A DNA stretch of 64,000 nucleotides. Source: Caldilineaceae bacterium. Lineage in GTDB: Bacteria; Chloroflexota; Anaerolineae; Caldilineales; Caldilineaceae. Below the pieces are notes generated by a model. That model made no database searches and was not told the DNA's origin. It saw nothing but the letters and a program-made list of their open reading frames with translations. The DNA is taken from positions 1 to 64,000 of the forward strand of contig JALHQH010000033.1 of assembly GCA_022842065.1 (NCBI GenBank), given 5' to 3'. This document shows, piece by piece, positions 1 through 64,000 of this stretch; the first letter of the stretch is position 1, and every line of letters begins with the position of its first letter. The translations under genes were made by a program, and so were the position numbers.

Positions 1-2019
1 TTTGATGAGATCCACAACCTTGCCATTGGTGACGTGATTGAAACCCGGGTCAATGAGCGGGTACGCCAGGTGCGGATTGTCGGCATCATCAACAACCGTG
101 AGGCAAACGCTTCCTTTTCCCCCGATCTCGTCCTCTATATGGCCCATCAACGCTTTGGCGAGATTACCGGCAATGAAAATTATGGGACGGTGGCGGGCCG
201 CGTCGCGGCCTTTAACGCTGACGGCAGCTTTAACCAGGCGAGCGCGGATGTCATTGATGCCAACGTCGAAGATTGGTTGAACAAGCAGGAGATTGACTCG
301 CAAGGCTTAATGCCAGCGATTCCCTTAATCAAACGGGTGGCACCGGCAACCACCCACTTTGCGCAGGGCATTTTGAATTCGGTCTTTCTGATTCTCGGCA
401 TCATTGGTGGCGTCATCGTCGTGCTGGGTGCCCTGCTGATCTATAACAATGTGAGCGCGATCATCGCGCAACAGGTCGGCCAAATCGGCATCATGAAGGC
501 AATTGGTGCTAGCACATTGCAGGTGATCTGGGGCTATCTCTTGCTCATCTTTATCTATGGGGTGCTGGCCTGTTTTGTCTCGATTCCGCTGGCCGCCCTG
601 GCGGCCCATGTGATCAAACTCTTTTTTACGAGCTTTATGGATGCGGCATCCGGTGGCTTTCAAATCGATGGTAGTGCCGTGCTGCTCCAAGTTGTCATTG
701 CGCTGCTTTCCCCTCTGCTCGCATCGTTGGCTCCCCTGCGCCAGGGTGCGAACATCACCGTGCGCGAGGCGATCAGCACCTTTGGGCTGGGCGGCGCAGC
801 TGGCTTGCTCGATGCCATGTTGGCTCGTTTGCAGAATGTCTCCTATACCGTGCTGCTCACCATCGGCAACACCTTTCGCAATCTGACGCGTTTAACCTTG
901 ACGCAGGTGGTGATGGTGGGGGGTGGGTTGCTCTTTATTGCGATCATGGGCGTCAGCGATTCGACCAATTATACCTTTGGCGCGGCGCTGACTGCGGTGC
1001 ATAAATATCAGATCAACCTGACGCTGGAAAATGACCAACGCATCGAGCGCGTCACCCAACTGGTGTTGGCGCAACCGGGTGTGCAGGCGGTCGAAGTGTG
1101 GAATACCGGGAGCGGCACCGTCCGTCGCCAAAGCCAAGCCGAGTACAATGTCAACGATGAACGCGCCTCGCTCTACGGCATTCCCCTCAATAGCCCCATG
1201 TATGTGCCGAATGTCGTGGCCGGGCGCTGGCTCCAAGCGGGCGACGACAAGGTGATCACCATGCACCAGGAATTGGCCGCTCGTCTTGGTGTGGAGGTGG
1301 GGGATTGGGTGACCCTGCGCTATGAGGGCGATCAGGAAGCGGATTGGCAGATAGTGGGTCTCTTTTTTGACTCGGCGCGCGACACCGGCGTCTACATGTT
1401 ACAACCAGTCTACGCGTGGGAGCTGAACCGCGTCAACAAAGCCAATACCCTCTTTATCCAGACCACAGATACCGACCCCGCGGCCACGATCGAGATCGGA
1501 CTCGCCATCCGCAAATTTTTGAACGACAGCAACCTGACCATCGCGGTCGGCACCCTGTTGGATGCCATGACTATCGGTGAGATTGTCGGCCGCTTACAGG
1601 AGCGCTATAGCATCGTCATCAACCTGCTGGCGATCATGGCTTTGGTGATCGGCGTGGTAGGTGGCATTGGGCTGAGCGGTACTTTGTCGCTCAGTGTGCT
1701 GGAGCGTACCCGTGAAATCGGCGTCATGCGTGCCATCGGTGCCTCCTCGACGCGCATCTCCTGGCTCTTTATCGGCGAAGGGCTCATTCAGGGCATTCTC
1801 AGTTGGCTGATCGCCGTACCCTTGGGCATTCCTGCTGCCTATTACATGACAACGGTCATCTTAACCAATCTTTTTGGTGATACCTTGCTCTATCAATTCA
1901 GCCCGACCGGAATCTTACTTTGGTTGGCGATCATCGTTGTGCTCGGCGTGGTCGCCAGTTGGCTACCGGCCCGCAACGCCACGCGCGTCAGCGTGCGCGA
2001 AAGTTTAGCCTATCAGTAG
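1..2019 (+). CDS. ABC transporter permease, two FtsX/MacB blocks (5' end outside window)
   Basis: The open frame runs from base 1, so the start lies upstream of the window; a GTG at 34 is internal. About 672 residues are visible. They begin inside a MacB-type periplasmic domain, continue with a four-helix FtsX block (about residues 120-265), a second extracellular domain (about 300-530) and a final FtsX block with the family pattern 'REIGVMRAIGAS' (about 560-590). The first block carries the parallel 'QIGIMKAIGAS'. This duplicated layout is that of LolC/MacB-like permeases, which work with a separate ATPase in export or lipoprotein handling; the ATPase would lie upstream. The substrate cannot be told. 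The stop at 2019 is followed by a perfect hairpin. Confidence 0.9.
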   Translation, partial: FDEIHNLAIGDVIETRVNERVRQVRIVGIINNREANASFSPDLVLYMAHQRFGEITGNENYGTVAGRVAAFNADGSFNQASADVIDANVEDWLNKQEIDSQGLMPAIPLIKRVAPATTHFAQGILNSVFLILGIIGGVIVVLGALLIYNNVSAIIAQQVGQIGIMKAIGASTLQVIWGYLLLIFIYGVLACFVSIPLAALAAHVIKLFFTSFMDAASGGFQIDGSAVLLQVVIALLSPLLASLAPLRQGANITVREAISTFGLGGAAGLLDAMLARLQNVSYTVLLTIGNTFRNLTRLTLTQVVMVGGGLLFIAIMGVSDSTNYTFGAALTAVHKYQINLTLENDQRIERVTQLVLAQPGVQAVEVWNTGSGTVRRQSQAEYNVNDERASLYGIPLNSPMYVPNVVAGRWLQAGDDKVITMHQELAARLGVEVGDWVTLRYEGDQEADWQIVGLFFDSARDTGVYMLQPVYAWELNRVNKANTLFIQTTDTDPAATIEIGLAIRKFLNDSNLTIAVGTLLDAMTIGEIVGRLQERYSIVINLLAIMALVIGVVGGIGLSGTLSLSVLERTREIGVMRAIGASSTRISWLFIGEGLIQGILSWLIAVPLGIPAAYYMTTVILTNLFGDTLLYQFSPTGILLWLAIIVVLGVVASWLPARNATRVSVRESLAYQ

Positions 2020-2022
2020 GGC

Positions 2023-2123
2023 TTGCTCGGCAGTGCAGGCGACACCAAGCTAGTGGCATTGCCGTCAGAAGGGCGTCAATGCAGCGGGGGCATTGGATTG
2101 GTGTCGCCTGCACTGCCGAGCAA
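2023..2123. terminator. Perfect 26-bp inverted repeat between permease and fasciclin gene
   Basis: Arms at 2023-2048 and 2098-2123 are perfect complements over 26 bp with a 49-base loop; the arm core is GCAGTGCAGGCGACACC. It directly follows the permease stop, so it may end transcription, but there is no clear T tract. The long perfect arms with a sizeable loop also fit a small non-coding mobile (MITE-like) element. Confidence 0.6.
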
Positions 2124-2158
2124 AAAACTGAATTATCGATCAATTTTAAGGGGGTAAA

Positions 2159-2833
2159 ATGAGATATCTAATCCAATATGGCTTACTGGCTGGCATATTT
2201 TTGATCGTCGTGTCCTGTGGGCCATTCACCGGGGCCGCGCCGACACCCGTCGCAACTGTTCTCCCAACCATGACACCCCTCCCGACTGCAAAAGCCCTCC
2301 CGACTGCAACCGTGACGGCAGGCGGTAGTGCAATCGTCGCTGTTGTGCCAACTGCCACCACTGAAGTTACTGCAACCGCCGCCCCAACCGCGCTGCCCGC
2401 ACCACAAAAGGATATCATCGATACCGCCAGCGAACTTGGCACGGTGGCCATCTTCCTCCAGGTCATGGAGGCAAGTGGGTTGGCCGCGCAGTTGCGTGAA
2501 GTAGGGCCTTTCACCGTCTTCATCCCAACGGACAGGGCATTTGAGCTGATCCCCAAGTTCATTCGCGATCGCGTGCTTAGTAACCCGGATGCCAACGCAA
2601 GCCAAGCACTACTCGCCTTAGTTGCGCCAGGCAAGCTCACCGCGGCGATGCTCACGGATGGTTTGGTCGTACAACCTTTACAAGGCGCACCACTCCAGTT
2701 CGCCCGGGCCGCGGATGGCAGCATCACGGTGAATGGCGTCAAACTTATTACCGTTGACATCGCCGCCGCGAATGGGGTGATCCATCTCATTGATGGCCTC
2801 ATTCTGCCTGATAATGTGCCGTTTGGGCGTTAG
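2159..2833 (+). CDS. Fasciclin (FAS1) domain lipoprotein
   Basis: 224 residues. The N-terminus is a lipoprotein signal peptide with lipobox VVSC (Cys at residue 19), followed by a low-complexity Pro/Thr/Ala linker to about residue 85. A single FAS1 domain follows, with the family features 'GPFTVFIPTDRAF' and the closing 'NGVIHLIDGLILP'. FAS1 proteins are extracellular adhesion modules, so this is probably a surface-anchored protein. A Shine-Dalgarno-like AAGGGGG at 2149-2155 lies just before the ATG. It stands alone between the permease and the glycosyltransferase gene. Confidence 0.9.
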   Translation: MRYLIQYGLLAGIFLIVVSCGPFTGAAPTPVATVLPTMTPLPTAKALPTATVTAGGSAIVAVVPTATTEVTATAAPTALPAPQKDIIDTASELGTVAIFLQVMEASGLAAQLREVGPFTVFIPTDRAFELIPKFIRDRVLSNPDANASQALLALVAPGKLTAAMLTDGLVVQPLQGAPLQFARAADGSITVNGVKLITVDIAAANGVIHLIDGLILPDNVPFGR

Positions 2834-2969
2834 TTAATTGCTGTTGCCAATACTACTTACGTCTTGATGGAGCGGGCGTCTGTATTGGGCGAGTAGGGTT
2901 CAGCCCAATGACGTGTTGGACCCTACTTCCGGTAATTTAAGGTTCTGCGTGAAAGGTTAGGAGAATTCT

Positions 2970-5561
2970 GTGCAGCGTCTTCGGTTGCCATTATCGATGC
3001 TGTGTGCTGCCCTGATCGCAAGTTTGCTCTGTCTTGGTCCATTCTCACTTGCTGTGCAAACCACTGCTGCGTTACTTTTGACCAACTGGCTACCGGGCCT
3101 GTTGATTGCGTTGCTTTTATTGGGTCAGCGCCAAACCGTGCCAAACTTTTGGGATCTGTTGCTCTTTGCTGCTGGCGCAGGATACGTGGGCAACACGCTG
3201 ATTATGTTGATCCTTAGTTACTTGCCCGGCGCAATTACTGCGTATCACACCCTTACCGCCTTTAACGTAACCATCCTGCTGTTGGTCACTTTGCTCTGGC
3301 GTAACCAAACGGCATCAGGGTGGTCTCATCATCGAAAAATGTTGGTCAGGTGGCAGCATATTATAGCTTTACTAATCTTACTAAGCGTTGGCGGCTTTCT
3401 GCGCTTTGCCAACTTAGGTTACGCCGAATTTGTTACTGATGAAGCGCGCGTGATCCTGCGCGCGGCGGCTCTCCTCCAGGGTAATGAAACAACGCTTTTC
3501 TTGTATCGCAAAGGGCCGGTGGAGATCTTGTTGCCCGCCACGCTTTTTTCACTCACTGGCCAGATCAATGAAACGATTGCTCGGCTACCTTCTGCCTTAG
3601 CCAGTATGTGGGCCCTATTGTCACTTTATCGTCTTGGTTGGCAGCTGTGGGGGCCACTCGCTGGGTGGATGGCAGCCATATGGATGGCACTTGATGGTTA
3701 TCTGATCGGATTTGCCCGTTTTACGCAATATCAAAGCGTGGTGCTCTTACTTACGATTTTAGCGGTGCTGTTACTGTATCAGCTTTATGTGACCGCAAAC
3801 TATTCTACTCGCTCATTCACGCTACTGGCACTGTTGGTATCTGGTGGATTACTGGCACATTATGATGCGCTGATAACCTTGATCCCAATCGGTTGCTTGT
3901 TGAGCGCAATCGTCTGGCGAGAACGTCATCGCTGGCGTCAATTGGCTAGCATGTTAGCCGCACCGATTGGACTGGGATTGAGTATATTGCTTGCCTTTTA
4001 TCTACCCTTTGTGCTGCATGATAATTTTCAAGCTACCTACACCTATCTTGTGGACAACCGCTTGCTGGGCCCGGTCAGTCCGCCATTTAACAACCTGTTT
4101 GATATCTTTCGCCGTAGCACAGTTTATAACTCTTTATTTTTTCTACTCTGGATCGCCGTCCAAATTCTGATTGGGATGGTCTATCTCTACTGGCGCATCT
4201 ATGGCGTGTGGATTAGTCTGCTCCTGAGCCTGATCTTCCCCACATTGCTGACGGCCAATCTCCTTCAGCTGGATCGCTTATCACAGCGCATGCCTGACAT
4301 CACGCCTCTGCTTTTTTTGATCTTCTTTGGCCTGATTTGGGCTGCGCCGCGCCTGGACTTAAGGCAGCGAATGCTTTGGCTCTGGTTTGGTCTTAGCACC
4401 TTCATCGCCTTCTTTTTAGTCGCAGCCCCAGGAACCCATGTTTACGTCAGTTTTGTGCCAGCGTATTTGTTGCTAGGCGAGTCCACCCAGCGCGGCTGGC
4501 AATTTGTGGCTACAAAATGGGGCGATGCGAAAGCAAGCGTGTTACGCGCAAGTGGGGTTGCCACTGTCCTGCTCCTCTTTGGCACATATGCTTATTGGAA
4601 CTTTGCCTATACAAAGGTAGAAGTTGTTCGGGTCTATGAATACAATCAACCGGTTGGCCATTGGACGCCTTTTCGCCAGCTTGACATTGATCGCCTCTAC
4701 GGCTTTCCCCTCGCTAACGGTTGGAAGGTGATTGGGGCGCTTTATGCTGCTGGGGAATTAAAGGGGGACTTTGACACCAATCAGCGCGATCAACTTGTCC
4801 AAGGTTGGTATACACAAGGTCAATATCAATGCGCATCCACCGCAACCTGGTATTTTGTGGTTGACACACTGGAATATTGGGCAAAGTCAAGCCGCACTGC
4901 CGAGGCGGAAATTAGAGCACAGGGCTATGTGCTGTGGGGTGTAGTCGAAGTAAAGGGGACGCCGCGTCTGCGCATTTATCAACGGCATGCACCGGCGGCG
5001 GCTAAGATCCGTACATTTCACCTTGAAGATTATCGTGCCGCGTTTGATGCGCAGGCAACCTATCATCTGCCATTGGCCTATCCAGTGACTGAACCAACGG
5101 TTGACCAAGTGCGAAACATCAACTTCGCAAATCAAATAGACCTAGTCGGCTATCAACTAGAAGGGGCAACTGCTTTGCGGCCTGGCGATACCTTTCGGTT
5201 AACCCTTTACTGGCGCGCCCAACACACACTTGAACGATCCTACAAAGTTTTCAATCAGGCTTTCTATGGCGCAGGGAAGATGGTCGCTCAAAAGGATGGC
5301 TGGCCACTCTGTGATCGTTTGCCCACAACACAATGGTACCCCGGCGAGTTGGTCGTCGATGTCTACGATATCACCGTTGCGAAGGATGCGCCGGCCGGCC
5401 GCTATCCGCTCATTACCGGCCTCTATGATGAAGTACTCGGGCAACGTTTACCTGTGCTGAATGCACAGAATGAAATTGTCGATGATCATGTTCAGATTGG
5501 CGAAATTCAGATCTCACACGAGATCCGCCCGATCAATGCTAGCTGTTTTCAGTGTAAATAA
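2970..5561 (+). CDS. GT39-like polytopic glycosyltransferase (paralogue 1)
   Basis: 863 residues from a GTG with AGGAG at 2959-2963. About a dozen hydrophobic segments fill residues 1-560. After the fourth comes the extracytoplasmic Asp-Glu pair typical of PMT/ArnT-type GT-C enzymes (D157-E158, 'FVTDEARVILRAA'), then a 'YRKGPVEILLP' loop. The last 300 residues are soluble; the segment from about 690 has the look of a beta sandwich ('LRPGDTFRLTLYWRA'). The expected role is transfer of a sugar from a polyprenyl-phosphate donor on the outer face of the membrane. The acceptor is unknown. It shares the whole layout with the gene at 6902-9502. Confidence 0.85.
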   Translation: MQRLRLPLSMLCAALIASLLCLGPFSLAVQTTAALLLTNWLPGLLIALLLLGQRQTVPNFWDLLLFAAGAGYVGNTLIMLILSYLPGAITAYHTLTAFNVTILLLVTLLWRNQTASGWSHHRKMLVRWQHIIALLILLSVGGFLRFANLGYAEFVTDEARVILRAAALLQGNETTLFLYRKGPVEILLPATLFSLTGQINETIARLPSALASMWALLSLYRLGWQLWGPLAGWMAAIWMALDGYLIGFARFTQYQSVVLLLTILAVLLLYQLYVTANYSTRSFTLLALLVSGGLLAHYDALITLIPIGCLLSAIVWRERHRWRQLASMLAAPIGLGLSILLAFYLPFVLHDNFQATYTYLVDNRLLGPVSPPFNNLFDIFRRSTVYNSLFFLLWIAVQILIGMVYLYWRIYGVWISLLLSLIFPTLLTANLLQLDRLSQRMPDITPLLFLIFFGLIWAAPRLDLRQRMLWLWFGLSTFIAFFLVAAPGTHVYVSFVPAYLLLGESTQRGWQFVATKWGDAKASVLRASGVATVLLLFGTYAYWNFAYTKVEVVRVYEYNQPVGHWTPFRQLDIDRLYGFPLANGWKVIGALYAAGELKGDFDTNQRDQLVQGWYTQGQYQCASTATWYFVVDTLEYWAKSSRTAEAEIRAQGYVLWGVVEVKGTPRLRIYQRHAPAAAKIRTFHLEDYRAAFDAQATYHLPLAYPVTEPTVDQVRNINFANQIDLVGYQLEGATALRPGDTFRLTLYWRAQHTLERSYKVFNQAFYGAGKMVAQKDGWPLCDRLPTTQWYPGELVVDVYDITVAKDAPAGRYPLITGLYDEVLGQRLPVLNAQNEIVDDHVQIGEIQISHEIRPINASCFQCK

Positions 5562-5634
5562 TTACCGAAGAGATTAAAGTCTGTAATAGGCCATAAATTA
5601 CAGCAGAACTCTATAAAACAAGGACAGAGGCAGA

Positions 5635-6867
5635 ATGTCAACGATAGCAGATTTTCAGCCGGTAGTCACTACAGCGTTTCAGTACGCCCGCTTAGATTGT
5701 CAAGAGCTGTTAAACGTAATCGCGGATTTTGTATTTTTACTGAGTAAGGAAGGAATTGTTCTTGACTATTACTATCCAGAAAACATAAATCCATTCACGG
5801 ATACAGCATTTAATCTGGGTAAACATATCAACGATCTGGTGCCAAAGGACTTCGCGCAGCAGATGTTACAGGCGACGGCGGTTATCTGCTCTACGGGAAA
5901 AGGAGTCACCTTTGAAGCAGTTTTACGATTCAATAACATAACGAGCTGTTATGAGATCCGCATGGCTGCAGCTAAAGCTAGCACTGTTGTGGCGCTTGTG
6001 AGAAACATCACTGAGCGCAAGTTGCTGGAAGAACAGCTTAGCACGGTACAGAACATGGAAAGTCTCCAACACATGGCTGGTGGCATTGCCCATGAATTCA
6101 ACAACCTGCTGACGGTGATTCAGGGCTTTGCCGGCCTTGCCGAACTACATGTCGAATCCCACCAAACTTATCTTTACAAAGCCCTGAATCAAATCCTGTT
6201 TGCCAGTGAAAAAGGGAGACAGCTAACTAACCATCTGCTCTCCTTTGCGGGGAAGCAAGTCATTAAACCCCAACTGCTTGATCTAGGCCTAGTCTTTTTT
6301 GAATTACAGACGGTGCTTCGTCCACGATTAAAGGATAGTGTTGAACTCCAAATTGAACCAACCGCAGAACCGATGCCCGTCAAAATTGCCGCCAGCCAGT
6401 TGAAAGAAATTTTCAGCATTCTGGCAATTAATGCCAATGAGGCCATGCCTAATGGTGGCGTATTGCAGATTCGTAGTCGGTACATAATGGTAAGTGGGAA
6501 CCCTGAACGTAATAGTGATAGTTCCCAGCTAGGGCAGTACGTGATGATAGAAGTCACCGACAGCGGGTCAGGCATTGAGCCTGCATTTGTCCATAAGATT
6601 TTTGACCCCTTTTTTACCACAAAACAGACTACAAACCAGTTTGGTCTGGGACTTTCTATTTGCCACGGCATTGTACAGCAAAATGGCGGACGGATCATGG
6701 TGAAAAGCATTCCACAAGTTGGGACGACCTTCAAAATCTTTTTGCCGTCTGTGCAGGATTTACCCAGTTCATCGGCAGCAACCTTAATCTTACATAGTGG
6801 ACGGAATCAGGCGAATACTCTGTTGGTTGAAGATGATACCCATCCCCACCGTGCGCAACCGCTTTAG
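5635..6867 (+). CDS. PAS-domain sensor histidine kinase with decayed receiver domain
   Basis: 410 residues, cytoplasmic, no membrane segment. Residues 22-128 form a PAS-like sensor. The dimerisation helix carries the phospho-acceptor H153 ('GGIAHEFNNLLTVI'). The ATPase domain has N box N268 ('NANEAMPNGG'), G1 D309 ('DSGSGI'), the F box 'KIFDPFFTTK' and G2 'GLGLSICHG'. The C-terminus starts a receiver domain ('TLLVEDD', residues 395-401) and then stops. In another frame the DNA continues 'PTVRNRFRRV' at about 6845-6876, as a receiver would, so a frameshift seems to have removed that domain. The kinase core looks intact. A+T content seems higher than in most neighbours. Confidence 0.88.
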   Translation: MSTIADFQPVVTTAFQYARLDCQELLNVIADFVFLLSKEGIVLDYYYPENINPFTDTAFNLGKHINDLVPKDFAQQMLQATAVICSTGKGVTFEAVLRFNNITSCYEIRMAAAKASTVVALVRNITERKLLEEQLSTVQNMESLQHMAGGIAHEFNNLLTVIQGFAGLAELHVESHQTYLYKALNQILFASEKGRQLTNHLLSFAGKQVIKPQLLDLGLVFFELQTVLRPRLKDSVELQIEPTAEPMPVKIAASQLKEIFSILAINANEAMPNGGVLQIRSRYIMVSGNPERNSDSSQLGQYVMIEVTDSGSGIEPAFVHKIFDPFFTTKQTTNQFGLGLSICHGIVQQNGGRIMVKSIPQVGTTFKIFLPSVQDLPSSSAATLILHSGRNQANTLLVEDDTHPHRAQPL

Positions 6868-6901
6868 ACGAGTGAACATAATAAAAGCTAGGTATAGATT
6901 G
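6790..6901 (+). pseudogene. Remnant of a receiver (REC) domain
   Basis: The histidine kinase frame gives 'NTLLVEDD' (the start of beta 1 and the acidic pair of a receiver) and then shifts. The frame shared with the downstream glycosyltransferase gives 'PTVRNRFRRVNIIKARY', which fits the first helix of a receiver. The conserved phosphorylation Asp region is absent; the next recognisable coding is the glycosyltransferase start at 6902. This indicates a small indel followed by deletion of the rest of the domain. Confidence 0.55.
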
Positions 6902-9502
6902 ATGTTGCTCTGGTTACAGGGACCCTGCCTCAAGCCACTTAGCCTCTTGATGCTGACCGCATTCTGCAACCTCTTGCTTTTGTTGTCTCCATCCGATCTT
7001 CTCCAGAGTTGGGCAGCATTGTTCCTCGCCGTGCTCTTACCTGGTTATCTGGTTGGGCAACTTTGGCTAGGGCAAACGCTTGCCGTGGGTGAACGGCTAG
7101 TCTTGAGTGTCGGTCTTGGCTTTGCTCTGCTCATTCTGCTTTTGCTCGGCTTGAGTTATCTGCCTGGCGGGTTGAAGTGGGAAACTGTGGCCCTCACCTT
7201 TAGCCTGTTGATTTTTGGCCTGACGTTCACGGTGTGGCGGTGGCCGCGGCCTGCTACTAACCCCCAACCAGCAGCCACCCTCGCCTGGACCCGTTGGGAA
7301 CTCATCGCGCTGCTGGTACTCCTCAGCGGTGCGGCCTATCTGCGTTTTACGAACATCGGTTATGCCGAACTGCATGGCGACGAAGCGTTGGTTGCCTTGC
7401 GTGCCAACGATGTGATCCAAGGCTGGGATCGCGCCCTCTTCATCCACAAAAAAGGACCAGGCGAGATTCTGGTTGCCGTGGCCATGAATGTGCTAACCGG
7501 TCGGTTGACCGAAACTGCGGCCCATCTACCCTTTGCCTTTGCCAGTTGGACCGCGATCTTCGCCACCTATCTGCTTGGTCGTCGTTGGTTTGGTGCGGTC
7601 GGTGGCTGGTGGGCGGGTGCGCTGGTGGCAGTCGATGGCTACCTGATGGCCTTTGGTCGGATGTTGCAGTACCAGAGTTTGATCTTTCTGCTCGTCGTGC
7701 TGACTGTGTTGGCCATGCAACAGGGGGTGGATCGCCCAAAAGCACCGGCGCGCTATCTTTGGCTGGCCGCATTCTTGCTGGCGGTCGGTCTGCTCGCTCA
7801 CTATGAGGCTGCGGTGGCTGTGGTGCCTGCGCTCTGGCTCCTCTTCTTGCTCTGGCAGGCGCAGTCGGGACAGTGGTGGACGACCTTAAGCTGGGTTTTG
7901 CACCAAATGGTCGGTCCATTGCTATTGGGCACGGTGATTCTGGCCCTCTTCTATGTCCCCTTTGTACTGGATCCCGAATTCTTTCGTGACACTTTTGCCT
8001 ATCTTGTTTATTACCGTCTAGCCGGCCATACCGCGCCGGAGGGGCTGGGTATCATCGTTGGGCGCTCCACTCTTTACAGCAGTAGCTATTATTTTTGGAT
8101 CCTAGTGCTGTTAACAGTCGTCGGGCTGGTACGCGTCTATTGGCGTTATCTGTCGCGCCACGCCGCAATGGGCTGGACCCTCTTATTAGCAACGGTGTTG
8201 GCTGCGCTCTTGTGGGATGCAACGGCCTTTTTTGCCCTGCCCGCACGCCTTGCCTTACTCCTCTGGTTATTGAACCTGGCACCAGCCTGGTTGGCACCAC
8301 GGCTACCGGCTACCGAACGCGGGGCTTGGCTCTGGTTTGGCGCACCCCTGATCGGCGTGATCTTTTTTGTGATCAAGCCCGGTACGCATGTCTATATCTT
8401 CTTTATCCCCTGGGCGCTGGTGAGTGGCATGGTGGTGGCCCAGGGTTGGGCCGCGGTGGCACGTCGGTGGGGCACATTGCCCACCCGTTTGCTCCTCGCC
8501 CCCGCGCTGCTTTGCCTGGCCCTGCTTTTTGGCAACTATGTGCGCTGGCTCTTTGTCGTCAACGACCCCGAAGTCCTGCGCACCTGGGACGAAAATCGCC
8601 CCGCCGGTTACCCGACCAGTTTCACCACGCCCACTTTCGAGTCGATCTTTGGCTTTCCCATGCGCAATGGCTGGAAGACTGTGGGGGCGCTTTATGACCA
8701 GAGTGTGATGAAGGGGCGCTTTGAGAGCAACGACCGTTTTAGCATGGTGCCCGACTGGTATCTGCGCGGACGTGAATCTTGTGGCCGCGATGATCCTACC
8801 TACTTTTTGTTGGTGCCCTATCCTTTACCTTATGACCGGCCTATCGTAGCCAAGCAGCGCCAGCAGTTGGCGGCTGATTACTATCTCTGGGGCGTGGTTA
8901 ACAGTAATGGACAGCCCCACATGGAGATCTACGCCCGCCGCGATCGGCTGGCGGCTGAGAATACCGGCATCCCACGTCGCTTTGACGACGAGCGCTATGC
9001 GCCTTACTTCAATGCTCGTCTGCTAACCCTCTTTACACCGAATGGACCACTAGGTGAGCAGGCGGTGCCGAATCCAACACGTTTTCGCTTTGGCGAGCAC
9101 GGTGAGATTGTGTTGATTGGTTATGCGGTTGATAAGCATTGGGTTGCGTCCGGTGACGAAGTGGAGGTCACCCTCTACTGGCAGGCCGTCACGGCAGTGA
9201 CCTATGACTATTACGTCTCGATCCAGGTGATCGAGCTTAGCGATGCGTATAAGGCTGGCCAACGCGATGGCGAACCGGGCTGTAACCGTTTTCCCACTAG
9301 CCTATGGGTGCCGGGTGATCGCCTTTTTGATCGCTACCATGTGCCGATCAACGCCGGCGCACGCACCGGTGACTACACACTCTACGTCACCTTGTATCGG
9401 ATGGATGATCTGGCCGGTCTACAGACTACACTCCCCGTGACTGACCCCAATGGCCAAACCACGAGCAGTGCCAGCTTGACAACGATTACTGTTGCACCCT
9501 AG
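6902..9502 (+). CDS. GT39-like polytopic glycosyltransferase (paralogue 2)
   Basis: About 866 residues from the ATG at 6902. An earlier in-frame ATG at 6797 is unlikely because the intervening codons encode the receiver remnant of the kinase. It has many membrane helices over residues 1-560, the catalytic Asp-Glu pair D160-E161 ('ELHGDEALVALRA'), the loop 'HKKGPGEILV', and a soluble C-terminal region with 'GDEVEVTLYWQA' from about residue 740. It matches the gene at 2970-5561 segment by segment, so the two arose by duplication. Predicted function: lipid-phosphate-sugar-dependent glycosyl transfer outside the membrane. The ribosome site before 6902 is weak. Confidence 0.85.
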   Translation: MLLWLQGPCLKPLSLLMLTAFCNLLLLLSPSDLLQSWAALFLAVLLPGYLVGQLWLGQTLAVGERLVLSVGLGFALLILLLLGLSYLPGGLKWETVALTFSLLIFGLTFTVWRWPRPATNPQPAATLAWTRWELIALLVLLSGAAYLRFTNIGYAELHGDEALVALRANDVIQGWDRALFIHKKGPGEILVAVAMNVLTGRLTETAAHLPFAFASWTAIFATYLLGRRWFGAVGGWWAGALVAVDGYLMAFGRMLQYQSLIFLLVVLTVLAMQQGVDRPKAPARYLWLAAFLLAVGLLAHYEAAVAVVPALWLLFLLWQAQSGQWWTTLSWVLHQMVGPLLLGTVILALFYVPFVLDPEFFRDTFAYLVYYRLAGHTAPEGLGIIVGRSTLYSSSYYFWILVLLTVVGLVRVYWRYLSRHAAMGWTLLLATVLAALLWDATAFFALPARLALLLWLLNLAPAWLAPRLPATERGAWLWFGAPLIGVIFFVIKPGTHVYIFFIPWALVSGMVVAQGWAAVARRWGTLPTRLLLAPALLCLALLFGNYVRWLFVVNDPEVLRTWDENRPAGYPTSFTTPTFESIFGFPMRNGWKTVGALYDQSVMKGRFESNDRFSMVPDWYLRGRESCGRDDPTYFLLVPYPLPYDRPIVAKQRQQLAADYYLWGVVNSNGQPHMEIYARRDRLAAENTGIPRRFDDERYAPYFNARLLTLFTPNGPLGEQAVPNPTRFRFGEHGEIVLIGYAVDKHWVASGDEVEVTLYWQAVTAVTYDYYVSIQVIELSDAYKAGQRDGEPGCNRFPTSLWVPGDRLFDRYHVPINAGARTGDYTLYVTLYRMDDLAGLQTTLPVTDPNGQTTSSASLTTITVAP

Positions 9503-9617
9503 CGTAGTACATTAGGGTGTATAGGATTTCTTTTGTGGAGATAATCGATGAGCCATAATTGGTAGAATTTTTGAAAAAGATAGGTGTCGGTGCTATATCC
9601 CAATGGAGAAATTACGC

Positions 9618-10088
9618 ATGAAACGAAAACTAAATTACGTTTTTGTATTATGGGGAGAGGGGTTTGAAGAAGCTGTCGCTGTAACCTTTGTGACAGAGCT
9701 ACGCAATGTTGGATTATGTGTTCGCATGGTCGGTTTAAGCGGAAAATATGCACCTGGGAAATATGGTTTAACACTGCATACAGATATCACATTGACCACT
9801 GCATTGGAACTTGCCGACGGAACAAAATGTATTATTATTCCTGCCGATTCCAGCTTACTGCATCGCGCAGCAAATGATCCGCGCATTACAGAACTTTTTC
9901 TGCGTGCCCACACAAATCAAGCTCACTTTGTAATACGTGGATTAGAAGCTTTGCAAGTGCCTCCATTCCACACGATGACGCTCAGGGCCAGTAAAGTGAC
10001 ACCCTACATAACTTATATGGAAAGTCAGGATCTGGGTATTTTAGCTTGCACAATAGCGCATACATTGGCAACCGAGTCTCCACTCTAA
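9618..10088 (+). CDS. DJ-1/PfpI-like protein, nucleophile Cys not seen
   Basis: About 156 residues from the ATG at 9618, preceded by GGAG at 9605-9608; the in-frame ATG at 9603 overlaps that site. The N-terminal half matches the DJ-1/PfpI fold: a strand, then 'GFEEAVAVTFVTELRNVG' with the conserved Glu, and 'YGLTLHTDITL' where the family usually has a GxxLxxD pattern. The usual nucleophilic Cys of the elbow is not present in the corresponding region ('AHFVIRGLEAL'), so deglycase or peptidase activity is doubtful and a binding or regulatory role is possible. The gene is A+T-rich compared with its neighbours and has no obvious operon partner. Confidence 0.65.
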   Translation: MKRKLNYVFVLWGEGFEEAVAVTFVTELRNVGLCVRMVGLSGKYAPGKYGLTLHTDITLTTALELADGTKCIIIPADSSLLHRAANDPRITELFLRAHTNQAHFVIRGLEALQVPPFHTMTLRASKVTPYITYMESQDLGILACTIAHTLATESPL

Positions 10089-10476
10089 AACTGACGTCCG
10101 CCAGTCAAGATCATAGTTCCCTCCATCTATCAGCCATCGTGACGACTCCCCAGGCGTAAACGCCGGGGCTTCTACTTACAGTCTGCGCCCTTACATCCCC
10201 CTAGTTAAAACCAGGGGGATGTAAGGGCGTCTTAGGTAAAGCCGCTCAATTTTGCCAGTTTTAGTCTAGCCGGCCTGCTCAATCCGTCAAGGGTTCGCTC
10301 TATGTAACAATTACACTTGTACCGATGCGTTCAGTCTCTGTGCTGAAAGTCTTCGAAGTTCAAGATGAAATAGGCTTCACATAGATTGCTCTAACTATTT
10401 GCCCACACCCATGTAAAACGAGGGCGGGGATTAGCAATCCCCGCCCTCGTTCTTGTCAACTTTTTTCCCTCACCTA
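10089..10476. other. 388-bp intergenic region with two hairpins
   Basis: No gene is supported here. It holds a 17-bp perfect inverted repeat (10186-10202 with 10213-10229, loop of 10) and, nearer the arabinofuranosidase gene, a terminator described separately. The stretch between them (10230-10410) shows nothing recognisable. Confidence 0.6.
10418..10450 (-). terminator. Rho-independent terminator of abfA
   Basis: A 15-bp perfect G+C-rich stem (10418-10432 with 10436-10450) with a 3-base loop. Read on the minus strand it is followed by TTTT at 10415-10418, just after the arabinofuranosidase stop at 10477. Read on the plus strand it is followed by a looser T-rich stretch, so it may work both ways. 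Confidence 0.85.
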
Positions 10477-11982
10477 TCACTCCACCGCCAACGCCACCAC
10501 CGACATCTTTGGTAACGTCACCGCCAACCCGTCGGCATTCGCGGTTGCCCCCGTAAACGCTTTGGGCGCAACCCGATTAGGCTGGGCAAAGGTGTTGTGG
10601 GCATTCATGGCATCGCCCTGCAACACTTGTCCGCTCACCTGGCCGGCTTTCAAGCCACGAATAAATAAGTTGACCGCCAGATCCTGGTTGGGGTTGGCAT
10701 TGCTCAGCGTGATGTGCAGCTTGCCTTCGCCGTTGACCGATGCCGAGGCCGAAATCGCCGGGACATCATAGTTCCCCAGCGCATACCGTTCGCTTTGAAT
10801 GTCCACCGGCACCAGCGTCGCGTCTTGGTGGGCGGCATACATGGCAAAGACGTGATAGCTCGGCGTGAGGATCATCTGTTCCTTGTCGGTGAGGATCATG
10901 GCTTGCAGCACGTTGATGGTTTGGGCGATGTTGGCCATACGCACGCGGTCGGCATATTTGTTAAAGATGTCGAGCGAGGTGGCGGCGACCAGGGCATCGC
11001 GCATGCTGTTTTGCTGATAGAGGAAGCGGGGATGCGTTCCCGGCTCGGCGGCGTACCAGGTGCCCCACTCATCGATAATCAGCGCCACTTTCTTGTCGGG
11101 ATCGTACTTGTCCATCAGGGTCGAGTGGCGGCGCACCAGGGTTTCCATGTACAAGCCCTTGGCGATGATCTCGATCCACTGCGCTTCGTCAAACTGGGTG
11201 GCCGAGCCGCGGCGGTTGCCGTCGGGCAGCCGCTCTAGATTGGTGTAATAGTGCAGCGCCAAGCCATCCATATAGGGCCCGTTGAGCATTTTGGGGTCGC
11301 CGGCCTTCGCCATCATCACTTCGGTCCAGCGATAATCGTCGTTGCGCGGGCCACAGGCAATTTTGTAGAGCCGGTTGGCCCCAAAGTTGCGACAGTAGAC
11401 GGCATATTGGCGATAGAGATCGGAATAATATTCCGGGGTCATGCGGCCACCGCAGCCCCAATTTTCGTTGCCCACACCAAAGTACTTGAGCGGCCACGGT
11501 TCCGCCCGGCCATTTTTCTGCCGCCAGTTGGCCATGGGGCTTTGCCCGTCGAAGGTGAGATATTCCACCCACTGCGCCATCTCCTGCACCGTGCCGCTGC
11601 CCACATTGCCGCAGATGTATGGCTCGCAGCCGAGCTGCGCGCAGAAGTCCATAAATTCATGGGTGCCAAAGTGGTTGTTTTCCACCACGCCACCCCAGTG
11701 CGTGTTGACCATCGACGGGCGATCCGCTTTGGGGCCTACCCCATCCTTCCAGTGGTATTCATCGGCAAAACAGCCACCGGGCCAGCGCAAGACGGGAATT
11801 TTGATGTTGCGCAGCGCAGCGACCACATCCTGGCGAATCCCACGCACATTGGGAATCGCTGAATCCTCGCCTACCCAGACCCCTTCGTAGATACAGCGAC
11901 CCAGGTGCTCGGCAAAGTGACCGTAAATGTTGCGGTCGATGGTAGTTTTGGCGGTTTTGACATCGAGTGTGATTTCATTCAT
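10477..11982 (-). CDS. abfA: Alpha-L-arabinofuranosidase, GH51
   Basis: 501 residues, the usual length for GH51, no signal peptide, so cytoplasmic. It hydrolyses terminal arabinofuranosyl residues from imported oligosaccharides. The acid/base Glu is E173 in '[11 protein letters not shown]' and the nucleophile is E305 in '[10 protein letters not shown]'; '[14 protein letters not shown]' (residues 65-78) is the substrate-binding loop of the family. An AGAGGA ribosome site precedes the ATG. It is the last gene of a minus-strand island with two sugar/oligosaccharide transport systems and is separated from oppF by an octamer repeat array. L-arabinose specificity is a family inference; some GH51 members act on other glycosides. 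Confidence 0.95.
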
Positions 11983-12006
11983 CGCGTTCCTCTTTGTTTA
12001 TTTGAA

Positions 12007-12115
12007 CGGGTGACAAGGTGAAGGGGTGACAGGGTGACAGGGTGACAAGGTGAGATCGCGTAGACGACCTCACCTTGTCACCCTGTCACCTTGTCACCCT
12101 GTCACCTTGTCATCC
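12007..12115. repeat. Inverted octamer array (RGGTGAMR units)
   Basis: Six 8-bp units of the type GGGTGACA / AGGTGAAG run in tandem at about 12008-12055, and the reverse complement runs at about 12069-12113, so the whole forms a long hairpin. The right arm covers the last codons and stop of the OppF-like gene. Confidence 0.85.
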
Positions 12116-13095
12116 GTATACAGATAACACTTCACCGTCCGCCCCTCCACCTCGACATCGGGCGGGTCGGCTTGGCAGCAGATGTCCATGACGTGCGGGC
12201 AGCGCCCGGCAAACTTGCAGCCCACCCGCCCATACTCTTTGATTTCCAATGTGCCCAGATCAATATGGGTGGCCCAGGCTTCGCGTTTATCCGGTTGCGG
12301 TTTGGGCACCGAATCGCGCAAAAGCTGGGTATAGGGATGCAGGGGCCGGTCCAGCACCGCGTCGACCGGACCGGCCTCCACCACATAGCCGCGCAACATG
12401 ATCGCGATGCGGTCGCTGATATAGTAGGCGGTGGCCAAGTCGTGCGTGATATAGAGCACGCTCACCTTCTGCTCGTCGCGCAGTTTACGAAAGGTGTTGA
12501 CAATCGCCATGCGCAATGAGGCATCGACCATCGAAACTGGCTCATCCGCCAGGATCAGATCCGGCTGCGGGATGAGTGCGCGTGCCACGGAAACGCGCTG
12601 AATCTGGCCGCCGGACAGCTCGTGTGGGTAGCGCCGATTCACCTCGGCCAGAGAGAGACCCACTTGATGCAGCGCCTCGTCCACAACAGGCATGGCGGCT
12701 TTGCGATTCCTGGCCCGCCCAAAGTTGACAGCAGTGTCAAAGAGATATTCTTCTACCCGGCGCAGGGGGCTAAAGGTTTCAAAGGGATTTTGAAAGACCG
12801 GCTGCACTTTCTTCATGAAGGCCATGACATCGCGACGCGAACGCAGGGTGCTGAGATCACGGCCTTCAAAGAAGACCTTGCCGTGCGTCGGGTCGAGATC
12901 GTGGAGCAGCATCCGGGCCAGGGTTGTCTTGCCGCTGCCGCTTTCACCGGCCAGCGTATAGATCTCAGGCCGATCCCGATCCAGAGAAAAGGAGACATTG
13001 TTGACCGCGGTCAAACGACTGCCGCCGAGCATACCGCCAACATGGAATTGGGCGGTCACCTGTTGTACATCAAGCAATTTTTCACTCGTACTCAT
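12094..13095 (-). CDS. Oligopeptide/oligosaccharide ABC transporter ATPase, OppF/DppF type (island 1)
   Basis: 333 residues. Walker A '[14 protein letters not shown]', signature '[15 protein letters not shown]', Walker B '[14 protein letters not shown]' and switch His '[11 protein letters not shown]' are present. The C-terminal Cys-containing oligo/dipeptide extension ('[15 protein letters not shown]') marks the Opp/Dpp family. It overlaps the OppD gene by 4 bp and has AGGAGG before its ATG. Its last five codons are read from the octamer repeat array, so the C-terminus 'DDKVTG' is repeat-derived. The neighbouring GH51 suggests that the substrate is an arabinose-containing oligosaccharide. Confidence 0.93.
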
Positions 13096-14084
13096 CGGGC
13101 AGCCTCCTCAACCAAATGACAGGCAACCCGATGGCGATCGGGCAAGGTGAGCATTGGGGGGATTTCCGTCCGGCAGCGATCCATTGCCAGCGGACAACGC
13201 GGATGAAAGCGACAACCACTCGGCGGATCAGCCAAATTGGGCGGCGCGCCGCTGAGACTGGCTTTGGCTGAACGGTCACCGATCATCGGCAGTGAGTTGA
13301 TCAGATGTTGGGTGTAGGGATGACGGGGCGCGTTAAAGATGGTCTGCGTTGGTGCCTCTTCGACGATGCGCCCGGCGTACATGATCGCCACCCGATCGGC
13401 CACATTGGCATGGACGGCCAGATCATGGGTCACCAGCAACACGGTATTTTTGCTCTCGCTTTGGATGTCCTTGAGCATCTGTAAGACGCCGCGCTGCACC
13501 ACCACATCAAGCGCCGTGGTCGGTTCGTCGGCGATGATCAGGCTGGGGTGGAAGACAGTCGCCAGCGCAATCGCCACCCGCTGGCGCATGCCGCCGGAAA
13601 GCTGATGGGGGAAAAGGTTGAGCACATCGGGCGGCAGGCCAAGGGTACTGACATGGTCGCGGGTCTTTTCGAGAAAGGCCCGTTTGTCGGGAATGCCCTG
13701 ATGGGTGCTCACGATATCTTCAAAGGTGCGGATGATGCGGCGTACCGGGTTGAGTACACTCATCGAGCCTTGCATCACATAGGAGATCTCTTTCCAGCGT
13801 ACCGTGGTGCGCAACTCACGCTGGCTGGTGTGGAGGATATCCACTTGACCAAAACCAAAATCGTAGATCACCGAGCCGCCGACCACCTTTAAGGGTGCTT
13901 TGAGCGAGCCGGAGATGACCTTGATCAAGGTCGTTTTGCCACAGCTCGATTCGCCGGCCACCCCGTAAATCTCATTGGGCTGCAAGGCCAGCGAGACCCC
14001 ATCCACCGCCCGCACGGTGCGCGAGATGCCGTACATTTCCGTTTCGTAATAAGCGCGCAGATCGGTTACTTCCAGTAGCGCCAT
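13092..14084 (-). CDS. Oligopeptide/oligosaccharide ABC transporter ATPase, OppD/DppD type (island 1)
   Basis: 330 residues. Walker A '[13 protein letters not shown]' (Cys in the loop, still GxxxxGKT), signature '[14 protein letters not shown]', Walker B '[12 protein letters not shown]', switch '[14 protein letters not shown]' and the C-terminal family extension '[15 protein letters not shown]'. It pairs with the OppF-like ATPase as a heterodimer that drives the two permeases. GGAGG precedes the ATG, only three bases separate it from oppC upstream, and its stop overlaps the OppF start by 4 bp, so the genes are translationally coupled. Confidence 0.93.
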
Positions 14085-14087
14085 TGC

Positions 14088-14945
14088 TCAACCTCCCATC
14101 TGCCGTAGGCGTGTGCGTGGGTCAATATACTCGTTGACGCTGGAGAAGAGCAGGTACAGCCCCAGGAAGAGGATAATGGCGATGACGACTGGTGCGCCCA
14201 GCCACCACCAGATGCCGGCCACCAACGCCTGATGTTGATTCGCCCAGAAGATCGTGGTGCCAATGGTCGGGATCGTCACATTGGAAAGCCCCAACACACT
14301 GAGCGTGACCTCCATCCCAATCGACCAGAGCAGATTGTTGATGGTCGTGGCAAAGACAACGGGCAGCACAAAGGGCAGATGCTCGTTGATCGTGATGAGA
14401 AATGAGGTGGTGCCCGAGTAGACCGCGGTGCGGGTAAAGGGCCGCTCCTTCAAACTGAGCACCTGGGACCGGATCAAGCGCGCATCCCAGGGCCAACCGA
14501 ACAGGCCCATGATGAACGCCAGCATCATCAGGCTCATCTGGCCGCGCAACAAAAAGCTCAGCAGAATCAGGATCGGCAGGACAGGCATCACGACAAAACT
14601 GTCGTTGATCGACATCAAAATGCGATCCGCCCAGCCACCACGGTAGCCCGCGGTCAACCCCACAAAAATGGCAATGACGCGCGAGATGACAGCCGTCAAG
14701 ATCCCCAGCAGCAGCGAGTTACGCACGGCAAAGGCCATCCACCAAAAGACATCCTGCCCACGCGAGCTGGTGCCAAAGAGATGTTCCCCAGAGGGCGGCA
14801 TATCCGGCGGCACCATAAAAGTCTGGCCGGGATCATAGGGTGAGACAAACGAAAGCAGCGATAAAACTACAATCGCCAGCAGAAAAACAAAGGCAACCCG
14901 AAAGCGCCCATCATGTTTTAGCAAATCGCGGAGAATCGTCAGCAT
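14088..14945 (-). CDS. ABC transporter permease, OppC/DppC type (island 1)
   Basis: 285 residues, six membrane helices, one N-terminal and five in the BPD_transp_1 block. The OppC-type extracytoplasmic N-terminal loop includes '[21 protein letters not shown]', matching the family pattern GTDxxGRDxxSRxxxGxRxSL. It forms the translocation pore with OppB. The spacer to oppB is filled by an octamer array (14987-15105). Confidence 0.92.
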
Positions 14946-14986
14946 GTTCCGCCCTTGTTACAGATAATTCCGAATTGTTGGTAGAC

Positions 14987-15105
14987 GTGACAGGGTGACC
15001 GGGTGACAAGGTGAAGGGGTGAAGGGGTGAAGGGGTGACTATGGAATTCACCTTGTCACCTTGTCACCCGGTCACCTTGTCACCTTGTCATCCCTTCATC
15101 TTGTC
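14987..15105. repeat. Inverted octamer array between oppB and oppC
   Basis: Forward units (GGGTGACC, AGGTGAAG, GGGTGAAG repeated) occupy about 14987-15039 and the reverse-complement units about 15048-15105. The two halves can fold on each other. Same family as at 12007, 16155, 16640 and 54110. Confidence 0.85.
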
Positions 15106-15134
15106 AGAAAGACAATGTGATCACTGATTCCCGC

Positions 15135-16145
15135 TCATTGATGCCGCACCCGCGGGTCGAAGAGCGGGTAGAGTAAATCCAGGATCAGCACCGAGGTGGC
15201 AACGCCGATGATCGAGAAGATGGCGATGCCCATGATCAGGGTGTAGTCGTTGGCCATGACGGCTTGCAGGGTCAACATACCCATGCCAGGGTAGCCGAAG
15301 ACCACTTCCATGATCAGCGCGCCGTTAAAGATCAACCCTAGTTGTAAGGCCAAGCCGGTGATCTGGGGTAACATGGCATTGCGCATCACATAGTCAAAGA
15401 GGATGGTGCGTTCCCGCAGCCCGGCATTCTCGGCATAGACCACATAGTCCTCGGAGATAATGTTGGAGGTCAGCGACTTCATGCCGATAAACCAACCGCC
15501 AATCCCGACGGCCACCAGGCTCAGCGCCGGCAAAATCGAGTGCCAGATCACTGTCAACAGAAAGTTAAAGGTAAATTCGATATGGGTGCCGGGTGGATAG
15601 GCGCCACTGAAGGGGAAGATGGGAAACACATAGGCAAACATCACCAGTAAGACCAGTGCCATAATATAATAAGGAATCGGTCGTACCGCCTGGCTCAACA
15701 CATCAACAATGCGAATCAGCCCATTGTTGGGATAGTAGCTGGCCAGCCCCCCCAGCAAGTTGCCCAGCACCCACGAGATCAAAATCGACGTGAGCAACAG
15801 CCCCAGCGTCCAGGGCATGGCGTTGGCGATCAGCCCCGTCACCGGGGTGGGGAAGGTGGAAAGCGAAGGGCCTAAATCGCCACGCAACAGACGGCCCCAG
15901 AACGATAGATATTGCTGCCAGTCGCTGCCGGAGAGGCCATACATCTCGGTCAGTGCCTCGCGCAGATGCTCAATGGCTTCTGGGCTCACCTGCGACCCAC
16001 TCATCATGATCTGGCCCACCTGCCGTTCCACCGGATCATTGGGCGAGAAGCGCGGGATCACAAAGGTCAAGGTGACCCCCAGAAAGATGACCATCACATA
16101 CTGGCCGAGGCGGGGGATCAGGTAGCTTAGGAAAAATTTGCGCAC
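15135..16145 (-). CDS. ABC transporter permease, OppB/DppB type (island 1)
   Basis: 336 residues from a GTG with AGGAG seven bases upstream. It has an N-terminal membrane helix, a large extracytoplasmic loop starting '[17 protein letters not shown]' as in OppB/DppB, and the five-helix permease block with '[14 protein letters not shown]' near the end. It pairs with OppC. The gap to the upstream binding-protein gene contains a foreign-looking four-helix-bundle gene flanked by octamer arrays. Confidence 0.92.
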
Positions 16146-16154
16146 TGCTTATTC

Positions 16155-16205
16155 TCCTGACAAGGTGACAGGGTGAAGGGGTGACTGGGTGACAAGGTGA
16201 CTGGG
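16155..16205. repeat. Octamer array downstream of the four-helix-bundle gene
   Basis: About six 8-bp units (GGGTGACA, GGGTGAAG, GGGTGACT, AGGTGACT) run in plus orientation. A matching array in the opposite orientation lies on the other side of the four-helix-bundle gene at 16640-16687. Confidence 0.8.
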
Positions 16206-16206
16206 C

Positions 16207-16638
16207 TTATAGAAAGTCGAGGTATTCTTCGCTTGCCTCGTCAATGGTTTTATCCGAATGCTTCAGTAGCCAGGTCTCTGGATGGTTGATCATGCCGACG
16301 ACTGTACGGATGATTTCCTCATAGGTTGTGTACAGCCGTCGGCTCTCTTCTCTGGGCAGATAACCACAGCGGACAGAAAATTCTAGCCATACTTGCGTCT
16401 CGGCGGCTTCACCCTCGACATCGGAAAGTTTGCTTGTGAATGCCTTTTCATAACGCCGCTTGCGCCACGCTTCGGCCAGATTTGCGCAAACAGAGCGAGA
16501 CGAGCGCCGGATCTGATCGGTTAACGAATAAATCTCCTCTTTCGGAAACGATTTCGACAACTCAAATATCTCCATCGCCGCCGCCATCGCCTTCTGATAT
16601 ACCTCCAGATCCCGATGACTCACAATCTTCTTCGCCAT
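16207..16638 (-). CDS. Four-helix-bundle protein (S23/23S rRNA intervening-sequence protein family)
   Basis: 143 residues, all-helical. Motifs of the family are visible: 'DLEVYQKAMAAAMEIFELSKSFP' split over helix 1, 'EIYSLTDQIRRSSRSVCANLAEAWRK' over helix 2 and 'EAAETQVWLEFS' in helix 3. Relatives include Avd-type accessory proteins of retroelements and proteins encoded in rRNA intervening sequences; the function of stand-alone copies is not known. It splits the binding protein-OppB pair of this operon and is bracketed by inverted octamer arrays. The G-rich bases before its ATG are part of the array, so the repeat may supply its ribosome site. Confidence 0.88.
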   Translation of the reverse strand: MAKKIVSHRDLEVYQKAMAAAMEIFELSKSFPKEEIYSLTDQIRRSSRSVCANLAEAWRKRRYEKAFTSKLSDVEGEAAETQVWLEFSVRCGYLPREESRRLYTTYEEIIRTVVGMINHPETWLLKHSDKTIDEASEEYLDFL

Positions 16639-16639
16639 A

Positions 16640-16687
16640 CCCCGTCACCCCCTCACCCCTTCACCTTGTCACCCCTTCACCCTGTCA
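16640..16687. repeat. Octamer array upstream of the four-helix-bundle gene
   Basis: About six units read as CCCGTCAC, CCCCTCAC, CCCTTCAC, CTTGTCAC, CCCTTCAC, i.e. the reverse complement of the array at 16155-16205. It abuts the 3' end of the binding-protein gene (stop at 16685) and the start of the four-helix-bundle gene. Confidence 0.8.
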
Positions 16688-18661
16688 GCTCTTCGCCTTG
16701 ATCTTCACAAACATATACTTCGTATTCGCCCAGTTGGCGACCGGGTTGGTATAAGGATCCTCCGCCGTGGGGAAGCCTTCCCAATAGGTCTCGTCACAGA
16801 CGGAGAAGACGTTGTAGGACATGATCGGCGTGATTGGCATTTCGCGCGCCGCCAGCTTGATAAATTCGATGCCCAATTCAACGCCCTTGGGATCGTCGAA
16901 GTCGAGCTTCTGGATCGCCTCGATGATCGGGTCGAGATCGGGATGTTGCCAGCGCATGCGATTGCGCCCGACGGCGTTCTCACCGGTTGGTTTGTAGAGG
17001 CTGGAATGCCACGACTCAAGGAAGAAGAATAGATCGGGATGACCACCCCAGGTCTCAATCGTCCAGCCGAAGTCGGCGTCAAAGTCACCCAGCAGGGCCA
17101 TTTGCGCACGGGAAGCATTGTCACGCACATCAAGGGTGGCCTCAATGCCAAAAGCCACCCAGTTTTCCACAATCATGGCGGCGCCACGGTTCATCACCGG
17201 GCGAGTATCGCCTTCGGCCAACAGGGCCAGCGTGAAAGGATCGCCACTGGGCAAGAGCCACTTGCCACCCGAATCACGGGTACAGCCGGCCTGTAACATC
17301 AGTTTTTCGGCAGTCTCCAGATCATGTTTCCACCAACCGTAGCCAATCGCTTTGTTAATCTCTGCCTGATCGGTCGGCACCATGTCACCCAAGGCTTTGC
17401 GCGCCTCTTCCGCGATGCGCATACTGGCATCGGGATCGTAGGGCTTGTAATCCGCGCCATCGACTTCGATGCTAAAGTCATTCAGCCAGCCTTGTAGCGG
17501 TTCAAAGTAATATCCGGGATAGAGTCCGGTGGGCGGCACATGGATCGCCGAGATGGTCGCCGCACCCCGGTAGGAGGCCATCGCCACCCGCACAATGTCG
17601 ATGGCGAGGGTCAACGCCCAGCGCACATCGCGGTTGTCCAATCCGGGTTTTTCATTGTTGTAAATCACCGACGGCAAGGTCGGATCCGGGTGGGCCCACG
17701 GGAAGGACTTGAACCAGCCCTTAGAGGTGGGATTGGTCTTGGCCAGCGTAATCATGCCTTCGGGCGCGATGTCGTGAATGACATCCAGATCCTTGGCGGT
17801 TTGGGCAATGACCTTCTTGTCGCTGGGGCCAGGGGCAATGTACATGGCAAACTTGGGGGCCGGCATGCCAAAGCGCGCCAGTGAGGTGCGCTCCCAATCC
17901 TCGCGCCGTTCCCACAGATACCAGTTGCCATTGGGGTCAAAGTCCTTGATGACATAAGGGCCGAGACTGATGGGCGGGTTGAAGGTGAACGCGACCACAT
18001 CGGCCTGTTGCTCGAAGATATGTTTGGGCATCATGAAACAAGCGCCCCAGCGCACGGTGAAGAGGCCGTGGAAGCGCGAGTTTGGCTCGGTGAGGTTGAA
18101 GACGACCGTATAGTTGTCGGGCTTGTCGATGCTCGCCACATATTTAGAGAATTGGCCGGTGTAGGTCATGCCCGGCGTGTTCTTCATCGTTTCTACGGTA
18201 TAGATCAGATCATCGGCGGTGAATTCGACATCATCACTCCAGAAGATGCCCTCGCGCAGTTTCACCGTCATCTGCGTGAAGTCTTCGTTATAGATCGGCT
18301 TTTCAGCGGCCAAGGAGTTATCCCACACCCCATCAATGCCGGCGTCGGGGTCGATATACCAAAGCGCATCCAGGGCCAATTGCTGGAAGCCAGTGGATGA
18401 ACTCTGAATGCCCGGGCGCCAACGATTGAAGTCGTCGGCGGGGACAACACGTCCGGTCGGGTTTTCCAGAATTAGCGTTTCACTGCGTAACACCCCAGGC
18501 GCGATCTCTTTGTCTGGGGCCGGTCCGGCGGCTGCGGTCTCACCGCCTGCCGCTGCCCCACTACCGGCACCGGTCGGCGCGCACGCCACCAGGGCTACAC
18601 CGGCGGTAACTAACCCCATTTGCTGCAAGAACGCACGCCTTGAAAATTGGTACTTCTCCAT
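16685..18661 (-). CDS. Family-5 extracellular solute-binding lipoprotein (island 1)
   Basis: 658 residues. The N-terminus has a Tat-type motif 'SRRAFLQ' and lipobox LVAC (Cys near residue 27), so it is probably a Tat-exported lipoprotein. The mature part is a SBP_bac_5 protein ('LREGIFWSDDVEFTADDLIY' pattern), the class that feeds Opp/Dpp permeases and in many heterotrophs binds oligosaccharides as well as peptides. AGGAGG precedes the ATG. It heads the OppBCDF block of this island and has a close counterpart at 52174-54111 in the second island. Confidence 0.93.
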   Translation of the reverse strand: MEKYQFSRRAFLQQMGLVTAGVALVACAPTGAGSGAAAGGETAAAGPAPDKEIAPGVLRSETLILENPTGRVVPADDFNRWRPGIQSSSTGFQQLALDALWYIDPDAGIDGVWDNSLAAEKPIYNEDFTQMTVKLREGIFWSDDVEFTADDLIYTVETMKNTPGMTYTGQFSKYVASIDKPDNYTVVFNLTEPNSRFHGLFTVRWGACFMMPKHIFEQQADVVAFTFNPPISLGPYVIKDFDPNGNWYLWERREDWERTSLARFGMPAPKFAMYIAPGPSDKKVIAQTAKDLDVIHDIAPEGMITLAKTNPTSKGWFKSFPWAHPDPTLPSVIYNNEKPGLDNRDVRWALTLAIDIVRVAMASYRGAATISAIHVPPTGLYPGYYFEPLQGWLNDFSIEVDGADYKPYDPDASMRIAEEARKALGDMVPTDQAEINKAIGYGWWKHDLETAEKLMLQAGCTRDSGGKWLLPSGDPFTLALLAEGDTRPVMNRGAAMIVENWVAFGIEATLDVRDNASRAQMALLGDFDADFGWTIETWGGHPDLFFFLESWHSSLYKPTGENAVGRNRMRWQHPDLDPIIEAIQKLDFDDPKGVELGIEFIKLAAREMPITPIMSYNVFSVCDETYWEGFPTAEDPYTNPVANWANTKYMFVKIKAKS

Positions 18662-18785
18662 TAGGTACTCCTCCTTGAATTAGGATTGGGCATCAGTTGA
18701 TGCCTTGCATAAGAACCAGGAAAGCCAAGATCTGCAACAAGACGAAAACGCGAAAAACGTGGGGAGATGAAAGGATTGTGTTAGC

Positions 18786-18930
18786 GTAACTACTTACCCC
18801 CTCCTAACCTCCCCCAGCTTGGGGGAGGAACCGAAGTTTGGCTAACGAACGCTCGGCTCCCTTCCCGCCTGGGGAGGGGTTTCTAAAAACTTACCCCTGC
18901 AAGGAGGTTAGGGCGGGGGTGACTGTTAGC
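18786..18930. repeat. C-rich palindromic element (CCCCTCCTAACCTCCCC type)
   Basis: The element holds CCCCTCCTAACCTCCCCC, an internal CCCCCAGCTTGGGGG hairpin, a second hairpin-like GCCTGGGGAGGGG and a closing GGAGGTTAGGGCGGGGG that reverses the opening motif. A second copy lies at 20849-20963, after the MalF-like gene's 5' end. Such elements are dispersed in many genomes; the right end runs to the 3' end of the MalG-like gene. Confidence 0.75.
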
Positions 18931-19813
18931 CCTTGATCCCACTCGTCACAATTCCTTGCACAATGTACTTTTGGGCAAAGAGGAAAATGAGCAGCATGGG
19001 TAACATATAAACCATAATCGCGGCCATGGTTACCGTCTCTAACGAGTTGCCTTGGGGATCGCGATAGGCAGTTGAAAGCAGTACGCTTAGGGTGGTGCGG
19101 TCTTGGGTCAGGAAGATATTCGGCGTAAACCAGTCGCCCCAGACCCATTGAAAATGGAAAATCGCCGATGTTGCCAGGACTGGCCCTGAGAGCGGCAAGA
19201 AGATTTGCCAGAAGATGCGCAAGCGGCTACAGCCATCGACCTCGGCGGCGTCCTCCAGATCTTTGGGAATCGCGGCAAAGAACTGGCGGAAGAGGAAAAT
19301 ATGGAATGAACTGCCCGCAATGCCCCATAGAATCCAGGGCCAATAGGTATTGGTCAGCCCCAGTTTTGAGAAAAAGACAAAGGTGGGGATCACCGTGACC
19401 ATGCGTGGCACCATCATCATTGAAAGGACAAGGACAAAGAGCACATTCTTAAAGGGGGCATTGTGGCGCGCAAAGCCGAACCCGGCCAGCGCGCTCGAAA
19501 AGACGGTGAGCAGGGTGGAGGGGATGGCAATCACCAACGAGTTAAGCGTATAGCGCATAAAGGGGTACTCAATCACTGCGGTGTAATAATTCCCCCACTG
19601 GGCAACTTCGGGGAAAATCGAGAGCGGGTAACGCGCATACTCGGACATCGTTTTGAGCGAGGTGAGTAGCAGCCAAATAATCGGGGTCACAAAGATTGCG
19701 GTCAGCAAAATAAAGCCCGCGTAGAGCAGCCCTGCGCGCAACCAACGGCTTGGGTAGGTCGTTGGTCGGCTGGCGGTGGTCAAACGGCGTTGTTCAAGTG
19801 TCAACTCGCCCAT
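18926..19813 (-). CDS. Carbohydrate ABC transporter permease, MalG type
   Basis: About 295 residues from the ATG at 19813, which has GGAGGG at about the right distance; an upstream in-frame start at 19867 would overlap the MalF gene. Six membrane helices and the cytoplasmic EAA loop 'DLEDAAEVDGCSRLRIFWQIFLP' in two parts ('DLEDAAEVDG', 'FWQIFLPL'). It is the partner of the adjacent MalF-like permease and of the family-1 binding protein. No ATPase for this system is encoded in the window, so it probably uses a shared MsmX/UgpC-like ATPase from elsewhere. Confidence 0.92.
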   Translation of the reverse strand: MGELTLEQRRLTTASRPTTYPSRWLRAGLLYAGFILLTAIFVTPIIWLLLTSLKTMSEYARYPLSIFPEVAQWGNYYTAVIEYPFMRYTLNSLVIAIPSTLLTVFSSALAGFGFARHNAPFKNVLFVLVLSMMMVPRMVTVIPTFVFFSKLGLTNTYWPWILWGIAGSSFHIFLFRQFFAAIPKDLEDAAEVDGCSRLRIFWQIFLPLSGPVLATSAIFHFQWVWGDWFTPNIFLTQDRTTLSVLLSTAYRDPQGNSLETVTMAAIMVYMLPMLLIFLFAQKYIVQGIVTSGIKG

Positions 19814-19814
19814 G

Positions 19815-20789
19815 TTAACTGCCCTCCTGGCTGACTTCGTAATGCACCCAATAGCGTGAGCTAGCAACGATGAGCAGGGTCAGGATCAGCACGACCAGGA
19901 AGAAAAGCCATGATAACGCGACCCCATAGCCATAGCGTTGAAAGTCAAAAACTTGGGAATAGTTATAGACCATGTAGAAGTACTTGTCGCGCGGCAAGTT
20001 AATCGCGCCACTTAACCCCGCCCGGCCATAGATCAAAATGGCTGCATCCAGAATTTGCAGCGAGCCAATCAGCCCCAAGATCAACTGGAAAAAGATCACG
20101 GGAGTGAGCAGGGGCACGGTGATGCGGCGGAAAACTTGAAAACGATTGGCCCCATCCAGTTTGGCCGCCTCGCGCAATTCTTCGGGGATGCCCTGCAGCC
20201 CCGCTAAAAAGATCACCATCGCGCCGCCAATGTTCCACCAGGCAAAGAGATAGAGCAATAGCAAGAGATGATCCGTCGGCCAGTTGATCGCCGTGCCAGG
20301 CCGAAAAATGCTGATGAGTACATTGATCAAACCCGCATCTTTGTTAAACAACAGTCGCCAGGCCATCACCGCCCCCGCCAAGGGTAAAATCGACGGCAAA
20401 TAGTAAATCAGCCGAAAGATGGCGCGCCCTTGCATAGCCTGGTTGAGCATCACCGCGAGCAGCAGTCCGATCGTTAACCCGACTGGCACTGTCACTAGCG
20501 CATAGAGCGCCGTATTGCGCAGTGCAATCCACATATCGGCATTTTGCAGGGCACGCAGGTAATTCTGCAGCCCCATAAACCGTACGGTCGCGAGGTTAAA
20601 CCCATCATAGTTGGTCAGGGACATTAGGAAGCCCAAGATCAAGGGGATGAGCGACAGGCCAATAAAGCCCAATAGCCAAGGGGTTACAAACAGATAAAAC
20701 GCCCGCGCTTCCCGGTGGGCGCGCTTCGACTTCCGTTCCCGCCGATAGCTACGCCCCTCGCCGCGGGTTAGCTGTGCCAGTTGCTGCAT
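19815..20789 (-). CDS. Carbohydrate ABC transporter permease, MalF type
   Basis: 324 residues. A basic cytoplasmic N-terminus (residues 9-28) precedes six membrane helices. The EAA loop reads 'EELREAAKLDGANRFQVF' followed by 'RRITVPLLTP'. AGGAG precedes the ATG. It lies between its binding protein and the MalG-like gene, with 1 bp between the two permease genes, so they are co-translated. Substrate probably a sugar or oligosaccharide, from the LacI regulator and GH51 in the island. Confidence 0.92.
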   Translation of the reverse strand: MQQLAQLTRGEGRSYRRERKSKRAHREARAFYLFVTPWLLGFIGLSLIPLILGFLMSLTNYDGFNLATVRFMGLQNYLRALQNADMWIALRNTALYALVTVPVGLTIGLLLAVMLNQAMQGRAIFRLIYYLPSILPLAGAVMAWRLLFNKDAGLINVLISIFRPGTAINWPTDHLLLLLYLFAWWNIGGAMVIFLAGLQGIPEELREAAKLDGANRFQVFRRITVPLLTPVIFFQLILGLIGSLQILDAAILIYGRAGLSGAINLPRDKYFYMVYNYSQVFDFQRYGYGVALSWLFFLVVLILTLLIVASSRYWVHYEVSQEGS

Positions 20790-20848
20790 AATCTCCTCAC
20801 CATATCCAGACCCAACCGTTTGCCCGTGAGCACTACTGTTGTAAGTTG

Positions 20849-20963
20849 TGATAGGTAAATTCTACCCCCTCCTAACCTCCCCCTGCTAAGGGGAGGAACG
20901 ATCTCGGGGTGACTGTTCCCTCCCCAAACTGGGGAGGGTTAGGGAGGGGTTTGTTGCCTATCA
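20849..20963. repeat. C-rich palindromic element with TGATAGG ends
   Basis: The 115-bp element opens TGATAGGTAA and closes with the inverted TTGCCTATCA, and holds CCCCTCCTAACCTCCCC and its inverse GGGGAGGGTTAGGGAGGGG inside. It matches the element at 18786-18930. The short terminal inverted repeats suggest a non-autonomous mobile element. Confidence 0.7.
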
Positions 20964-20982
20964 TGACTTCTTTAACAAAACA

Positions 20983-22338
20983 CTACGCGCCAACGCGATC
21001 CATGCCTTCGCGAATGGCAACGTTGATTTCGCTCTCCATATTAGCGACCATCTCATCTACGGTCATTTCGCCTTTGACGGTTGGCTCCAGGAACTTCGCC
21101 CACGTGGACTTGAAGGCATCCGGGGTCAGGTAGGGGCTGAATTCGATCACCGGCACTGCGGTATTTTCAATTTCCCACTGGACCATGTCGTAGTTGTGCT
21201 GGCGCCATGGTTCTTCACGCGGCATCAAATCCAAATGACGTGTCATTCCTGGCACGCCCCAGCCACTCTTGGCCCGATTTTCGGCCGGCAACTCGCCCAT
21301 GAACCATTCAAACATCTTCCAGGCCACATCCGGAATCTTGGTGACCGAGGTCACCATCATGCCACAGCCGGTGGCGCAGGGATTCGAGTAAGTGGGGCCC
21401 CAGGTTGGCGCGCGCATCATCAGAATGTCATCGCCGGAGACCTCATCACTTTGGGCCATGCCGCTAAACCAGTAGCCCCATTGCACGGTGGCGGCTTGGC
21501 CTTGCACCCAATCTTGACCGCTCCAGCCGGCGATAAAGGGGTTGATCGGGCCGGGAATGCCCCCCTCCTTCATCCAGTCAATCCAGAAATTGATGAACTC
21601 CATTGTATTGGGATTACTGCTCAATGCCACCTGGCTAAAGTCCGCGCTAAAGAGATGGGTGGGATCCTCAAAAGTGGTCGAGATCCAGAAGAGGACATTC
21701 TCGTTTGGCTCAAAATCGGTGCCAAAGACCAACGTGCGATCCCCTTCCTTCTTGGTCAGTTTCGACGAAAGCTCACGCCACTCTGTGTAATTTAAGGGCT
21801 GGGTCGGATCTGGAATCTCTACGCCTGCCTCACCCCACAATTTTTTGTTGACATAGATCGAATAGTCAGGCGACCAATCCTTGACCATGCCATACCGTTT
21901 GCCATCGACCACAAAAAGGTCGTTGACCGGCAAGAGATCATCCACCGGTACGATATCGCTGGCACTGAAATAGTCGGTGAGGTCGAGCGGAATGCCGCGT
22001 GCGGCCAAGGCGGCCGAGTTGGTACCATAGATGCGGAAACAGTCAACCGGATTGCCCGCTGCCAAGGAGGCAAAGAGTTTGGTCAGGTCAGTTTCCAAGA
22101 ATTCGACTGGATAGCCATATTCGGCGGTAAAAATGTCCAGCTCCTCTACCGAAATTTCGCCGCTGTTATACATCAAAACGACCGTCTCGGCGGCGGCATC
22201 AGGGCTAGCTGCGTCGCCACCCGCAGCCGCAGGTGCATCGGCCGCCGGGGAGGGCGCACACGCCGCCAGGGCCACACCAGCGCCCATCAATTGCAATAGG
22301 TGACGCCGACTTAATTGGGGTGATCGTGGGAAATTCAT
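20983..22338 (-). CDS. Family-1 extracellular solute-binding lipoprotein
   Basis: 451 residues. Tat-type motif 'SRRHLLQ', lipobox LAAC (Cys at about residue 28), Ala/Pro-rich linker, then an SBP_bac_1 fold. AGGAG precedes the ATG. It is the binding protein of the MalF/MalG-type permeases downstream and follows the LacI gene, which fits sugar-induced transport. Its C-terminal stop is separated from the MalF-like gene by the C-rich repeat element, an unusual place for an insertion inside a transport operon. Confidence 0.92.
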   Translation of the reverse strand: MNFPRSPQLSRRHLLQLMGAGVALAACAPSPAADAPAAAGGDAASPDAAAETVVLMYNSGEISVEELDIFTAEYGYPVEFLETDLTKLFASLAAGNPVDCFRIYGTNSAALAARGIPLDLTDYFSASDIVPVDDLLPVNDLFVVDGKRYGMVKDWSPDYSIYVNKKLWGEAGVEIPDPTQPLNYTEWRELSSKLTKKEGDRTLVFGTDFEPNENVLFWISTTFEDPTHLFSADFSQVALSSNPNTMEFINFWIDWMKEGGIPGPINPFIAGWSGQDWVQGQAATVQWGYWFSGMAQSDEVSGDDILMMRAPTWGPTYSNPCATGCGMMVTSVTKIPDVAWKMFEWFMGELPAENRAKSGWGVPGMTRHLDLMPREEPWRQHNYDMVQWEIENTAVPVIEFSPYLTPDAFKSTWAKFLEPTVKGEMTVDEMVANMESEINVAIREGMDRVGA

Positions 22339-22487
22339 CTTCCTTGACTCCTTTGGATGTTTAAATGGTCAGACTTAGTGCTAGCATCGACGATAAAATT
22401 ATGCAAGCCATTACAGCATAGTAGGGAATCGATGTGAACAGGCCAACTGAGCAGCGCGCAACTGCGCGCCAATCGCTGGGGAAAAGG

Positions 22488-23498
22488 TTAGGCAACCAAC
22501 ATTGGCACCATGACACTGCCGCGCACCATCAGTTCAGCAGGGACCAACATATCTTGCCGAAAAGGTTCGGCGTTTTCAACCGCATTAATCACCAACTGCG
22601 CCACCAATTGCCCGAGCCCCTGGCTCGGTTGGCGCACACTGGCCAGGGGTGGATCCAAAAACTGGCAAATCGGCAAATCATCATAGCCCACCACGCTGAT
22701 ATCCTCGGGAATGCGTAGTTTTGCCTCCCGCAAGGCCCGATAAGCCCCAGCCGCCATCCAATCGGTGTGACAAAAGAGGGCCGTCAGCGCTGGACCGTTT
22801 GCCAATAATTGGCGCGCCGCCTCATAGCCTGCCTCAAACGACCACTCCTCACACTCCACAATGTAATTAGGGGTCAGCTGCAGGTGATGTTCGGCCAATG
22901 CCCGCCGTGCCCCTTCAATCCGGTCTGACGCCGGAATCCACTCACTGGGGCCAACAATTTGGCCGATGGCGCGGTGGCCCAATGCCAAGAGATAGCGCAT
23001 GGCCTGGTACGCCCCATCGACATTATCCACATCGACGTTGATGGCGCGTGGGGTAGCAAGTTTGTGGGCGACTGTGACGATTGGTACATCAACGACTAAG
23101 TCGGGATCGGCAAAACGTTTGGGGGTGAGAATGACAATCCCATCGACCTGGCGCGCCAACATGGCGTCAATTAATTCGCGCAGGTCGCTGGCATTGTCGC
23201 TGGTAAAACTCATCTGGCAGGCATAGCCCTGCGCGCGGGCTTGTTTTTCCAACCCTGTGATGATCTGGGCGCGGAAAAAGTCGTTCAGCGGCAGGGTAAT
23301 GATGCCCAAAATCTGGCTACGCTGTGAGACCAAGCCGCGCGCCAGCGTATTGGGTTTATAGCCGAGGCGACGAATGGTCTCCCACACATGGGCGCGCGTG
23401 ACCTCTGCCACATCCGGGCGTTGGTTAATGACGCGCGAAACAGTCTGTGCGGAAACACCACTTGCCGTCGCCACATCATGAAGTGTGACTTGGGCCAT
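22488..23498 (-). CDS. LacI-family transcriptional regulator (island 1)
   Basis: 336 residues. The N-terminal HTH and hinge are standard ('VTLHDVATASGVSAQTVSRV' residues 4-23, 'LGYKPNTLARGL' 46-57), followed by a periplasmic-binding-like effector domain. It heads the island read on the minus strand. A sigma-70-type promoter with a perfect 12-bp LacI-type palindrome stands 220-270 bp upstream (see 23716-23770), indicating self-regulation. The effector is probably the sugar taken up by the downstream systems. Confidence 0.95.
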   Translation of the reverse strand: MAQVTLHDVATASGVSAQTVSRVINQRPDVAEVTRAHVWETIRRLGYKPNTLARGLVSQRSQILGIITLPLNDFFRAQIITGLEKQARAQGYACQMSFTSDNASDLRELIDAMLARQVDGIVILTPKRFADPDLVVDVPIVTVAHKLATPRAINVDVDNVDGAYQAMRYLLALGHRAIGQIVGPSEWIPASDRIEGARRALAEHHLQLTPNYIVECEEWSFEAGYEAARQLLANGPALTALFCHTDWMAAGAYRALREAKLRIPEDISVVGYDDLPICQFLDPPLASVRQPSQGLGQLVAQLVINAVENAEPFRQDMLVPAELMVRGSVMVPMLVA

Positions 23499-23556
23499 GA
23501 GCGTAAGACCTGTCTACAACACAAGCGGCGTGAAATGAGTATGGGCAGTTTTGGAA

Positions 23557-23629
23557 TATACTGGCGGTTGTCATCAATTAACACTTTTTCTAGTGCAAAA
23601 AGCGTTAATTGATGACAGAGCTAAGTATA
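23557..23629. repeat. Hairpin in the LacI 5' leader, copy 1 of a pair
   Basis: A stem of about 20 bp with one mismatch (23569-23589 with 23597-23617, loop 23590-23596) extended by an outer TATACT/AGTATA pairing (23557-23562 with 23624-23629). The outer and lower-stem sequence, GGCGGTTGTCATCA on one side and GATGACAG...AAGTATA on the other, is the same as in the hairpin at 51966-52040, whereas the upper stem differs but stays paired. Confidence 0.8.
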
Positions 23630-23715
23630 GAGGCAAAGGTTGAATTGCAAGCCACAAACCCAGTGGGCCGTCGGCTAGGGAGCGCAGAGCAACCTTGCTG
23701 CTGTAAGGCTATGCT

Positions 23716-23727
23716 GTTAACGTTAAC
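23716..23727. promoter_or_regulatory. LacI-type operator GTTAACGTTAAC
   Basis: A perfect 12-bp palindrome with the central CG typical of LacI/GalR operators, 14 bp downstream of the -10 box of the LacI promoter. Probably bound by the LacI protein itself. Confidence 0.8.
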
Positions 23728-23741
23728 GGGAATTAGCGCAA

Positions 23742-23770
23742 ACTATACAACATAAGCTTGTTGCTGTCAA
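23742..23770 (-). promoter_or_regulatory. Sigma-70-type promoter of the island-1 LacI gene
   Basis: On the minus strand: TTGACA (23770-23765), a 17-base spacer, TATAGT (23747-23742). The predicted start near 23735 gives a leader of about 235 nt that contains the operator and the hairpin. Confidence 0.8.
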
Positions 23771-23807
23771 TAGTCAATTTTTTTGAGGGTATTTCGCTTT
23801 TGAGGGT

Positions 23808-23879
23808 AACCGCCTTCCAGGAAGAGGTCAGGCGGTCTTTGGTAATCTAAACGTCTTTATGACCTCTTCCCGGAAGGTT
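23808..23879. terminator. Large hairpin between LacI promoter and MBL gene
   Basis: Arms 23813-23830 and 23860-23877 pair at 17 of 18 positions (AGGAAGAGGTCA against TGACCTCTTCCC) with AACC/GGTT outside. It lies downstream of the MBL gene (stop at 23971) and may end its transcription, or be a dispersed palindromic element. Confidence 0.5.
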
Positions 23880-23970
23880 CCGCCGCATCCGATTTGCCCT
23901 CCATTGCGGTGGGCACTCAGCTGCTGCAGCGGCTTTTCACTGTCAGCCGGCAGTTTTGAACTACCGGCCC

Positions 23971-24717
23971 TCAAATCAAATTCGGTGGCACACCCAACTG
24001 TTTGAACGCCTTCGCCGCCATCTCCACATGATCTTTGCCATTGCGCAGCGATATCTGGACATGACCCGGCAACAGGGCGTCAAAGTCGAGCGCAGCGATT
24101 TTCTGCACGCTGCGGTTATAGGCATCGATGCGACAATCGTGGATGTTTTGTAACACCACACGCCCCAAATGGAAAACCAAGTCCCCGCCCAGCAGATAAC
24201 TGCGGTCACTACCCTGGAAGCGAAAGCTGAGATGGCCGTCACAGTGCCCCGGTGTCTCCCACACCTGAAGCGTCAGATCCCCCACCTTCACAATCTCCCC
24301 TTCCACCACCTGCTGATGGACCGGACAACGTTGCAAATAGAAATCAGCTGGGTAGAAGCCCGCCGCCTTGGCCACATCCAGGGCAATCGCCGTTTCGTCC
24401 TGTTCGTCCATCACCCGCCCGGTCAACGGCGATGCAATGACTTCCAGATCGAGCAATTTTTGTGCTTCGGCGGCGGCCCCCACATGATCAGCATGATAAT
24501 GGGTGAGGATCAGCTTGCGAATGCGCCCCAACTCAATGCCATCATGACGGATATTCTCCAGCACCAAGTCAAAGCTGTGATCCATGCCCAGTCCCGGATC
24601 AACCAGCGCTAGCTCGGATCCGCCATCCAGCAAATAGACATGGCAGTCCAACGGCCCCGAAATGCCAAAGCCCATCCGCCCGCCCCCGACCACATAGACA
24701 TTCTCTGTGAGTTTCAT
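23971..24717 (-). CDS. MBL-fold metallo-hydrolase
   Basis: About 248 residues from the ATG at 24717 with GAAGG five bases before it; an in-frame GTG at 24729 is possible. The metal site is 'THYHADH' (H73, H75, D77, H78), followed by a His in 'PGHCDGHLSF' and an Asp in 'LLGGDLVFH', the pattern of the glyoxalase II-like/lactamase_B superfamily. No signal peptide, so cytoplasmic. The natural substrate cannot be read from the sequence. It is a single gene followed by a hairpin. Confidence 0.9.
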   Translation of the reverse strand: MKLTENVYVVGGGRMGFGISGPLDCHVYLLDGGSELALVDPGLGMDHSFDLVLENIRHDGIELGRIRKLILTHYHADHVGAAAEAQKLLDLEVIASPLTGRVMDEQDETAIALDVAKAAGFYPADFYLQRCPVHQQVVEGEIVKVGDLTLQVWETPGHCDGHLSFRFQGSDRSYLLGGDLVFHLGRVVLQNIHDCRIDAYNRSVQKIAALDFDALLPGHVQISLRNGKDHVEMAAKAFKQLGVPPNLI

Positions 24718-24808
24718 GGTTGCCTTCACTTCGTTTATGCGTTGCCCAAGAAGATAATATCGCCTAGTATAAAGGTAAACGAAAGAGAGGACAAAGGACC
24801 AAAAAATA

Positions 24809-24878
24809 GAACGCGGATTTAGCCGATTCGGTGGATTTTTATCCGCTACAATCCACCGAATCGGCTAAATCCGCGTTC
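24809..24878. terminator. 29-bp perfect inverted repeat
   Basis: Arms 24809-24837 and 24850-24878 are perfect complements with a 12-base loop; the arm contains GCGGATTTAGCCGATTCGG. It lies between the 3' end of the ICMT-like gene (stop at 24895) and the start of the MBL gene, both on the minus strand, so it can serve as the ICMT terminator. Confidence 0.7.
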
Positions 24879-24894
24879 CAGCGGCATTCAAGAT

Positions 24895-25485
24895 TCACCC
24901 CAACTTGGGCAGAAAACGGCCCGTGCGCTGCATGTAAAGCCGGTATTCGTCCCCAAAGCGGGCGAGCAGGTTGGCTTCCTCGTAGCGCGTGCGCCAAATC
25001 AGCACCACCACAGCGGGCAGGAGGAACAGACCAAGCCACCAAAGGCCAGTCAACAGCATCAGCGCCACCATCAACAGCGCGCCAAAGGTGTAAAGCGGAT
25101 GGCGAATCCACCGGTAAGGACCACTCGTTCTGAGTTGATGATCAGCCCGCGTCGCTTCGGTTGGCGAGATGTTGTTACCAATCGTGGCAAAGACCGCATA
25201 CAGCGCTGGAATGGTGCCCAGGGCGATGATGGCACCCACCCAACGCAGCCACGCCGGCAGGGCAAAGCGCGCCCAGGCCACCCACTCTGGATTGATCAGA
25301 TAACCGAACAGCGGCAGCAGCGCGATCAAGCCCAAGAGCCGCAAGGGCAGCAGTAACCGTTGCCCTTCGCTTTTGACTAATTTGCCCCCTTGTCGTTCCG
25401 CTTGATGGCGGAAGTAGATGCTGACCGAAAAAGCAATCGCGATGACGGCGGCTGTGATCAAGCGGAAAAGCAATTCATTCGTCAT
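24895..25485 (-). CDS. Isoprenylcysteine carboxyl methyltransferase-like membrane enzyme
   Basis: 196 residues with four to five membrane helices. The SAM-binding C-terminal part shows the ICMT/PEMT pattern: 'SGPYRWIRHPLYTFG' (about residues 124-138) and 'EEANLLARFGDEYRLYMQRT' near the end. Bacterial members methylate small molecules or lipids; no prenylated protein is expected here, so the substrate is unknown. AAGGAGG precedes the ATG. A 58-bp perfect palindrome begins 32 bp upstream, suggesting tight control. Confidence 0.88.
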   Translation of the reverse strand: MTNELLFRLITAAVIAIAFSVSIYFRHQAERQGGKLVKSEGQRLLLPLRLLGLIALLPLFGYLINPEWVAWARFALPAWLRWVGAIIALGTIPALYAVFATIGNNISPTEATRADHQLRTSGPYRWIRHPLYTFGALLMVALMLLTGLWWLGLFLLPAVVVLIWRTRYEEANLLARFGDEYRLYMQRTGRFLPKLG

Positions 25486-25850
25486 TTCTATCCTCCTTCA
25501 TTACATCCATTGTTATTTTATCTTCGTGTACTATATTTTTAGTCATGACTAAAAATATAGTACACGAAGATAAATGATTTGTCAAGCATTAATTTTGATC
25601 TCATCAATTTCATGCCTTAGCAAAGAACGGACTTTGGTAGATTTTAGCTGTGCCACCACAAAAATGGCACATAACGTCTTCGCTGTGTGCTCTGTGGCTA
25701 ATTCATCCATGCGACCAGAGAAAAGCGGTCATACTGATTTGGGCACTGTCTAAATCAACCACTGCTTCACCTTTAGGAGAATGACAGTGACCTGATTTCA
25801 TGCTATGCTGGACCAGAGAAATTGATTTTTGTTCAGTAAAGGATCAGACG
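25486..25850. other. Divergent spacer between ICMT-like gene and P450
   Basis: 365 bp. The left third is dominated by the 58-bp palindrome at 25517-25574. The rest, up to the P450 start, is A+T-richer and shows no further gene or clear motif. Confidence 0.6.
25517..25574. promoter_or_regulatory. 58-bp perfect palindrome upstream of ICMT-like gene
   Basis: 29-bp arms meet with no loop at 25545/25546; the centre is TTTTTAGTCATGACTAAAAA and the outer arm reads TTTATCTTCGTGTACTATA. A zero-loop palindrome of this length is a poor terminator but a good dimer or tetramer binding site or cruciform. It lies where the ICMT promoter should be. Confidence 0.75.
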
Positions 25851-27221
25851 ATGAGTGCAATCACAACCCCTACCAGCCACACAACCCGCTTGCCCGGCCC
25901 CGTGATTCCGGCCTGGAGTCAAACGATTACGAACTTGCTGCCCTGGCGCGTCGACTTCGATTCACTGGGCTATATGCGCAAAGAGGCGCAGAAATATGGT
26001 AACTTCTATGCGCTGTGGATTGGTGATAAGCCGATCTATGTGATCAGCGATCCGCAACTGGCGCACGAAATTCTGGTCGAACGGCCTAATGAGTTTCATA
26101 AAGCGGCGCTGGTCAAAGATGCGTTGGACCCGATTGCGGGGAATGGCCTTTTTGCCAACGAGGGCGACTTCTGGCGGCGGCAGCGCAAATTGGCCCAACC
26201 GGCCTTTCACCACGCCCGCATTGCAGCCTATGGCACGACGATGGTCCAGCAGACATTAGATCTGCTCGCTGGTTGGCGTGCCGAGGAAAAACGTGACATT
26301 GCGGAAGAGATGACCAAATTGACGCTGGGCATTGTCAACAAAACGCTCTTTAATGTGGATGTCCGCGCCCAGGCCGAGCACATCGGTGACTTGATGACGA
26401 TCATTCTCTCGGGCACCAATGACCGCATTAACAGCTACAACCCCATCTGGGGTCGGCTCTTCAAAACAAACGCGCGCCGCGAGTTGGCTGCGCGCCAGGA
26501 ACTCTTTGCGATCATTGAGTCGATCATTGCCGAACACGGTGACCAGGGCGAAGATCAGGGGGATCTGCTCTCCATGTTGCTGGCGGCCCGTGACGACGAG
26601 GGCAACCCGATGAGCAAACAGCAACTGCGCGATGAGGTGATCACCCTTTTTATCGCCGGCCACGAGACAACGGCCAACGCGCTGGCCTGGGCCTTTTATC
26701 TGGTGGCACAAGATCCTGCCGTAGAAGCCCGCCTCTTACAGGAGCTTGCCCTCTTGCAGGGCAAACCGCCGACGATGGCCGAGCTGGCCCAGTTGCCCTA
26801 CAGCGAACAGGTGATCAAAGAGGCGATGCGCCTCTATCCGCCCGCCGGTGGGGTCACCCGCCAACCGATCCACGATATCGAACTGGGCGGCTATCCCATT
26901 GCGAAGGGCAGCACGATCGCGATCTCGACCTATGTCATGCACCATGATCCGGCGCTCTACCCCGACCCCGACCGTTTTGACCCCGACCGCTTTACCCCGG
27001 AAAATGAGGCCAAACTGCCCAAATATGCCTACCTGCCCTTTGGTGGCGGGCCACGCGTCTGTATTGGGAACAGTTTTGCGATGATGGAAGCGCGGCTGAT
27101 TTTGGCCACCGTCTTGCAGCGCTTCAGTTTGCATTTGGCACCCGGCCAAAAGGTGCGCGCCCAGCAGGTCTTTACCCTGCGCCCCAAAGGTGGTTTGCCG
27201 ATGCGGATTCAGCCGCGGTAA
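25851..27221 (+). CDS. Cytochrome P450 (1)
   Basis: About 456 residues from the ATG at 25851, with AAAGGA eight bases before it; an upstream ATG at 25800 has no such site. All hallmarks are present: I-helix 'FIAGHETTANALAW', E324-x-x-R327 ('EAMRLYPP'), the 'PDRFDPDRFTPENE' loop and heme ligand C404 in 'FGGGPRVCIGNSFA'. It is soluble (no membrane anchor), as bacterial class I P450s are; redox partners are not in the window. Convergent with the methyltransferase at 27229, 7 bp apart, and similar to the second P450 at 28302. Confidence 0.97.
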   Translation: MSAITTPTSHTTRLPGPVIPAWSQTITNLLPWRVDFDSLGYMRKEAQKYGNFYALWIGDKPIYVISDPQLAHEILVERPNEFHKAALVKDALDPIAGNGLFANEGDFWRRQRKLAQPAFHHARIAAYGTTMVQQTLDLLAGWRAEEKRDIAEEMTKLTLGIVNKTLFNVDVRAQAEHIGDLMTIILSGTNDRINSYNPIWGRLFKTNARRELAARQELFAIIESIIAEHGDQGEDQGDLLSMLLAARDDEGNPMSKQQLRDEVITLFIAGHETTANALAWAFYLVAQDPAVEARLLQELALLQGKPPTMAELAQLPYSEQVIKEAMRLYPPAGGVTRQPIHDIELGGYPIAKGSTIAISTYVMHHDPALYPDPDRFDPDRFTPENEAKLPKYAYLPFGGGPRVCIGNSFAMMEARLILATVLQRFSLHLAPGQKVRAQQVFTLRPKGGLPMRIQPR

Positions 27222-27228
27222 GAAGTTT

Positions 27229-28059
27229 TCAGCGTGGCGGGGTGGCCGATTGTTTGCGCAATAGATAGTGATGGTAGACCAGCTGCCCATCGCGAAAGCT
27301 TTCATAGATCGGCGACCCTTTGATGGCGGCAAAGTTCTGAAAGAGTTTGCGCATCCACCAGTGGATCTGGTCATCGATCAGTGCCAGCTTGGCCTCATTG
27401 TAGGTATCCAACGCCGCGCGGACATTGGGCGTAATATCAACCTTGCGCACAACTTCCAGACCAGCTTGGGTTAGCTGGGCCTCTAGCTGCGCGCCGGCCT
27501 GACTATCGCGAAAATCGGCAAATAGAAAGTAACCACCAGGGCGCAGCACACGTGTGACCTGGGCGACAAATTGTGTCATCGAACCATAACAATGGGAAGA
27601 TTCAATATTGATCACGGCGTCAAAAGCGTGATCGGCAAAGGGTAATGCTTCTGCATCGCCGGTGATAAAGGTGAGGCCGTCCACTTGGTGACGCCCCTGG
27701 CAGAAACGCGATGCGCGTGGGGAAAAGTCCAGCCCGGTCATGGTTTTGGGTTTTAGATAGCGCTTGATATAAGCTGCCCCGCCTCCGCGGCCACTGCCAA
27801 CTTCGAGGACAGCCAACCCAGTTACGTCCACTGCGGTGGCCACATAGTGATAGAGCTGGATAAAATAACGGTTGGCTTCATCGTCTGCCGCCAACAGCGG
27901 GCGATCGGCAGGGTCCACGGGTTCATAGCCGTAATTCATAAACGTCCAGGCCGCCGAATTCGCATAAGTCGTCGCCAGAAATTGATAGACCCGTTGCCAG
28001 CCTTTTCGACGAAATTCAGGTGAGCGCGCCGCAACGCTGCTGAATAGTTGTCCCAACAT
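27229..28059 (-). CDS. Class I SAM-dependent methyltransferase
   Basis: 276 residues. Motif I is 'VLEVGSGRGGGAAY' (from about residue 84), motif II is near 'GLDFSPRA' and post-I acidic 'GDAEALPFADHAFD'. The N-terminal 'FMNYGYEP' and overall length resemble the methyltransferases of mycobacterial phthiocerol/phenolglycolipid pathways, so an O-methyltransferase for a lipid or polyketide-like molecule is plausible. AAGGAG precedes the ATG. It sits between two P450 genes. Confidence 0.9.
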   Translation of the reverse strand: MLGQLFSSVAARSPEFRRKGWQRVYQFLATTYANSAAWTFMNYGYEPVDPADRPLLAADDEANRYFIQLYHYVATAVDVTGLAVLEVGSGRGGGAAYIKRYLKPKTMTGLDFSPRASRFCQGRHQVDGLTFITGDAEALPFADHAFDAVINIESSHCYGSMTQFVAQVTRVLRPGGYFLFADFRDSQAGAQLEAQLTQAGLEVVRKVDITPNVRAALDTYNEAKLALIDDQIHWWMRKLFQNFAAIKGSPIYESFRDGQLVYHHYLLRKQSATPPR

Positions 28060-28122
28060 AGAGAGGCTCCTTGTCCTATTTGATCAGAAGTTTAACCCAG
28101 CCCAACCGCACATTGATCTATC

Positions 28123-28181
28123 GGACTTACGCAGTTACCGTAGGCTGAGCGTGTCGAAGCCTACGGTAACTGCGTAAGTCC
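28123..28181. repeat. Inverted repeat with GCTGAGCGTGTCGAAGC core
   Basis: Arms 28123-28145 and 28159-28181 are perfect complements over 23 bp. The core, GGCTGAGCGTGTCGAAGCC, is nearly the reverse complement of the core of the element at 62764-62816. It lies between the methyltransferase start and the second P450. Confidence 0.7.
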
Positions 28182-28301
28182 TAGCATAAATCAACCATCT
28201 AATGCACCTTTCGGTGGATGTCATGCGCCACACGAAAGTATATACTGGTTGCAATCGGGCAAATTCACAAATTTGACATTGACTGTCGCGGAGCTAAATG
28301 C

Positions 28302-29696
28302 ATGACAACCACCCTTTCCGGCCAACAACCAACCAAATCCTACCAACTACCCAGCAAGCCAGGAAGCCATTTCTTGCTGGGTGATCTAAATGAATTTTCC
28401 AACAACCGGCTGGCCTACATGCAGACCATTGCCGACCACTACAGCCCGCTGGTCGAAGTGCGCTTTGGGCCAGTCAAACAATTGGTCATTACCAGCCCCG
28501 AACTGGCTCAACAGGTGTTGCAGAGCAACAGTCGCAACTACATGAAAGAACAATTCTTTATGCACTTCACCCGTCTGGCGCTGACCAGCGGGGATAATCT
28601 CTGTACTAGCGACGGCGACTATTGGCGCCAACAGCGGCGCATTATGCAGCCCATGTTTCACCGCAAACAGATCGCCCACTTTGGCGAGGTGATCAATCGC
28701 GAGACGAGTAAGCTGCTGGATCGCTGGGCAACGATCGTCAACCAGGACCAACCAGTGGACATCGCCGACGCGCTGATGCAACTGACTATGCAGATTATCG
28801 GCTATACCATGCTCAACGTCGATATCGAGCAGGAGCAACGGGCCTTGCACGAAGCCTATGCCTTTGTCAGTAGCGACATCGTGGCGCGCTCGGCCAATCC
28901 GCTGGGGTTGCCGCTCTGGGTCCCTACCCCGAACAATCGGCGTTTCACCCACGCATTAGAGACGATTCACCAGGCACTGCGTGGGATTATCCAACGCCGG
29001 CAACAGCAAACCGCACCGCAAACTGATCTGTTGGACATGTTGATCGCGGCCCGCTACGAAGAGAGCGGTGGCCAAATGAGCACCCCGCAGTTGCTGGACG
29101 AACTCTTTGGCATCGTCAGCGCTGGGCATGAGACAACATCGATGGCGCTCATGTGGGCATTTTATCTGCTGGCCAACCATCCGGAAGCGGAAGAAAAGTT
29201 GCACGCTGAAGTCGATGAGGTATTGGCCGGGCGTTTACCAACGGTGCCTGATCTGGCGCAATTGCCTTACACGCGTATGGTGATCCAAGAGACCTTGCGC
29301 CTCTATCCGCCCGCCTATGTCACCACCCGGCAGGCCGTTAATGCGGATACAATGAATGGCCATCCCATCCGTGCCGGGTTGAAGCTGATTGTTAATATCT
29401 ATGGGCTACAGCGCCACCGCGATTACTGGACCGAGCCACAACACTTCGCGCCCGAACGCTTTGCCCCGGAAAACGAGGCAGCGCTGACCAAATTTGCCTA
29501 TCTGCCCTTTGGCGCAGGGCCGCGCAAATGTATCGGCGAACCTTTGGCGATGATGGAAGCGCAACTGATCTTGGCGGCGATTGCCCAACGCTATTGGCTG
29601 GCGCTTGTGTCTGATCGACTGGTTCAACCAGAAGCGGCTTTTGTGCTCCGCGCCAAAGGTGGGTTGTGGATGCGGTTGCGGGCGCGGGGTGCGTAA
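28302..29696 (+). CDS. Cytochrome P450 (2)
   Basis: About 464 residues from the ATG at 28302 with GGAG at 28290-28293. I-helix 'SAGHETTSMALMWAFYLL', ExxR in 'QETLRLYPP', and heme ligand C410 in 'FGAGPRKCIGEPLA'. Its layout is the same as the first P450 (for example both have the 'FAPENEA/FTPENEA...FAYLPFG' segment before the Cys loop), so the two are probably paralogues. Soluble. Its substrate is unknown; with the methyltransferase it may tailor one lipid or secondary metabolite. Confidence 0.96.
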   Translation: MTTTLSGQQPTKSYQLPSKPGSHFLLGDLNEFSNNRLAYMQTIADHYSPLVEVRFGPVKQLVITSPELAQQVLQSNSRNYMKEQFFMHFTRLALTSGDNLCTSDGDYWRQQRRIMQPMFHRKQIAHFGEVINRETSKLLDRWATIVNQDQPVDIADALMQLTMQIIGYTMLNVDIEQEQRALHEAYAFVSSDIVARSANPLGLPLWVPTPNNRRFTHALETIHQALRGIIQRRQQQTAPQTDLLDMLIAARYEESGGQMSTPQLLDELFGIVSAGHETTSMALMWAFYLLANHPEAEEKLHAEVDEVLAGRLPTVPDLAQLPYTRMVIQETLRLYPPAYVTTRQAVNADTMNGHPIRAGLKLIVNIYGLQRHRDYWTEPQHFAPERFAPENEAALTKFAYLPFGAGPRKCIGEPLAMMEAQLILAAIAQRYWLALVSDRLVQPEAAFVLRAKGGLWMRLRARGA

Positions 29697-29699
29697 GCG

Positions 29700-29733
29700 T
29701 TCATAGGGACATGATGCATCATGTCCCTATGAA
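29700..29733. terminator. 34-bp perfect palindrome after P450 (2)
   Basis: 17-bp arms centred at 29716/29717, with TAGGGACATGATG in each. It lies 4 bp after the P450 stop. A second near-perfect hairpin follows at 29762-29792 (AGAGCGG and CACATGG paired to their complements), so the two may end transcription together. Confidence 0.6.
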
Positions 29734-29761
29734 CGAGGGGAAATTTTGTGCTATAAACGCC

Positions 29762-29792
29762 AGAGCGGCCACATGGACCATGTGACCGCTCT
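29762..29792. terminator. Hairpin with single mismatch
   Basis: Arms 29762-29776 and 29778-29792 pair at 14 of 15 positions around one central base. It may serve both the plus-strand P450 and the minus-strand small genes that end at 29863. Confidence 0.55.
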
Positions 29793-29862
29793 GCTTGGAG
29801 GATATCGAATTTTCGGTTGTTAGTGGACATTGGGTGGTTGCCGCTTAACCCTCATGCTGCTG

Positions 29863-30063
29863 TTAGCAGGCCGGCTCAATCGTGGCCGGTTGGCGGGGCG
29901 CAACCCACTTGTCCTTCTGTTCGCTCAGCCAGTGAACCCAAGTCGCAATGGGCAAAGTCTGGCGTTGTGGTCGTTGGATCAGCCGTCTTTTGGCTGCAAT
30001 GACCAGGCGTTCCTCGTGGTGGAGGTGGGCCAGGGTTTCCAGTTGGTAATAGTTAATCATCAT
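29863..30063 (-). CDS. Small hypothetical protein
   Basis: About 66 residues from the ATG at 30063; an in-frame ATG at 30105 would add 14 residues but lacks a ribosome site. The N-terminal part 'NYYQLETLAHLHHEERL' looks like one amphipathic helix rich in His and Glu, followed by a basic stretch 'AAKRRLIQRPQR'. I do not recognise the family for certain. It is followed on the same strand by nothing, and preceded by another small gene 82 bp away. Confidence 0.45.
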   Translation of the reverse strand: MMINYYQLETLAHLHHEERLVIAAKRRLIQRPQRQTLPIATWVHWLSEQKDKWVAPRQPATIEPAC

Positions 30064-30144
30064 ATAATACTCACTTTTTAGAAAAGGTGTAATGCTGTCG
30101 TCCATGATCGACGTACGCTGCTAACGGGTGCTTAAGTCAGGCGC

Positions 30145-30366
30145 TTAAGATGGGCGCAGCGCACGGATCCGCGTTTGCAATGCACTCAACAACAGGCCAT
30201 AAAAGGTCGTTGCTGTCTGCGCTGCTGTGGCGCTGCTGGCTACGGCTTGGCGCGCTTTGCTGGTACGTTTCTGCACCGGCAACAGACGCAACATGGCTGC
30301 CTGCTTGACAAAGCCGTTATAGCGCTCCTGTTGGATCGTGGTTAGGGTATTGACATCGTTCAACAT
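30145..30366 (-). CDS. Small hypothetical protein
   Basis: 73 residues, basic, helical, no recognised domain. The reading is supported by a strong ribosome site (AAGGAGG seven bases before the ATG). The middle has a Lys/Arg-Ala-rich segment 'QKRTSKARQAVASSATAAQTA'-like stretch that resembles short DNA- or membrane-associated helices, but no function can be given. It belongs to a group of three small minus-strand genes facing away from the BTAD regulator. Confidence 0.6.
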   Translation of the reverse strand: MLNDVNTLTTIQQERYNGFVKQAAMLRLLPVQKRTSKARQAVASSATAAQTATTFYGLLLSALQTRIRALRPS

Positions 30367-30395
30367 GTTCGTCCTCCTTTTCTATGCCCCGCTCT

Positions 30396-30452
30396 GTTTG
30401 AAAACCAGTATCACGCCCAGTGTGGGGTAGAACTGGCACATGGTTTTCAAAC
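30396..30452. repeat. 12-bp inverted repeat upstream of small gene
   Basis: GTTTGAAAACCA at 30396-30407 and its complement at 30441-30452, spaced by 33 bases, 30 bp upstream of the small gene's start. It could be an operator; the rest of the 270-bp spacer (to 30639) shows no gene. Confidence 0.4.
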
Positions 30453-30639
30453 TTATCGCAGAGTTGCTACCTGCCTGTTGATTATAGGCTCGCCTGCGTC
30501 ATTGCGTGTCTATCAACGTGTCTATCCAAACATCTGTTCTTGCACGAGTTTTTGATGGGCAAAAAGATCACGCAATTTACGCTGATTTTTCCTCAGATCA
30601 GGCGTCCCGTTGGGACGAAAACGGCTAGCGGGTTATGGC

Positions 30640-30921
30640 TCAGATAAACAGCTCTAGAACCAACGTTTCACTGTGTAAAGGTGAAACGAGTGCAACATCG
30701 GCGGTATGCGCTAAAGTCGCACATTCACCGGCCTGTAGCACAAAATCTCTACCCCCATGCGAAATGTGCGCAATGCCACGGCTCGTGCGTACTTGGCGAT
30801 AGGTGGCGGGCACGCGGTAGAGTTCGTTGGGGTGCAGGAAAATTCGTTGGGCCAGCGCACCTCGATCGGCACTACCTGTCTGCTGCCCTTTGCTTGAAGT
30901 CTGTGCTAACTTGGTCTCCAT
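30640..30921 (-). CDS. DUF2917-like small protein
   Basis: 93 residues. The core 'RTSRGIAHISHGGRDFVLQAGE' in two parts ('TSRGIAHISHGGRD', 'FVLQAGECATL') matches the beta-rich DUF2917/cupin-like pattern in which a strand with an invariant GxxWxT-like turn leads to 'D.VL.aGe'. Function unknown. AAGAGGAAG precedes the ATG at 30921. It is divergently arranged with the large BTAD regulator, 258 bp away. Confidence 0.65.
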   Translation of the reverse strand: METKLAQTSSKGQQTGSADRGALAQRIFLHPNELYRVPATYRQVRTSRGIAHISHGGRDFVLQAGECATLAHTADVALVSPLHSETLVLELFI

Positions 30922-31178
30922 GCCAATCTTCCTCTTTTATCCCCTGTTTTGGGTAACGTTCGCCATCTAGGCTACAATCAGGTAATTGGATAATTAGGTG
31001 ATTCCGCTAAGCATTTGCGACCTAATGGCGGGTACCCATGCGGTGCGGCTCACGCCGAAGTCGTAATCAGCTCATCACCCCATTACCAATTCATTTGTTC
31101 TTTTCAGAGTATAGTGCTCTGCCGTTATTCAGTGTCTATGGCATTGTCAATGGGCAGGCCGTTTGGTCTTGAATCGTT

Positions 31179-34100
31179 ATGTTGGAAATTCGTCTGCTTG
31201 GTCAATTTAGCGTGCAACTAGACGGCGTCGCGGTCGAGCTTACGGCGCGGCCGGCGCAGTCACTATTTGCCTATCTGCTGCTCAACCCCGTGGCGCAGCG
31301 CCGCGAACGGTTGGCCGGCTTGCTCTGGCCCGATTCCAGTGAAGCCAATGCGCGGCGCAACCTACGCCAGGCGCTCTGGCAGATCCGCCGCGCCCTGGGC
31401 GCACAGGCCGACGCGATTTTACTGGTTGACGAAATTACTCTGGCCTTTAATACCGAATACGCGTATTGGTTGGATGTCGAAGGCATTGCCCAGCCGTCGG
31501 CAGAGAACGCTAGTGCGGATGAGTTGATGCATGTGGTCTCCGTCTATGGTGGCGAATTGCTGCCCGGTTTCTATGACGAATGGGTGCAGTTGGAACGAGA
31601 GCGCGTCCAAGCCCAATTTGAGCGCAAACTTAACCTGCTATTGGAACGTTTGGTGGCTGACCAGTGCTGGGCGGAAGTATTGCATTGGGGTGAACGCTGG
31701 ATCGCTCTTGGTTATACGCCAGAGCCAGCCTACCGCGCCCTAATGGTGGCCCATGCCGGGCTGGGTGACCAGTCGAATGTGGCAGATGTCTATCGGCGCT
31801 GTGTCGAAGCGCTGGACCGTGACCTGGGGGTTGAACCCTCGGCACAGACCCGTACTCTCTATGAACAGTTGCGCAATGGCGAACGCACGCTCACCCCCAG
31901 CCCAGCCACTCCTGCCGTTGACGTGCCCACCCATAATCTGCCGGTACAATTAACTAGTTTTATCGGTCGTGAGAAAGAGATCGCCGATATTCGCCGTCTA
32001 CTCACGCCGGATGGCAGCAGGGACAATGGCGCGGGAGTACGTTTGCTCACCTTGACGGGGCCAGGCGGCACCGGTAAAACACGGCTGGCTCTGCAAGCCG
32101 CCAACCAGTTTCACGCCGCCTTTCCCGACGGCATCTGGCTGGTGGAGCTGGCAATGCTCTCGGATCCCGTGCTGGTGCCGCAGACGGTGGCAGCGTTGCT
32201 GGGGGTGCGCGAAGAGCCGACCTATCCGCTGACCCGTACGCTGATGAGCTATTTGCGCACGAAAACCGCGCTCCTCATCTTTGATAACTGTGAGCATCTG
32301 GTCGAAACAGCGGCCCAATTCGTCGAGACACTGTTACGCGCCTGTGCTAACCTCCGCATCCTGGTCACCAGCCGCGAAACGTTGGGGGTGATGGGGGAAC
32401 ATGTCTTGCGCGTCCCTTCCCTGCAATTGCCCCAGACCCGGCAGCCCCTGCCGATCCACGAGCTGGCGCAGGTAGAAGCAATTCGCCTCTTTGTTGATCG
32501 CGCCGCGACGGTCAAGGCCGCGTTTACCCTGCATGAAGCTAATGCGGCGGCTGTGACCCAGATCTGCCAGCAACTTGATGGCGTGCCGCTGGCGATTGAG
32601 CTGGCTGCCGCCCGTGTCCGCGCGATGACCCCCGACCAGATCGCGGCCCGGCTGGATGATCGCTTTCGGCTGCTCACCGGTGGTAGCCGCACCGCCTTGC
32701 CCCGGCAACAGACCCTGCGCGCCATGATCGACTGGAGTTGGGATCTGCTTAGCGCATCGGAATGTACCCTCTTACGCCGGTTGGCCGTCTTTCTGGGGGG
32801 ATGGACACTCGAAGCCGCCGAAGCGGTCTGTGGTGGCTTACGCATTGGGCAGTACACGGTCAACGACGTTCCATCCGATGGCCGCGCTGCGCGTAGTGTT
32901 GACCTGGTCAAATCCGAAGATGTTTTAGAACTGCTCACCCATCTGGTCGAGAAGTCGCTGGTGGTGGTCGAAGAGCAGGCGGGGGCGGCCCGTTACTATC
33001 TGCTCGAAACCATTCGCCAGTATGCGCGCGAAAAACTCTTTGAAGCCGGCGAAGCCGAAATGGTGCGCACCAAACAGCTCTGGTTTTTTCTAAAGCTGGG
33101 CGAAGAGGCCGAACCCCATCTGCGTGCCGCCACCCAATTGAACTGGCTGGCTCGCCTTGATCTCGAACATGATAATTTGCGTGCGGCGCTCAAATGGGCC
33201 AGCGGCAGTGGCGCGCTGGAGGCCGGCTTGCGTTTGACCGGCAGCCTGGCCCGCTTTTGGTATTTGCGCGGTTTTTGGAAGGAAGGGCGTGAGTGGCTCC
33301 GTCTGCTCCTGGCCCAACCCACGCCGCAACCACCTCTCGTCCAATCGCTGGCGTGGGCGCGGGCCAGAGCGTTAGCCGGGGCCGGCTGGCTGGCCGATGC
33401 CGATGGCAGCGAAATTCCCCTTTACCGCGAAAGTCTGTTGCTCTTTCGCCAGGTGGGTGATAAGTGGGGCGAAGCCTATGCTTTGCGCGGGCTGGTGATT
33501 GTCAGCTCAAATTTAACCGATCTGGCCCACGCCGAGGCCCATGTCCAGGCGAGTCTCACCCTGTTTCGCACCCTGGCCGATGAGTGGGGCATTGGCCTCG
33601 GCCTCTTCAGCCTCGGCTGGATTGCCATGAGCCGCGATAAGATTGATGAGGCGGCCGTGCAGTGGGAAGCCGCGCTGGCCAGCTTCCGGCAATGTGGTGA
33701 CCGCTGGGGTATCTCCGTGGCGCTGGGTGCGTTGGGGTACCTGGCGCGCATCCGGGGTCACTATCCGCAGGCTGCTGATCTGACCAATGAGAGCCTGGCC
33801 CTCTTCCGTGAATTGGGTGATAAAGCGGGCGTCTCCTATTCGCTGATCCGCTTGGGCAATTTGGCCTGGCGCCGTGGCGACTATACCGAGGCGGTAGCCT
33901 TACTCCAGGAAAGTCTGAAGATCCAACGCGAACGCAACAACCAAGAAGGCATTATCGCAGCCTTGCAGAGCCAAGCCTGGGTCGCTTGTTGCCAGGGCAA
34001 CTATGCGCAAGCGACAGCCTTGTTACACGAAAGCGCGCAGCTGGTGAAGGCGCGGGCGATTCCCTATGAACTGGGAGATAATGTCAGTAGCCAGGCTTGG

Positions 34101-34706
34101 GTCTACTACGCCAACAACGCGCTGACCAAGGCAAGCGCGCTCTTTGAACAGAGCCTTGCGATTTTTCAACAGGAAAACGAAACCGAAGGCAGCGCCTTTA
34201 GCTGTTACGGTTTGGGGCTGATTGCGTTGAAACAGGGCGATTATGCGCTGGCCAAGCAGCACCTGCACGAGAGCTTGCGCCTATGGCAACTACGCAGTGA
34301 CCGTCATTACATTGCCGCCGCGCAATGCAGCCTTGGCTGGTTGGCGCTTGCCCAAGCGGATGCCAAAGGCGCGGCCGACCATTTCTGTGCCGGGTTAGCG
34401 CTTTATAAGGAGATGGTTGATAAATTAGGTGCCGCAAATGCGTTGGAAGGGATGGCCAACTGCATACAACCCGCGGTATTGGGTGCCCAGTTGCTGGGCG
34501 CAGCACAAACGCTCCGCCAGACGATCGGGGCCCCGGTCCCGCCCATTGATCAGGGTGCGTATAGCGCGTCAATCAACGCCCTCCGCAGCACACTTGGCGC
34601 CGAAAATTTTGTGGCCGGCTTGGCCGAAGGCAGTACATTGACCTATGAACAGGCGATCACGCTGGCGCTGGCTCATTGTCCAGCCGCCCTTAGTCTTGAT
34701 CCGTAA
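31179..34706 (+). CDS. BTAD-STAND-TPR transcriptional regulator (AfsR/SARP-like)
   Basis: 1175 residues. The N-terminus is a winged-helix DNA-binding domain (about 1-90) and the BTAD bacterial activator domain (about 95-240). A STAND/NB-ARC ATPase follows: 'SFIGREKEI' entry motif, Walker A 'GPGGTGKTR' (near residue 295), Walker B 'LLIFDNCEH' (near 365) and sensor 'ILVTSRE'. Residues about 640-1120 are TPR-like helical repeats with 'GD..G.A..L..LG' phasing. Such proteins are signal-activated transcription factors, often of secondary metabolism. Neighbouring targets could be the three small genes or the P450 group. Confidence 0.93.
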   Translation: MLEIRLLGQFSVQLDGVAVELTARPAQSLFAYLLLNPVAQRRERLAGLLWPDSSEANARRNLRQALWQIRRALGAQADAILLVDEITLAFNTEYAYWLDVEGIAQPSAENASADELMHVVSVYGGELLPGFYDEWVQLERERVQAQFERKLNLLLERLVADQCWAEVLHWGERWIALGYTPEPAYRALMVAHAGLGDQSNVADVYRRCVEALDRDLGVEPSAQTRTLYEQLRNGERTLTPSPATPAVDVPTHNLPVQLTSFIGREKEIADIRRLLTPDGSRDNGAGVRLLTLTGPGGTGKTRLALQAANQFHAAFPDGIWLVELAMLSDPVLVPQTVAALLGVREEPTYPLTRTLMSYLRTKTALLIFDNCEHLVETAAQFVETLLRACANLRILVTSRETLGVMGEHVLRVPSLQLPQTRQPLPIHELAQVEAIRLFVDRAATVKAAFTLHEANAAAVTQICQQLDGVPLAIELAAARVRAMTPDQIAARLDDRFRLLTGGSRTALPRQQTLRAMIDWSWDLLSASECTLLRRLAVFLGGWTLEAAEAVCGGLRIGQYTVNDVPSDGRAARSVDLVKSEDVLELLTHLVEKSLVVVEEQAGAARYYLLETIRQYAREKLFEAGEAEMVRTKQLWFFLKLGEEAEPHLRAATQLNWLARLDLEHDNLRAALKWASGSGALEAGLRLTGSLARFWYLRGFWKEGREWLRLLLAQPTPQPPLVQSLAWARARALAGAGWLADADGSEIPLYRESLLLFRQVGDKWGEAYALRGLVIVSSNLTDLAHAEAHVQASLTLFRTLADEWGIGLGLFSLGWIAMSRDKIDEAAVQWEAALASFRQCGDRWGISVALGALGYLARIRGHYPQAADLTNESLALFRELGDKAGVSYSLIRLGNLAWRRGDYTEAVALLQESLKIQRERNNQEGIIAALQSQAWVACCQGNYAQATALLHESAQLVKARAIPYELGDNVSSQAWVYYANNALTKASALFEQSLAIFQQENETEGSAFSCYGLGLIALKQGDYALAKQHLHESLRLWQLRSDRHYIAAAQCSLGWLALAQADAKGAADHFCAGLALYKEMVDKLGAANALEGMANCIQPAVLGAQLLGAAQTLRQTIGAPVPPIDQGAYSASINALRSTLGAENFVAGLAEGSTLTYEQAITLALAHCPAALSLDP

Positions 34707-34745
34707 ATTCTCTGTTCCCACAGGGCCACAACCGAATTTACGGAT
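34699..34745. terminator. Convergent terminator
   Basis: 12-bp perfect stem (34699-34710 with 34734-34745) between two converging genes; on the plus strand it is followed by a T-rich run (34749-34753). Confidence 0.7.
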
Positions 34746-34751
34746 AGATTT

Positions 34752-36047
34752 TTAGCTGACCGCCTGCGCCTGACGCATGGGCTGTAATCGACCATAGGTC
34801 AGAGTGCGCCAGAGCCACTCGACGGGGCCAAAGCGGAAGCGCTTGAGCCACCACCGGCTTAAGGGGATCTGTAGCGCAAAGAGCCCAATCGCCAGCAGTA
34901 AACCGGTCGCCATCCCGACCTGGCCATACAACCCCAGCCCATAACCATTGGCCAGCGTTGTCATCACCAGCGAATGGGTTAAATAATTGGTGAGCGCCAT
35001 GCGCCCCACCGGTGCCAGCCGCGCGACCAACTTCTGTCCACCCGGCGTGGTCGCATAGAGTGCCAGCAGCGCGATGTAGCCCTGGGATAAGATCACACTG
35101 CCCAAGTTGAGCGCAGCAACTTGGGCGGCGGCCGGCCACCGTAACACCTCAATGCCAAGTTGATTTTGTTCAAAGCCGGTGAGGGCAACATAGAGGTTCA
35201 AGAGCAAACCAAGCGGCAAGAGCCACCAGAGCCGGCGCCGCCAAAAGCGTTGTTGTTCCACCCCTTTGGTGAACCAACCCAACTTGCCGGCGCGGACCCC
35301 CATCAGGAACATCGCCAAAACCGAGGGTAACATAAACCAGCCAATGGTCAGCAGTAACTCGGTATAATCGCGAAAACGTTCGGCGGTAATCGCGACAAAA
35401 GTTTCATGGGCATAGATGGCGTAGTCTGCGGCTGTCGCCTGTTCAAATTGTGCTTTGGCGGTAGCAAATTGACTTTCGATTTCGACCATCACATTGCTTT
35501 CGGCGGGGGCAGAACGGGCCAGTTCGATTGCACCTACAGCGGCGGTCATGATCAGCACTGGGATGACAATGAGGATAATCGCCCACACCAACAGGGTGCG
35601 CGGGCTGCGCTTGCGAAACAAAAAGAGCAGCACCAGCCCCGTGATCGCATAGACGAACAAAATATCGCCGGTCCAGAGCAGCACGCCGTGGGCAAAGCCT
35701 AAAACCGCCAAGATGAGCAACCGGCGCACATAGCGTGGCACAAAAGGCACGCCCTTGGCTTCCGCCCGACTCATCTGGAGATAAAGGCCCAGCCCAAAGA
35801 GAAAGGAGAAGATGGTATAGAACTTGGAGACAAAGAGCAAAGTGATCACAAAATGGGCGAGCCGGTCAGGGCTTGACGTCGCGTCCGTCAATTGGGGCGC
35901 ATACCAGGGGTTAAAAAAGTAGAACATATTGACCACCAGTACGCCGAAGACGGCAAAGCCGCGCAGCATATCAATGGTCTCCAGCCGTTCTGTTGGCGCG
36001 GTCGGTGCTAGTGGAATTGCGGTCAGCGTTTCAGTGGCGGTGGTCAT
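34752..36047 (-). CDS. DUF418 polytopic membrane protein (YeiB-like)
   Basis: 431 residues with about ten membrane helices. The N-terminal 'RLETIDMLRGFAVFGVLVVNM' (two parts) and 'FLFGLGLYLQM' are the DUF418-family entry, and the C-terminal DUF418 block has 'GRMALTNYLTHSL' and ends with the usual 'GPVEWLWRTLTYG'. The family resembles acyltransferase-3 proteins and is thought to act in the membrane, but no reaction is established. GGAGGGA precedes the ATG. Confidence 0.9.
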   Translation of the reverse strand: MTTATETLTAIPLAPTAPTERLETIDMLRGFAVFGVLVVNMFYFFNPWYAPQLTDATSSPDRLAHFVITLLFVSKFYTIFSFLFGLGLYLQMSRAEAKGVPFVPRYVRRLLILAVLGFAHGVLLWTGDILFVYAITGLVLLFLFRKRSPRTLLVWAIILIVIPVLIMTAAVGAIELARSAPAESNVMVEIESQFATAKAQFEQATAADYAIYAHETFVAITAERFRDYTELLLTIGWFMLPSVLAMFLMGVRAGKLGWFTKGVEQQRFWRRRLWWLLPLGLLLNLYVALTGFEQNQLGIEVLRWPAAAQVAALNLGSVILSQGYIALLALYATTPGGQKLVARLAPVGRMALTNYLTHSLVMTTLANGYGLGLYGQVGMATGLLLAIGLFALQIPLSRWWLKRFRFGPVEWLWRTLTYGRLQPMRQAQAVS

Positions 36048-36294
36048 AATGTATTCCCTCCTCTGCTGGATGACAAGGGTAAAAGGTGCTATCCATCTCT
36101 ACGCAGCGTCGGCAAGAAGGTCGCGTCGGCATGTTGCTCAACACGCCTCACTTCATTGGCAAACTGAAGCGCTTACACCCTTGTGGACAAATACAAAATC
36201 GAGCTATACTCTAGGCACCGGTGCGGGCCGGTTGCCAGCTGGCCAACCGGCTGCGCGGCAACCTCATTATCACATCCCTGGTAGGAGTAGACAG

Positions 36295-37470
36295 ATGCAA
36301 GCAGTAAAGCCTGCCCTTCATCCCGTGGCCCACACACATGGCCGCAAAGCGTTAATCATCGGCGGCGGGATCGGCGGCTTGGCCGCCGCCATTGCCCTGA
36401 AACAAATCGGCCTGACCGTGGAAGTCTATGAACGGGTGACGACCTTGCGTGAGGTTGGGGCCGGTTTGTCGCTGTGGGCTAATGCCATTCGCGCCCTCGA
36501 TTATCTCGGCTTGGGGCAGCAGATCCGCGCCCTCGCCTTACCGGAGACCAGTGGTGCAATCCGCACCGCCAAGGGTGATCTGCTGATGTACAACACCAAC
36601 CAGCAGCTGCAAGCCAAATTCGGCGAACTCAGTGTCATGGTCCACCGCGCCGCCTTGCATGACCGGCTACGTGATGCGCTAAACCAGGAGCTGCACTTGG
36701 GGCTGGCGTGTGAGGCCGTCACCGCAGATGGGCAGGGGGTTCGGGTTACCTTTCGCAACGGTGAGGACGCGTTTGGTGATTTGGTGATTGGGGCGGATGG
36801 GATTAATTCCCAGGTGCGGGCTGGCCTGCACGGACAGCAAGCACCCCGTTATGCTGGGTATACCGCTTGGCGCGGGGTGGTCGCCTTTGACCACGGCCGG
36901 CTGCAACCAGGTGAGACGTGGGGAAGCGGCGCGCGCTTTGGCCAAGTTCCCATGCAAGGGGGCCGGGTCTACTGGTTTGCGACCCACAATTCACCCCCTG
37001 GGCAACAGAGCCCAGATGGGGAAAAGGCCGAACTGCTGCGCCTTTTCAGTGCCTGGCATGATCCCATCCGCGACCTGATTGAAGCGACCCCCGAAAGCGC
37101 CATTCTGCGTAATGATATCTATGATCGCCCGCCGCGCAAGCAGTGGGGGCGTGGCCCGATTACCCTGCTCGGTGACGCCGCCCACCCCACAACCCCGAAC
37201 CTGGGCCAAGGCGCATGCCAGGCCCTCGAAGATGCTGTCGTCTTGGCCAAAGAGCTCCAGGCCACCGCCGACATCCCCACCGCCCTGCGTGCGTATGAAG
37301 CCCGCCGCATTCCCCGCACCACCATGATCGTCAACCGCTCCCTACGCGTCGGCCAGGTCGGCCAATGGGCCAACCCCGTCGCCGTAGCCGGCCGTAACTG
37401 GCTGGTCAAACATCTGCTGGCAAGATTTCAAGAGCAGCAGTTCGCGCCGGTGGTGGGGTTTGAGGTGTAG
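36295..37470 (+). CDS. FAD-dependent aromatic-ring-type monooxygenase
   Basis: About 391 residues from the ATG at 36295 with AGGAG at 36283-36287; longer upstream frame is shadow. N-terminal dinucleotide site 'IIGGGIGGLAAAIAL', Arg/Ala-rich 'GAGLSLWANAIRAL', and the second FAD motif 'LLGDAAHPTTPNLGQGA'. It belongs to the salicylate hydroxylase/zeaxanthin epoxidase-like group and should use NAD(P)H, O2 and FAD to hydroxylate or epoxidise a hydrophobic substrate. Substrate not determinable. A C+G-rich palindrome around 36220-36270 lies in the leader. Confidence 0.93.
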   Translation: MQAVKPALHPVAHTHGRKALIIGGGIGGLAAAIALKQIGLTVEVYERVTTLREVGAGLSLWANAIRALDYLGLGQQIRALALPETSGAIRTAKGDLLMYNTNQQLQAKFGELSVMVHRAALHDRLRDALNQELHLGLACEAVTADGQGVRVTFRNGEDAFGDLVIGADGINSQVRAGLHGQQAPRYAGYTAWRGVVAFDHGRLQPGETWGSGARFGQVPMQGGRVYWFATHNSPPGQQSPDGEKAELLRLFSAWHDPIRDLIEATPESAILRNDIYDRPPRKQWGRGPITLLGDAAHPTTPNLGQGACQALEDAVVLAKELQATADIPTALRAYEARRIPRTTMIVNRSLRVGQVGQWANPVAVAGRNWLVKHLLARFQEQQFAPVVGFEV

Positions 37471-37836
37471 CGCGGCAGTCAGCAAACTAAACTGTTGCCC
37501 AAACTGACAAGCGACCGCGCGTTTTATGGGAGTTAAGCAAATAATGCGGTATACGGCGACCGCCCGGCGATCAATCGCCGGGCTAGTCAACAACGCCCGC
37601 TGAAGCGGGCTTGTCCGGCAGTATCAGCCCGCTTCAGCGGGCGCTGCTACTTAGCCGTAGGGCTTCAGCCCACGGCGGACTGGGTATACTCCTCGTTGCC
37701 ACCACCATCCTGCGTTCTTCGGACGCCAGCCGGACACAGCTTTGCTATCCTGCTTGTTAGCAAGCAGGTCCCGGCGATGTGCCGGAGCCGGGGAATCGGT
37801 AGCGTGCGTAAGTGTTGATAGAAAGGGGCAGCAGTG
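37471..37836. repeat. Palindrome-rich spacer (REP-like elements)
   Basis: 366 bp without a gene. It holds CCCGGCGATCAATCGCCGGG (37563-37582), two hairpins GCCCGCTGAAGCGGGC (37595-37610) and GCCCGCTTCAGCGGGC (37627-37642) that can also pair with each other, and GGCTTCAGCC at 37661-37670. The stretch 37525-37583 has a diverged second copy at 42369-42426. Confidence 0.75.
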
Positions 37837-39327
37837 ATGAAGCGGTTTTTATGGGGGGTTGCCGGCGCGATCCTGGGGCTGATCGGTGGCTTGGTCTTAG
37901 CCGCGGTCGTGGGCGATTCGATGGCGCGGGCCATGCGGATCAGCAACTTTGAAGGGGGGCGCGCCTATTTTATCATTTTCGCGTTGTTCCCCCTCTTTGG
38001 GTTGATTGGCCTGGTGCTGGGCGCGATGATGATTCACCGCGGCCGGCGCTTCAACCTGGGTGTGCTAGGGGTGTTGCTCTTGCTCGGTGGCGCTTTCGTG
38101 GGGCTGCACAAGGAGGCCTATTTTGGGTCGCCGCCCCAAGTGGAGCAGGTGGGGAACTTTGCGTTGTTGACCTATCTGGACAGCTATGACGCGGCCTTTG
38201 GTTTTGACTGGCTCCATTATGGCTTGCGCTACCGGGGCGAACCCGTGTTGATCACTCCCCAAGCCAGCAGCGCGACTGAACCCTATCAACACTTCAGTGA
38301 ACTGATGACCGTCACCTTGCCGCTAACCCCTACGGTACCTGCCTTTATCGTCAATACGGGCGCGCCGGATACCCCCAGCCAACTCTATTTGATCCGTGAA
38401 GTAGCAGGGCAGTTGGCGGTCAGTTATCTCTGCGACACGTCCCCCGACCCCGTGGTCTACTGGTTGGATGATGCGGCCCCGGACAGTACCGCCACCATCA
38501 CCGAAGTAACGGCCTTTCGCCGGGCGCTGGCCGGGGGACGTTGGTTGCTACTTGATGATGGCTGTGTCTTTGACGCTGAGACATTGACCACCTATCCCTT
38601 CCCGCTGGCCCCGGCCGTTGCTGAGGCGGTGGTCCCCTTGGCTCGCTTGCACCCACCCATTGGCTTTGCGCCGGATCAACATAGTTTCGTGCGGGTTGGC
38701 TTCCTGGATGAGTATGATGTTACCACCTACGAATCGCGACGCACGGTTCAGTTGTTGGTCTATGATTTTGTCAAGGGCAATGTCTACCACCTGCCGGTCG
38801 ATACCACGCGGATGTACTATACATCCGTGCTGGCTGGGGCTGGTGAGATCGACAACCTCAACCCGCGCTGGCTTGATCGCTATTTCCGGTGGCAAGAGCA
38901 GGCCGGTGACCATGCGCGGCTGGTGGCGCGGGAAACCTTTACCCCACTTTTCCCACTTGGTCTCCGCATCGACCATGGTTCGGATCTAACCTATCGGTTG
39001 CAGCCGGTCCACGCCGGCATGTTGGATGCATTCGCCCGCTGGCTGGTTGAGGAGTTTGGGGCGCAACAGATCGAACGCGATCATCGTGATGAATATGGCT
39101 CGGTCCGCACCTCGCTCACCTTTCAGTTGGCCGAGCAACAGTTGGAGGCGACCTATACCAAGGATGAATACTCGATCCCAAGCCTGGTGATCTGGCAGCC
39201 ATCGTCACCTGAGCAGGAGGGTAACCTGTTGACCACGATCGGTGACCGCTTTGACGCTGTGCTCCAAACCGGTGTCCACAATACACTCTATGATAGCAGC
39301 TTCTTTGGCAACCCAGCTGCCGAGTGA
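37837..39327 (+). CDS. Membrane-anchored hypothetical protein
   Basis: About 496 residues from the ATG at 37837 with AAGGGG eight bases before; a GTG at 37834 is less well placed. Residues 1-90 contain three hydrophobic helices with Gly-rich faces ('GAILGLIGGLVLAAVVG'), and the remaining 400 residues are soluble, rich in beta-like segments and aromatic residues. No domain is recognised. It probably exposes a large extracytoplasmic domain. No operon partner; it is enclosed by palindrome-rich spacers on both sides. Confidence 0.75.
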   Translation: MKRFLWGVAGAILGLIGGLVLAAVVGDSMARAMRISNFEGGRAYFIIFALFPLFGLIGLVLGAMMIHRGRRFNLGVLGVLLLLGGAFVGLHKEAYFGSPPQVEQVGNFALLTYLDSYDAAFGFDWLHYGLRYRGEPVLITPQASSATEPYQHFSELMTVTLPLTPTVPAFIVNTGAPDTPSQLYLIREVAGQLAVSYLCDTSPDPVVYWLDDAAPDSTATITEVTAFRRALAGGRWLLLDDGCVFDAETLTTYPFPLAPAVAEAVVPLARLHPPIGFAPDQHSFVRVGFLDEYDVTTYESRRTVQLLVYDFVKGNVYHLPVDTTRMYYTSVLAGAGEIDNLNPRWLDRYFRWQEQAGDHARLVARETFTPLFPLGLRIDHGSDLTYRLQPVHAGMLDAFARWLVEEFGAQQIERDHRDEYGSVRTSLTFQLAEQQLEATYTKDEYSIPSLVIWQPSSPEQEGNLLTTIGDRFDAVLQTGVHNTLYDSSFFGNPAAE

Positions 39328-39454
39328 GCAGCGCATGAGGGATGCCGCGGCGACCTGCACCAAGGTACAGGGTCGATCTGATCGCGGGCACGGTGAAGAA
39401 ACGGGCAAATCGTGGTAGGCTAAGTGGAACACAGAAAGTTTTTGCAAATCCAAT

Positions 39455-39540
39455 CCCAGGTTGAAACCTGGGCTGATATGCCAAACCTGCTTCAGCGGGT
39501 TTTCGCATCTCAGGCGGTGAATTCATTCACCGCACTTACC
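39455..39540. repeat. Small hairpins in the leader of the VOC gene
   Basis: CCCAGGTT/AACCTGGG (39455-39472) and GCGGTGAA/TTCACCGC just after 39510. They resemble the GAAACCTGGG/GCTTCAGCGGG palindromes of the 37.5-kb spacer. The rest of the 240-bp spacer has no gene. Confidence 0.5.
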
Positions 39541-39565
39541 GTAACCCAGCAACCAGGAGGTTATG

Positions 39566-40306
39566 ATGCAGATTGCCGAACTCCACCTCGTCACCAACCA
39601 TTTGTCGGCCCAGCGAGCGTTCTATCATAAGCTAATGGAATTCCCGCTTGTGGCCGAAACGCCGACTTCGTTTACAGTCCAAGTTGGCGCTTCCACCATA
39701 ACTTTTGGAGAAACTGCCGAGCCGTTACCCTCGATCTACCACGTCGCCTTCAATATTCCCGAGAATCAACTGGCGGCGGCGAAAATCTGGTTAGGCGCGC
39801 GGGCGCCGTTGCTGCAAAATGGTGACAGCGATGAGTGGCATTTCGCCGATTGGAACGCGCATGCGATCTACTATCTTGATCCGGCCGGGAACATCCTCGA
39901 ATTCATCGCCCGTCACAATTTGCCCACCGCCGGCGACCGCACCTTCGACTGGCAATCGCTCCTCTCGGTGAGCGAAATTGGCTTGGCCACACCCAATGTG
40001 AGTGAGTTCCTGCAACAGCTCAAGCAAAAACTGGGGTTAACGCTGTGGCGAGGCAACGAGACAGATTTCGCCGCAGTGGGCGATGAGCAAGGGCTCTTGA
40101 TTGTCGCCGTGAACGGGCGTCCCTGGAATGGTAATGCCTCACCGGCCCAGCCCCTGCCGACGAAGATCGTGCTGAGGGAAGAGACAGCGCAGCGGGTGAT
40201 CTTTGCCGGGTTGCCTTATGAGGTGGTTATAATTCCATCGCCTTGCGCCAGGTGGCGCAGCACTGTGGCTTTGGCGAAGCAAAAACCGCCGAAGCAATGG
40301 GGATGA
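39566..40306 (+). CDS. VOC (glyoxalase/bleomycin-resistance) family protein with altered C-terminus
   Basis: About 246 residues. Start chosen at the ATG 39566, five bases after AGGAGG (39555-39560). Two VOC half-modules are visible: 'IAELHLVTNHLSAQRAFYHKLM' in parts, 'YHVAFNIPE', and the second with 'IGLATPNVSEFLQQL'. Metal-ligand positions include H60-like 'IYHVAF' and E in 'GNILEFIAR'. Up to about residue 225 the protein looks normal; the last 20 codons ('CARWRSTVALAKQ') read the DNA of an unrelated gene remnant out of frame, so the native end has been replaced. Confidence 0.85.
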   Translation: MQIAELHLVTNHLSAQRAFYHKLMEFPLVAETPTSFTVQVGASTITFGETAEPLPSIYHVAFNIPENQLAAAKIWLGARAPLLQNGDSDEWHFADWNAHAIYYLDPAGNILEFIARHNLPTAGDRTFDWQSLLSVSEIGLATPNVSEFLQQLKQKLGLTLWRGNETDFAAVGDEQGLLIVAVNGRPWNGNASPAQPLPTKIVLREETAQRVIFAGLPYEVVIIPSPCARWRSTVALAKQKPPKQWG

Positions 40307-40565
40307 TGCGACTTTTCTATAACGGCTATGCGTTCAGCACAAAAGCTGAGACGTTGGTTTACAACCCGACCCTGGTTCTCTATTTTCTCAAAATTTTGCA
40401 GCGTACTTGTGAATATCCCGAAGAAATTCTCGACGACAATCTGGTGATGGATCGGAATCGGATTGCCTACATTGCGCAGGTTAAAGGGGCCGAGTCACTC
40501 ATTACCGGTGCGCTGAATGAAGAAACGCCACTACTTATGCCGTGGTTGCCATCGGCTTTGAACGA
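40231..40565 (+). pseudogene. Fragment of an AAA-ATPase-like/PD-(D/E)XK family gene
   Basis: In the frame of 40243 the translation reads 'MRLFYNGYAFSTKAETLVYN', 'PTLVLYFLKIL', then 'NLVMDRNRIAYIA'. These are the characteristic C-terminal motifs of the AAA-ATPase-like proteins common in Chloroflexota and cyanobacteria ('MxxxYNGYxFS', 'YNPxxxLYFLK'). The first three quarters of the gene and its nuclease end are missing. The fragment is joined to the VOC gene upstream and fades after 'GALNEETP'. Confidence 0.8.
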
Positions 40566-40864
40566 TTGGTGTGGTCTGCGGTGTAAAGAGAATAAAGTTA
40601 TGGCTGATTATCGGTGTAATCAGCCATAACTTTGTCAGGTAGTGGTCAAGGTCACGAAAAGAGAATTGCCTTCGCTGGGCGTTGGCGGGCGCTGACTTTT
40701 GCTCAATGCCGTGCGTATCTCATTTACCAGCCCCCTACTTAGGCAATCCAACTGTCGAGTGAACAGGCCATGTCTGAATCTGTCCTTTAATCGACAAAAG
40801 GTGTTACTTCCGCTATACTAAAGCTCCTTGATCCTTAGCCGTGTCGCAGAGGAAGTGCCGCCGC
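40566..40864. other. Spacer with terminator before STAND gene
   Basis: About 300 bp. A 17-bp stem (40594-40610 with 40617-40633, loop TCGGTG) follows the pseudogene and looks like a terminator. The remainder up to 40864 shows no gene. Confidence 0.6.
40594..40633 (+). terminator. Hairpin terminator
   Basis: Perfect 17-bp stem of AAAGTTATGGCTGATTA with its complement, six-base loop, read after the VOC/pseudogene region. Confidence 0.6.
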
Positions 40865-42298
40865 ATGAATAATCCATTTCGTAACCGTAAACCTGTTCTG
40901 GCCGCCCATGCCTTTTACGGGCGTCAGGACGAGCTAGACGCCATTAGCCGGCAACTAGCCGCCCAACCGCCCCAGTGCTGCGCGGTGATTGGGCTGCCGC
41001 GCAGTGGAAAAACATCGCTGCTTTACTATCTACAACAGCAGGCCCGCCTCTCCCCTGCCCAACGGCAGCTTAGCTTTGGCGGCAAGCAGGCGATCCTCGC
41101 GGTCTATGTCAATGCTGGCCCTTACAGTGATCTGGATGATGCCCAGCCTGAGGGCGCGCTCTATTTCTGGCGCGATCTCTATCGGGCGCTGGCCCAAGCG
41201 TTGGCCGAACGGGCGGATCAGCCGCTGCCTGAGCCTGGCCACAGTGAGTTGCCGCCGCTGGATCAACTGCAAACGCTCCGGCACAATATGGCGACCGCCC
41301 TCCGCGACTGTACTGCCGATCTGGTCTTGTTGTTGATCGACAATGCCGAAGGCATCGCACACTTGCCGCGGCTCACCGGTAGTTTACTGCGTACTTTGGC
41401 CCAAGATCCCGCGCTGGGCGATCGGGTGGCCTATGTCGCAACTAGCCTGCGCCCGCTCCATGAATTCTATGCGCCGATGACCTGGCAGGCCTCTTCCTCC
41501 TTCTGGAATCTCTTTTCGACCACCGTTATCCTCGGCCAATTGGAACCGGCAGCCGCCCAGGCCTTGATGGCGCGCAGTGTGACTGCGACCTTACCGGCGG
41601 GCTTTACCCAGGCCGAGCAAGCCCAACTTTTGCACTTGGCCGGTCGCCACCCTGACCTGCTCACGATGGCCTGTGCACTGCTCTATGACCAACACGCTAA
41701 CCTGCTGCCTGGCGCAGCGGTGGATTGGTCACTGTTAGCGGGACAACTCTTTGACGCCGCGCTACCCCTCTGTCAAGCTCTTTGGCAAAACTTGGCCCGT
41801 GTTGCCGGTGCACAGGAGGTAGTGCACCGGATCGCCGCCGGTGGTCTACCCCTGACCATTTCGTCTACCCTACTGACAACCCTGGCCCGGCAAGGCCTCT
41901 TAGCAGCCGACGGCACCCAGTGGCGGCTCTTTGCCGACATCATGACCCGCTTTGTGCAGCAAGACCATCCCACCGCGGGCAAGCTTGCGGACAGTCTTGC
42001 CCTGCCCACTGCCCCAGCGGCTGAGCTGTCGCCACCCCCCGCGGATAGCGTGACCCCAGCGGCACCCTTCACCCACCTGGAGGGTGCTGTCTATGCTTTT
42101 CTGGCAGCCCACCCCGGAGTTGTCTGTGATCGAGAAAGCATCAAGCGGGCCATTTGGGACGAGGAAGTGCCTTCTGATAGCGCCCTGCAAAAGCTCATTG
42201 AACGCATCCGCGAAAAAATTGAAGCTGACCCCAAACATCCCCGCCGCCTGCTTGCCGTGCGCGGCCAAGGCTATATCCTCCATCCCGAGGCTACTTAA
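40865..42298 (+). CDS. STAND-type ATPase with C-terminal OmpR-like winged helix
   Basis: About 477 residues from the ATG at 40865, with GAGGAA eight bases before; a GTG at 40841 is less likely. The entry motif 'HAFYGRQDELDAI' and Walker A 'GLPRSGKTSLLYY' (residues 43-51) open a STAND/AAA ATPase; Walker B is 'LVLLLIDNAEGI'. The last 95 residues form a winged-helix of the OmpR/PhoB effector type, recognisable by 'SDSALQKLIERIREKIEADP' in parts and the terminal 'LLAVRGQGYIL'. A DNA-binding domain at the C-terminus of the ATPase is the reverse of the usual SARP order. Likely a nucleotide-gated transcription factor of unknown target. Confidence 0.85.
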   Translation: MNNPFRNRKPVLAAHAFYGRQDELDAISRQLAAQPPQCCAVIGLPRSGKTSLLYYLQQQARLSPAQRQLSFGGKQAILAVYVNAGPYSDLDDAQPEGALYFWRDLYRALAQALAERADQPLPEPGHSELPPLDQLQTLRHNMATALRDCTADLVLLLIDNAEGIAHLPRLTGSLLRTLAQDPALGDRVAYVATSLRPLHEFYAPMTWQASSSFWNLFSTTVILGQLEPAAAQALMARSVTATLPAGFTQAEQAQLLHLAGRHPDLLTMACALLYDQHANLLPGAAVDWSLLAGQLFDAALPLCQALWQNLARVAGAQEVVHRIAAGGLPLTISSTLLTTLARQGLLAADGTQWRLFADIMTRFVQQDHPTAGKLADSLALPTAPAAELSPPPADSVTPAAPFTHLEGAVYAFLAAHPGVVCDRESIKRAIWDEEVPSDSALQKLIERIREKIEADPKHPRRLLAVRGQGYILHPEAT

Positions 42299-42368
42299 GA
42301 ACTGGTCTTTTGTGAAACATATTGTGCGCTGTAAGCCACGCAGTGGCGGCAGGAGGTAGATCAGCCTC

Positions 42369-42426
42369 TATGGGCGTTAAGCAAATGTTTCGGTATACCG
42401 GGAACGCCAGGCGATTCATCGCCGGG
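42369..42426. repeat. Dispersed palindromic element, copy 2
   Basis: Shares TATGGG-GTTAAGCAAAT, CGGTATAC and a GGCGAT-CATCGCCGGG palindrome with 37525-37583. Confidence 0.65.
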
Positions 42427-42590
42427 TGGTGGTCGTTGACCCAATTATTTACTCAATTCCCATCAAGGCTGGCGTCTTGGCCCGCGGGTTAAAACCCTCA
42501 GCTACCCTCAGTCGTCACTCCGTGACTAACAGGCAAGTCCTCTATCAACATTTGTTTCACAAAACACAAGACTGCGCGTTTATAATTTTT

Positions 42591-42670
42591 ATGGTTTGTC
42601 CTTGTTTGTCCTTGTTTGTCCTTGTTTGTCCTTGTTTGTCTGAGTTTGTCTGTGTTTGTCTGTGTTTGTC
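42591..42670. repeat. 10-bp tandem repeat (CTTGTTTGTC), eight units
   Basis: Eight head-to-tail units; four in the middle are identical (CTTGTTTGTC) and the flanking ones vary (TGAGTTTGTC, TGTGTTTGTC). 160 bp upstream of dabB. Confidence 0.9.
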
Positions 42671-42830
42671 TGCATATCTCACCACACTTCAACCCCCGCT
42701 CTCTACGCTGCGTATGTTCCCACTTGATTTTGACAACGAGCGCGCCGGTAATTTGTGCAAGGAAGCACAAAGACATTAAAATGTCGCAATAAAGATATAA
42801 AAGGATATTTGTAGGTATTTGGAGACAACA

Positions 42831-44372
42831 ATGCGACAAAACAAGATTGGCTGGATCGAATATCGCTTGCTGGACATGTTGGCCTTACTCACGCTACTAT
42901 CGCTGGTGATGTTGTTTGGACAGGCCATCATGCCAGCACCCATACGGCTGCTGGGTCTCACGCTTGATCGGCTTAGCGCTGTCACCACCCTATTGGTGGC
43001 CGGGGTGGGCACAGTCGCCTATCACTTTTCACTTCGCTATCTTGACGGCGAGCCAAAGCAGCGCCACTTTTTGCGTTGGCTCTTCCTGACGGTCGGCATG
43101 GCCTACCTATTCATGCTCTCGACCAATCTCTGCCTGCTCTTTGCCGCCTGGCTCTGTACCAGCCTGGGGCTGCACGAGTTGCTCACCTTTTATGCGGATC
43201 GTACCGAAGCCCAGCGACCGGCACGCAAAAAGTTTTTGATCAGCCGCCTGGGTGACTTGGCCCTTCTGGCTGCCATCGGGTTGATTTGGCAGCACTGGGG
43301 CACCCTGGATCTGCATACCTTCCTGGCCAATGTCAACAGCCCCGTGGATTGGCCCTGGGCCTCCGGTCTGGTTGCCTTTCTGGTCGTGACCGCAGCATTG
43401 ACCAAGTCGGCCCAATTTCCTTTTCACAGTTGGTTGCCGGAAACCATGGAAGCGCCAACGCCCGTCTCGGCACTTATGCATGCCGGCATTATCAACGCCG
43501 GCGGGGTGCTGTTGTTGCGCTTTGCGCCGCTCTTGGTAACGGTGCCAACGGTGCTCTTTTATCTGGTGGTGATCGGCACCCTGACCATGAGCTTGGGCCT
43601 GCTCGTCATGTGGACACAGACCACCGTCAAGCGTACCCTGGCCTGGTCTACCGTCAGTCAGATGGGCTTTATGATGGTGCAGATTGGGCTGACGGTCTTT
43701 CCGGCCACCATCTTGCACCTGCTGGGTCATGGCTTTTATAAGGCGTGGTCTTTTCTGCGCACCGGTGAACTGCCGGTCCCAACCGAGCCGGTGCCGTTGG
43801 TTTCGCCACAGCAGAGCCTGCGCTGGGGCGGGCTGGGGATCGTTGTCGCCGTGCCGGCCCTGGCCCTGGCCGCGTTGCTCACAGGGTTTAATCCGTTCCA
43901 TTCACCCGGTGAATTGGCGTTGACCACCATTTTGGCCTTGGGGCTGGGGCAATACTGGATTGCGTTCAGCCGGTTCCCCGCCGGCAACGCGTCAAAACCG
44001 GCGCATATCGTGAATGCTATTTTGAGCACTTTTGGCCTCGCACTCCTTGCCGCTTTGCTCTATCAAGGGGCAACGGACTTCTTTGCGCCGGTCTTTGGTC
44101 CCGTGCCAGTGTTGCGCGGCGGGTTGGCCTGGGTGACCGCCGCGCTGCCGGTCACTGCCTTTATGCTGCTTTCACTGGTACACTTGTGGCGACCACTTTG
44201 GCAACAGACGGTATGGGGGCGCGCCTTTACCATTCATGCCCTGCATGGCTTCTACATCGGCATCATTGCCGACCGTGTGGTCACGGCACTTTGGCCGCGC
44301 TGGCCCAGCCGACCACAAAAAACGCTTCAACCCAAGCAACCTATACAAAATAGTGAGGTGGAATATGCTTAA
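42831..44372 (+). CDS. dabB: DabB, membrane subunit of the DAB inorganic carbon pump (NuoL/MrpA-like)
   Basis: 513 residues from the ATG at 42831 with GGAG six bases upstream; about a dozen membrane helices. It has the antiporter-like core of complex I subunit L ('FPFHSWLPETMEAPTPVSAL', then 'MHAGIINAGGVLLLRF'). Paired with a DabA partner downstream this is the DAB (DUF2309/PF00361) system, in which the cation-coupled membrane subunit energises hydration of CO2 to bicarbonate by DabA. Its stop overlaps the DabA start by 8 bp. Without DabA a stray complex-I/Mrp subunit would be considered. Confidence 0.93.
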   Translation: MRQNKIGWIEYRLLDMLALLTLLSLVMLFGQAIMPAPIRLLGLTLDRLSAVTTLLVAGVGTVAYHFSLRYLDGEPKQRHFLRWLFLTVGMAYLFMLSTNLCLLFAAWLCTSLGLHELLTFYADRTEAQRPARKKFLISRLGDLALLAAIGLIWQHWGTLDLHTFLANVNSPVDWPWASGLVAFLVVTAALTKSAQFPFHSWLPETMEAPTPVSALMHAGIINAGGVLLLRFAPLLVTVPTVLFYLVVIGTLTMSLGLLVMWTQTTVKRTLAWSTVSQMGFMMVQIGLTVFPATILHLLGHGFYKAWSFLRTGELPVPTEPVPLVSPQQSLRWGGLGIVVAVPALALAALLTGFNPFHSPGELALTTILALGLGQYWIAFSRFPAGNASKPAHIVNAILSTFGLALLAALLYQGATDFFAPVFGPVPVLRGGLAWVTAALPVTAFMLLSLVHLWRPLWQQTVWGRAFTIHALHGFYIGIIADRVVTALWPRWPSRPQKTLQPKQPIQNSEVEYA

Positions 44373-46773
44373 GGCACCGTCCGTCCTATCCAGCCAATTG
44401 CGGCCTGATTTCGCTGAGATCGCAGTGACAGCAAGCCTACGCGCGCAGATTGAGCAGATCTGTGCCCGCATTCCCCCACTGTGGGACCTGCCCAATTATG
44501 TGGCGGTTAATCCCTTCTTGGGCTTTGCCGGCGACCCCATGCCCTGGGCCGCGCAGCAGATCCGTGATGGCTTGGGGGGGCGCTTATTGCCCGCAGTGGC
44601 CTTTTATCGTACGCGCTGGCAAGCCGGCACCTTTACCCATACTCACCTGGCGAAAGCCGCCGCCCGCACCGGCCACGAAGGGGCTGAACTCCAGGCCATC
44701 TTGGAGGGCACAGCCCGTATGCCCTCGCGCGCCAGCCAGACGGTCTTGACCTTTGCCGAACGCTATGATCAACGCTGTGGCACGGACTGGCACAACACAC
44801 TCGTCCGCCACACGGCACTCTGGTGTGCGGTGCAGATCCCAAAGAGCGATCAGCAATCGCTACCAACCGTAGCAGGGCAAGCGCTCTTTGCCGCGTGGCG
44901 CGCCGCGGCTCAAGTTGATCGGTCCCTGGAGCTAGCCGGATTGGCGGGTTGGCGCGCCTGGGTGCGGGCGCTACCCGCCACGGCCGAAGCCGCGATTGCC
45001 GCCATGCTGGCGTACTTACCAGTGACCCCGGCTGAACAACCGGCCTATCTTTACCGTCTGCTTAGTGGCGTCTATGGCTGGGCTTGCTATCTGCGCCGCA
45101 GCACTTGGTCAACTGGCAAGGGGGAAGCCGGTGCCCTGGCCGATCTCCTGGCCATCCGCATCTGTAGCGATGCGGCGATTACAGCCCTAACCCCAGTTAG
45201 CACTGCGCCGCTGACCACGACCTTAACTGGCACCTTGGTGGAAGATGAAACGGTCTTGGCGGTTTTTCAAGAAGCGCTTGAAGATGGCTACGCCGATCAA
45301 CTCTTGGGGCGGCTCAATAGGCCCGGTACCCTATCGACAACCAGCGTGCGCCCTCCTGTGCAGGCGGCCTTTTGTATCGATGTACGCTCGGAACCGCTGC
45401 GACGCCAGCTCGAAGCCCAAGATGGGGCGATTCAAACGTTGGGTTTTGCCGGTTTCTTTGGTGTAAGTCTCGCCTGGGAGGCAGATGGCACGTGCAGTGC
45501 GCGCTGTCCTGTCCTGATCCAACCAGCAGTGACATTACAGTCGCTTATGCCGCCAGTGCCAACCGTGAGCACGCTGGCCAAAGCAATTCAGCAAACGCCG
45601 GCTGCGTTTACCTATGTCGAACTGTTAGGCCTCTACTATGGCCTGACCCTGGCCGGCGATGCTTTGCATTGGTCAGGCGCGCCACAGAATCGAGAAACCC
45701 AACTGCCTTTTACGCTCCAGCCGGCGGCGGGGGGCCGTGGTCTACCATTGGCCGACCGGATTGCAGTAGCTGCGGGCATTCTCAAAAATATGGGCTTGCG
45801 TGACACCTTTGCCCGTTTGGTTTTGCTCTGTGGGCATGGCAGTAGCAGCACGAACAACGCCCATGCGGCCGGTTTAGAATGTGGTGCCTGTGGTGGGCAC
45901 AGCGGTGCGCTGAACAGCCGTGTCGCCGCAGTGCTGTTGAATGATCCCGATGTGCGCGCTGGTTTGGCAGCCCAAGGCTGGGCGATTCCGACCGACACCT
46001 ACTTTGTGGCCGGTTTACACGATACCACCCTTGATCAGGTAAGCTTGCTCGACACCCTCCAGATGCCGGCGACCCACCAGGCCGATCGGCTGCAACTGGA
46101 ACATTGGTTGGCGCGCGCTGGGGCAGCGGTGCGCGCGGAACGGGCTGCTGGTCTCGGCTTGTCCAAAGCCACTGGCTCCTGGCTTGACCGCCTGATCCAG
46201 CGGCGCGCCCAGGATTGGGCCGAGGTACGCCCGGAGTGGGCGCTGGCGCGCAACGCCGCCTTTATCGCCGCCCGCCGCAGCCGCACCCGAAACGTCGATC
46301 TCCAAGGGCGCACTTTCCTCCATGACTATGACTGGACCACCGACCCGGACAATTCAATTTTGACGTTGATTCTCGCCGCGCCCATGGTGGTGGCTTCGTG
46401 GATCAATCTTCAATACTTTGCCTCGACGGTGGACAATGCGACCTTTGGCTGTGGCACCAAGGCGCTGCACAACCGGGTGGGTACCACTGGCGTGGTACTA
46501 GGCAATGGCGGTGATTTGCGCACGGGGCTGGCCCTCCAATCGGTCCATGCACCTGATGGCGAATGGTATCATGAACCGCTGCGCTTACAGGTGGTGGTGG
46601 AAGCGCCGACCGAACGCATTGACGCTGTGTTGGCGGCCAATGCGGCGGTCAAAAATTTAGTAGAAAATGGCTGGGTGCGCCTCTTTGCCCTGGATCGGGA
46701 CAGCCCGCTGGTCCAGCAGTGGACCCCGACTGCGGGTTGGCAGGTGGCGCAGGTTGACGGAAAGACACATTAG
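44365..46773 (+). CDS. dabA: DabA, zinc-binding carbonic-anhydrase-like subunit (DUF2309)
   Basis: 802 residues from the ATG at 44365 with GAGGTGG upstream; longer upstream frames overlap dabB and are shadow. The metal/active residues match the DabA pattern: C337 and D339 in 'AAFCIDVRSEPLR', H491 in 'LCGHGSSS' and C506 in 'LECGACGGHS', with the His-Cys spacing of 15 residues seen in the family. Soluble, docked to DabB at the membrane, where it converts CO2 to bicarbonate vectorially. In an organism without visible autotrophy genes here, it may serve anaplerotic carboxylation. Confidence 0.95.
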   Translation: MLKAPSVLSSQLRPDFAEIAVTASLRAQIEQICARIPPLWDLPNYVAVNPFLGFAGDPMPWAAQQIRDGLGGRLLPAVAFYRTRWQAGTFTHTHLAKAAARTGHEGAELQAILEGTARMPSRASQTVLTFAERYDQRCGTDWHNTLVRHTALWCAVQIPKSDQQSLPTVAGQALFAAWRAAAQVDRSLELAGLAGWRAWVRALPATAEAAIAAMLAYLPVTPAEQPAYLYRLLSGVYGWACYLRRSTWSTGKGEAGALADLLAIRICSDAAITALTPVSTAPLTTTLTGTLVEDETVLAVFQEALEDGYADQLLGRLNRPGTLSTTSVRPPVQAAFCIDVRSEPLRRQLEAQDGAIQTLGFAGFFGVSLAWEADGTCSARCPVLIQPAVTLQSLMPPVPTVSTLAKAIQQTPAAFTYVELLGLYYGLTLAGDALHWSGAPQNRETQLPFTLQPAAGGRGLPLADRIAVAAGILKNMGLRDTFARLVLLCGHGSSSTNNAHAAGLECGACGGHSGALNSRVAAVLLNDPDVRAGLAAQGWAIPTDTYFVAGLHDTTLDQVSLLDTLQMPATHQADRLQLEHWLARAGAAVRAERAAGLGLSKATGSWLDRLIQRRAQDWAEVRPEWALARNAAFIAARRSRTRNVDLQGRTFLHDYDWTTDPDNSILTLILAAPMVVASWINLQYFASTVDNATFGCGTKALHNRVGTTGVVLGNGGDLRTGLALQSVHAPDGEWYHEPLRLQVVVEAPTERIDAVLAANAAVKNLVENGWVRLFALDRDSPLVQQWTPTAGWQVAQVDGKTH

Positions 46774-46866
46774 CCCGACTGGGCGGGTGGCGGTTGGTCG
46801 ATTAGCCCTGACCAACCATTTGGCCGCAGCCGCCACCGTTCAGTCAGGACAAAGCCAGACAGACGG

Positions 46867-48639
46867 TTATGCCGCCATCGTCTCGCGGGCGCTCATCTGT
46901 TGCATCTCCAGCACATGGTGATAATGCCCACCGGCCGCGTCAAGCTCGGCGTGGGTGCCCTGTTCGACAATCTGCCCGTCGCGCAGGACGATGATGTGAT
47001 CGGCATGTTGCGCGGTGGCCAGGCGGTGGGCAACGAGGATTGTGGTGCGCCCTTGCATGACGGTGGCAATCGCATCTTGCAGCAGCCGCTCGGTCTCGGC
47101 GTCAACCGCGGACATCGAGTCGTCGAGAATCAGGATTTTGGGGTCGAGCAACATGGCGCGCGCAATCGCAATGCGTTGCCGTTGCCCACCCGAAAGCCCT
47201 GCCCCACGCTCCCCAATCCGCGTCGCGTACCCTTCGGGCATGGCGGTGACAAAGTCATGCGCCTGTGCCAACCGGGCCACCCGCTCGATCTCGGCCTGGC
47301 TGGCATCGGGGCGACCAAAGGCGATGTTCTCGGCGATGCTGGCGCTAAAGAGCAGCGTATCCTGGGCCACCATGCCGATCTGACTGCGCAGATCGGTCAG
47401 GTTGACGCTGCGTACATCGCGGCCGTCGACTTGCACATGGCCAGAGGTGGGATCATAGAAGCGGCCAATCAGGTGGATCAAGGTGCTCTTGCCGCTGCCG
47501 GTCGCCCCGACGACGGCCAGCGATGACCCCGCTGGAATGCGCAAGTTAATATCAATCAGCGTCTTGGCCTTGGCGGTGGGATAAATAAAACTCACATCTT
47601 TATAAACAATCTCGCCCCGCCATTCCTCCGCGCGCCGTCCGATCGGCTTATATTCCGTCGCCACTGGATCGGGCGAGGGGGGGGGGGATTGAATTGTCAC
47701 CGGTTCGTCGAGTAGTTCAAAGATGCGTACCGCGGCGGTGGCGGTCTGGCTGACACTGTTTAGTTGCGTTCCCAAGGCGTTGACCGCACCCAGCAGCAGC
47801 AAGCTCAAACTTAGCACGGCAACCAATGTACCCAGCGTAATCTCCCCATCCATCACCCGGTAGCCGCCAATCAAGAGCAGCCCCAATTGCATAAAGCGAC
47901 CAATACTACCGATCAAGGCCCAGCGTTTGCTCCACAGGTCGCTAATGGTCAGGCTGCCCAAACTTACCGCCCCTTGTACCTCTTGAAAGCGGCCTTGCGC
48001 CTGCGCTTCTTGGGCAAAAGCCTTCACCACTTTAATCCCGGCCAAGTTATCTTGCAGCGTCGCTGACATCTGCGCCATACGGTCATGTTGCGACGACCAG
48101 GGTTCGGTCAACTCTTCGTGGGCATAATACATGGCTGCGCCCGAGATCAGCACCGGAATTACCGCAATCGCGGTGAGCAGCGGATCCTGCTGTAAGAAAG
48201 CAATTGAGGCCAGGATAATCGTCAGAAAATGGCTCATCGCGTCAACGAGAATCTGCGAGAGAAAGATGCGCGTGCTCTCCACATCACTGCTGACGCGGCT
48301 CATCAGGCGGCCGGTCTGCTCTTTGTCATAGAAGCTAAAAGGGAGGGCGAGCAGCTTTTGATAGAGCGCACTGCGCACATCGGTCATGACTAATTGGCCA
48401 AGTTTATGTTGACCATAGGTATAAAAATAGGTGGCGGTGACACGCACAACAGTCACCAATAACAACAGGCCCAAGTAAGGCATTAAGAGCTGAAACTGTT
48501 GCTTGGTGATCACATCATCGACAATCGCCTTGATCACCAGCGGCGCAATGGCAAGCATCGCCGAGAGCAGGATATTGACAATGGCGACTTGGGCAAGAAA
48601 GCGTTTGTGGGGAGCGAGAAAAGTAAATAGGCGGAGCAT
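46867..48639 (-). CDS. ABC exporter, fused permease and ATPase (MsbA/LmrA-like)
   Basis: 590 residues: six membrane helices (about 1-300) followed by an ATPase with Walker A 'VVGATGSGKSTLIHL', signature 'LSGGQRQRIAIARAM', Walker B 'ILILDDSMSAVD' (Ser-Met in place of the common TSALD) and switch 'LVAHRLATA'. It should work as a homodimer exporting lipid, drug or peptide. The linker between the two domains ('SPPPSPDP') is encoded by a run of 11 C (47677-47687 on this strand, as G on plus), a slippage-prone tract. It is convergent with dabA, and its ribosome site is weak. Confidence 0.93.
   Translation of the reverse strand: MLRLFTFLAPHKRFLAQVAIVNILLSAMLAIAPLVIKAIVDDVITKQQFQLLMPYLGLLLLVTVVRVTATYFYTYGQHKLGQLVMTDVRSALYQKLLALPFSFYDKEQTGRLMSRVSSDVESTRIFLSQILVDAMSHFLTIILASIAFLQQDPLLTAIAVIPVLISGAAMYYAHEELTEPWSSQHDRMAQMSATLQDNLAGIKVVKAFAQEAQAQGRFQEVQGAVSLGSLTISDLWSKRWALIGSIGRFMQLGLLLIGGYRVMDGEITLGTLVAVLSLSLLLLGAVNALGTQLNSVSQTATAAVRIFELLDEPVTIQSPPPSPDPVATEYKPIGRRAEEWRGEIVYKDVSFIYPTAKAKTLIDINLRIPAGSSLAVVGATGSGKSTLIHLIGRFYDPTSGHVQVDGRDVRSVNLTDLRSQIGMVAQDTLLFSASIAENIAFGRPDASQAEIERVARLAQAHDFVTAMPEGYATRIGERGAGLSGGQRQRIAIARAMLLDPKILILDDSMSAVDAETERLLQDAIATVMQGRTTILVAHRLATAQHADHIIVLRDGQIVEQGTHAELDAAGGHYHHVLEMQQMSARETMAA
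47677..47687. repeat. 11-bp homopolymer in ABC exporter gene
   Basis: Eleven G on the plus strand, eleven C in the coding strand of the exporter. The reading frame is open at this length. Confidence 0.9.
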
Positions 48640-49071
48640 GGCTTAGGCACTTTGCATTGATAGTCAGTTTGGTGGCGGGATCAAGGTCAGTCCGACCATC
48701 CCTTTGCTAAAGGCAGCTTATTGTCGAACCGCGCAACAAGCATGCCCCTAAATTATAGAGCATGTAGAAAAATTGCGCACCTTCGAAAAATTAAGCTGCG
48801 CTGTTATACTCAAATCAGAATGAGACCCCTCGTTTCGGTCAGCGTGCGTCGCACTGACCAAAGAATCTAGCGGACTGGAAACAGTTGGCGGTCAGTGCGA
48901 CGCACGCGATCCCGTTAGCCAGCAAAACGCCGGTTCTCAACTTGACTTCAGTATAGCTTGCCTAAGTCCTATAAACTGAGGCTTGACTTTCAGGCTACCT
49001 AATGTTAAAATCCCTTTATGTGTATATACGCATAAAGGGATTAATGAATGGACTTTGTGATGGAGCATACG
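48640..49071. promoter_or_regulatory. Regulatory spacer before ArsR-type regulator
   Basis: 432 bp. It holds an 18-bp perfect hairpin (48842-48859 with 48890-48907) and, nearer the gene, a promoter and near-palindromic operator listed separately. 48640-48830 shows nothing recognisable. Confidence 0.65.
48983..49042 (+). promoter_or_regulatory. Promoter and operator of the ArsR-type gene
   Basis: TTGACT (48983-48988), a 17-base spacer and TAAAAT (49006-49011), overlapping a 34-bp near-palindrome 49009-49042 whose arms are AATCCCTTTATG and its complement around TGTATATACG. The operator covers the start site, the layout of repressor self-control. Confidence 0.7.
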
Positions 49072-50358
49072 ATGCGCAACTTAACCTTAGCGCAAAAGAT
49101 GCCAAAAGCAATTATTTCCACGGTTGCGTTGGAACCAATTCAGCAAATATTACTGAGCATGGGATTGCTGACGGCAGACGAAATTACACAAGCTGAAGAA
49201 TGGCTCAGTGCGCTGGCGGCCCGTTTGCCGGCTGCGACGGCGCACACCAACCGGCTCATCTTTGGCGAACTGGCCAATGCTGTTTTCTGGCATTTGGATG
49301 CCCCCAATTTCCCGGCTTATCTAGCGGCGCTGGCTGCAGAGCCACCGCACCAAGTCGCTGCGCGTGTAAAGGCTGGTATGTCACCGCAACCGGAAGCTGT
49401 GCTACCACAGGCTGTGGCCCACTTCCTCGCTGATCCAGCCGCCATGCAGCAGCGCATTGTCAGCCATCTGCGTGCGCTCTGGGCGGATCACTTTGCGGCG
49501 CCCTGGGAGAAAAAGAGTTTGATGATGGCCTACATTGCGCGCGAACTCAATGGCCGCAGTTGGCCCGATTCGTCTGCCAGTGCCTTGATTCGCGCCTTTA
49601 TCCGGCGACCTGTCCCCGAGTGGCTGGCACATCAATTGGGCGGGGTAGAACGGGTCGTTCTGGTGCCGTCGCCCTATCTGCATTTCCAAGCAGCACGTTT
49701 TACACAGCAAGCCGATGCTGCGTCAAGCACGCTCTGGCTTTTCCTGTGGGCGGACTTTTGGGTCTGGCCCATGCGCACAGAACCAATCCAGCGCAGCGAA
49801 GTACTCAGCCCAATCAACGCGTTGGCTGATGAGACGCGGCTGCGGATTCTCGAAATGCTGGCTGCGACCACAGAACTCCGGGCTCAAGAGATCATCGCCC
49901 AGCTTGATGTCAGCCAATCCACCGTTTCGCGCCATCTCAAACAGTTACAAGCCACTGGCTTTATCACCGAAGCGCGTACCGGTGACACCAATAAGAGCTA
50001 TCGGCTACAGCAGGAGCGGATTGGGGAAATTTCGTATAGTCTATCTCAATTGTTGTCTGCCCAGAATGCCAGTTTGGTGCTCAACGATGTGCGGCTAGCA
50101 CATCCTGCTGAATTACGCCCATTCCTTGATCGTGAGGGGTTGGTGACGAGTTGGCCGGCCAAACGGAAAGGGCAAGAGGCAGTCCTCGCTTACTTGACAA
50201 CAAAGTTTACGGTCGGTGAGATCTATACCGAAAGTGGCGTCAATGAGTTGCTACGCCAGTGGCATACCTATAATGATCCGGCCTATTTGCGCCGCTCTAT
50301 GATCGAAGCTGGGTTGCTCAAGCGCACAGCGGATGGCGCGCAATATTGGCGGGCATAA
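49072..50358 (+). CDS. ArsR-type regulator with N-terminal domain and C-terminal DUF2087
   Basis: About 428 residues from the ATG at 49072, six bases after GGAG; starts at 49048 and 49060 in the same frame cannot be excluded. Residues 1-240 are a helical domain without a known name, then an HTH_ArsR winged helix ('ALADETRLRILEMLAATTEL', 'DVSQSTVSRHLKQLQATGFI') and a C-terminal DUF2087 domain ('SWPAKRKGQEAVLAYL', 'VNELLRQWHTYNDPAYLRRSM'). DUF2087 is often found with HTH domains. The protein probably represses its own operon and senses an unknown ligand. It is alone on its transcript. Confidence 0.88.
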   Translation: MRNLTLAQKMPKAIISTVALEPIQQILLSMGLLTADEITQAEEWLSALAARLPAATAHTNRLIFGELANAVFWHLDAPNFPAYLAALAAEPPHQVAARVKAGMSPQPEAVLPQAVAHFLADPAAMQQRIVSHLRALWADHFAAPWEKKSLMMAYIARELNGRSWPDSSASALIRAFIRRPVPEWLAHQLGGVERVVLVPSPYLHFQAARFTQQADAASSTLWLFLWADFWVWPMRTEPIQRSEVLSPINALADETRLRILEMLAATTELRAQEIIAQLDVSQSTVSRHLKQLQATGFITEARTGDTNKSYRLQQERIGEISYSLSQLLSAQNASLVLNDVRLAHPAELRPFLDREGLVTSWPAKRKGQEAVLAYLTTKFTVGEIYTESGVNELLRQWHTYNDPAYLRRSMIEAGLLKRTADGAQYWRA

Positions 50359-50370
50359 GTTACTGCTGCA

Positions 50371-50434
50371 TGTAACGCTGGTGCACCTGTAGCGGCACAT
50401 TATAGCGTGCCGCTACAGGTGCACCAGCGTTACA
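50371..50434. terminator. 28-bp perfect hairpin
   Basis: Arms read TGTAACGCTGGTGCACCTGT and AGCGGCAC and pair perfectly. It follows the ArsR-type gene by 12 bp. Either a strong terminator without T tract or a palindromic element. Confidence 0.65.
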
Positions 50435-50639
50435 ACCCACGCGGTACTTTGGTACAAAAAGCGACTTTGACAGCTCGATTGCACTTTGTTATACTCAACC
50501 CACTCCTGAATGCGCCCAGGCTCCGCACATGCGCAGAGATCGCAAGTAAACTTTTCTCGCCATGTGCGACTAATTTCCCTAAGCACCAAATTGTAGAACA
50601 ACCGAAAATCGCAAAATTTTTGGAAAATTTTTTAAGGGA

Positions 50640-50668
50640 TTGACAGTCCTAAAAAAGCGTGCTACTAT
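50640..50668 (+). promoter_or_regulatory. Sigma-70-type promoter of the island-2 LacI gene
   Basis: TTGACA (50640-50645), a 17-base spacer and TACTAT (50663-50668). It matches the consensus better than most sites in the window. A leader of about 165 nt follows. Confidence 0.85.
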
Positions 50669-50696
50669 GGCAACGTTGCCACATGGTAACGTTGCC
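50669..50696. promoter_or_regulatory. Twin LacI-type operators
   Basis: GGCAACGTTGCC (50669-50680, perfect palindrome) and GGTAACGTTGCC (50685-50696, one mismatch), centre to centre 16 bp. They begin immediately after the -10 box, so a bound LacI dimer would block the start site. Confidence 0.85.
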
Positions 50697-50840
50697 AGCT
50701 TCCCATTATGGCAAATTTCTTCCCTATCTTTATTTCATTCGCTGTTGCTTGTTTCAAAAAGGCACTTTATTTTTGCTGGTTTACCCCCAGGTTGCGTTCG
50801 TTACAGTTGACGCGCGCTGCCGCGCTGCTGAAGGAATTAG

Positions 50841-51905
50841 ATGGCAAATATCAAAGATGTTGCCCAGCGCGCTGGGGTTGGTGTTAGTACCGCCTCCCGT
50901 GTGCTGCGGGGTGAAGGTTACACAAGTAGCGAGGTGCGCACCAAAGTAATGCGGGCGGCTGAAGAGTTAAGTTATGTCCCTAATCTGCTGGCCCAATCCA
51001 TGCGCGGCCGGCCCACACGCACCATCGGCTTTCTGGTCTATGATATTGTTAATCCGTTTTTTGCCAATGTCGCGGCCGGCGTCGAAGATGCAGCCCACGA
51101 ACGGGGCTTTAATGTGGTCTTCTGTAGCTCCCACCCCTGGAAAAGTAGCGGGCGTGAAGAGAGTTATATGCAGATGCTGGTGCAACGTAAGATCGATGGG
51201 CTGGTGATTCAACATGTTTTTTCGTCGCCGCACTATGCGGATCTCCTGGCCCGCCACGGGATTCCCGCGGCGCGTGTGCTCAACCCCCAGCCCGGCTATC
51301 CCTATGATCTGGTGCGCTGTGACACCAAGCAGGCCACCAGCGATCTGATTCGCCACCTTTTTGCCTTGGGGCATCGCCAGATCGCGGCCTTAGGGCCGAT
51401 GATGCCTTCGTTTCAGGGTAGTGACCGTTTGGCCGGCTATCAGGCCGCGTTGGTGGATGCGGGTCTGACGGTGGATGAAAGCATTATTTTACTTGATGGG
51501 TGGCGCACGCGCGATGGCTATAACATGACCAACCGGCTCATGGCCCAGCGCCGGCCTGATGCGATCTTTGCCTTTGGCCCGCGCATTGCGGTCGGTGCTG
51601 CCTGTGCCTTGCGCGAAGGGGGCTTGCGGGTGCCCGAAGATATTGCGCTCGTTTGCATTGATGATTTTGGCATCGGCTCAGAATTGGATCCCTTTATGAC
51701 CGTTGTCCGCCAGCCCGAACAAGAGATGGGCCGGCAGGTTACGCAACTGCTGATTGAACGGATTCTTGGTGACTATACCGGCTCGCCGCGCGAAGTTGTG
51801 CTGCCGGCCCAAGTGGTGATCCGGCGCTCCTGTGGCGCACAGCAGCGGCAAAACGGAGCGGCTCCACTGCCAGGCAAACCCACCCATCTTTGGGATGATG
51901 ATTGA
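50841..51905 (+). CDS. LacI-family transcriptional regulator (island 2)
   Basis: 354 residues. HTH 'IKDVAQRAGVGVSTASRVLR' (residues 4-23), hinge 'LSYVPNLLAQSM', then a ligand-binding domain ending 'PAQVVIRRSCG'. GAAGGAA lies before the ATG. It heads the second transport/GH172 island, 268 bp ahead of the binding protein, and has its own promoter with twin operators, so it is probably self-repressed and induced by an imported furanoside. Confidence 0.95.
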   Translation: MANIKDVAQRAGVGVSTASRVLRGEGYTSSEVRTKVMRAAEELSYVPNLLAQSMRGRPTRTIGFLVYDIVNPFFANVAAGVEDAAHERGFNVVFCSSHPWKSSGREESYMQMLVQRKIDGLVIQHVFSSPHYADLLARHGIPAARVLNPQPGYPYDLVRCDTKQATSDLIRHLFALGHRQIAALGPMMPSFQGSDRLAGYQAALVDAGLTVDESIILLDGWRTRDGYNMTNRLMAQRRPDAIFAFGPRIAVGAACALREGGLRVPEDIALVCIDDFGIGSELDPFMTVVRQPEQEMGRQVTQLLIERILGDYTGSPREVVLPAQVVIRRSCGAQQRQNGAAPLPGKPTHLWDDD

Positions 51906-51965
51906 GCCGCCTGCGTTTAGACGCGATCGATAAATTTTGACTCCCCATTTCCCCCATGTTGATCT

Positions 51966-52040
51966 TTATACCGGCGGTTGTCATCATTTGATATTTTCTA
52001 CACGAGTAAAAATGTCAAATGATGACAGCGCCAAGTATAA
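51966..52040. repeat. Hairpin between LacI and binding protein, copy 2 of a pair
   Basis: Stem 51979-51997 with 52009-52027 (one G-U pair), loop 51998-52008, extended by TTATAC/GTATAA and GGCG/CGCC outside. Same outer sequence as the hairpin at 23557-23629, different upper stem. Confidence 0.8.
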
Positions 52041-52173
52041 CCGAGCCACGAAAGGAGGCCGCCGCCAAGTTGCCCTGACTACTTTTGGGTTGCCTGGCAA
52101 ACCGCAGCACTACTTATCCGCCGTTGAATTGTATGCATGCTGATTTGTTTTACTTCAGGAGGAGAAACCCATT

Positions 52174-54111
52174 ATGAGAAGACAGTTACAGTTATGGTTG
52201 GCCGTAACGGTGATTATGGCCATGTTGCTGAGTTCATGCGCCGCCGGCTCCGCACCGGCAGCAGACAGCAGTGGCAGCAGTAGCGCCGCGGCACCGGCGG
52301 GGGGCACCACCTTTGTCGGCACCCCGCGCAATGAAACCCTGATCCTGGACAATTTGAGTGGCTCGCTTGAACGCCCGGATTTCTTTAACATTTTCGCCCC
52401 TGGTGTTGATGCCGGGCGCGGTTTTCACGAACTGTGCACCGATCACCTGTGGGAGATTGATACCACCACTGGTGAACAATTTGGTTCATTGGCCGCCGAG
52501 TTGCCCACCCCCTTGAACGATGAGCTGACCAGCTTTGAGATCAAGCTGCGCGAAGGCATTTTCTGGGATGACGGCGTTGAGTTCACCGCCGACGATGTCG
52601 TTTACACCATCAACATGTGGCTGGAGACGGACGGCCTTGCCATTCATGGCTGGGCGACCGACTATGTTGCCGGCGTCGAAGCGACCGACAAATATACTGT
52701 GAAGCTCGACACGACGCGCCCGCAGCCCCGCCTGGCCAAGGACCTCGGCGTCACCATTTGGGGTAACCGCCTCTATCCCATGCCCAAACACATCTGGGAA
52801 AACGAAGATCCAACGACCTTTACCTTCTTCCCGCCAGTCTGTATCGGCCAGTATAAATACAAGGATCACGATCCGAACGGCAACTGGACGATCTGGGAAT
52901 TGCGCGAAGATTGGGAAAAAACCAGCGTTGGCCAGATCACTGGCAATTCCGGTCCCAAGTATGTGATGTGGAACTTTGTTGGCACCGAAGACAAGCGCAT
53001 CCTGGCGATGATCAACAATGACATCGATATTCTGCAAGATATTACGCCCGAGTCGATGCAGGTGTTGACGCAGCGCAGCGAGACCGTGCGCGCCTGGCAC
53101 GCCGGCTTCCCCTATGCCGACTTTGATGATCCTTGTGAGCGCGGCATTGGGTTCAACAATTCGCAAGCGCCGTATGACCAATGGCAGGTCCGTTGGGCCT
53201 TGGCACTGGCTACTGATATTAAGAATGTTTCGCTAGCCACCTTTGGTGGCATGTTACGCGTTTCGCCATTGGGCGTGCCGCCGGTTGCTGCCGTCCAAAA
53301 TACCTATCACAAGCCGCTGGTCGAACGGCTCATGGCCCTAGAACTGCCCGATGGCTACAAGCCTTTTGATCCGAACTTTGCCACCGATATGGCGGAGATC
53401 TTCAACCAGCAGGGAGTTGGCGCTGATCTGCCCACCAGCCCAGAAGAGTTAGTTGATCTCTTTGGCGTCGGCTGGTGGAAATATGATGTGGAACAGGCCG
53501 CCAAACTGCTCGAAAGCGTAGACTTTACCCGCAATGCGGACGGCAAATGGCTGCTGCCCGATGGGACGCCCTGGACGATTGCGATCAACGCCCCGGCCGA
53601 TTTCGAAGTGCAATCCGGCCGCCTGGCCTTTGCCGTGGCCGATTCATGGACCAAATTTGGCATTGACGCCTCGGCCAACACGATGACCGCCGGTTCGTTC
53701 TGGAATGCCAGCTCGACTGGTGAATATCAGGCTGGTTCGTACTGGCCCGGCTGCGCGATTGGCCCGGATATCTTCCCCAATGTCAGCTTCTGGAATGAGA
53801 AGTACATTGTGGAAACCGGTCAACCGGCCCCTGGCAATCAACACCGCCACAGCAGCCCAGAGATCGCCGCCATCTTGAATGAGCTGGAACAGGTGACCTC
53901 CGACGATCCACGCAATGTCGAGTTGAGCAAGGATCTGTTGATGCAAATGGCGACGGAGATGCACTGGATCCCCATGTTCGGCACCTCCAAGTTTGTGCCG
54001 GTCAACGAGACCTATTTCACCAACTATCCCACGGCGGACAACTACTACGAAGGGCCGTGGTGGTGGTGGTCGAACTTTAAGTATATCGTGTCCCATATTC
54101 AGCCCAAGTAG
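52174..54111 (+). CDS. Family-5 extracellular solute-binding lipoprotein (island 2)
   Basis: 645 residues. Sec-type lipoprotein signal with lipobox LSSC (Cys near residue 22) and an Ala/Ser linker, then a SBP_bac_5 fold ('LREGIFWDDGVEFTADDVVY' pattern). It differs from its island-1 counterpart in using a Sec instead of a Tat signal. AGGAGGAG precedes the ATG. It feeds OppB/C/D/F downstream; the GH172 genes in the island suggest an oligosaccharide ligand. The stop is followed directly by an octamer array. Confidence 0.93.
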   Translation: MRRQLQLWLAVTVIMAMLLSSCAAGSAPAADSSGSSSAAAPAGGTTFVGTPRNETLILDNLSGSLERPDFFNIFAPGVDAGRGFHELCTDHLWEIDTTTGEQFGSLAAELPTPLNDELTSFEIKLREGIFWDDGVEFTADDVVYTINMWLETDGLAIHGWATDYVAGVEATDKYTVKLDTTRPQPRLAKDLGVTIWGNRLYPMPKHIWENEDPTTFTFFPPVCIGQYKYKDHDPNGNWTIWELREDWEKTSVGQITGNSGPKYVMWNFVGTEDKRILAMINNDIDILQDITPESMQVLTQRSETVRAWHAGFPYADFDDPCERGIGFNNSQAPYDQWQVRWALALATDIKNVSLATFGGMLRVSPLGVPPVAAVQNTYHKPLVERLMALELPDGYKPFDPNFATDMAEIFNQQGVGADLPTSPEELVDLFGVGWWKYDVEQAAKLLESVDFTRNADGKWLLPDGTPWTIAINAPADFEVQSGRLAFAVADSWTKFGIDASANTMTAGSFWNASSTGEYQAGSYWPGCAIGPDIFPNVSFWNEKYIVETGQPAPGNQHRHSSPEIAAILNELEQVTSDDPRNVELSKDLLMQMATEMHWIPMFGTSKFVPVNETYFTNYPTADNYYEGPWWWWSNFKYIVSHIQPK

Positions 54112-54454
54112 TGAAGGGGTGAAGGGGTGAAGGGGTGAAGGGGTGAAGGGGTGAAGGGGTGACAAGGTGACCGGAAAGGTTAGCTCACCTTGTCACCTTG
54201 TGATACTGTTGGCCTACCTTACGGAGTGGGATTGAAATCCCCTCCTAACACCGAGAAGCCGCCTCAGCGGCTAGGAAAACGTGCTCAGTGCCTGCACCCA
54301 AGGGGTACTAGGGCAGGGTTTTAACCCTGTTGTAAGGTAGGCCAGCAGTATCACCTTGTCATCCTGTCATCCTGTCACCTTGTCATCCTGTCACCTTGTC
54401 ATCCTGTCACCTTGCCATCCTGTCCTCCTGTCCGCGCATCACGGGAAATCAACT
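54112..54454. repeat. Octamer arrays interrupted by a TIR-bounded element
   Basis: 343 bp without a gene: six units of GGGTGAAG and related (54113-54170), a short reversed stretch (54184-54200), a 153-bp element (54201-54353), and a reversed array of CCTTGTCATCCTGTCA-type units (54354-54430). Then the oppB leader. Confidence 0.8.
54201..54353. mobile_element. 153-bp MITE-like element inside octamer array
   Basis: Ends are 22-bp inverted repeats that match at 21 of 22 positions (TGATACTGTTGGCCTACCTT opening; closing arm 54332-54353). It is flanked on both sides by CCTTG, a possible 5-bp target duplication, although the host array is itself repetitive. It contains smaller palindromes such as AAGCCGCCTCAGCGGCT. 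No coding capacity. Confidence 0.6.
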
Positions 54455-55453
54455 ATGCAATTCGCCAGATTTTTACTCTCGCGCCTCCTGAGTTATCTGC
54501 TCGTGGTCTGGATCAGCATCACGATTGTCTTTTTTGTGCCGCGTTTTATCCCTGGCAACCCAGTGGAAGCGATGTTGGGTAAACTGATGTCGCAAGGCAC
54601 GACCATGGATCCGCTTTTGGTGGAATCGATGCGCAAGACGATGACGCAGATGTTTGGCCTGGAAGGAACGCTCTGGGAGCAATATAGCGCTTTTCTTAAA
54701 CGGGTCTTTCTGACGCTGGATTTTGGCCCTTCGCTCTCCTACTATCCCACGCCGGTGAATATGCTCATCGCACGCTCTTTGCCCTGGTCGATTGGGTTGA
54801 TGTTTACGGCGCTGCTGATCAGTTGGTGTCTGGGCAATTTTATCGGGTTGCTGGCCGGCTATTACAACCGCAAAACCAGCTCCAAATTGATCGAAACGAC
54901 CGCCATGATCATCTACCCGATCCCCTATTACATCCTGGCGCTGTTGCTGATCATTCTCTTTGCCTACATCTGGCCGATCTTCCCCTTCGTCTTCCAGGTG
55001 AGTGGCGAACCGGGCAGTTGGCCCTGGATGAAGAGCGTCGCCTATAACTCCTTTTTACCCTTGATGGCGATTGTCACCGTCAGCTTGGGCTGGTGGATCA
55101 TCAGCATGAAAGCGATGGCGATTGATACCAAAGAAGAAGATTTTGTCCAGTATGCGCGCTATCGTGGCGTTAAAGATAACAAAGTTATGTTTGGTTATGT
55201 GGCGCGCACGGCGGTGCTGCCCCAAATCACGGTGCTGGGCCTAAGCCTGGGTGGTGTCTTTGGCGGCTCACTCATCACCGAAATTCTCTTTGGCTATCCA
55301 GGGGTCGGCACACTGGTCTACAAGGCGATCCTCGGCACCGATTACAACCTGATCATGGGCACGATCAGCATCTCGATTGTCGCCGTCGCCACCGCAACCC
55401 TGATCCTGGATATTGTCTATCCCTTTATCGACCCGCGGATTCGGTATAAATAG
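54455..55453 (+). CDS. ABC transporter permease, OppB/DppB type (island 2)
   Basis: 332 residues from the ATG at 54455; the upstream in-frame extension from 54356 is only octamer repeat read as protein. N-terminal helix, OppB loop 'PRFIPGNPVEAMLGKLMS', five-helix block and 'FGYPGVGTLVYKAI' near the end. The ribosome site is weak. Counterpart of 15135-16145. Confidence 0.93.
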   Translation: MQFARFLLSRLLSYLLVVWISITIVFFVPRFIPGNPVEAMLGKLMSQGTTMDPLLVESMRKTMTQMFGLEGTLWEQYSAFLKRVFLTLDFGPSLSYYPTPVNMLIARSLPWSIGLMFTALLISWCLGNFIGLLAGYYNRKTSSKLIETTAMIIYPIPYYILALLLIILFAYIWPIFPFVFQVSGEPGSWPWMKSVAYNSFLPLMAIVTVSLGWWIISMKAMAIDTKEEDFVQYARYRGVKDNKVMFGYVARTAVLPQITVLGLSLGGVFGGSLITEILFGYPGVGTLVYKAILGTDYNLIMGTISISIVAVATATLILDIVYPFIDPRIRYK

Positions 55454-55545
55454 GAACGTGATGCGTGAAACGTGATGCGTGAAACGTAAAACGTGAAACG
55501 TAACTACACGCATCACGTTTTACGTTTTACGTTTTACGTTTCCGA
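55454..55545. repeat. Inverted ACGTGAA-type repeat
   Basis: Forward copies of AACGTGATGCGTGAA and AAACGTAAAACGTGAA (55456-55502) face their complement (55504-55541). A second example is at 61428-61512. Sits in the oppB-oppC spacer, where island 1 has an octamer array. Confidence 0.75.
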
Positions 55546-55580
55546 CCTTAAGCCAGTTGTTTTTGTAACTGAGGTGAACG

Positions 55581-56408
55581 ATGCGCTTGATTAAACCGAG
55601 ATTGGTGATTGGGATCATCATTGTCGGGCTATTTTTGGTCATGGGGCTGATTATGCCGCTCTTTGCACCGGAAGACCCCACGGCTTGGAATACCTATTTC
55701 CGCAATATGCCGCCAAGTGGCGAACACTATATGGGCACCAATAATTTGGGGCAAGATATTTTCTGGCTGCTCACCTGGTCGATCCGCAATTCGCTCTGGA
55801 TTGGGCTGTCGGTGGCGGGGTTGGCTACACTGATCGGTGTCATCGTTGGCCTGCTCTCCGGCTTTATCGGCGGCTTTACGGATCGCTTTTTGACCTTGGT
55901 GATGGATACGGTGATCGCGGTGCCGTCGCTGCCGATTCTGATCTTGATGTCCGCGCTCTTGGGCGGGCAGACTTCGCTGCTGATTATTGCCGGGGTGTTG
56001 GTGCTCTTTAACTGGCCGTGGCCCGGTCGGCAAGCACGCGCGATGTCGCTTAGCCTGCGTGAGCGCGAGTTTATCAATGTGGCGCAGGCTTCCGGCGAGG
56101 GGACGTTGAAGATCGTCGTGGTGGAGATTCTGCCCTTTGTGCTGGGCTGGGCGCTCGCCAACTTTATCAACACGATCCTGGTCGCGATTTCGGCTGAATC
56201 GGGGCTGGCGATCATTGGCCTCTCCAGCTTGAAAGATGCCACCTTGGGCACAATGATCTACTGGGCGATGCAACATCAGGCGCTGCTGCTCGAACAGTGG
56301 TATTGGATTCTCTCCCCGATCTTCTCGATCATGCTGCTCTTTATTGGCCTTTTTCTTGTCTCCACCGGCTGGTCTGATTATTTTGCAACCCGCAGAGGTC
56401 GGCAATGA
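55581..56408 (+). CDS. ABC transporter permease, OppC/DppC type (island 2)
   Basis: 275 residues, six membrane helices, OppC loop 'GTNNLGQDIFWLLTWSIRNSL' in parts ('GTNNLGQD', 'RNSLWIG'). It overlaps the OppD start by 4 bp. Counterpart of 14088-14945. Confidence 0.92.
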   Translation: MRLIKPRLVIGIIIVGLFLVMGLIMPLFAPEDPTAWNTYFRNMPPSGEHYMGTNNLGQDIFWLLTWSIRNSLWIGLSVAGLATLIGVIVGLLSGFIGGFTDRFLTLVMDTVIAVPSLPILILMSALLGGQTSLLIIAGVLVLFNWPWPGRQARAMSLSLREREFINVAQASGEGTLKIVVVEILPFVLGWALANFINTILVAISAESGLAIIGLSSLKDATLGTMIYWAMQHQALLLEQWYWILSPIFSIMLLFIGLFLVSTGWSDYFATRRGRQ

Positions 56409-57406
56409 TTCGTATTAAAAATGTTAGTCTGTTCTACAACACTGTGCAGGGCACGGTCAAAGCGGTCGAAAATGTCTCGTTCGATCTCTATGATGGCGAA
56501 ATTGTTGGGGTCGCTGGCGAATCGGGCTGTGGCAAATCCACGCTGATGAAAGGGATCTACGGCAACATTGAGGCGCCCATGTATCTGGCCCACGGCTCGA
56601 TTGAACTCGAAGTTGAGGAAGAGGGCCAGCGCCAAGTCATCCCCAGCACCGAATTTCATCGTTACTGGTGGAAACATCTTTCCTATATCCCGCAAGCCTC
56701 CATGAGTGTGATGAATCCGGTGGTGCGCATCAAGGATCAGTTTCTCGATTCTTACTCGATGCAAGAAGTGCGCAACTATGGCAAAAAGGTGCTGATCGAG
56801 GCGATGGCAGCCTACTTACAAGAGTTGGAATTGCCCGCCGATGTGCTCAATGCCTATCCCCATCAACTGAGCGGCGGGATGCGCCAGCGCGTCATTGTGG
56901 CGCTGGCCACCTTTGTCCAGCCCAAGTTTGTGATTGCCGACGAGCCGACGACCGCCCTTGACGTCGTGGTGCAGCGTGGGATCCTGACCATGTTGCGTGG
57001 TCTGCAAAAGAAAGCCGGCAACACCTTTGTCATGGTCTCCCACGATATGGGCGTCCACTATCAGATCACCGACCGCATGGTGATCATGTATGCCGGCAAG
57101 GTGGTCGAAATCGCGCGCACCGATGTCATCTTTGATCGCCCGCTCCACCCCTATACTGAGATGCTGATTCGTTCCTTGCCCCGTCTGGGGGATGATACCG
57201 AGCGCGCCGGCATCACGGGGCGTCCGCCCAGTCTGTTGAACCCGCCCAGCGGCTGTCGTTTTGCTGATCGCTGTTACCTGGCCGATGCGCGCTGTACCCA
57301 GGTGGAGCCCCAACTGTTGGAATTGGAGCCCGGTCACTTTGTTGCCTGTCTCAAACGCGAACCGGGCGCGGCGGTGATTGCGCTAGCAGAAGTAGGTGTT
57401 GCATGA
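56405..57406 (+). CDS. ABC transporter ATPase, OppD/DppD type (island 2)
   Basis: 333 residues. Walker A 'GESGCGKSTLMKG', signature '[14 protein letters not shown]', Walker B '[12 protein letters not shown]', switch 'MVSHDMGVHYQ', and C-terminal extension 'GCRFADRCYLADARC'. Overlaps oppC and oppF by 4 bp each. Confidence 0.93.
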   Translation: MIRIKNVSLFYNTVQGTVKAVENVSFDLYDGEIVGVAGESGCGKSTLMKGIYGNIEAPMYLAHGSIELEVEEEGQRQVIPSTEFHRYWWKHLSYIPQASMSVMNPVVRIKDQFLDSYSMQEVRNYGKKVLIEAMAAYLQELELPADVLNAYPHQLSGGMRQRVIVALATFVQPKFVIADEPTTALDVVVQRGILTMLRGLQKKAGNTFVMVSHDMGVHYQITDRMVIMYAGKVVEIARTDVIFDRPLHPYTEMLIRSLPRLGDDTERAGITGRPPSLLNPPSGCRFADRCYLADARCTQVEPQLLELEPGHFVACLKREPGAAVIALAEVGVA

Positions 57407-58386
57407 GTGACAAATTTCTAGAGATTCAAGCGGTCACCAAAGTCTATCGCACCGGCGGGCTCATTGGGTCGCGCAAGTTAACCGCCGTCGATCAGGTCAC
57501 CTTGGGGCTCGACAAAGGCAAAGCGCAAATTCTGAGTATTGTCGGCGAATCCGGCTCCGGCAAAACGACCCTGGCGCGCATGGTGCTGCGCTTGATCCGC
57601 CCTACCAGTGGTGAAATCGTGGTCGATGGGATTGCTGCCAGTGGTACCTTGAGTCGCGCCCAGGTCAAGGAATTCCGCCGTAAAGTGCAGCCGATCTTTC
57701 AGAATCCCTTTGAAAGTTTTAGCGCGCGCAAAACGGTGGAAACTTATCTGTTTGAGACGGCGCGTAATGTCTGGGGATCGAAGAACAACAAGGATGCTCA
57801 TGCCGCGGTTGACCAGGCCTTGGTCAATGTCGGTCTCTCTGCCGAGCGGGTCATCGGGCGTTATCCCAATCAATTTTCCGGCGGCGAATTGCAGCGTGTC
57901 TCGGTTGCGCGCGCCATCATTCCCCACCCAGAACTGCTGGTCGCCGACGAGCCGGTTAGCATGATCGACGCCTCGTTGCGCATGAATGTGGTCAATCTCT
58001 TTAAGAAGCTGCGCGACGAGTTTAGCATCAACATTCTTTACATCACCCATGATCTCTCGACAGCCTACTATGTCAGCGACATGATCGCGATCATGTATCG
58101 CGGCAATGTGGTTGAATATGGCCCGGCGACCACCGTGTTGACCCAGCCGGCCCACCCCTACACCGAACTGCTCCTCGACTCGGTTGCCAAGATCGGTGAA
58201 AAGTGGAGCGAATTGGTGCGCCTGCCTGACATGGAGACCAAAGAGTATGGCTACGTCGGCTGCAAGTTTGCCGGCCGCTGCCCCTACGTGCGCGATATCT
58301 GCCGCCAGGTCAAGCCGCCCTTGGTCCAGACCGAGGATGGGCGCGAAGTTCTATGTTTCAAGTTGACCAATTATCAGAAAACATAG
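57403..58386 (+). CDS. ABC transporter ATPase, OppF/DppF type (island 2)
   Basis: 327 residues. Walker A '[13 protein letters not shown]', signature '[14 protein letters not shown]', Walker B 'LLVADEPVSMIDAS', switch 'YITHDLSTAYY', extension '[15 protein letters not shown]'. It is very similar in layout to the gene at 12094-13095, supporting duplication of the whole B-C-D-F block. Last gene of the transport operon. Confidence 0.93.
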   Translation: MSDKFLEIQAVTKVYRTGGLIGSRKLTAVDQVTLGLDKGKAQILSIVGESGSGKTTLARMVLRLIRPTSGEIVVDGIAASGTLSRAQVKEFRRKVQPIFQNPFESFSARKTVETYLFETARNVWGSKNNKDAHAAVDQALVNVGLSAERVIGRYPNQFSGGELQRVSVARAIIPHPELLVADEPVSMIDASLRMNVVNLFKKLRDEFSINILYITHDLSTAYYVSDMIAIMYRGNVVEYGPATTVLTQPAHPYTELLLDSVAKIGEKWSELVRLPDMETKEYGYVGCKFAGRCPYVRDICRQVKPPLVQTEDGREVLCFKLTNYQKT

Positions 58387-58400
58387 CTTGAGGCTATCCT

Positions 58401-58460
58401 TTGCCTGCACTTCCCATGTCTGCTACAATGGGTACACAATTGTTGTGCCGTGTACCCATT
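58401..58460 (+). promoter_or_regulatory. Promoter and palindrome before the HNH module
   Basis: TTGCCT (58401-58406), 17 bases, TACAAT (58424-58429) preceded by TGC (extended -10). An inverted repeat AATGGGTACAC (58427-58437 with 58450-58460) covers the start site, as expected for an auto-repressed antitoxin-type operon. The same repeat could terminate the Opp operon. Confidence 0.65.
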
Positions 58461-58477
58461 AGTAAAAGGATGTTGCA

Positions 58478-58855
58478 ATGACTCTACAAGCAGTCACGAT
58501 CCAGTTGCCAGAAAGAATATACAACGATGTTGCCATTCGTGCGCACCGTATGCATCACTCTGTTGAAGAGGCGCTTGCCTCAGTTGTTGTCGACGCACTA
58601 CCGACCATTGATGACCTGCCTAGCGAACTAGCGGACGAGTTAGAGCAATTGGATTTGCTGAGTGATCATGAGCTTTGGCAGGCGGCACAAACCAAACTCA
58701 GTGCAGAAGAAGCAGAACAAATGCAAACCCTGGTTTGGAAACAGCAACGCGACGGGTTGACAAAACGCGAACAAAATAGAGCGGAAAAACTTTTACAACG
58801 GTACAACGGTACAACGGTACAATGTTACTGCGCGCCAAAGCTGCTGTTCTTTTGA
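58478..58855 (+). pseudogene. Frameshifted antitoxin-like partner of HNH gene
   Basis: The frame encodes 125 residues: an N-terminal 'VTIQLPERIYNDVAIRAHR' segment (ribbon-helix-helix or VapB-like look), then an acidic middle and 'AEKLLQRYNGTT'. At that point an 8-bp tandem repeat (ACAACGGT, three and a half copies, 58795-58822) shifts the frame. Removing one unit would restore 'GTMLLRAKAAVLLKTRGFD', which matches the end of similar small proteins, with stop TAA at 58906-58908. The restored end would overlap the HNH start. The present protein ends early with an unrelated tail. AAAGGA precedes the ATG at 58478. Confidence 0.7.
58795..58822. repeat. 8-bp tandem repeat ACAACGGT, 3.5 copies
   Basis: Three full units (58795-58818) and ACAA. 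Unit length is not a multiple of three, so copy number sets the reading frame of the upstream gene. Confidence 0.9.
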
Positions 58856-58900
58856 AAACGCGCGGGTTTGATATTTCCTCTCTCAACCCCCGCCTGCCCA

Positions 58901-59254
58901 ATGAGTAAAACAACTATTCCGATAGCGTTGCGTCGTCTTGTTACTGAACGCTTCCATCACCGCTGTAGTTACTGTCAGACCAGCGAACTCATTGTAGGAG
59001 CATCTTTTACTATTGATCATATTTTGCCCGAAACATTGGGTGGTTTAACGGTATTCGAAAATTTATGCTTGGCTTGCTGGTCTTGTAATTTGCGTAAAGG
59101 GAAGCGGATTGCAGGAATCGATCCAGTTAGCAAAACGCGTGTCCGTTTATTTCACCCTATACTTGAAATATGGCATGAACATTTTCGCTGGGGTGCGGAT
59201 GGTCTCCTTGTTGTTGGATTAACGCCGGGTGGACGAGAACAGTACATTCGTTGA
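58901..59254 (+). CDS. HNH endonuclease-like protein
   Basis: 117 residues from the ATG at 58901, which would overlap the restored stop of the upstream gene. Zinc knuckle Cys pairs C22/C25 and C59/C62, and the HNH signature 'FTIDHILPETLGG' (H40) and 'FENLCLACWSCNLRKG' (N54). Such proteins cleave nucleic acid; here the tight link with a VapB-like partner suggests a two-gene defence or toxin-antitoxin-type module. Its A+T content is higher than that of the transport genes. Confidence 0.85.
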   Translation: MSKTTIPIALRRLVTERFHHRCSYCQTSELIVGASFTIDHILPETLGGLTVFENLCLACWSCNLRKGKRIAGIDPVSKTRVRLFHPILEIWHEHFRWGADGLLVVGLTPGGREQYIR

Positions 59255-59569
59255 ACATGAATGATCGTGAACGTGTTAATAGCAGACGGCTATGGCTCAG
59301 CGCAGGTTGGCATCCGCCAAAGTAGAGAGACTATGACGCCATCTGTCCTTGTTACCATCCCAAATACAGAAGTGCGAATGCTCTGGTCAACGGTGGTGGA
59401 GCAAACCTATCAAATCTTTAACGTAAAACAACTGGGCCACAGGGGGCAATAAAACATGCGCTTGGTAAACTGGAAGATGCGTCACTAGGGTAGACAAAGT
59501 TGTGATATACTCATCAGCAGGATAGTTGTACCTAAGATGAGGATGAAGCGCAAAATCCTGGAGCAGTTT
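59255..59569. other. Spacer between HNH and TA modules
   Basis: 315 bp. The segment around 59340-59440 could be read as a degraded coding stretch ('VTIPNTEVRMLW'), resembling part of AAA-ATPase-like proteins, but the frame is short and unsupported. A possible TATACT box lies at 59506-59511. Nothing else is clear. Confidence 0.4.
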
Positions 59570-59839
59570 ATGACTTACACAGAACAGCCTTTACTGGTAA
59601 CAACGGTCGGTGAAGATCGCACGATTGTGTTGCCGGCCAGTGTACCCAGCGGGGCAACGATTGGCATTATGGTTTTATCAGATGCGCCCAAGCGCGCATT
59701 GACGCGCAAAGCACGGTTTAAAGCGGCGCTCGCTGAGATTGAAACAGCGATTACACGCAGCCGGCACGAACCAATCACGCTACCTTCCGCTGAGGAATTT
59801 AATGCGTTGATTGAGCGCGCCCGCAAAGACCCTCAATAA
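59570..59839 (+). CDS. Antitoxin-like small protein
   Basis: About 89 residues from the ATG at 59570 with GGAG at 59560-59563; an ATG at 59537 in frame is possible. 'LLVTTVGEDRTIVLPASVP' fits an AbrB/SpoVT-like swapped-hairpin or similar DNA-binding antitoxin start, followed by an acidic helical tail. It precedes a PIN toxin with 19 bp between them, so it is taken as the antitoxin. Confidence 0.7.
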   Translation: MTYTEQPLLVTTVGEDRTIVLPASVPSGATIGIMVLSDAPKRALTRKARFKAALAEIETAITRSRHEPITLPSAEEFNALIERARKDPQ

Positions 59840-59858
59840 TAATTCCAATAAGCCATTG

Positions 59859-60281
59859 ATGCGTATCGTCCTTGACACCAATCAGCTTGTATGGGCATTG
59901 GCGCGCCCGCCTGAACTGGCTACCTTTGTGATGGCCTGGGCTTCCGCGCGTTTTACAGTAGTTTGTTCTGCTGAGTTATTTGATGAATATGAACATGTTT
60001 TGCGTCGCTCCTATATTCAACCATTGCTCTACCCAGAATCCCTTCGTGCATTTCGCAGCTATTTGGTCGATGCTATCGACCTGATCGAGTTGCGCCCATT
60101 TCCAGCCCTATGTCGCGATCCCGATGATGATAAAGTGATCGCGACGGCTATCCAAGGCGAGGCAGATTATCTACTTACTGCCGATGAGGATATTTTGGCG
60201 CGTAATGTCCTGCAAGTTTTACAGCAATCCCGCATTCAAGTCATAACCATCGATGAGTTTATTGTACAACTGGATCGCTAA
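59859..60281 (+). CDS. PIN-domain toxin, VapC-like
   Basis: 140 residues from the ATG at 59859. Acidic active-site residues: D6 ('IVLDTNQLV'), E43 ('LFDEYEHVL'), D87-D91 ('CRDPDDDKVIATA') and D109/D111 ('LLTADEDIL'). This is the COG1569-type 'putative toxin-antitoxin system toxin component, PIN family'; PIN toxins cut RNA. Partner antitoxin directly upstream. Confidence 0.88.
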   Translation: MRIVLDTNQLVWALARPPELATFVMAWASARFTVVCSAELFDEYEHVLRRSYIQPLLYPESLRAFRSYLVDAIDLIELRPFPALCRDPDDDKVIATAIQGEADYLLTADEDILARNVLQVLQQSRIQVITIDEFIVQLDR

Positions 60282-60320
60282 CACAATCTTTAAGGAATTT
60301 TTACGAAGGGGTTAAACCCA

Positions 60321-61427
60321 ATGACAACCTTTAACGGTTTAGGCCGCAATCTCGGCAACCTTGCCTGGCTGAGTGAAGCAGATACGCGCTCGATTAGCGC
60401 GGAGAATCCCACCGGCGGTAAGGGCATGGGGGGGATGGCGGAGGCCGACCCTAATGGGCCGGCGCATGAATTGGGGCAGGGCTGGAAATGTCGCCCCTAT
60501 GTGGTGGTGAATCCGCAAGAGACGGTGGTGCTGGCGGATATTGAAGGCATGGGAGCGATCCAGAGCATGTGGTTCGGCGGCAGTATCATGGATCGCGATT
60601 ACATCTTGCGCATCTACTGGGACGACCAGGAGCAGCCATCCGTGGAATGCCCGCTGACCGATTTTTTTGCCATGCCCTACAGCTTGCAAAATCCCGAGCG
60701 CCCTACCGCCGGCCCGGTCACGCAGATCAACTCGCTGCCGGTCGCTGTCAACCCGAATCGCGCCCTGAACTGCTTTTGGGAGATGCCCTTTCGCAAACGC
60801 GCCCGGCTGACTTTGGAAAACCGCGGGCCAGTGCGCAAAGGGGCTTGCTTCTACCAGATCAACTACTGTCTAACCACAGTGCCCGCACAAGCCGCCTACT
60901 TTCACGCCCAATTCCGCCGCGCGAATCCCTTGCCCTACGGCGAAGTTTATGTGATTCTCGACGGCATCCAGGGCCGCGGCCACTATGTGGGCACCTCGAT
61001 GGGCTGGGGGATCAACAACAGCGGTTGGTGGGGCGAAGGGGAGATCAAATTTTTTATCGACGGCGATGGCGCGTTCCCGACGATCTGTGGCACCGGCACC
61101 GAGGATTATTTTGGTGGGGCCTACAATTTCGATGTCGATGGTCACTATGTCACCTACAGCACCCCTTTTGTGGGCATGCATCAGGTGCTCAAACCCAGCG
61201 GAGCCTATGAATCACAACATCGCCACGCCATGTACCGCTGGCACATTATGGACCCAATCACCTTTCGCCAAGATCTAAAGGTGACCATCCAAGCCCTGGG
61301 CTGGCGCAAAGAAGGGCGCTACTACCCCGGCCAACATGACATCTGTTCCGTCGCCTATTGGTACCAAACGCTCCCCACCCAACCTTTCCCCACCCTGCCC
61401 GACCGCAACGCCTTAGAGAATGTTTGA
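60321..61427 (+). CDS. GH172 (DUF2961) furanosidase-type enzyme 1
   Basis: 368 residues, no signal peptide, so cytoplasmic. The fold is the double jelly roll of GH172; the conserved 'GTGTEDYFGGAYNF' holds a Glu at residue 261, one of the candidate catalytic Glu positions of the family. Characterised GH172 members act on D-arabinofuranosides or D-fructofuranosides, forming or hydrolysing them. With the LacI-transporter set upstream it should process an imported furanoside. AAGGGG lies before the ATG. A second paralogue follows. Confidence 0.9.
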   Translation: MTTFNGLGRNLGNLAWLSEADTRSISAENPTGGKGMGGMAEADPNGPAHELGQGWKCRPYVVVNPQETVVLADIEGMGAIQSMWFGGSIMDRDYILRIYWDDQEQPSVECPLTDFFAMPYSLQNPERPTAGPVTQINSLPVAVNPNRALNCFWEMPFRKRARLTLENRGPVRKGACFYQINYCLTTVPAQAAYFHAQFRRANPLPYGEVYVILDGIQGRGHYVGTSMGWGINNSGWWGEGEIKFFIDGDGAFPTICGTGTEDYFGGAYNFDVDGHYVTYSTPFVGMHQVLKPSGAYESQHRHAMYRWHIMDPITFRQDLKVTIQALGWRKEGRYYPGQHDICSVAYWYQTLPTQPFPTLPDRNALENV

Positions 61428-61512
61428 TATGAAACGTGAAACGTGATGCCTAAAACGTAGCTTGCAACCACTTTCACGCATCACGTTTCACGTTTTACGC
61501 ATCACGCATCAC
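61428..61512. repeat. Inverted ACGTGAA-type repeat (copy 2)
   Basis: Units such as AAACGTGAAACGTGATGC face TCACGCATCACGTTTCACGT. It fills the spacer of the two GH172 genes. Same type as 55454-55545. Confidence 0.75.
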
Positions 61513-61531
61513 AAACCAAAGGAGCTGCACC

Positions 61532-62749
61532 ATGACTGTCTTCAAAGGGAGTCCCTTGGGGGAACTTGCCCGGATTCGGAATGTCACTACCCGCCGTGTT
61601 TCCAGTTGGGATCGCACCGGCGGCAATATGGATTTTTTGGTGGTGCCGGCTGGCGCCACGGTCACGCTGGCGGATATTAGCGGCGCCGGTTGTATCAACC
61701 ACATCTGGTGTACCCATGCCTGTGAACAGGACGATTATCTGCGCCGGATTGTGCTGCGCGCCCGCTGGGATGATGAAGCCGACTTTTCGATTGACGTACC
61801 ACTGGGGGACTTCTTTGGCATGGGTCATGCCCAGACCGTAAACTTTTCCTCCTTGCCCTTGCAGATGAGCCCAGCGGATGGCCGCGCCTTTAACTGCTGG
61901 TTTCCCATGCCCTTTGGCACGCGCGCCGAATTTTGCCTCGTCAATGAAGCCGATGTACCGATGAATTTCTACTATTACATCGATTATGAGTTGCATGATG
62001 CCATCCCCGCGGATATGGGCCGCTTCCATGCCCAGTGGCGGCGCGAAAATCCCACCACCGGCATTGCCGCGGACGCAATGCCGGCCTTGGTAGAGGAGAC
62101 TAAACAGCTCTTTGCCCAAGGTGCTGGTCTCTTTGCTGGTGCACCTGATGCCATCATGGAAAACCTCGCCTTTGAATTTGGCGGGCGCAATGTTGGCGGC
62201 CAGGGCAACTATGTGATCTTGGAAGCGGAGGGGGCGGGGCACTATGTGGGCTGCAACCTCAACTTCGACAACCTGCGCACGGATGAATCCGTCGCCTGGC
62301 CGGCTGACCGCAACTGGCCGGTCAGCCAGGCTGAATCCAAGCAGAGCACACCCGAGGAGCGGATGGACTTCTTCAAGCGCTTTAACTGGTATGGCGAGGG
62401 CGACGACATGATCTTTATCGACGGCGAGGAATGGCCGCCCAGCCTGCACGGCACGGGGACTGAAGATTACTTCAACACCGCCTATTGCCCCGCCGAGAAA
62501 TACGACAGCCCTTATCATGGCTTAACCTTGCCCGGTGGCCCCAACTGGAGTGGTAAATCATCGTACTATCGCTTCCATATCGAAGATCCCATTCATTTCC
62601 GCAAGAGCATCAAAGTGACCATTGAACACGGCCACAACAACAACCGCACCGACGACCTCTCCAGCACCGCCTACTGGTATCAGCTTGAGCCACACAAACC
62701 GTTCCCGACCTTGCTGCCCGTTGCCGAGCGGCTGCCGCGCCCGGATTGA
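61532..62749 (+). CDS. GH172 (DUF2961) furanosidase-type enzyme 2
   Basis: 405 residues, cytoplasmic. The conserved 'GTGTEDYFNTAYCP' places a candidate catalytic Glu at residue 311. N-terminal 'LARIRNVTTRRVSSWDRTGG' is typical for the family. It differs enough from the preceding GH172 to suggest a different linkage or step. AAAGGAG precedes the ATG. Confidence 0.9.
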   Translation: MTVFKGSPLGELARIRNVTTRRVSSWDRTGGNMDFLVVPAGATVTLADISGAGCINHIWCTHACEQDDYLRRIVLRARWDDEADFSIDVPLGDFFGMGHAQTVNFSSLPLQMSPADGRAFNCWFPMPFGTRAEFCLVNEADVPMNFYYYIDYELHDAIPADMGRFHAQWRRENPTTGIAADAMPALVEETKQLFAQGAGLFAGAPDAIMENLAFEFGGRNVGGQGNYVILEAEGAGHYVGCNLNFDNLRTDESVAWPADRNWPVSQAESKQSTPEERMDFFKRFNWYGEGDDMIFIDGEEWPPSLHGTGTEDYFNTAYCPAEKYDSPYHGLTLPGGPNWSGKSSYYRFHIEDPIHFRKSIKVTIEHGHNNNRTDDLSSTAYWYQLEPHKPFPTLLPVAERLPRPD

Positions 62750-62763
62750 GGCCTGTACTTTAC

Positions 62764-62816
62764 GACGACGGACGACCTATGGCTTCGACAAGCTCAGCCG
62801 TCGGTCGTCCGTCGTC
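62764..62816. repeat. Inverted repeat with GCTTCGACAAGCTCAGC core
   Basis: 13-bp arms GACGACGGACGAC (62764-62776 with 62804-62816), then a GGCTTCGACAAGCTCAGCC inner hairpin. The core matches the one at 28123-28181 at 18 of 19 positions. It follows the second GH172 gene. Confidence 0.75.
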
Positions 62817-62936
62817 CGTCGTCTCCCCTCCCCTCGCTGGCCATCGCCATGAGCGAGTTGCACCCCTTGCTGCTTAATGATACACTTTGACCTCATCTGC
62901 GCTGTACAGTTGTTTTAGCCCAAAACGAGGTGAACG

Positions 62937-64000
62937 ATGGTTGCAACGTTAAACGCTCCGCCCCAATCTCTCGCCCAATCCTTATCAAAATCCTTACCCA
63001 AACCCAAGCGTCAACCGCGCCAACGCGAAAAGTTGGCGGTGATTGATTGTGATATTCACGCCGCCATGCCCAACGATGCGACACTCTATAAGTACTTATC
63101 CGCGCGCTGGCGACGGCACCATGAGCAGTTTGGTATGCGCGGTCACATTGGCGGGGGCTATCCGCGGGCGGTACCTGGTGCCGCACGCGTGGATTCTTGG
63201 CCGCCCTCCGGGTTACCAGCCGGGGGCGACTTGGGGTTTATGCAGGAACAACTGCTTGATGAGTGGGACATTGAATATGGCGTGTTGACCCCGCTCTACG
63301 GGTCAGGCGGTATGCTCAACTTGGAGTATGGCGCAGCGCTTTCCAGTGCCGTAAACGACTGGCAGATCGCCGAATGGGTGGAGCAAGACAAGCGTCTGCG
63401 CGGCTCGATCTTGGTTGCTTATGAAGATGGTGACTTGTCTGCCCAGGAGATCGACCGCGTCGGTGATCACCCCGGCTTTATCCAAGTGCTGCTCGTCGTA
63501 CGCACGCGTGAACCACTGGGCCACCGTAAATATTGGCCAATGTATGAGGCCGCCTGTCGCCATGACCTGCCGATTGCGATCCACTTTGGTGGTGCGGGTG
63601 GTGGGCCCATCACCGGGACCGGGTGGCCGAGTCACTATATTGAAGATCACGGTGGCATGCCACAAGCCTTCTACGCCCAGGTTGTCAGCATGATCACCGA
63701 GGGCATTTTTGAACGTTTCCCTACCTTAAAAATTGTCCTGATTGAAGGGGGCTTTGCCTGGGTGCCGCCGCTAATGTGGCGGCTGGATCGGGCCTGGCAG
63801 CAGCTCAAGGAAGAAGCGCCGCAAATCAAGCGTTTGCCTTCCGAATATATCCGCGAACATTTCTGGATCACCACCCAGCCAATGGAAGAGCCGCCGCAGC
63901 GGGCGTACTTCTTTCAAATGTTAGAGCAGTTGGATATGAATGATCGGCTGATGTTTGCCACGGACTATCCCCACTGGGATTTTGACGCGCCAGATCGCGC
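62937..64000 (+). CDS. Amidohydrolase-2 family protein (3' end outside window)
   Basis: The frame is open from the ATG at 62937 (GAGGTGA before it) to the window edge, 354 codons. Metal-ligand positions of the amidohydrolase_2/ACMSD-like family are visible: 'DCDIHAAMP' (DxH), 'IAIHFGG', 'IEGGFAWVPPLMWRLDRAW' and 'FATDYPHWDFD'. It should be a TIM-barrel hydrolase or decarboxylase. Substrate unknown; it may belong to the catabolic island. Confidence 0.9.
   Translation, partial: MVATLNAPPQSLAQSLSKSLPKPKRQPRQREKLAVIDCDIHAAMPNDATLYKYLSARWRRHHEQFGMRGHIGGGYPRAVPGAARVDSWPPSGLPAGGDLGFMQEQLLDEWDIEYGVLTPLYGSGGMLNLEYGAALSSAVNDWQIAEWVEQDKRLRGSILVAYEDGDLSAQEIDRVGDHPGFIQVLLVVRTREPLGHRKYWPMYEAACRHDLPIAIHFGGAGGGPITGTGWPSHYIEDHGGMPQAFYAQVVSMITEGIFERFPTLKIVLIEGGFAWVPPLMWRLDRAWQQLKEEAPQIKRLPSEYIREHFWITTQPMEEPPQRAYFFQMLEQLDMNDRLMFATDYPHWDFDAPDR

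Follow-up and report, generated by a model that had tools for sequence, protein, structure and literature searches.

Does the pair of related hairpins that adjoins the two lacI genes in this 64-kb stretch of DNA (the window, meaning the whole sequence analysed) form a common control layer above the LacI operators of two sugar islands, as a sequence-only reading had proposed, or does it have another origin? A repeat search of the window grouped the hairpins as one family (D9) of two copies of 73 nt, identical at 54 of 73 bases, with copy 1 at 23557-23629 (+) and copy 2 at 51967-52039 (+), which confirms the pair as first described and its positions to within one base. On the + strand, the folding energies of copies 1 and 2 were -31.8 and -36.0 kcal/mol (z = -7.7 and -8.8 versus dinucleotide shuffles, with 0 of 200 shuffles equal), and folding of the - strand was similar (-31.4 and -32.7 kcal/mol); the predicted stems comprise 31 and 32 pairs. 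The copies have a GC content of 34% and 37%, whereas both host gaps stand at 51% and the window as a whole at 55.5%; their 150-base flanks have no sequence in common (over 20 nt, the best ungapped alignment matches at 12-14 positions). When the window was scanned with a covariance model and no filter, the two copies scored 98 and 96 bits and no third copy emerged, the next-best place (25517-25574, 27 bits) being a hairpin without the shared ends.

Conservation is unevenly distributed along the hairpin, with 37 of 40 bases identical between the copies in the ends and 17 of 33 in the middle (Fisher p = 1e-4), in keeping with the earlier description of a conserved base below a variable top. The ends form terminal inverted repeats of the form TATAC-N7-TGTCATCA, located at 23557-23576 (left, +) and 23610-23629 (right, -) in copy 1 and at 51967-51986 (left, +) and 52020-52039 (right, -) in copy 2. 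The left repeat reads TATAC[CT]GGCGGTTGTCATCA, where GGCGGTTGTCATCA is the same in both hairpins, and GATGACAG...AAGTATA is likewise found in both. The TATAC/GTATA termini are paired and invariant between the copies, both ends of both copies carry TATA, and the arms mismatch in the same manner near the stem base of each copy, which leaves the palindrome imperfect.

Pairing in the middle is retained despite sequence change, as the sequence-only reading had noted, an observation that rests on two sequences (n = 2). By comparing the copies against a simulation in which a perfect ancestral stem acquires substitutions independently, we found that 23 of 26 cells of the middle stem pair and that three of its 13 pairs are altered on both sides, where 18.7 paired cells and 0.4 doubly changed pairs would be expected (joint p = 0.0016). 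Against this, a shuffle control on the two sequences, which used a structure derived from these very sequences, gave weak support, the observed value being attained by 79 of 500 shuffles. The covariation had been taken to indicate selection on the fold; the pairing stands, and the compensatory changes could reflect such selection, but template switching is reported to yield compensatory change in palindromes as well (PMC8794818, PMC7202029), so that compensatory change alone does not prove selection. Caution is called for: where a palindrome near regulators is known from two copies, changes of this kind do not in themselves testify to a riboregulator.

The gene context of the two copies differs. 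Copy 1 lies within the 5' leader of lacI-1 (22488-23498, -; PF00356, PF13377), which is followed by a solute-binding protein gene (20983-22338, -; PF01547). Copy 2 lies between lacI-2 (50841-51905, +; PF00356, PF13377) and the gene for a family 5 solute-binding protein (52174-54111, +; PF00496), and the covariance scan of the window found no copy in the lacI-2 leader. Comparison of the arms places both copies in the same direction on the + strand (37 of 40 matches versus 29 of 40 with one copy reversed) and, since lacI-1 is a minus-strand gene and the binding-protein gene a plus-strand gene, the copies are opposite relative to transcription. For the lacI-1 and lacI-2 loci, proteins of the nearest relatives stand at 91% and 89% (P0122, P0123) and at 81-84% (P0002-P0005). 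An HNH endonuclease ORF was also noted in the window, at 58868-59254.

Each lacI gene is preceded by promoter-like and operator-like sites of its own. A sigma-70-like site lies upstream of lacI-1 at 23742-23770 (-; TTGACA-17-TATAGT, 11 of 12 consensus bases), together with an overlapping 9/12 site, and another lies upstream of lacI-2 at 50640-50668 (+; TTGACA-17-TACTAT, 10 of 12), together with an 11/12 site at 50467-50495, while shuffles averaged 0.5 sites in either scan. Downstream of the lacI-1 promoter site is a LacI-type operator-like palindrome, GTTAACGTTAAC (23716-23727), and two adjoining palindromes occupy 50668-50697 at lacI-2, of which TGGCAACGTTGCCA (50668-50681) alone passed the palindrome scan and TGGTAACGTTGCCA (50684-50697) was spotted by eye; these putative operators differ in sequence between the two genes. 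The region around copy 2 (51700-52300) yielded no promoter site in a scan for sigma-70-type sites, and terminator-like sites numbered zero both there and in 23400-24000, a result that led us to reject an intrinsic terminator (a GC-rich stem followed by a T run) at either hairpin.

With a probability of about two in three, we interpret both hairpins as old copies of one palindromic repeat of MITE type, short, non-autonomous, and comparable to the Correia, RUP, and ERIC elements. Bacterial MITEs are described as shorter than 200 bp, without a protein product, bounded by terminal inverted repeats, carrying TA at the termini, and A+T-rich (PMC2229807). Each hairpin here measures 73 bp, is overlapped by no listed ORF of at least 100 aa, has terminal inverted repeats conserved between the copies, and combines terminal TA with a low GC content. 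In this view the hairpin would once have been mobilised by a transposase, which may have belonged to the TA-target IS630/mariner type; the ends would then have been conserved because the transposase requires them, and the middle may have been kept paired by template-switch correction between the arms, because mobility depends on the fold, or for both reasons. Several observations count against this reading: there are only two copies in 64 kb; a Pfam scan of 38 ORFs, out of 112 listed with at least 100 aa, gave no transposase domain; inspection by eye shows no target duplication apart from the terminal TATA, which is part of the palindrome itself; and both copies fall in gaps that adjoin a lacI gene, a class holding 13.9% of the intergenic bases by the gene list of this analysis (post hoc chance, about 0.02).

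The placement beside two lacI genes is nevertheless most likely incidental, since the intergenic gaps are rich in hairpins. Long hairpins occur in 17 of the 29 gaps of at least 60 nt, both copies counted, whereas all 20 resamples gave none; there are also perfect palindromes whose sequence is different. A hairpin next to lacI is therefore unremarkable in this window. Transcripts probably run through both copies, and in them a stem of roughly 30 pairs, as modelled, might possibly be cut by RNase III or shield an mRNA end as a side effect.

Copies elsewhere were sought by pattern, covariance, and similarity searches. An exact scan of the species-genome collection, which would miss diverged copies in relatives, matched the core pattern at 96 places; at none of them was the match accompanied by TATAC as well as GTATA, and at one it had TATAC alone. 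The best covariance scores over these loci (default filters) were 24 bits (L091, E = 0.019) and 23 bits (L056, E = 0.032), compared with 96-98 for the window copies, and with their wrong ends and low scores the 96 matches were judged to be chance. Locus L056, named as Prevotella, forms a strong hairpin of its own (-53 kcal/mol) with different ends. Five whole genomes, to which the chance loci had led, gave no match in a covariance search (0/5), an empty answer that is uninformative. Pattern scans of viral contigs (IMG/VR) yielded no hairpin with these ends, and 46 viral loci scored at most 18 bits. Loci L134 and L135 represent a single different palindrome, TATACAAAACC..., which was absent from the viral covariance hits and was set aside; the ORFs of the contig carrying it appear phage-like by eye. 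LacI protein searches of the viral contigs found no relative, and tblastn of lacI-2 against plasmids returned 4446 records, all below 60% identity. By BLAST, copy 1 with its flanks had no match among phages, and flanked copy 2 had one weak match among plasmids (an Acinetobacter plasmid, E = 0.09). A literature search with both arm 8-mers gave nothing relevant by title among the matches listed.

Among the alternatives, it is unlikely, though hardly far-fetched, that a dispersed repeat has been adopted as an mRNA-processing site, at which an RNase III cut or an exonuclease block would separate the mRNA levels of regulator and transporter. Copy 2 sits between lacI-2 and the transporter gene, in a region (51700-52300) where the scan found no sigma-70-like promoter site, the promoter site of lacI-1 precedes copy 1, and the predicted stems have 31 and 32 pairs; there is also precedent, as the Correia elements (CREE) are reported to be bound and cut by RNase III (PMC2649163) and ERIC has been tied to mRNA stability (PMC2229807). 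However, the position is unlike at the two loci, so any effect would differ between them, and the promoter scan was limited to sigma-70-type sites.

It appears improbable that both LacI sugar islands are governed, above the operators, by a shared regulatory structure (an RNA element, or a site to which a common factor binds), and on this point the original proposal is not supported. The post hoc figure for lacI adjacency and the three pairs changed on both sides yet still pairing speak for it, and the conserved arms could serve as a protein site. Nonetheless, a directional RNA element should not face both ways, and the opposite orientation of the copies relative to transcription and their different operon positions count against a common control layer, as do the separate promoter-like and operator-like sites, the lack of terminator-like sites, and the spread of hairpins over gaps of all kinds. 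No Rfam family was matched at gathering score anywhere in the window. Moreover, if LacI operons had a riboregulator of wide conservation, relatives should show it, and none of the exact matches in species-genome or viral contigs is a copy with the required ends.

A long shot is that a lineage-specific mobile hairpin was recruited twice into LacI sugar operons as an orientation-indifferent RNA-processing site, such that one nuclease would set the survival of regulator and transporter mRNA at both islands and selection would keep the middle paired while its sequence drifts. A tagged REP or another hairpin of single-strand recombination (IS200/IS605 type, integron attC) is highly improbable, and the tagged-REP and attC identities were rejected on anatomy. 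The palindrome is imperfect, with arms that differ alike near the base, and Chloroflexi are among the groups reported to carry GTAG-tagged REPs (PMC3733652). Nonetheless, the hairpin has 73 bp rather than 20-40 bp and paired TATAC/GTATA ends rather than the unpaired GTAG or CGTC tag of the two REP superfamilies (PMC3733652), the attC core motifs are not at its ends, and the 38 ORFs scanned contain no recombinase domain.

If the interpretation as a MITE-kind repeat is correct, the pair represents a small-repeat family in Caldilineaceae-type Chloroflexota, one not described among the papers listed in searches for such repeats, as judged by their titles and opening abstract lines. If the hairpins were instead recruited for processing, mobile hairpins would be linked to transporter-to-regulator mRNA ratios in sugar uptake.

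Comparison with known systems places the hairpin among several classes of small repeats. REPs, with GTAG- or CGTC-tagged palindromes, are likewise intergenic palindromic repeats with an imperfect stem, but they are shorter and bear an unpaired tetranucleotide tag (PMC3733652) that was not seen here. RUP of Streptococcus pneumoniae and ERIC of enterobacteria resemble the hairpin in being non-coding, with terminal inverted repeats, terminal TA, and stable stem-loops, and RUP has been tied to IS630-Spn1 (PMC2229807); both differ in sequence and are longer, at 107 bp for RUP, with 108 copies reported (PMC2229807), and 127 bp for ERIC (= RU-1). CREE/NEMIS of Neisseria is, like the hairpin, short, non-coding, and a stem-loop in mRNA, has inverted ends with core directionality, often inserts at TA, and includes length classes of 69-73 bp (PMC2649163). 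Its terminal repeats begin TATAG[CT]GG, where the left arm of the hairpin has TATAC[CT]GG (PMC2649163). The remainder of the repeat is unlike in sequence (TATAG[CT]GGATTAA... in CREE versus TATAC[CT]GGCGGTTGTCATCA), on which ground identity with the Correia element was rejected; the phylum is different as well. By description only, the hairpin can also be likened to the stem-loop families of Cozzuto et al. 2008, who report 92 repeat families, two thirds of them intergenic, that are each united by a predicted stem-loop (PMC2267715).

The repeat search of the window identified a 73-nt palindromic repeat at 23557-23629 (copy 1) and 51967-52039 (copy 2), which together make up one repeat family within the window. 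In an ungapped alignment, 54 of the 73 positions are identical, and the ends (first 20 plus last 20 bases) agree at 37/40 positions compared with 17 in the 33-base middle (Fisher p = 1e-4). A near-complete hairpin is predicted for each copy on both strands, with stems of 31 and 32 pairs and fold energies 7.7 to 10.1 SD under those of shuffled sequence, 0/200 shuffles equalling each of the four folds. The GC content of the copies is 34% and 37%, compared with 51% in the surrounding gaps and 55.5% in the window. The sequence-only reading that the hairpins are related and that their differing middle still pairs is borne out, for two sequences, by this identity and by the middle stem, where 23/26 cells are paired.

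Across both copies, 94.2% of cells are paired in the correct register, compared with 32-52% in slid registers, a comparison favouring a structure that was written from these two sequences. Between the copies, both partners differ in three pairs and a single partner in one, and three pairs are disrupted in one copy. A null simulation placing an equal number of differences randomly on a perfect ancestral stem leaves 18.7 cells paired on average, with 0.4 pairs altered in both partners; the observed values have a joint p of 0.0016 under it. A two-row shuffle control, in which 79/500 shuffles reach the observed value, is not decisive. Pairing has thus been retained, as far as two sequences show. 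The further claim that such covariation points to selection on the fold stands for the compensatory pairing but not as proof of selection, because template switching makes the arms of quasipalindromes match one another (PMC7202029) and is able both to generate stems and to preserve them (PMC8794818).

Copy 1 lies 58 bases ahead of the start codon of lacI-1, a LacI-family regulator gene (22488-23498, - strand) with genes for a solute-binding protein and permeases after it. A promoter-like site at 23770-23742 (11/12 consensus bases), overlapped by a 9/12 site, and an GTTAACGTTAAC palindrome just downstream of it (23716-23727) lie upstream and therefore place copy 1 in the presumed lacI-1 leader. 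Copy 2 lies 61 bases past the stop codon of the second such gene, lacI-2 (50841-51905, + strand), and 134 bases ahead of the next start codon, and the genes that follow encode a family 5 solute-binding protein and an ABC transporter of the oligopeptide type; a scan of 51700-52300 returned no sigma-70-like promoter and no terminator-like site. Upstream of lacI-2 are promoter-like sites at 50467-50495 (11/12) and 50640-50668 (10/12), the latter with the palindrome TGGCAACGTTGCCA (50668-50681) and an adjoining palindrome, TGGTAACGTTGCCA (50684-50697), spotted by eye. A perfect-arm palindrome (50371-50434) lies further upstream of these sites. Shuffled versions of these regions average 0.5 promoter-like sites each, and a scan for CG-centred near-palindromes, run without a chance control, found seven in the window, of which the two intergenic ones are these lacI sites. 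Judged by consensus, the upstream sites may act as promoters and operators. Among the matches listed, the nearest organism-named relatives of lacI-1 are Caldilineaceae (86% and 76% identity), so the host probably belongs to this Chloroflexota family; the nearest named relative of lacI-2 is a Chloroflexi bacterium (44%). Protein records assign the window to a contig of 128,100 bases.

The proposal of a common sugar-control layer over the LacI operators of both islands draws its best argument from this placement, as both copies fall in lacI-adjacent gaps comprising 13.9% of intergenic bases (2/2 by chance about 0.02, counted post hoc), beside the compensatory changes in the middle stem. However, hairpins are common in the window, and the copies are opposite in direction relative to transcription. 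Direction is readable because the two arms differ: the ends match at 37/40 positions with the copies aligned in the same direction and at 29/40 with one reversed. Both copies run the same way on the + strand and the genes downstream lie on opposite strands, hence the opposition, which is natural for a mobile element inserting either way but not for a directional RNA element. Both copies would lie inside transcripts, each folding, by prediction, into a roughly 30-pair stem that may serve as an RNase III substrate or exonuclease block. Copy 1 would affect the lacI-1 mRNA near its 5' end and copy 2 the lacI-2/transporter mRNA in its middle, and effects so different would not amount to one shared control. 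The common layer is consequently not supported; the hairpin pair itself is real and was well read, and a dispersed palindromic element explains it with less.

The gap survey took in the 29 intergenic gaps measuring 60 nt or more that separate 42 chosen ORFs, and scored inverted repeats whose 15-nt arms held no more than one mismatch and whose loop was shorter than 60. Such repeats occur in 17/29 gaps, both lacI gaps among them, and in none of 20 first-order resamples. The window holds 45 inverted-repeat pairs, some overlapping, and the 25 listed include perfect palindromes of 58-70 nt with apparently unrelated sequences. Four palindromes (24809-24878, 25517-25574, 28123-28181 and 50371-50434) have perfectly complementary 24-29-nt arms, differ in sequence by eye and occupy gaps between unrelated genes. 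At 16146-16687, a small ORF (16207-16638, - strand) of PF05635, the 23S rRNA-intervening-sequence protein family, is flanked by arrays of an 8-base unit that are GTGACAGG-like to one side and TCACCTTG-like to the other, as if the gene occupied a repeat hairpin's loop. More GTGACAGG/TCACCTTG-like arrays with inverted partners lie near ABC-transporter genes at 12006-12117 (arms 91% complementary over 53 nt), 14987-15106 and 54103-54441. Arrays of 7-base units (GTGAAAC/GTGATGC) face their own inverted copies at 55445-55552 and 61430-61506, 6 kb apart. Neighbouring DUF2961 (PF11175) genes at 60321-61427 and 61532-62749, possibly with a carbohydrate role, lie downstream of the second transporter operon.

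Beyond the window, the exact core pattern GTTGTCATCA-N20-50-TGATGACAG was searched against 84,980 species genomes (contigs of at least 3,000 bases), giving 96 matches, exact only, so that diverged copies would escape. TATAC stood close upstream in 1/96, GTATA close downstream in 0/96, and both in 0/96. Under a covariance model the window copies reach 98 and 96 bits, compared with at most 24 bits over the 96 loci and at most 18 bits over 46 viral-contig loci. One chance pattern match, on a Prevotella-named contig (L056, 3254-3348), is a long hairpin with core TGTCATCACGCTTAGATGAC and different ends.

The repeat is most likely an ordinary dispersed palindromic element with the anatomy of a miniature inverted-repeat element (MITE), and its family has probably not yet been named. 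Among the papers listed, titles and abstract openings describe neither this repeat nor a Caldilineaceae MITE family. The repeat's anatomy agrees with that given in a review of bacterial MITEs, which measure less than 200 bp, encode no protein, are A+T-rich and carry terminal inverted repeats with TA at either end (PMC2229807). Of the other marks of the MITE kind, a target duplication outside the terminal TATA was not visible by eye at either copy, and no transposase domain was found in the 38 ORFs searched with Pfam, of 112 listed. Identity with a tagged REP, as defined in PMC3733652, which reports such elements in Chloroflexi, was rejected. In PMC12306157, a single tool gives 2,724 REP candidates for Anaerolinea thermolimosa, 2,214 for Ardenticatena maritima and 4,072 for E. 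coli, so that many Chloroflexota intergenic palindromes are already reported. Identity with the Correia element was likewise rejected, as the remaining end sequence differs. In form, the Correia element is nevertheless the nearest analogue: its ends start TATAG[CT]GG, insertion is often at TA, a few forms measure 69-73 bp, the core direction is kept, and RNase III can bind and cleave the element once transcribed (PMC2649163).
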